Assembly (NCBI GenBank): GCA_002435835.1
Contig: DIVM01000107.1
Coordinates: 1 to 16,855, forward strand
DNA from: Firmicutes bacterium UBA6132
GTDB lineage: Bacteria > Bacillota_A > Clostridia > Tissierellales > Sedimentibacteraceae
DNA: 16,855 nucleotides
Direction of reading: 5' to 3'
The position numbers and the translations under genes were made by a program. Below are positions 1 through 16,855 of the stretch, piece by piece. The notes beneath the pieces were generated by a model that was not told the DNA's origin, did not search any database, and saw only the letters and a program-made list of their open reading frames with translations. Every line of letters starts with the position of its first letter. The stretch's first letter is position 1.

Positions 1-1
1 A

Positions 2-382
2 AGAAAATCTATCAGTGAAAATTTTAGCTATTTGACAGGTGGTCATTACAAGGAAGTCAACATAGACGAAAATATGAATATTTCAGTAGTGAGAGAAGAT
101 AATAAAAAAAACATAGACATAGAAAGTTTAAGTGGAGGAACGCTTGATCAGCTTTATTTATCTCTTAGAATTAGTTTAAGTAATATTTTAAGTGGAAATC
201 AAAATATTCCTATTATTCTTGATGACAGTTTTGTTCAGTATGACTCAGGTAGGCTAAAAAACTCTTTACAAATGCTCGTTAAGGAAAGTGAAAGAAGGCA
301 AGTTATTTTATTTACTTGTCAAGAAAGAGAAGTTGAATTAGCAAAACAATTAAATGTAAAATTCAATTATCTAAAATTATGA
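2..382 (+). CDS. C-terminal part of SMC/SbcC-like ATPase (YhaN type), partial at 5' end
   Basis: Only the last 126 residues are present; the reading frame is open from base 2, so the Met at base 32 is internal. The visible part holds an ABC-type signature (LSGGT followed by DQLYLSLR) and, about 30 residues on, a Walker B/D-loop region (PIILDDSFVQYD), followed by a late beta strand (VILFTCQ). This order is typical of the C-terminal head of SbcC/Rad50-like ATPases, and the DQLYLSLR plus LDDSF wording resembles the YhaN group, which usually pairs with a YhaO nuclease. The role would be DNA end processing or repair in the cytoplasm, but the missing N-terminus prevents a firm family call. The gene ends 25 bp before a metallophosphoesterase. 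It is unlikely to belong to the catabolic system downstream. Confidence 0.8.
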   Translation, partial: RKSISENFSYLTGGHYKEVNIDENMNISVVREDNKKNIDIESLSGGTLDQLYLSLRISLSNILSGNQNIPIILDDSFVQYDSGRLKNSLQMLVKESERRQVILFTCQEREVELAKQLNVKFNYLKL

Positions 383-407
383 TCAAATTATAAAAAGGAT
401 TATTTAT

Positions 408-1097
408 ATGAATGTATATGCTATAGCTGATTTACACTTTGACAGTAAAAAAGAAAAACCCATGAACATATTTGGTGACAATTGGATATGTCATGAAGAA
501 AACATCGTAAATAATTGGGAAATTACTGTTAAGTCCAATGACTTAGTTCTTGTTCCAGGAGATATTTCTTGGGCAGTGAAATTAGAAGATGCAAAAATAG
601 ATTTGCAAAAAATAGATGAACTACCTGGCATAAAAATAATAGGTAAAGGAAATCACGATTATTGGTGGTCAACATCAAATAAACTTGACAACCTTAGAAT
701 GAAAACTATTAAATTTCTTAAAAACAATTATTACGAATTTGATGATGTAATTGTATGTGGTACAAGAGGTTGGGATTCAATGGAAGAACATTCTGAAGAA
801 ACAAACAATGAAAAAATATATTTAAGAGAATTAAGCCGGTTTAAAATTTCTTTGGAAAATATTAAAGGAAGTAAAAAACATAAAATAGCTATGTTGCATT
901 ATCCTCCTTTTACAAGTGAACAAGAACCTAATGAGTTTTTTATTTTAATGAAAGAATATAAAATAAATACATGCATTTACGGACATCTTCATGGAGAAGA
1001 TGGACATAAGAATATTATTGAAGGCGAAGTAGATGGAATAACACTTCATTGTGTGGCCTCAGATTACTTAGATTTTAAAGTTAAAAAAATAAAGTAA
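408..1097 (+). CDS. Metallophosphoesterase (predicted phosphohydrolase)
   Basis: This 229-residue protein has the full calcineurin-like metal-site set: D8-x-H10 (ADLHFD), G51-D52, G81-N82-H83-D84 (GNHDYWW), H164 (MLHYPP) and G192-H193-L194-H195. It should bind two metal ions and hydrolyse a phosphoester; the substrate is unknown. It is a stand-alone catalytic domain with no signal peptide or membrane segment, so it is cytoplasmic. The ATG at 408 follows an AAAAAGGA ribosome-binding site near 391-398. It lies 25 bp after the SMC-like ATPase and could be co-transcribed with it. It is much shorter than SbcD/YhaO nucleases (about 400 residues) and lacks their cap region, so a role as the partner nuclease is doubtful. 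Confidence 0.85.
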   Translation: MNVYAIADLHFDSKKEKPMNIFGDNWICHEENIVNNWEITVKSNDLVLVPGDISWAVKLEDAKIDLQKIDELPGIKIIGKGNHDYWWSTSNKLDNLRMKTIKFLKNNYYEFDDVIVCGTRGWDSMEEHSEETNNEKIYLRELSRFKISLENIKGSKKHKIAMLHYPPFTSEQEPNEFFILMKEYKINTCIYGHLHGEDGHKNIIEGEVDGITLHCVASDYLDFKVKKIK

Positions 1098-1178
1098 TAA
1101 AAATATATTAAATAAAACTAATAATTGATTAAATATAATATTCATGACTTTACTTTACTTATGATTTAGGAGAAAATA

Positions 1179-3092
1179 ATGTACAAAATAGCTGTAATAT
1201 ATTCATCATATTCTGACATAAAAGAAATTTCTGAAGAATTTAATAATAAGAAAGATTATTTTATTCAAATAGAAGAAGTTGTTCTTGATAAAGCCATTGA
1301 AGTTGCAAAAAATTATGAAGAACAAAATTTTGATTTAATTATAAGTAGGGGAAGTACTGGCGCTTTAATTAGAAAAGCAGTTAATATACCCGTAGTAAAT
1401 ATTGAGGTTTCTACTACTGATTTTTTAAGTACATTATATGGGGCAAAAAAGTATAGTAAAAATATTTTTGTATCATTGTATGATGATAATATGAGGCCTT
1501 ATGATTTTCAATTAATTAAAGAAATATTAAATTTAAGTGATGAAGAGTTATATGTTTATTATTATAAAAATGAGGATGAATTAAAAAAATATATTGCTTG
1601 CATTAATAATAAATATATTGATCCTGTAATTGTGGGAACTGGAGCTTATACTATTGATATTGCAAGAAGATATAATATGAAAGCTATGATGGTGCATTCA
1701 AAAAGAGAAGCTATTTATAAGGCATTTGAAGAAGCTACAAGAATTATTGATACTACCAAAAAACATATACAGCTTAGTTATATGATAGATTCATTTTTAA
1801 AGGAAACATCAACGGGTATAATTTTTCTTGATAAAGATGAAAAAATTACATTCATTAGCAATAATATATGTGATTTATTAAATATTAATAAATGTTTATT
1901 TATAGAACAGCATATTAATTATTTAATTAAAAATGTAGATTTGTTTTATGAATTTACTTTTAATAAAAATAGTTATTGTTCCGAGTATAATGGTAAGGCG
2001 TTTAATGTATCAAAACTGCCTTTAACTAATTCAAAAGATGTTTTAGGATATGCAATATCAGTTGATAATGCAGAAAATAACTTTACTAAAATAGTTCCAG
2101 TAAAAAAAATCATTTATAATAATAAAGGATTAAGAGCAAAATATAAATTTGATGATATAGTCGGAAATACTACCTCAATGTATAAATTAATAGAAAGAGC
2201 AAAAAGTTTCAGTAAATCAGATGCTAATATATTAATAATTGGCGAAAGCGGAACTGGAAAGGAACTACTATCAAGTAGTATCCATAATTACAGTAATAGG
2301 TCTACGGAGCCATTTGTAGCAATAAATTGTGCTTCGTTACCTCAAAGCCTACTTGAAAGCGAATTGTTCGGATATGAAGAAGGGGCTTTTACTGGAGCGA
2401 AAAAGGGTGGTAAATTAGGTATTTTTGAATTAGCTGAAAATGGGACAGTATTTCTTGATGAAATATCAGAAATAACATTATCAGCTCAAGCACAACTTTT
2501 GAGAGTTCTGCAAGAAAAAATGATAATGCGTATAGGTGGTAATAAAATGATACCTATAAATGCAAGAGTTATAGCTGCAACAAATGCAGACTTACAACAA
2601 CGCATTAAATTAGGAACATTTAGAGAAGACTTATTTCATAGGTTAAATGTATTAAATTTGAGAATACCTGCATTAAGAGATCGAAAAGATGATATTCCGT
2701 TATTGATAAATCATTTTTTAGAAAAATATTCTTATAAAGAATCAATTGATATACCAAATATTTTTATTCAAAAATTAAAAAGTTATAATTGGCATGGAAA
2801 TATTAGAGAACTACAAAATTTTGTAGAAAAGTTTGTTATTCTCTCAAATGATTTTCCAGATAAGTTTAAATTATTAGAAGAACTTTATTTTGATTTAATG
2901 AATAATGAAAAATACGAAAATAAGGATTCTGATATGATGCAGATAGAAGTTTCTTCGTTAAAAGAAATGGAAATGCAAATAATCAGAAAATTATATAATG
3001 AATGCTTTGATAACAAAGTGAATCTTGCAAAAAAATTAGGTATAAGCAGAACGAATTTATGGAATAAGTTAAAAGAGATGAACTTAGAATAA
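1179..3092 (+). CDS. Sigma-54-dependent transcriptional activator with PrpR-type N-terminal sensor domain
   Basis: This 637-residue enhancer-binding protein has four parts. Residues 1-190 resemble the PrpR_N ligand-sensing domain (RGSTGALIRKAVNIPVVNIE at 57-76). Residues about 200-300 look like a PAS domain. Residues about 325-555 form the AAA+ domain, with Walker A GESGTGKE at 355-362, the sigma-54 contact loop GAFTGA at 402-407, and Walker B GTVFLDE at 422-428. A Fis-type helix-turn-helix (LAKKLGISRTNLWNKLKEM) ends the protein. An AGGAG at 1168-1172 supports the ATG. PrpR itself senses 2-methylcitrate, so a di- or tricarboxylate intermediate is a plausible effector here (inference). The gene directly precedes a sigma-54 promoter with dyad sites, so it very likely switches on the downstream catabolic operon. 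Confidence 0.95.
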   Translation: MYKIAVIYSSYSDIKEISEEFNNKKDYFIQIEEVVLDKAIEVAKNYEEQNFDLIISRGSTGALIRKAVNIPVVNIEVSTTDFLSTLYGAKKYSKNIFVSLYDDNMRPYDFQLIKEILNLSDEELYVYYYKNEDELKKYIACINNKYIDPVIVGTGAYTIDIARRYNMKAMMVHSKREAIYKAFEEATRIIDTTKKHIQLSYMIDSFLKETSTGIIFLDKDEKITFISNNICDLLNINKCLFIEQHINYLIKNVDLFYEFTFNKNSYCSEYNGKAFNVSKLPLTNSKDVLGYAISVDNAENNFTKIVPVKKIIYNNKGLRAKYKFDDIVGNTTSMYKLIERAKSFSKSDANILIIGESGTGKELLSSSIHNYSNRSTEPFVAINCASLPQSLLESELFGYEEGAFTGAKKGGKLGIFELAENGTVFLDEISEITLSAQAQLLRVLQEKMIMRIGGNKMIPINARVIAATNADLQQRIKLGTFREDLFHRLNVLNLRIPALRDRKDDIPLLINHFLEKYSYKESIDIPNIFIQKLKSYNWHGNIRELQNFVEKFVILSNDFPDKFKLLEELYFDLMNNEKYENKDSDMMQIEVSSLKEMEMQIIRKLYNECFDNKVNLAKKLGISRTNLWNKLKEMNLE

Positions 3093-3094
3093 TT

Positions 3095-3111
3095 AGTTCA
3101 AATTTTGAACT
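3095..3111 (+). promoter_or_regulatory. Perfect dyad, likely upstream activator site
   Basis: AGTTCAAATTTTGAACT is a perfect 8-bp inverted repeat around one central T; with one mismatch it extends to AATT...GATT (3091-3115). It starts 3 bp after the regulator's stop codon and is centred about 164 bp upstream of the predicted sigma-54 start point, a normal place for an enhancer-binding protein site. Binding by the adjacent regulator is inferred. Confidence 0.6.
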
Positions 3112-3138
3112 GATTATGTATAAAATAATAACATGTTA

Positions 3139-3190
3139 AAAAAAGTATGGCAAACATTTTAATGGAACAAAATGTTTGCCATACTTTTTT
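3139..3190 (+). terminator. Perfect 22-bp hairpin, rho-independent terminator of the regulator gene
   Basis: The left arm (3139-3160) and right arm (3169-3190) are perfectly complementary over 22 bp around an 8-base loop (AATGGAAC). The arms end in A6 on the left and T6 on the right, so the structure could stop transcription in both directions. The core is GTATGGCAAACA. It lies 46 bp after the regulator and upstream of the predicted start point of the next operon, so it separates the two transcripts. Confidence 0.85.
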
Positions 3191-3191
3191 G

Positions 3192-3208
3192 TGTTCAAAT
3201 TCTCAAAT
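3192..3208 (+). promoter_or_regulatory. Second, degenerate copy of the activator dyad
   Basis: TGTTCAAATTCTCAAAT matches the perfect dyad at 3095-3111 in 13 of 17 positions, with the left half-site GTTCAAATT intact. It is centred 97 bp after the first copy and about 67 bp upstream of the predicted start point. Two sites would suit cooperative binding of an activator, but in AT-rich DNA chance similarity is possible. Confidence 0.4.
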
Positions 3209-3239
3209 AAGTAATTTATATAAAGTTTTTGTTAATGTT

Positions 3240-3256
3240 TTGGCACAGAAAATGCT
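3240..3256 (+). promoter_or_regulatory. Sigma-54 (-24/-12) promoter of the catabolic operon
   Basis: TTGGCACAGAAAATGCT fits the TTGGCAC-N5-TTGCT consensus with a single mismatch (A for the first T of TTGC). The invariant GG (3242-3243) and GC (3254-3255) are exactly 10 bases apart. The predicted start point is near 3267, leaving a leader of about 27 bases before the first gene. The neighbouring sigma-54 activator makes this assignment strong. Confidence 0.85.
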
Positions 3257-3280
3257 ATTAATATATATGAATACAACATT

Positions 3281-3286
3281 GGGAGG
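3281..3286 (+). promoter_or_regulatory. Ribosome-binding site fixing a TTG start
   Basis: GGGAGG lies 7 bases before TTG at 3294. It decides the start of the beta subunit, because the in-frame ATG at 3147 lies inside the terminator hairpin and upstream of the predicted transcript start. Confidence 0.8.
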
Positions 3287-3293
3287 GAAAAAA

Positions 3294-3800
3294 TTGCAAA
3301 TATCTATGCCAGTTTCAGATTCGTTAATTAAAGAATTGAAAGTAAATGATACAGTAGAAATAACAGGAATTATATATTGTGGGAGAGATGCTGTTCTTCC
3401 TAAAATAGCTGAGCTACTCAAAAATGGGGAATGGAGTGAAATGGGGATAGACTTAAATGGATCAGCTATTTTTCATACAGCAGTAAGTCCTGCAGGTATA
3501 GGTCCAACATCAAGCAATAAAGTTGATATAGAATCTTCTATTCCTGAATTGTCTAAAGCAGGAATCAAATTTCACATAGGAAAGGGAAGTTTAAGTAAGG
3601 AATCTGTTGAAGCTTTAAAAAAATATAATTCTATATTTCTTGTTACACCACCAAATACAGCTCTGTTAACTTCTAAAATAACTAAAAAAGAAATAGCCGC
3701 ATTTGAAGATGAAGGTATGGAAGCTTTTAGCAGAATAGAAGTTGTAAATTTTCCAGCAATAGTTGCTATTGCACACGGAGAATCTATTTTTGACAAATAA
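3294..3800 (+). CDS. Class I fumarase/mesaconase/tartrate dehydratase-type hydro-lyase, beta subunit
   Basis: From the TTG start this is a 168-residue protein matching the C-terminal (beta) part of iron-sulfur fumarases. Visible family features are TGIIYCGRDAVLPKI (24-38), the segment SPAGIGPTSSNKVD (65-78, where the family has an AGPTTSxRMD-like stretch) and GKGSLS (96-101). It should pair with the alpha subunit encoded next to form a [4Fe-4S] enzyme that adds or removes water on a dicarboxylate such as fumarate, mesaconate or an analogue. The ATG 147 bp upstream is excluded by the terminator and promoter positions. The beta gene precedes alpha here, while most bacteria use alpha then beta. 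The neighbouring ammonia-lyase suggests it hydrates that enzyme's unsaturated product; the exact substrate is inferred. Confidence 0.85.
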   Translation: MQISMPVSDSLIKELKVNDTVEITGIIYCGRDAVLPKIAELLKNGEWSEMGIDLNGSAIFHTAVSPAGIGPTSSNKVDIESSIPELSKAGIKFHIGKGSLSKESVEALKKYNSIFLVTPPNTALLTSKITKKEIAAFEDEGMEAFSRIEVVNFPAIVAIAHGESIFDK

Positions 3801-3810
3801 AGGAGTCACT

Positions 3811-4668
3811 ATGATTAAATATGAAGATTTAGTTAATAAAACTGCAGAAACTCTTGTTAATGCTAGCACAATTTTTAGTCCTGACAAAATAGAAGCATAT
3901 GAAAGAGCTATAGAAGCAGAAGAAAATCCTAATGCAAAATGGGTACTACAAAGTATTATAGAGAATAGCTCTGTAGCAAAGGAAATAAAATTTCCCTTAT
4001 GTGATGATACAGGGATACCACATATTTTTTTAGAAATAGGTGATAGCGCAGTACTACCAAAAGGATTTATTAATGCCATTAAAGAAGGAGTAAAAATAGG
4101 ATTACGCCAACTTCCGGGAAGACCAATGGCAGTGAAAGGTAATGATAGAGAACGAATAAGTCAATGTTGTGGTTTATCTGAGGATTCTGGTGACCTACAA
4201 ATGGCACCTATTCAAATAAGAGAGTTAAAAGACAGTGACAAAGTTTTACTAACAGTTTTAATGTTAGGCGGAGGTCCAGAAATAAGAGGAAAAACTTTGA
4301 GAGTATTCCACAAGCATTCAGATGAAGTTGTAATAAATGAAATGGTAGAGTGGGCTAAAGAAGGATGTGACAAACTTGGTTGTCTACCAGCTGTTTTAGG
4401 TTTTGGAATAGGAAGAACGAATTTAGAAGCTGCTTCATTATCACTTGAAGCTATGAGACATGGTAATTTCTTAATACAATCGGATATAGAAAAGGAAATT
4501 ACTGATAAAGTAAATGAATCAAATATTGGACCACTAGGTCTTGGGGGCAAAACAACTGTTTTAGGAACATTTGTTAAAGTAGGGCCTCAAAGGGCAAGCG
4601 GCGTAAGGATAGTATCTATGAGAGTGGGATGCTGTTTTGACCCAAGAAAAGCGACTGTAATATTATAA
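3811..4668 (+). CDS. Class I fumarase/mesaconase/tartrate dehydratase-type hydro-lyase, alpha subunit
   Basis: This 285-residue subunit carries the [4Fe-4S] site. Family landmarks are PLCDDTG with C64, MLGGGPEIRGKT (151-162), CLPAVLGFGIG with C191, GPLGLGGKTT (240-249) and a last cysteine pair C274-C275 (VGCCFDPRKA), where the family usually has QCHAAR. Three cluster cysteines are therefore available. AAGGAG overlaps the beta stop codon and lies 5 bases before ATG 3811; an in-frame ATG at 3763 lies inside the beta gene and has no such site. Together with beta it should form a cytoplasmic, oxygen-sensitive hydratase. In Clostridium tetanomorphum a related enzyme hydrates mesaconate to citramalate after methylaspartate ammonia-lyase, and the same pairing occurs here. 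Fumarate or tartrate as substrate cannot be excluded. Confidence 0.88.
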   Translation: MIKYEDLVNKTAETLVNASTIFSPDKIEAYERAIEAEENPNAKWVLQSIIENSSVAKEIKFPLCDDTGIPHIFLEIGDSAVLPKGFINAIKEGVKIGLRQLPGRPMAVKGNDRERISQCCGLSEDSGDLQMAPIQIRELKDSDKVLLTVLMLGGGPEIRGKTLRVFHKHSDEVVINEMVEWAKEGCDKLGCLPAVLGFGIGRTNLEAASLSLEAMRHGNFLIQSDIEKEITDKVNESNIGPLGLGGKTTVLGTFVKVGPQRASGVRIVSMRVGCCFDPRKATVIL

Positions 4669-4745
4669 CGAGTCGAAGATGTCCCCACCTATAGGTGGTA
4701 TCGCCCGACTCGTTGAAGTGGTGTGATGCAATTGCAAACAATTGC
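4667..4745 (+). other. Nested hairpin element in the gap between alpha subunit and amidohydrolase
   Basis: A 9-bp outer stem (AACGAGTCG 4667-4675 with CGACTCGTT 4706-4714) encloses a perfect 14-bp palindrome CCACCTATAGGTGG (4685-4698), with internal loops of 9 and 7 bases. A second hairpin follows: GCAATTG (4728-4734), loop CAAA, CAATTGC (4739-4745), then TTTAT. The first structure begins within the alpha stop codon and is much richer in GC than its surroundings. It has no U-tract, so it is not a simple terminator. I do not recognise a known riboswitch. An mRNA processing or stability element, a partial attenuator or a small mobile palindromic repeat are options. Confidence 0.6.
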
Positions 4746-4800
4746 TTTATACTTAAAAAATAATATTCAAATATAAAAGTAAAACATTGGGAGGATTAAA

Positions 4801-6147
4801 ATGATTATTTTAAAAGATGGTGTTGTTGTTACAGGTGATGGTGTTACTCTTTATGAAAAAGCAAGTGTGCTTATCAGGGGCAATGAAATATTGGATGTAA
4901 CAGAAAGATTGGATCCAGCTCTTGAATCATATGCAGAGGAAGTTATAGATTGTACGGGCAAATGTATAATGCCAGGTATGATAAATCAGCATCAACATGG
5001 AGTTACTTTTGGACCTGTATTTGCAAGTGGAATGGTTAACTACGGCAGAGAAAGAATAATGGAATTATTGGACAGAAACTTTTTACAAGGTTGTACAACT
5101 GTGTTAAATGTTGATGGTTTCGTAACAATGGATGAGGTTAAAGAAACTCAAAAACATCATCCTATGAGAATTAAAACTGCAACAACACATGCTCCAATCA
5201 ATTTTGAAGCAGGAATGAGATGCGATGGCAAGGGGTTAGCAGAAAAACACAAATTAATGGAAATTGAAAAAATGTTTGCTAATGGAGCTGTATGTATTGG
5301 TGAAGTTGGAGGAGGCCACACTCTTGGTGGAGGCGGTCAGGATTATTTATATATTCCAAAAGCAGTTAAAGAATTAAAAGGTATTGATATAGATTATTTA
5401 CAAGCTCGTGCAATGAAATTATCTGTTTTAGGAAGATACATAGAAGAAAGCTATTATGACAGAGACAGAGTTGCTGCTGCTTTAAAAGAACATAATTTAG
5501 ACAGCTTTTTAACTCCTGAAGAAACAAGAGAACTTATTTATAAAACAACATTAGCATCAGTAAAAGTTGCTCTTGATGGATATTTAGAAGCAGGACATAT
5601 TGCAAAGAAATTAGATGTTCCATTATTGTGTCATAATGCACCAACATCTAAAAAAATAATTCATGAAGTAGCGAAATTAGGTATAAACAAATTTGTTGCA
5701 TGTCATTCTAACTACTTATTTACTAAAGAAGAAGCAGTTGAAAATACAAAATATTTGAAACAATACAGCGGGGTAATAATTGAAGTATGTACACATGATC
5801 CTTGGGGAGCTAAGAGATTGGTTTCAACTCCTGAAAACTTATATGCATTCTATGAAGAGGACTTAACGGATGTAGTATCTACAGACTTTGCTAACGGAAG
5901 CTTCGATTCAATGCTTGAAGCAGTAGAGCACGGGGTAGAGTTAGGATTAGTATCACTTCCAAAAGCAATTGCTCAATGTACTAAAAATGTAACTGAAGCT
6001 ATTCCTTTATTAGCTCCTAATTTAGGACAACTAAAAGAAGGATACACAGCTGACGTATTAGTAACTTCATATCCAAATGTATCTAATGTTGAAAGAATAT
6101 ATATTGACGGTAAATTAGTTGCAAAAGACGGAAAGAGATTAGTATAA
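4801..6147 (+). CDS. Metal-dependent amidohydrolase, probable lactam/ring-opening hydrolase
   Basis: This 448-residue enzyme has the amidohydrolase superfamily metal site: H64-Q-H66 after PGMINQ, E168 in IGEVGGGH as the likely bridging ligand in place of a carboxylated lysine, H278 (LLCHNAP), H302 (ACHSNY) and D362 (STDFA). An N-terminal beta-sandwich strand pair and a C-terminal DG-K-LV strand close the usual small domain. GGGAGG at 4790-4795 supports the ATG. Its IGEVG segment and its neighbours recall enamidase of Eubacterium barkeri nicotinate fermentation, but it is longer and has an extra segment around 170-240. Cytoplasmic hydrolysis of a cyclic amide made by the reductase of this operon is the likely role (inferred). 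Other cyclic amides or deamination remain possible. Confidence 0.85.
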   Translation: MIILKDGVVVTGDGVTLYEKASVLIRGNEILDVTERLDPALESYAEEVIDCTGKCIMPGMINQHQHGVTFGPVFASGMVNYGRERIMELLDRNFLQGCTTVLNVDGFVTMDEVKETQKHHPMRIKTATTHAPINFEAGMRCDGKGLAEKHKLMEIEKMFANGAVCIGEVGGGHTLGGGGQDYLYIPKAVKELKGIDIDYLQARAMKLSVLGRYIEESYYDRDRVAAALKEHNLDSFLTPEETRELIYKTTLASVKVALDGYLEAGHIAKKLDVPLLCHNAPTSKKIIHEVAKLGINKFVACHSNYLFTKEEAVENTKYLKQYSGVIIEVCTHDPWGAKRLVSTPENLYAFYEEDLTDVVSTDFANGSFDSMLEAVEHGVELGLVSLPKAIAQCTKNVTEAIPLLAPNLGQLKEGYTADVLVTSYPNVSNVERIYIDGKLVAKDGKRLV

Positions 6148-6343
6148 GTAATAAACGTGATAGGTAGAAAAATCGATAAATTGGGAGTAATTGTAAGAAA
6201 TAAATACTAATTGTAAGATTTAGGTAAAAAAGCGAAAGAAAAATATTAATTATTGCAAAAATTCAAGTGTTAGGTATTTTTTTCGACAAAGTTCTACAAA
6301 AAAACGAATAAAAAATATATTATAATATAAATGGAGGATTGAA
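6148..6343 (+). other. 196-bp AT-rich gap with short phased repeats
   Basis: No ORF, RNA gene or clear hairpin is visible. It contains three similar motifs, TAGGTAGAAAAATCGA (6161-6176), TAGGTAAAAAAGCGA (6221-6235) and TAGGTATTTTTTTCGA (6271-6286), spaced 60 and 50 bp apart. An 11-bp direct repeat TAATTGTAAGA lies at 6188-6198 and 6208-6218. The gap could hold an internal operator or a second promoter for the genes that follow, or be decayed DNA. Confidence 0.35.
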
Positions 6344-7594
6344 ATGAAAGTTAAAAAAGTATTGTGTACAAAAGCTATGACAGGTTTTTATATGGATGAT
6401 AAAGAAGCTATAAAAAGAGGAGCTCAAGAAGATGGCTTTGTATATAAGGGAGAACCTGTAACAAAAGGGTTTAAAACTATTAGACAGCCTGGACAAGCGG
6501 TATCAGTTATGTTCGTGTTAGAAAACGGTGAAGTTGCATATGGTGATTGTGCAGTTGCTCAGTATGCTGCAAGCGGTGGAAGAGAAGTTCCTAATTCATC
6601 AGAAGCTTTAATAGAAGTTATAGAAGAATATGTAACTCCAATGTTCGAAGGAATGGATATAACAGAATTTAAATCAACAGCAGAAGAATTTGATCGTAAA
6701 TTATTTAATGGAGTACAACTTCCAGCATCTATAAGATACGGTGTTACTCAAGCAATACTTGAAACAGTAGCAAAATCAAAAAATATTACAATGGCAGAAG
6801 TAGTAATAGATGAGTATGGTCTTGAAATAGATTTAACTCCAGTAAGAATAAATGCTCAATCTGGAGATGAAAGATATACAAATGTTGATAAAATGATATT
6901 AAAAGAAGTTGGCATGATGCCTCATGGTTTGATCAACAACGTAAAAACTAAATTAGGTGAAGATGGTCAAATATTCTTGGATTGGGTTAAATGGGTTAAC
7001 AACAGAATAAAAGAAATAGGAGATCCAAGCTATAATCCTGTTATGAGATTTGATGTGTATGGATGTATGGGATATGCTTTCAATGATGATTTAGATAAAG
7101 TTTTTGATTATTTATTAAAAGTTGAAGAAGCTTGTAAACCACATACAGTATTTGTTGAAATGCCAATAGATTTAAAGGATAATGAAAAACAAAAGCAAGG
7201 ATTTAGATACTTAAGAAAGAGACTAAGTGAAGTTGGTTCTACATTAAAATTGATAATAGATGAATATGCAAATACATATGAAGAAATTGTTGAATGGGTT
7301 GATGCTAAAGCTTGCGATATGGTTCAAGTTAAAACTATTGACCTTGGAGGAATTAACAACATCATAGAAGCAGTATTGTATTGCAAGAAAAATGGTGTCT
7401 TAGCTTATCAAGGTGGTACATGTAATGAAACTGATAAATCAGCATTAGTATGTGTTAACCTTGCAGTTGCTACAAAACCTTTTGCTATGGCTGGAAAACC
7501 TGGTATGGGCGTTGATGAAGGTGTCATGATAGTAAATAATGAACAACAAAGATTATTAAAAATATTAGAAGCAAAGAAAAATAACCTTATTTAA
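6344..7594 (+). CDS. 3-Methylaspartate ammonia-lyase homologue, probably with altered substrate
   Basis: This 416-residue enolase-superfamily protein aligns over its full length with methylaspartate ammonia-lyase (about 413 residues), which turns 3-methylaspartate into mesaconate and ammonia. By my memory of the C. tetanomorphum enzyme, the catalytic set is kept: metal ligands D237, E272 and D306, general base K330 (VQVKT), H194 (MPHGLINN), Q73, Q172, Q328 and the GGTCNET stretch with T359 and C360. Two pocket positions differ: N170 where that enzyme has Phe170, and A383 where it has Leu384; C357 is also replaced, by Q356. GGAGG at 6333-6337 supports the ATG. No glutamate mutase genes are nearby, so the amino acid is probably not made from glutamate. 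I infer a 3-substituted aspartate formed by the amidohydrolase, with the product passed to the hydro-lyase. Confidence 0.88.
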   Translation: MKVKKVLCTKAMTGFYMDDKEAIKRGAQEDGFVYKGEPVTKGFKTIRQPGQAVSVMFVLENGEVAYGDCAVAQYAASGGREVPNSSEALIEVIEEYVTPMFEGMDITEFKSTAEEFDRKLFNGVQLPASIRYGVTQAILETVAKSKNITMAEVVIDEYGLEIDLTPVRINAQSGDERYTNVDKMILKEVGMMPHGLINNVKTKLGEDGQIFLDWVKWVNNRIKEIGDPSYNPVMRFDVYGCMGYAFNDDLDKVFDYLLKVEEACKPHTVFVEMPIDLKDNEKQKQGFRYLRKRLSEVGSTLKLIIDEYANTYEEIVEWVDAKACDMVQVKTIDLGGINNIIEAVLYCKKNGVLAYQGGTCNETDKSALVCVNLAVATKPFAMAGKPGMGVDEGVMIVNNEQQRLLKILEAKKNNLI

Positions 7595-7604
7595 GGAGAA
7601 TAAC

Positions 7605-9131
7605 ATGATTAAAGTTAGTATTGATAAGTGCATTGGATGTAGAGAGTGTTATAAAGTTTGTCCTATGAACGCAATTGAAATGGTAGATAAAAAAGCTAAT
7701 ATCAATGAAAATTGTGTTAATTGCATGAGCTGTATTAAGGTTTGTAAATATGATGCGCTTGAAGAAGTATTAAATACTAACACTGACTCCATAGTTTGTA
7801 TGAACTGTGGAGTTAGGTGTATAATTCCAAATGGAAAAATGGGTGCTTGTAAAAGATTTACAAATTTAGAAGGTACTTTGTTAAGAAATAGACCATTACA
7901 AATTCCTGACAATATAGAACCTAATAGAGAAAAAATAGCTATAAGTAAACCTCTGATAACTGCTGTTGGAGCTGGTGCAAGCTATCCAGATTACCATCCA
8001 GCACCGTATATTGTTGAAGAAAAAATTGATGATTTTGATGTTGTTACTGTTGTTACTGAAGCACCAATATCCTACAGCTCTATGATGGTGAAAATCGATA
8101 CCAATAAGTATATTGGTAAAGAAGGCGCCATTGTTAGAAGGGATGGCAAAGAAGTAGGAACAGTGAGCACTGAACAATATGGTTCTCAAATAATAATTCT
8201 TGGTGGAGTTAACAGAGTTAAAGGACCACATGGTATGACTGTTGTTAAAACAATGGCTGAAATAGGAAATAAAAAACAAGTTAGATTAAAAATTGATGAA
8301 GGGGCTGTCCTGGATATACAAGTTGGAAAATCTCCAATAGTTGATGGTGTTGAAGATACTAAAATGAGAGTTGGATGTGGAGGAGCATGCTGCGGGCTTT
8401 TCGCTAAACATTTAGGACAATTAATAGATGAAGCAATAATTTTAGACCACCATATTACTGGATTGTTTACTAAGCATCCAGCAGGCGCAGAACAACTTCC
8501 ATATAGTGGAGTTACACCAGTTGGTAGGCTTGCTACAAATGGAAGATATTTCTTTGAGCATGGAAAAGGCTGGGGTGGAACTAATATAGAAAATCCTATT
8601 GAAGCAATAAAACATATTGATATGAACATCGCAAAAGTAGGTATGAAAATATTGGTTGCAGAAACAACATGGCGACAAATTGCATTATATGAAGTTAATG
8701 AAGAAGGAAAACCTGTAGAAATTGAAATACCTGAAGAATTAGAAAAATTCAGACAATTGGCAGCAGGAAATTGCGAAGAAAGTAAAGTATCAGCTATGTA
8801 CTATGCAGGTGTTGGCGGAAGTGCAAGAGCTGGTGTTACAATAAATCCTATTATGCTTACACAAGCAGTGCATAAAGGTGATGCAGTTTTAAGTATTGCA
8901 GGAGCTGAAACGTTTATTATGCCAGGAGGAGGAATTACATTTTTAGCAGATGTAGAAAAAATGGTTGATGAACCATTTAATTATACAGCATCCCCTGCAG
9001 TATTAGCACCAATAGAGTATACGATCGTAAAAGAAAAATACGATAAAATAGGAGGTCATATTAAATCTGTTAGTAAATTAGAGGATGTAAAAAAAGAAGG
9101 AAGATTTGAGTATACTAAATTAAAAAGATAG
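7605..9131 (+). CDS. Ferredoxin-type iron-sulfur flavoprotein reductase, 6-hydroxynicotinate reductase-like
   Basis: This 508-residue protein starts with a two-cluster ferredoxin domain (C9, C12, C15, C19 and C37, C40, C43, C47). Next is a further set, C65-x2-C68-x3-C72-x9-C82, and the body carries C258, C262 and C263 (GCGGACC). This suits two [4Fe-4S] clusters plus a third cluster, as reported for E. barkeri 6-hydroxynicotinate reductase, which has two [4Fe-4S], one [2Fe-2S] and covalent flavin. The motif S301-G-V-T304-P resembles FMN attachment sites of NqrB and RnfD, so T304 is a candidate flavin carrier. AAGGAG overlaps the previous stop codon and the gap is 10 bp. The likely role is ferredoxin-dependent reduction of a hydroxylated N-heteroaromatic acid in the cytoplasm. 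The family call rests on memory and context, not a search. Confidence 0.78.
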   Translation: MIKVSIDKCIGCRECYKVCPMNAIEMVDKKANINENCVNCMSCIKVCKYDALEEVLNTNTDSIVCMNCGVRCIIPNGKMGACKRFTNLEGTLLRNRPLQIPDNIEPNREKIAISKPLITAVGAGASYPDYHPAPYIVEEKIDDFDVVTVVTEAPISYSSMMVKIDTNKYIGKEGAIVRRDGKEVGTVSTEQYGSQIIILGGVNRVKGPHGMTVVKTMAEIGNKKQVRLKIDEGAVLDIQVGKSPIVDGVEDTKMRVGCGGACCGLFAKHLGQLIDEAIILDHHITGLFTKHPAGAEQLPYSGVTPVGRLATNGRYFFEHGKGWGGTNIENPIEAIKHIDMNIAKVGMKILVAETTWRQIALYEVNEEGKPVEIEIPEELEKFRQLAAGNCEESKVSAMYYAGVGGSARAGVTINPIMLTQAVHKGDAVLSIAGAETFIMPGGGITFLADVEKMVDEPFNYTASPAVLAPIEYTIVKEKYDKIGGHIKSVSKLEDVKKEGRFEYTKLKR

Positions 9132-9142
9132 CGGAGGTTATC

Positions 9143-11077
9143 ATGAAAGAGTTTTTGTTAAATTATAAAGATGGCGGGAAAAAAAGAAAAATTTCCGGTA
9201 ATGATAAAAAGATAGTAAGATGGATTGCTATAATTATGTCCATTTATCAGCTGTGGCAAAGCGTTTTCTCGTCCATGCAGCCACAAATGCATTACGCGAT
9301 ACATTTAACTTTTATATTAGTAATGTGTTACCTATATTTTACACCTGCACAAAACAAAGATAGGTCTAAAATTACTAAAATAGATTATGCAATGGCTATA
9401 TTAATAACAGTAATTGGTGTTTACTATGTATCACAAATGGGCAGATATTTAGTTAGGTGGCCTCAAATAGATCCTTTGAGTATACCGGATATAGTATTTG
9501 GTTTTATATTATCTATATTAGTAATTGATGCAACAAGAAGATGCATGGGCATTGTTCTTCCATCTATTGGAATAATATTTTTATCATATGCTCTGTTTGG
9601 AGATTTGCTTCCAGGGTCATTTGGACATAGATTTATTCCACCTATAGATATATTAGACCAGCTTGTTTTTACAACAAACGGATTATTTACATCACCTATA
9701 GCTGTTGCATCAACATTTGTATTTTTGTTCTGTTTGTTTGGCTCATTTTTCAGCTATTCAGGAGCAGGTGCTTTTTTCCATAAGTTTTCATTAGCTATTG
9801 CAGGAAAATATGCTGGTGGTGCTGGAAAAGTATCAGTTGTATCAGCAGGATTATTTGGTATGATTAACGGAAGCCCTACGGCAAACGTTGCAACAATTGG
9901 TTCATTTACAATACCTATGATGAAAAAAGATGGATATGACTCTGTATTTGCAGGTGCTATATCAGCAGTATCATCAACAGGAGGCGGTATAATGCCACCT
10001 ATTATGGGTACGGCAGCATTTTTGATGGTTGAAATGGCTGGTGTTCCGTATAAAGAGATAGCTATTGCAGCTTCAGTTCCAGCAATACTATATTATGGAT
10101 CGCTTTTATTCATGTGCCATTTAAGAGCAAAGAAAACTGGTATTAAAGGATTGCCTGCTTCAGAACTCCCTGACTTAAAAGAAACATTAAAAGAAGGGTT
10201 CTTGTTTGTTTTACCTTTGATAGTATTAGTAGCTATGATTATGACGGGTTACACACCATCTATGGCAGCTGTTGCAGGTATAGTTTGTGTTATAATTGCA
10301 AGTTCATTGAAAAAGGAAACAAGAATGAGTTTGAAAACAATACTTGATGCATTAGAAGACGGAGCTTTATCATCAATAATAGTATCATTATCCTGTGCTG
10401 TTGCAGGTATGGTAATCTGTGGGTTAATGACAACAGGATTAACTGGTAAAATAGCAAGTTTAGTATTAAGCGTTGGCGGAGGTACAATGTTAGGTGCTTT
10501 AATGATTACAGCAGCTCTATGTACACTCCTTGGTATGGGAATGCCAGTTGCTGCTGCATATGCTTTAACGGCATCTTTAGCAATACCATCATTAATAGAA
10601 TTAGGTGTTCCTCTTATAGCAGCTCATATGTTTGTTGTATATTATTCAACATTTTCAGCTATAACACCTCCAGTTGCAGTTGCAAGTTATGCAGCAGCAG
10701 GTATAGCGGATGCAAGCGCAACAAAAATTGGATGGATGGCTTGCAGGATAGGAGTAGTATGCTTTATCATACCATTTATGTTTGTTTTTGATCCTGCAAT
10801 GTTGTGCGCACCTTCAGCATTCTTAGAGGTTGGAACATATATAATGATAATTAGCGCTGTATTGGGATGCTACTCTTTAAGTGCAGGTTCAGAAGGATTT
10901 TTGATAACTAAGTTAAACCCTGTATTTAGGGCAATATTATTTGTAGGTGGTTTTTGTATGATTTACCCAGAAACAATTACTTCAATAGTAGGTTTTGTGG
11001 CTTTTGGTTTAATTTATGCTTTTGATTTAATTAAGAGCAAAAAATTAAGTGAAAAAATAGCAGTAACAAAAAATTAA
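9143..11077 (+). CDS. TRAP transporter permease, fused 4TM/12TM (TAXI-associated)
   Basis: This 644-residue membrane protein fuses the small (DctQ-like) and large (DctM-like) TRAP subunits, as is usual for TAXI-type systems. Hydrophobic segments begin near residue 27 and continue to the C-terminus. Family motifs include GMINGSPTANVATIGSFT (239-256), GGGIMPPIMG (280-289), and in the second half MGMPVAAAYALTASLAIP with SAITPPVAVASYAAAGIA. It should import a carboxylate substrate using a Na+ or H+ gradient, together with the binding lipoprotein encoded next. GGAGG at 9133-9137 supports the ATG, and the gap after the reductase is 11 bp. Its place inside the catabolic operon argues that it carries the operon's growth substrate; TAXI systems studied so far favour dicarboxylates and amino acids. 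Confidence 0.93.
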   Translation: MKEFLLNYKDGGKKRKISGNDKKIVRWIAIIMSIYQLWQSVFSSMQPQMHYAIHLTFILVMCYLYFTPAQNKDRSKITKIDYAMAILITVIGVYYVSQMGRYLVRWPQIDPLSIPDIVFGFILSILVIDATRRCMGIVLPSIGIIFLSYALFGDLLPGSFGHRFIPPIDILDQLVFTTNGLFTSPIAVASTFVFLFCLFGSFFSYSGAGAFFHKFSLAIAGKYAGGAGKVSVVSAGLFGMINGSPTANVATIGSFTIPMMKKDGYDSVFAGAISAVSSTGGGIMPPIMGTAAFLMVEMAGVPYKEIAIAASVPAILYYGSLLFMCHLRAKKTGIKGLPASELPDLKETLKEGFLFVLPLIVLVAMIMTGYTPSMAAVAGIVCVIIASSLKKETRMSLKTILDALEDGALSSIIVSLSCAVAGMVICGLMTTGLTGKIASLVLSVGGGTMLGALMITAALCTLLGMGMPVAAAYALTASLAIPSLIELGVPLIAAHMFVVYYSTFSAITPPVAVASYAAAGIADASATKIGWMACRIGVVCFIIPFMFVFDPAMLCAPSAFLEVGTYIMIISAVLGCYSLSAGSEGFLITKLNPVFRAILFVGGFCMIYPETITSIVGFVAFGLIYAFDLIKSKKLSEKIAVTKN

Positions 11078-11091
11078 ATTTGGAGGATTTT

Positions 11092-12138
11092 ATGAGAAAA
11101 AATTTAACAAAAAAAGTATCACTTTTATTGGCATTGGTAATGATTTTAAGTTCTTTCATTGTAGGTTGTGACAGAGGTGGGAAAACAGAGCAAGCACCAG
11201 CGAATAACACTACAAATTCAACTCAACCAAGCACTGATGTAGAAAAATTAAAATTAACAATAGCTGGTGGATCAATTGGTGGTGCATGGGCAGCTATAGG
11301 CGAAGGTGTTAGTGAAGTTATTAGAAGAAGTTATCCAGGATCAGAAGTAGCTTATGAAGTTGGTCAAGAAGCTGCAAACGTAGCAATGGTTAGTACTAAC
11401 AAAGTTCAATTAGGTGTTGCACATGCGAGCTTTTTAAAAATGGCTTCAGATGGTGTTGAACCATTCCCAAAAAAACTTGAAAATTTAAGAGCACTTGCAG
11501 TTTTATACGGCGAAGCTGCAGAACATTTCTTAATTTTGCAAGATGCGGGAATAACAAATTTTGAAGATTTAAAAACTAAAAAGTATCCTTTAAAAATTAA
11601 TTTTAATACAAAAGATTCATTTATGGAAATAGTAGGTAAGAAAACTTTAGAAGCGAATGGTATTACGTATGAAGATATTAAATCTTGGGGTGGTAATGTA
11701 GACTTCATGTCAATGGGATCATCCATAGACTTAATGAGAGACGGAAAAATTGAAGCTTACTCAAATGTTATACAAGTACCATCAAGCAACATAGTTGATG
11801 CTTCAAGTAACTTAAAATTAACTTTACTTCCTATGTCTAAAGAAGTACAAGCAAAATTAAATAGTGAATTAGGAACTTATGATGCAGTAATTTCAAAAGA
11901 TAAATATAATTTCTTAACAGAAGATGTACCAACTGTTGCTGCTAAAGTTGTATTGTTTACAAATGCTGAACTTTCTGATGCAGAAGCATATGCTATAGTA
12001 AAATCAATAGATGAAAATCTTGAATATTTTACTGGAATTCACAGTTCATTAAAAGGATTAACTTTAGAAACATTACAGGATGTTGCTCCAGTTGAATTGC
12101 ATCCAGGTGCATTAAAATATTATCAAGAAAAAAAATAA
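11092..12138 (+). CDS. TRAP transporter solute-binding lipoprotein, TAXI family
   Basis: This 348-residue protein begins with a lipoprotein signal peptide: basic residues (RKNLTKK), a hydrophobic core (VSLLLALVMILSSF) and the lipobox I-V-G-C with C26 as the lipidated residue. A Thr/Asn/Ser/Pro-rich linker precedes the first strand, LTIAGGSIGGAWAAIGEGVS, the typical opening of TAXI receptors. It should sit on the outer face of the membrane and hand substrate to the fused permease encoded just before it. The ATG at 11092 is preceded by GGAGG at 11082-11086; an in-frame TTG at 11080 overlaps that site and is not credible. Order is permease then receptor, with 14 bp between them. The ligand is unknown; a (hetero)cyclic or linear carboxylate is inferred from the operon. 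Confidence 0.92.
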   Translation: MRKNLTKKVSLLLALVMILSSFIVGCDRGGKTEQAPANNTTNSTQPSTDVEKLKLTIAGGSIGGAWAAIGEGVSEVIRRSYPGSEVAYEVGQEAANVAMVSTNKVQLGVAHASFLKMASDGVEPFPKKLENLRALAVLYGEAAEHFLILQDAGITNFEDLKTKKYPLKINFNTKDSFMEIVGKKTLEANGITYEDIKSWGGNVDFMSMGSSIDLMRDGKIEAYSNVIQVPSSNIVDASSNLKLTLLPMSKEVQAKLNSELGTYDAVISKDKYNFLTEDVPTVAAKVVLFTNAELSDAEAYAIVKSIDENLEYFTGIHSSLKGLTLETLQDVAPVELHPGALKYYQEKK

Positions 12139-12167
12139 AAATTAGTTAGTTTTTATAGGAGGGCCAT

Positions 12168-13043
12168 ATGATGCTGACAGATAAATATACAATATTAAAT
12201 GATGGAAGGGTGTTAGTTGATTATGGTCCTATTACAATGACAATTCAAGCAAAAAAGCAAGGTGAAATTTCCATTGAATCAGAATTAATAGGTGCAGAAA
12301 AAGCGATAGAAACATTAAAATGCCTAACAAATTACTTGGATGTGGCAAAAAAGTGGATTAATGAAATTGATTTATGCAAAGCTCATTATTATCCAAGGGC
12401 TTTGAAAATGATGATAGAATCTGTAAAATATTTGAGAAATAATGAATTTACTCCCATGGCATCTGTTGCAGGAACATTTTCAGATTTAGTGATGGAAGAA
12501 ATCCTTCTAAAAACTGATATGGATTATGTTGTTATAAATAATGGGGGAGATATTGCTTTTTATAAAAAAGATATAAACAGTGTTTTTAAAGCAGGAATAA
12601 TTGGTGATATTACAACAAGAAATATATCACATAGCATAAATATAAAATGTTCAAGCGGAATAAAAGGAATAACTACGAGTGGTTATGGAGGAAGAAGTTT
12701 AACTAAGGGTGTTGCTTCTGCAGTAACCGTTGTAGCTAAAAGTTCGAGTTTAGCAGATGCAGCTGCAACAGAAATAGCAAACTGCACATACATAGACAGC
12801 CCAAATATTGAAACTTGTTTAGCAGAAAATATTGATTTTGATACTGATATTAAAGGTATAAGGGTAGTAAAAACTTTAGGAAATTTAACTAACGAAGAAA
12901 AGTTTAAATCCATTAATAAGGGTTTAGAAAAAACTATGGAACTATATGAGCGTAAAATGATAAAGGGTGCAGTTATATTTGTTCAAGGCGAATATGATTA
13001 CTATCCTAAAAATAACCTTGATTTTACTATATGCAAGAAATAA
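12168..13043 (+). CDS. UPF0280 family protein, ApbE-like; candidate flavin transferase
   Basis: This 291-residue cytoplasmic protein matches the uncharacterised UPF0280 group, which belongs to the ApbE-like fold. Three stretches recall ApbE flavin transferases: NNGGDIA (124-130), GITTSG (167-172) and ADAAATEIAN (196-205), where ApbE has its GGDI, ATSG and ADA-x-AT magnesium/FAD-site motifs. There is no lipobox, unlike exported ApbE. AGGAGG at 12157-12162 serves the ATG at 12168 or the one at 12171; either is possible. The gene lies between the TAXI receptor and the molybdenum hydroxylase, in an operon with a reductase that carries a possible FMN attachment motif. Covalent flavin loading of that reductase is my inference; no activity is established for the family as far as I know. 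Confidence 0.8.
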   Translation: MMLTDKYTILNDGRVLVDYGPITMTIQAKKQGEISIESELIGAEKAIETLKCLTNYLDVAKKWINEIDLCKAHYYPRALKMMIESVKYLRNNEFTPMASVAGTFSDLVMEEILLKTDMDYVVINNGGDIAFYKKDINSVFKAGIIGDITTRNISHSINIKCSSGIKGITTSGYGGRSLTKGVASAVTVVAKSSSLADAAATEIANCTYIDSPNIETCLAENIDFDTDIKGIRVVKTLGNLTNEEKFKSINKGLEKTMELYERKMIKGAVIFVQGEYDYYPKNNLDFTICKK

Positions 13044-13045
13044 TG

Positions 13046-13051
13046 CGGAGG
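13046..13051 (+). promoter_or_regulatory. Ribosome-binding site fixing the molybdenum subunit start
   Basis: CGGAGG lies 5 bases before ATG 13057, directly after the UPF0280 stop codon. It rules out the in-frame ATG at 12967, which would overlap UPF0280 by 77 bp and add 30 residues that are not part of the family. Confidence 0.8.
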
Positions 13052-13056
13052 TTAAC

Positions 13057-15342
13057 ATGAAATATATAGGAAATAAACAAAATTTTTTAGAAGCTAAAGA
13101 AAAAGTATGCGGAAAAGCTAAATATTTGGATGATTTAGTTATTCCAAATATGCTTTACAGCAAAATACTTCGTTCGCCTCATCCACATGCAAGAATATTA
13201 AGCATAGATACATCAGAAGCTGAAAATCTTGAAGGAGTAAAAACTGTAATAACATCAAAAGACTGTCCAGAAATTAAGTTTGGGTTAGATGCACCTGATG
13301 TAACAATGTTAGCAATAGATAAAGTAAGATATGTTGGTGATGAAGTTGCTGCGGTTGCTGCAGAAACAGAAGAAATAGCTGAAGAAGCTATTAAATTAAT
13401 AAAAGTTGACTATGAAATATTACCTGTGGTGGATGATGTGTTAAAAGCTATGGAAGATGGTTCAGCCTTAGTTCATGAAGAATTTAAAAACAATTTAGCT
13501 AAAGAATATCATTTTTCAAGAGGTAATGTGGAAGAAGATTTTGCTTCTTGTGATTATGTATTTGAAGATGAATTCAGCACACACAGAGCTCAAGGTTTAT
13601 ATATGGAACCTTTTGGTGCAATAGCTAAATGGGAAGAGAATGGTAGGCTTACTATTTATACAGGATTACAGGCATCATTTCAAGGAAGAAATGAAATATC
13701 TAAAGCATTAGGAATTGAACCTTCTAAAATAACTATTAAGTCTCCATTTATAGGTGGTGGCTTTGGAGCTAAAATATGGATTAGAAATTTCCATCCAATT
13801 GTAGCTATATTAGCACAAAAAACTAATAGACCTGTAAAATTAATATTGACAAGAGAAGAAGAAATGCTTACCACAAGACCAAGAGTTGCGCCAAAAATAA
13901 AAATGAAATTGGGCATGATGAAAGACGGAACTATGGTAAGCAAACAATTTACAATAATTGCTGACAATGGAGCATACTCATGGGCAGCGCCAAAAATATT
14001 GTTAAATATGTCCATAAGAACTGACTGTTTATATAGATTTAAATCTACAAAAACTGATTCTTATTTAGTTTATACAAATTTAATTCCTACAAGTGGATTT
14101 AGAGGATATGGAAACAGCCAGGGGCATTTTGCCATGGAGTCTTTTATAGATGTATGCGCAAGAAAAATTGGTTTAGATCCATTACAGGTTAGGTTGAAAA
14201 ATGCAGTGCAAAAGGGCGATTTGACTTTGCATGGATGGAAAATAAAAAGTTGCGGTTTGACAGAATGTTTAACAGCTGCTAAAGAATCTATTGAAAAAAG
14301 TAAACTTCCAAAAGAAGATAAAAACGGAAGAATTAAAAGAGGTATAGGCATAGCATGTATGAATCACGTATCAGGAAACAGAGGCGGAGACAAATATGAT
14401 GGTTCCTCTGCAATGATTAGAATGCATGAAGATGGAAAAGTTTTTGTATTTTCTGGAGAGTCTGATTTAGGACAAGGATCAAATACAATATTTGCTCAAA
14501 TTACTGCTGAAGTATTAGGAATTAATATAGAAGATATCACTATAATGCCACTAGACACTGATATAAGCCCATTTGCACTTGGCACTTATTCAAGTAGGGT
14601 GACTACTGTAGGTGGTAAAGCTGTTATGATTGCAGCAAAAGAAATAAGAGAACAAATAATAGCTCTTGCATCTGTTGAATTAAAAATACCTAAAGATGCA
14701 TTAAATATTGAAGATGGAATTGTTTATTACAAAGGTGACAGCAAGAAAAATATATCAATAAAGAAATTATGCGAATTAGCTATTAGAACTAATAGATCAA
14801 TACCTTTTACAACATATATAAGCTATGATCCTCCTACTGTAGGTGCTGATGCAAGCGGATATGGAGACTATTCAAGCGCTTATACCTACGGTGCTCATGG
14901 AGTTGAAGTTGAGGTTGACACATTAACTGGACATGTTAAAGTTATTAAAGTTGCCGCAGCACACGACGTAGGAAAAGTAATAAATCCAAATGGTGTTATA
15001 GGTCAAATAAATGGTGGAGTAGCTCAAGGTATTGGATGGACACTTTATGAAAATATGCAATTTAAAGATGGTATTCCACAAAGTAGGGGATTACATCAAT
15101 ATACTTTAATGACAATGAAAGATATGCCAGAAATTGAAAGTATAATAATCGAAACAAATGATCCAATTGGACCTTTTGGAGCTAAGGGAATTGGTGAACC
15201 TACCTTAATACCTACAGCACCAGCGATTGCTAATGCAATAGAGGATGCAGTTGGTGTTAGAATAAAAGACTTACCTATTACTCCGGAAAAAGTTTACAGA
15301 GCTCTACAGAATAAACAAGGAGGCAAAAATGGTGAAAGTTAA
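13057..15342 (+). CDS. Xanthine dehydrogenase-family molybdenum hydroxylase, Mo-cofactor subunit
   Basis: This 761-residue subunit has the aldehyde oxidase/xanthine dehydrogenase a/b hammerhead domain at the N-terminus (about 15-125), followed by the molybdopterin-binding domains. Landmarks are FIGGGFGAK (231-239), GFRGYG with R349, SDLGQGS (469-475) and GAKGIGE with E714, the expected catalytic base. It should hydroxylate a carbon next to a ring nitrogen, with water as oxygen source, and pass electrons through the 2Fe-2S and FAD subunits encoded next. Order is Mo, FAD, 2Fe-2S. E. barkeri nicotinate dehydrogenase splits this subunit in two; here it is a single chain. No cofactor-insertion (XdhC-like) gene is seen. 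Its place suggests it makes the first hydroxylated intermediate; xanthine or an aldehyde cannot be excluded by sequence alone. Confidence 0.92.
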   Translation: MKYIGNKQNFLEAKEKVCGKAKYLDDLVIPNMLYSKILRSPHPHARILSIDTSEAENLEGVKTVITSKDCPEIKFGLDAPDVTMLAIDKVRYVGDEVAAVAAETEEIAEEAIKLIKVDYEILPVVDDVLKAMEDGSALVHEEFKNNLAKEYHFSRGNVEEDFASCDYVFEDEFSTHRAQGLYMEPFGAIAKWEENGRLTIYTGLQASFQGRNEISKALGIEPSKITIKSPFIGGGFGAKIWIRNFHPIVAILAQKTNRPVKLILTREEEMLTTRPRVAPKIKMKLGMMKDGTMVSKQFTIIADNGAYSWAAPKILLNMSIRTDCLYRFKSTKTDSYLVYTNLIPTSGFRGYGNSQGHFAMESFIDVCARKIGLDPLQVRLKNAVQKGDLTLHGWKIKSCGLTECLTAAKESIEKSKLPKEDKNGRIKRGIGIACMNHVSGNRGGDKYDGSSAMIRMHEDGKVFVFSGESDLGQGSNTIFAQITAEVLGINIEDITIMPLDTDISPFALGTYSSRVTTVGGKAVMIAAKEIREQIIALASVELKIPKDALNIEDGIVYYKGDSKKNISIKKLCELAIRTNRSIPFTTYISYDPPTVGADASGYGDYSSAYTYGAHGVEVEVDTLTGHVKVIKVAAAHDVGKVINPNGVIGQINGGVAQGIGWTLYENMQFKDGIPQSRGLHQYTLMTMKDMPEIESIIIETNDPIGPFGAKGIGEPTLIPTAPAIANAIEDAVGVRIKDLPITPEKVYRALQNKQGGKNGES

Positions 15343-16204
15343 TAAATATTTATATCCTAAATCAGTGGATGAAGCAATAAATTTATTAAATGAATATGAA
15401 GGCAAAGCCAAAGTTGTTGCGGGAGGAACTGACTTAGTTCTATGGTTAAAATCTGGCAAAGTTAAAGCTGAAGTTTTAATAGACATAGCAAATATTGATG
15501 AATTAAATGAAATTATAATTCAAGACAATAATATTGCATTGGGTTCCTGTGTAACATGTACTGAAATTTCTGTTAATAAGAATATTAAAAAAATTTTTAA
15601 AGGTTTAGCAGATGGTTGTAGAAGTGTTGGATCTCCACAAATTAGAAATATTGCAACAATTGGCGGAAATATAGTTAGTGCACAGCCTGCTGGAGATGTT
15701 GGTGTAAATTTTGTAGCTCTTGAAGCAAGATGCGAAGTTGCTTCTATAAATGGAAGAAGAATTGTAAAGGTGGAAGATTTATATTTAGGTTTAGGCAAAA
15801 GCATAATAGATTCATCAAAAGAAATCATAACAAAAATATTTATTGATATACCACAAAATGAATATACAACGTCTTTTGAAAGAATTGCTCCAAGAAATTC
15901 CTTAGCTCTACCTATAATAAATGTAGCAGCTAAATTAGAAGTAGAAAACAATATAGTAATAAATCCAAAATTAGTGATTTCCCCTGTATCAACTATTCCT
16001 TTTAGAGCTAAGAAAACAGAAGAATATTTAAAAGGAAAAGATATCTCTGATGAAAGTATAATTGAATTAGCTTCAATAGAAGCTTTCAATGAAGCTAATC
16101 CAAGAGATAGTTTATTAAGAGGAACTGGAGAATATAGAAAAGTTTTAGTAAAAGATTTAGTTTATAAAGCATTAGATTCTGCTAGATGCAATTTAGTTAA
16201 GTAA
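15329..16204 (+). CDS. Molybdenum hydroxylase FAD-binding subunit
   Basis: This 291-residue protein is of the CoxM/XdhB type. The FAD-binding PCMH domain shows AGGTDL (31-36) and the segment around residues 101-114 ending ATIGGN, followed by SAQPAGD, all typical flavin contacts. A smaller C-terminal domain starts near residue 180. It should take electrons from the 2Fe-2S subunit and pass them to NAD+ or another acceptor. AAGGAGG at 15317-15323 supports the ATG at 15329, giving a 14-bp overlap with the molybdenum subunit gene, a sign of translational coupling. Confidence 0.92.
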   Translation: MVKVNKYLYPKSVDEAINLLNEYEGKAKVVAGGTDLVLWLKSGKVKAEVLIDIANIDELNEIIIQDNNIALGSCVTCTEISVNKNIKKIFKGLADGCRSVGSPQIRNIATIGGNIVSAQPAGDVGVNFVALEARCEVASINGRRIVKVEDLYLGLGKSIIDSSKEIITKIFIDIPQNEYTTSFERIAPRNSLALPIINVAAKLEVENNIVINPKLVISPVSTIPFRAKKTEEYLKGKDISDESIIELASIEAFNEANPRDSLLRGTGEYRKVLVKDLVYKALDSARCNLVK

Positions 16205-16217
16205 GCGAGGTGAGAAT

Positions 16218-16697
16218 ATGCAAGAAATTAAATTCAATTTAAATGATGAAGATGTAACAGTGTTGGTAGACCCTAATAAAACCTTGTTAAAAGTTTTAAG
16301 AGAAAATCTTGGACTTACCGGAGTTAAAGAAGGTTGTGGGGAAGGCGAATGTGGTGCATGTACTGTAATTTTTGATTCAAAACCTGTTAATGCATGTATT
16401 ATACCAGCAGCAAAAGTGCATGGCAAAAAAGTTATAACAATTGAAGGTTTAAGTAAAAATGGACAACTTCATCCAATACAAGAAGCTTTCGTAGAAGCCG
16501 GAGCTATTCAATGTGGTTTTTGTACACCAGGTGTAGTACTTTCTACAAAAGCTATTCTTGATAAATATGATGATCCTGATGAAGAAACTATTAAAGATGA
16601 ATTATCAGGTCATTTATGCAGATGTACAGGATACTTGCAATTTTACGATGCTATAAAAATAGCAGTTGAAAAAGTTAAAGAATTAAATAAAAAATAA
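16218..16697 (+). CDS. Molybdenum hydroxylase 2Fe-2S subunit
   Basis: This 159-residue protein has the standard two-cluster arrangement. The plant-type ferredoxin domain uses C40, C45, C48 and C60 (GCGEGECGACT...NAC), and the helical domain uses C99, C102, C134 and C136 (QCGFC...LCRC). The length is normal for the CoxS/XdhC-type small subunit. It moves electrons from the molybdenum centre to FAD. A GAGGTGAGA stretch (16206-16214) before ATG 16218 serves as ribosome-binding site, and the gap after the FAD subunit gene is 13 bp. It completes a three-subunit hydroxylase. Confidence 0.95.
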   Translation: MQEIKFNLNDEDVTVLVDPNKTLLKVLRENLGLTGVKEGCGEGECGACTVIFDSKPVNACIIPAAKVHGKKVITIEGLSKNGQLHPIQEAFVEAGAIQCGFCTPGVVLSTKAILDKYDDPDEETIKDELSGHLCRCTGYLQFYDAIKIAVEKVKELNKK

Positions 16698-16724
16698 ATT
16701 TCTAAAGGAAAGAGGACATGATTG

Positions 16725-16855
16725 ATGAGCGAAGTTAAAATGTTTACACCCATAAAAATAAAGAACCTACAACTTCCCAATAGGGTAATGATGTCTCCAA
16801 TGTTTTCTAATTCAGCAGGGGAGAACGGTGTTGTAACTCAAAATACAATTAAACA
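16725..16855 (+). CDS. Old yellow enzyme/2,4-dienoyl-CoA reductase-type oxidoreductase, N-terminal part (runs past window)
   Basis: Only about 43 residues are visible, starting MSEVKMFTPIKIKNLQLPNR and continuing with VMMSPMFSNSAGENG. This is the typical N-terminus of FMN-dependent old-yellow-enzyme reductases (FxPIKIxNLxLxNRVxMSPM), the first strand of a TIM barrel. The ATG at 16725 is served by GGAAAGAGG (16707-16715); the nearer ATG at 16718 reads only five more codons before a stop. It follows the 2Fe-2S subunit by 27 bp and probably belongs to the same operon. Enzymes of this group reduce C=C bonds next to a carbonyl or carboxylate. A second ring or enoate reduction step is inferred. Whether it has the C-terminal [4Fe-4S] and FAD domains cannot be seen here. 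Confidence 0.8.
   Translation, partial: MSEVKMFTPIKIKNLQLPNRVMMSPMFSNSAGENGVVTQNTIK

Follow-up and report, generated by a model that had tools for sequence, protein, structure and literature searches.

A possible route for anaerobic quinolinate breakdown encoded around a divergent methylaspartate ammonia-lyase homologue

Why should a relative of methylaspartate ammonia-lyase (MAL) be encoded amid genes of the kind that attack N-heterocyclic rings? MAL acts with glutamate mutase, mesaconase and citramalate lyase in the methylaspartate pathway, and the nicotinate fermentation of Eubacterium barkeri employs nicotinate dehydrogenase, 6-hydroxynicotinate reductase and enamidase. The question is posed by a 16,855-nucleotide stretch of DNA from Firmicutes bacterium UBA6132 (contig DIVM01000107.1; hereafter the window), in which homologues from both settings share one gene run.

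Gene content of the run

Positions 3267-16855 of the window hold a single co-directional run on the + strand, which encodes a hydratase, an amidohydrolase (AH), the MAL homologue, an Hnr-like protein, a TRAP-TAXI transporter, a UPF0280-type protein, a molybdenum hydroxylase and the start of an enoate reductase. The features, including an upstream activator gene, are as follows.

1179..3092, +, PrpR_N/sigma-54-dependent transcriptional activator, probable operon regulator (Pfam PF06506, PF00158)
3267..3800, +, fumarase-type hydratase beta subunit, FumB/TtdB-like (PF05683)
3811..4668, +, fumarase-type hydratase alpha subunit, FumA/TtdA-like (PF05681; TIGR00722, 133 bits against a cut-off of 101)
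4801..6147, +, amidohydrolase AH, proposed ring-opening lactam hydrolase
6344..7594, +, MAL homologue whose substituent pocket is altered (TIGR01502, 478 bits; cut-off 286)
7605..9131, +, Hnr-like (6-hydroxynicotinate-reductase-like) iron-sulfur protein with a 2[4Fe-4S] ferredoxin domain
9143..11077, +, TRAP transporter fused permease (TIGR02123, 606 bits)
11080..12138, +, TAXI-type solute receptor of the TRAP transporter (PF16868)
12168..13043, +, UPF0280-type protein of unknown role that accompanies Hnr and molybdenum hydroxylase genes (NF003322, 183 bits, below the cut-off of 290)
13057..15342, +, molybdenum hydroxylase large subunit (PF02738, PF20256, PF01315)
15329..16204, +, molybdenum hydroxylase FAD subunit (PF00941, PF03450)
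16218..16697, +, molybdenum hydroxylase 2Fe-2S subunit (top-scoring NCBIfam XdhC-type model at 190 bits, below its cut-off of 217)
16725..16855, +, OYE-type enoate reductase, first 43 codons, cut by the window edge (from the translation)

Every gene named in the initial annotation was recovered on this strand within the run: the molybdenum hydroxylase with all three subunits, the MAL homologue as a full-length match above the cut-off of the curated NCBIfam model, and the enoate-type reductase, of which the window holds the 43 codons and homologous loci the full OYE-type enzyme. Its list of operon genes omitted the UPF0280 and TRAP-TAXI genes within the run and the PrpR-type sigma-54 activator upstream, and its start for the run and for FumB, at 3240, is better replaced by 3267. 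The FumB reading frame opens at 3147, giving an N-terminus longer than in most homologues, and the ATG at 3267 is the likely start. Gene spacing and conservation suggest that the run forms one transcript, and activator homologues are found upstream of the cluster in five related genomes (G001, G003, G004, G011 and G013). A scan for sigma-54 promoter motifs returned nine matches against 7.4 expected, which is not above chance; the best site, at 3241-3256 with one mismatch, is unconvincing as a promoter because it lies too near the FumB start.

Among the genes of putative ring attack, the molybdenum hydroxylase large subunit has the alpha subunit of 4-hydroxybenzoyl-CoA reductase as its top solved relative (435 bits). 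Among the Hnr homologues listed, 3 of 120 are annotated as 6-hydroxynicotinate reductase, as are 6 of the 10 listed plasmid matches (39-42% identity to the Hnr-like protein), and no NCBIfam model of that name matched. The structure model of the Hnr-like protein, folded as a whole (pLDDT 92.7), gave no Foldseek match at E <= 0.001 past the N-terminal ferredoxin domain, and the VIA rows for this protein cover mainly residues 1-85. The label '6-hydroxynicotinate reductase', taken from the annotation of such homologues, is at best tentative. AH adopts a cyclic-amide-hydrolase-type fold, with no single subfamily prominent in the fold comparison, and by sequence it scores 24.6, just below the Pfam cut-off of 25. 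The hydratase is of the two-subunit class I fumarase type (PF05683 plus PF05681).

Conservation of the cluster and of the ammonia-lyase pocket

Relatives of AH retrieved 13 loci and their genomes; three further AH relatives (L014-L016, 35-43%) without the operon were excluded from the counts. MAL and Hnr adjoin AH in all 13 loci, each hydratase subunit is found in 12 of the 13 genomes, and UPF0280 with the three molybdenum hydroxylase subunits in 11, the two misses (G007 and G010) being short contigs. The OYE gene is present in 11 of the 11 genomes whose contigs extend to its place, and in eight the enzyme there is full length (822-845 amino acids), so that a saturating enoate reductase occurs within the same gene run as MAL. 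A comparison of MAL neighbourhoods, proposed in the initial annotation, bore out the association: an independent MAL-based search found six further cluster-type loci in Synergistota, with AH beside MAL in all six and Hnr in five, within 1.5 kb. Because MAL and Hnr stand beside AH in every retrieved locus and the independent search gave the same picture, the grouping exceeds chance. The cluster is common to several groups of oxygen-avoiding bacteria and occurs in Lutispora saccharofermentans m25, Cuneatibacter sp. NSJ-177 and Candidatus Formimonas warabiya DCMF; Synergistes jonesii and Cloacibacillus evryensis hold single-gene homologues.

Each of the 13 genomes has exactly one MAL above the cut-off, and it lies inside the cluster. 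In MAL, residues F170, Y356 and L384 are described as forming the pocket for the methyl group of the substrate (passages of PMC7241714). The window MAL instead has N170 and A383, the latter equivalent to L384 of the C. tetanomorphum enzyme in an alignment to 1kcz/3zvi. In a first sample, positions 170 and 384 are N and A in all 14 cluster MALs and F and L in all 20 canonical MALs, 19 of which have glutamate mutase alongside. The ten residues compared for their roles in catalysis and in ligand and metal binding (Q73, Q172, H194, D238, E273, D307, Q329, K331, T360 and C361) are kept in all 14 cluster MALs. A second sample gave the same result, with N/A in seven of seven additional cluster-type MALs, L384 in three of three additional canonical MALs and F170 in the two that cover that site. 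When the samples are pooled, F170N and L384A occur together in 21/21 cluster MALs against F in 22/22 and L in 23/23 canonical ones; Y356 is retained in all 21, and two of the three residues of the hydrophobic methyl pocket are therefore lost. The canonical set excludes L055, which is the G001 locus again; MAL matches that fell short of the cut-off were left unused, as was the second fragment in each of G133 and G377. One member of the second canonical sample, L056, carries T rather than P at position 168. In a tree built from 20 cluster and 21 canonical sequences (41 rows in all; L056, L057 and L058, being fragments, were omitted), the cluster MALs make up one side of a branch with 100/100 support.

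L384A is also the engineered change that admits large C2 substituents into MAL (passages of PMC4517298). The cluster MALs resemble this variant (PDB 3zvi) in having alanine at the same position, but theirs is natural and is joined by F170N and other changes. These residue comparisons show a pocket that has changed towards what a bulkier, polar group at C3 would need (PMC7241714, PMC4517298).

A candidate route from quinolinate

We propose that the cluster serves the anaerobic breakdown of an N-heterocycle with carboxylates at positions 2 and 3, for which quinolinate is the likeliest candidate, via homocitrate to an acetyl unit and 2-oxoglutarate. On the gene set, its conservation, the lyases linked to it in relatives and the altered MAL pocket, we give this reading a probability of about 0.6. 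The substrate would be imported by the TRAP-TAXI system; some relatives would use a tricarboxylate-type transporter instead. The molybdenum hydroxylase would convert quinolinate (pyridine-2,3-dicarboxylate) to 6-hydroxyquinolinate, whose ring the Hnr-like protein would reduce to a cyclic enamide. The OYE-type enoate reductase would then saturate C2=C3 to give 6-oxopiperidine-2,3-dicarboxylate, a step that leaves the nitrogen on an sp3 carbon. Conservation of the OYE gene suggests that this reduction is available, and it is needed for a route from lactam to aspartate and not for one through enamidase. AH would open the lactam to 3-(2-carboxyethyl)aspartate, from which the MAL homologue would remove ammonia to yield homoaconitate (but-1-ene-1,2,4-tricarboxylate). 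The fumarase-type hydratase could add water to form homocitrate, and a citrate-lyase-type enzyme, or a CoA ligase with a citryl-CoA-lyase-type enzyme, could cleave this acid into an acetyl unit and 2-oxoglutarate. The net reaction, checked for atom balance, is quinolinic acid + 3 H2O + 2[H] -> acetic acid + 2-oxoglutaric acid + NH3.

Quinolinate provides the best explanation because, among the simple pyridine dicarboxylates, only the 2,3-isomer yields a 3-substituted aspartate. We rejected nicotinate, picolinate and the pyridine-2,4-, 2,5- and 2,6-dicarboxylates on structural grounds, since by our reasoning hydroxylation beside the nitrogen followed by lactam opening leaves no carboxylate on the beta-carbon, which MAL needs.

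The final cleavage can be examined in the relatives, six of which (G002, G003, G004, G005, G011 and G013) have a citrate-type acid lyase in or beside the cluster. In G003, G011 and G013, a citryl-CoA lyase, which scores 286 bits where the subfamily cut-off is 212, and a SucCD-type ligase are encoded between FumA and AH; G002 has citC-D-E-F-X immediately upstream of FumB, and G004 and G005 have citDEF downstream of the cluster. A citrate-type lyase is encoded elsewhere in the genomes of G006-G010 and G012, and neither lyase type was found in that of G001, where AtuA-DUF4387 is a possible substitute. CitF matches exceed the Pfam cut-off in 10 of the 13 genomes and are full length in nine; the partial match in G011 (28.3 bits), although above the cut-off, was not counted as citrate lyase. 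Matches to NifV-type homocitrate synthase, present in 13/13 genomes (four over the cut-off), are uninformative because all 14 control genomes match too. The acid lyase that the initial annotation had predicted downstream is thus found in or beside the cluster of the six relatives, but in families named for citrate, and none is visible in the window up to 16855. The linked genes fall into the citryl-CoA synthetase/citryl-CoA lyase and CitDEF families, whereas the substrate proposed here is homocitrate. The pathway logic of that annotation has gained from these lyases, from the MAL pocket and from the lack of nearby glutamate mutase (below), while quinolinate as substrate and homocitrate as the acid cleaved remain deductions from chemistry.

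If the proposal is correct, the cluster holds nearly all the genes needed to break down quinolinate anaerobically. Among the matches listed in open-access full texts, a scope that takes in few subscription journals, we found no such route. In the kynurenine pathway quinolinate is a neuroactive end point; the gut 'quinolinic acid degradation' module is reportedly built on nadC alone. A function of this name is scored in gut studies (passages of PMC10009533). MAL would also gain a new natural substrate class, and the cluster would supply ready-made enzymes for 3-substituted aspartates, which are a target of protein engineering (passages of PMC4517298). The named strains that bear the cluster make the proposal directly testable.

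Competing readings and related systems

The same logic may apply to another ring: a 2,3-dicarboxylated pyrrole or other N-heterocycle would give a different 3-substituted aspartate (3-carboxymethylaspartate from pyrrole-2,3-dicarboxylate, for example), then aconitate and citrate, which ordinary citrate lyase could cleave. The annotation of the linked lyase families for citrate keeps such a five-ring analogue in play and would suit a ring that yields citrate, and the pocket changes specify only a larger and more polar substituent. We nevertheless consider it unlikely, as some Hnr relatives are annotated with 6-hydroxypyridine chemistry and, for free aconitate, an aconitase would suffice and a dedicated fumarase-type hydratase would be superfluous. 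Pyrrole-2,3-dicarboxylate is not known to be a common metabolite; quinolinate, by contrast, is the precursor from which NAD is made de novo.

The operon might instead combine two pathways, with the molybdenum hydroxylase, Hnr and AH acting on an unrelated heterocycle and MAL and the hydratase on an imported aspartate analogue. Clustering by itself does not prove one linear path, but the two halves are interleaved in a gene order kept in clostridial-type and Synergistota genomes, and among the loci found through MAL, Hnr is next to MAL in L058 as well as in five of the six further Synergistota loci (AH in six of six), which makes this arrangement improbable.

We give little credence to a variant of the E. 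barkeri nicotinate fermentation in which AH is an enamidase. The route proposed here does resemble that pathway in its molybdenum hydroxylase attack next to the nitrogen, its ring reduction by an Hnr-like protein and its hydrolytic ring opening by an amidohydrolase; the cluster differs in its conserved ammonia-lyase, enoate reductase and fumarase-type hydratase. Enamidase is described as opening the ring and deaminating in one step (passages of PMC9304392), which leaves no work for an ammonia-lyase, and the conserved OYE-type reductase would be superfluous. Genes for 2-methyleneglutarate mutase or dimethylmaleate hydratase were not noticed among the annotated neighbours, many neighbours being unannotated. 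In the quinolinate route, by contrast, a saturated amino acid would shed its nitrogen in an elimination step.

Glutamate mutase genes nearby were named in the initial annotation as evidence against its reading. Glutamate mutase (PF06368) was matched neither in the window nor in any of the 13 neighbourhoods; it is absent from 11 of the 13 genomes, including both records titled complete (Formimonas G004 and Synergistota L-13 G008), and in the other two it lies on contigs other than the cluster's. Least probable of all is a classical Barker-type glutamate/methylaspartate fermentation with the molybdenum hydroxylase module as an unrelated neighbour: MAL, the fumarase-type hydratase and the citrate-lyase-type genes, leading to acetate and a 2-oxo acid, would fit the tail of that pathway too, and 10 of the 20 canonical MALs are likewise flanked by FumA/FumB-like matches, but these are 25-39% identical to the cluster FumA/B, the cluster MALs form a separate clade, the methyl pocket is altered in all 21 compared, and the molybdenum hydroxylase, Hnr and AH genes accompany MAL in its run wherever the contig extends. 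We reject glutamate fermentation on the missing mutase and the different pocket; the amino acid here is proposed to derive from a heterocycle.

The S. jonesii homologue prompted us to consider the degradation of dihydroxypyridines (mimosine). We rejected it for the cluster, since 2,3- and 3,4-dihydroxypyridine by our reasoning have no carboxylates; PMC12366334, in the passages available, gives no gene names for that degradation.

A proteobacterial cluster on the Sulfitobacter plasmid NZ_CP081117.1 also brings together Hnr, UPF0280 and three molybdenum hydroxylase subunits, at 28-41% identity to those of the window. It differs in that no MAL is annotated in the 21 kb covered, its amidohydrolase has no match to AH, and the genes that accompany it encode 'amino acid synthesis' proteins and an ABC transporter. 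The UPF0280-annotated protein beside its Hnr and molybdenum hydroxylase genes is 28.7% identical to that of the window.

Gene content and conservation of the cluster

The window carries a single co-directional gene run whose gene calls in the initial annotation were right, the name given to Hnr, the 6-hydroxynicotinate-reductase-like protein, being the weakest of them.

Features of the window gene run (3267-16855, + strand)
Directly upstream of the run: PrpR_N sigma-54 activator
In the run: FumB- and FumA-like subunits (beta and alpha) of a fumarase-type hydratase
In the run: amidohydrolase (AH), the proposed lactam opener
In the run: methylaspartate ammonia-lyase homologue (MAL)
7605-9131: Hnr-like iron-sulfur protein
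In the run: fused TRAP permease and TAXI receptor
12168-13043: UPF0280-type protein
In the run: molybdenum hydroxylase, three subunits
Final 131 bases of the window: first 43 codons of an OYE-type enoate reductase

Relatives were sought with an AH alignment built from 36 homologues, which yielded 16 loci in genome contigs; the operon is absent from L014-L016 (35-43% identity to AH), and counts refer to the remaining 13 genomes (G001-G013), namely Lutispora, Cuneatibacter, a Clostridiales bin, Candidatus Formimonas warabiya, bins titled Desulfovirgula and Dethiobacter, and seven with records titled Synergistota, Synergistales, Synergistaceae or Synergistes. AH, MAL and Hnr occur together in all 13, FumB and FumA in 12, and UPF0280 with the three Mo-hydroxylase subunits in 11, the missing genes coinciding with contig ends. 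The comparison of ammonia-lyase neighbourhoods suggested in the initial annotation bears out this association: an independent search by MAL rather than AH, covering 185 genomes from the phylum to which G008 (Synergistota L-13) belongs and 1.5 kb on each side of the locus, gave six further cluster-type loci, with AH beside MAL in 6/6 and Hnr in 5/6. The operon is real and conserved. Synergistes jonesii has a close AH homologue (72%; P0027, 98 member sequences) and Cloacibacillus evryensis an Hnr homologue (71%; P0148); judged from such homologues, the cluster is probably carried by rumen and gut Synergistota.

In eight genomes the Mo-hydroxylase genes are followed by an 822-845 aa protein (after one intervening ORF in G009) with OYE, Fer4_20 and pyridine-nucleotide-reductase domains (read in G006); G003, G011 and G013 instead have, after MAL, a fusion of an OYE domain with an FlpD/MvhD domain. 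Because one or the other form is kept across relatives, an enoate-reductase-type gene counts as a constant part of the cluster. At L003:12703-15936, and in homologues in L011 and L013, the fusion precedes MetV-like (DUF5981) and MetF-like genes in the operon, and the reductase may there be wired to methylene-tetrahydrofolate-reductase-type electron flow.

No curated model supports the name 6-hydroxynicotinate reductase for the window's Hnr-like protein; among the matches listed, it is borne by 3/120 homologues and by six of the ten plasmid matches (39-42% identity). The predicted fold is confident (pLDDT 92.7), Foldseek finds no solved relative outside the ferredoxin domain at E <= 0.001, and a further cluster could be bound at the invariant C65, C68, C72 and C82. 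The UPF0280-type protein has no Pfam match, and a literature search by name found no paper on UPF0280; such a protein also stands alongside Hnr genes in Sulfitobacter and Pleomorphomonas (26-29% identity).

Pathway logic and the ammonia-lyase pocket

Neither of the two textbook pathways that the operon resembles explains it. In the known anaerobic nicotinate route, as outlined in sections of PMC9304392, the ring is reduced halfway, and a single enzyme, enamidase, both opens it and releases the nitrogen, whereas the cluster conserves an ammonia-lyase and a second reductase that would have no job there. Both would have roles if full saturation of the ring were followed by its opening to an amino acid with a beta-carbon carboxylate. 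Among pyridine carboxylates hydroxylated at the free position beside nitrogen and opened at the lactam, the 2,3-dicarboxylate is the only one that yields an aspartate substituted at position 3, and our own working through these compounds agrees with the earlier proposal of quinolinate as substrate. Ring opening would yield 3-(2-carboxyethyl)aspartate, its deamination homoaconitate, and hydration of the latter, by analogy with mesaconase, homocitrate. The best explanation (probability about 0.6) is that quinolinate is degraded by way of 3-(2-carboxyethyl)aspartate and homocitrate, a reading in which the substrate, the saturation of the ring and the identity of homocitrate are inferred; it is highly probable that the intermediate is a 3-substituted aspartate of some kind whose substituent is larger and polar. 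Among the matches listed in searches of open-access literature, with subscription journals mostly outside the search, none described such a quinolinate pathway. Just upstream of FumB in Formimonas (L004:4002-8199) are genes for a UbiD decarboxylase, a fumarate-reductase-like flavoprotein and a UbiX-like flavoprotein (PF02441), which possibly feed another pyridine carboxylate into the route; a UbiD homologue (71%) is found downstream in G003.

Glutamate mutase genes just downstream would have counted against the quinolinate reading in the initial annotation; neither the window nor the merged neighbourhoods contain a match. Genome-wide, in the 13 relatives rather than the window's own genome, the family (PF06368) occurs in two (G003 and G012), on contigs other than the cluster's, and is absent from both records titled complete, Formimonas (G004) and Synergistota L-13 (G008). 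In all 13, a single MAL passes the curated cut-off, and it is always the cluster's.

In the MAL structure as treated in parts of PMC7241714, the 3-methyl group is held by F170, Y356 and L384; passages of PMC4517298 report that L384A or L384G makes fumarates with large C2 substituents reactive. In CaMAL, the L384A change alone lowers kcat on methylaspartate 1760-fold (PMC7241714). We compared 14 cluster MALs (the window and 13 relatives) with 20 full-length canonical MALs, 19 of them adjoined by glutamate mutase. Of the 391 genomes in the class to which G001 belongs, 24 have a MAL over the cut-off, and the 20 were taken from these after leaving out G001 itself and three with fragments. Ten catalytic, ligand and metal positions were checked and all are kept in the cluster MALs, which carry N at position 170 (14/14, versus F in 20/20 canonical), A at 384 (14/14, versus L in 20/20), A at 382 (14/14, versus Q in 19/20), R or K at 168 (13/14, versus P in 20/20) and R at 236 (14/14, versus H in 20/20). 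The alanine introduced at 384 by engineering is borne naturally by the cluster MALs. A second sample, comprising the six further MAL-found loci, the three fragments and one canonical MAL from the MAL-based search, added seven cluster-type MALs, all N170/A384, and three canonical MALs, all L384, with F170 in the two covering that position. In a 41-row tree a 100/100 branch divides the two groups. Since 41 columns separate them at at least 90%, change at two of the three pocket positions has P 0.027, a statistic limited by the non-independence of MALs within one clade; the direction of change, from bulky hydrophobic to small polar and including the engineers' own substitution, is more telling.

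Candidate lyases for the end product

A citrate-type lyase, a candidate for the aldol lyase predicted to act on the homocitrate-like product, is found in or beside the cluster in G002, G003, G004, G005, G011 and G013; no citrate-type lyase was seen in the window, which is cut on its downstream side. Such enzymes split HOOC-CH2-C(OH)(R)-COOH, and the lyases alone do not reveal R. In G003, G011 and G013, FumA and AH are separated by four genes (families read in G003, with homologues in the other two). One encodes a SucC-type ligase subunit of the ATP-grasp kind that weakly matches the ATP-citrate lyase citrate-binding domain (25.9 bits, cut-off 26.8), and another a small ferredoxin. A third encodes a SucD-type subunit, whose nearest solved relative is succinyl-CoA synthetase alpha (293 bits, against 170 for the small subunit of citryl-CoA synthetase). 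The remaining gene encodes a citryl-CoA lyase that passes three subfamily models (for example NF004869, 286 bits versus 212), falls under all three equivalog models, and is closest among solved structures to the citryl-CoA lyase 6hxp. Two citDEF sets lie downstream in G004 and one in G005.

Genome-wide, full-length CitF occurs in 9/13 genomes, and citryl-CoA lyase is present in three of the four without it (G003, G011 and G013); the genome-wide search of Lutispora (G001) found neither. In Lutispora an AtuA (PF07287) and DUF4387 (PF14330) pair directly follows the OYE gene (L021:11438-13129, - strand) and is a candidate lyase or hydratase of branched hydroxy acids. AtuA likewise adjoins 8/23 canonical MAL loci, in which the flank covered holds no FumA/B match.

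Cuneatibacter (G002) has a full citC-citD-citE-citF-citX set directly upstream of FumB, with citE under its cut-off (327 versus 443) and the other four genes over at least one model cut-off. Adjoining this set is a second, divergent PrpR_N sigma-54 activator (L002:1815-3836, - strand), 32% identical to that of the window.
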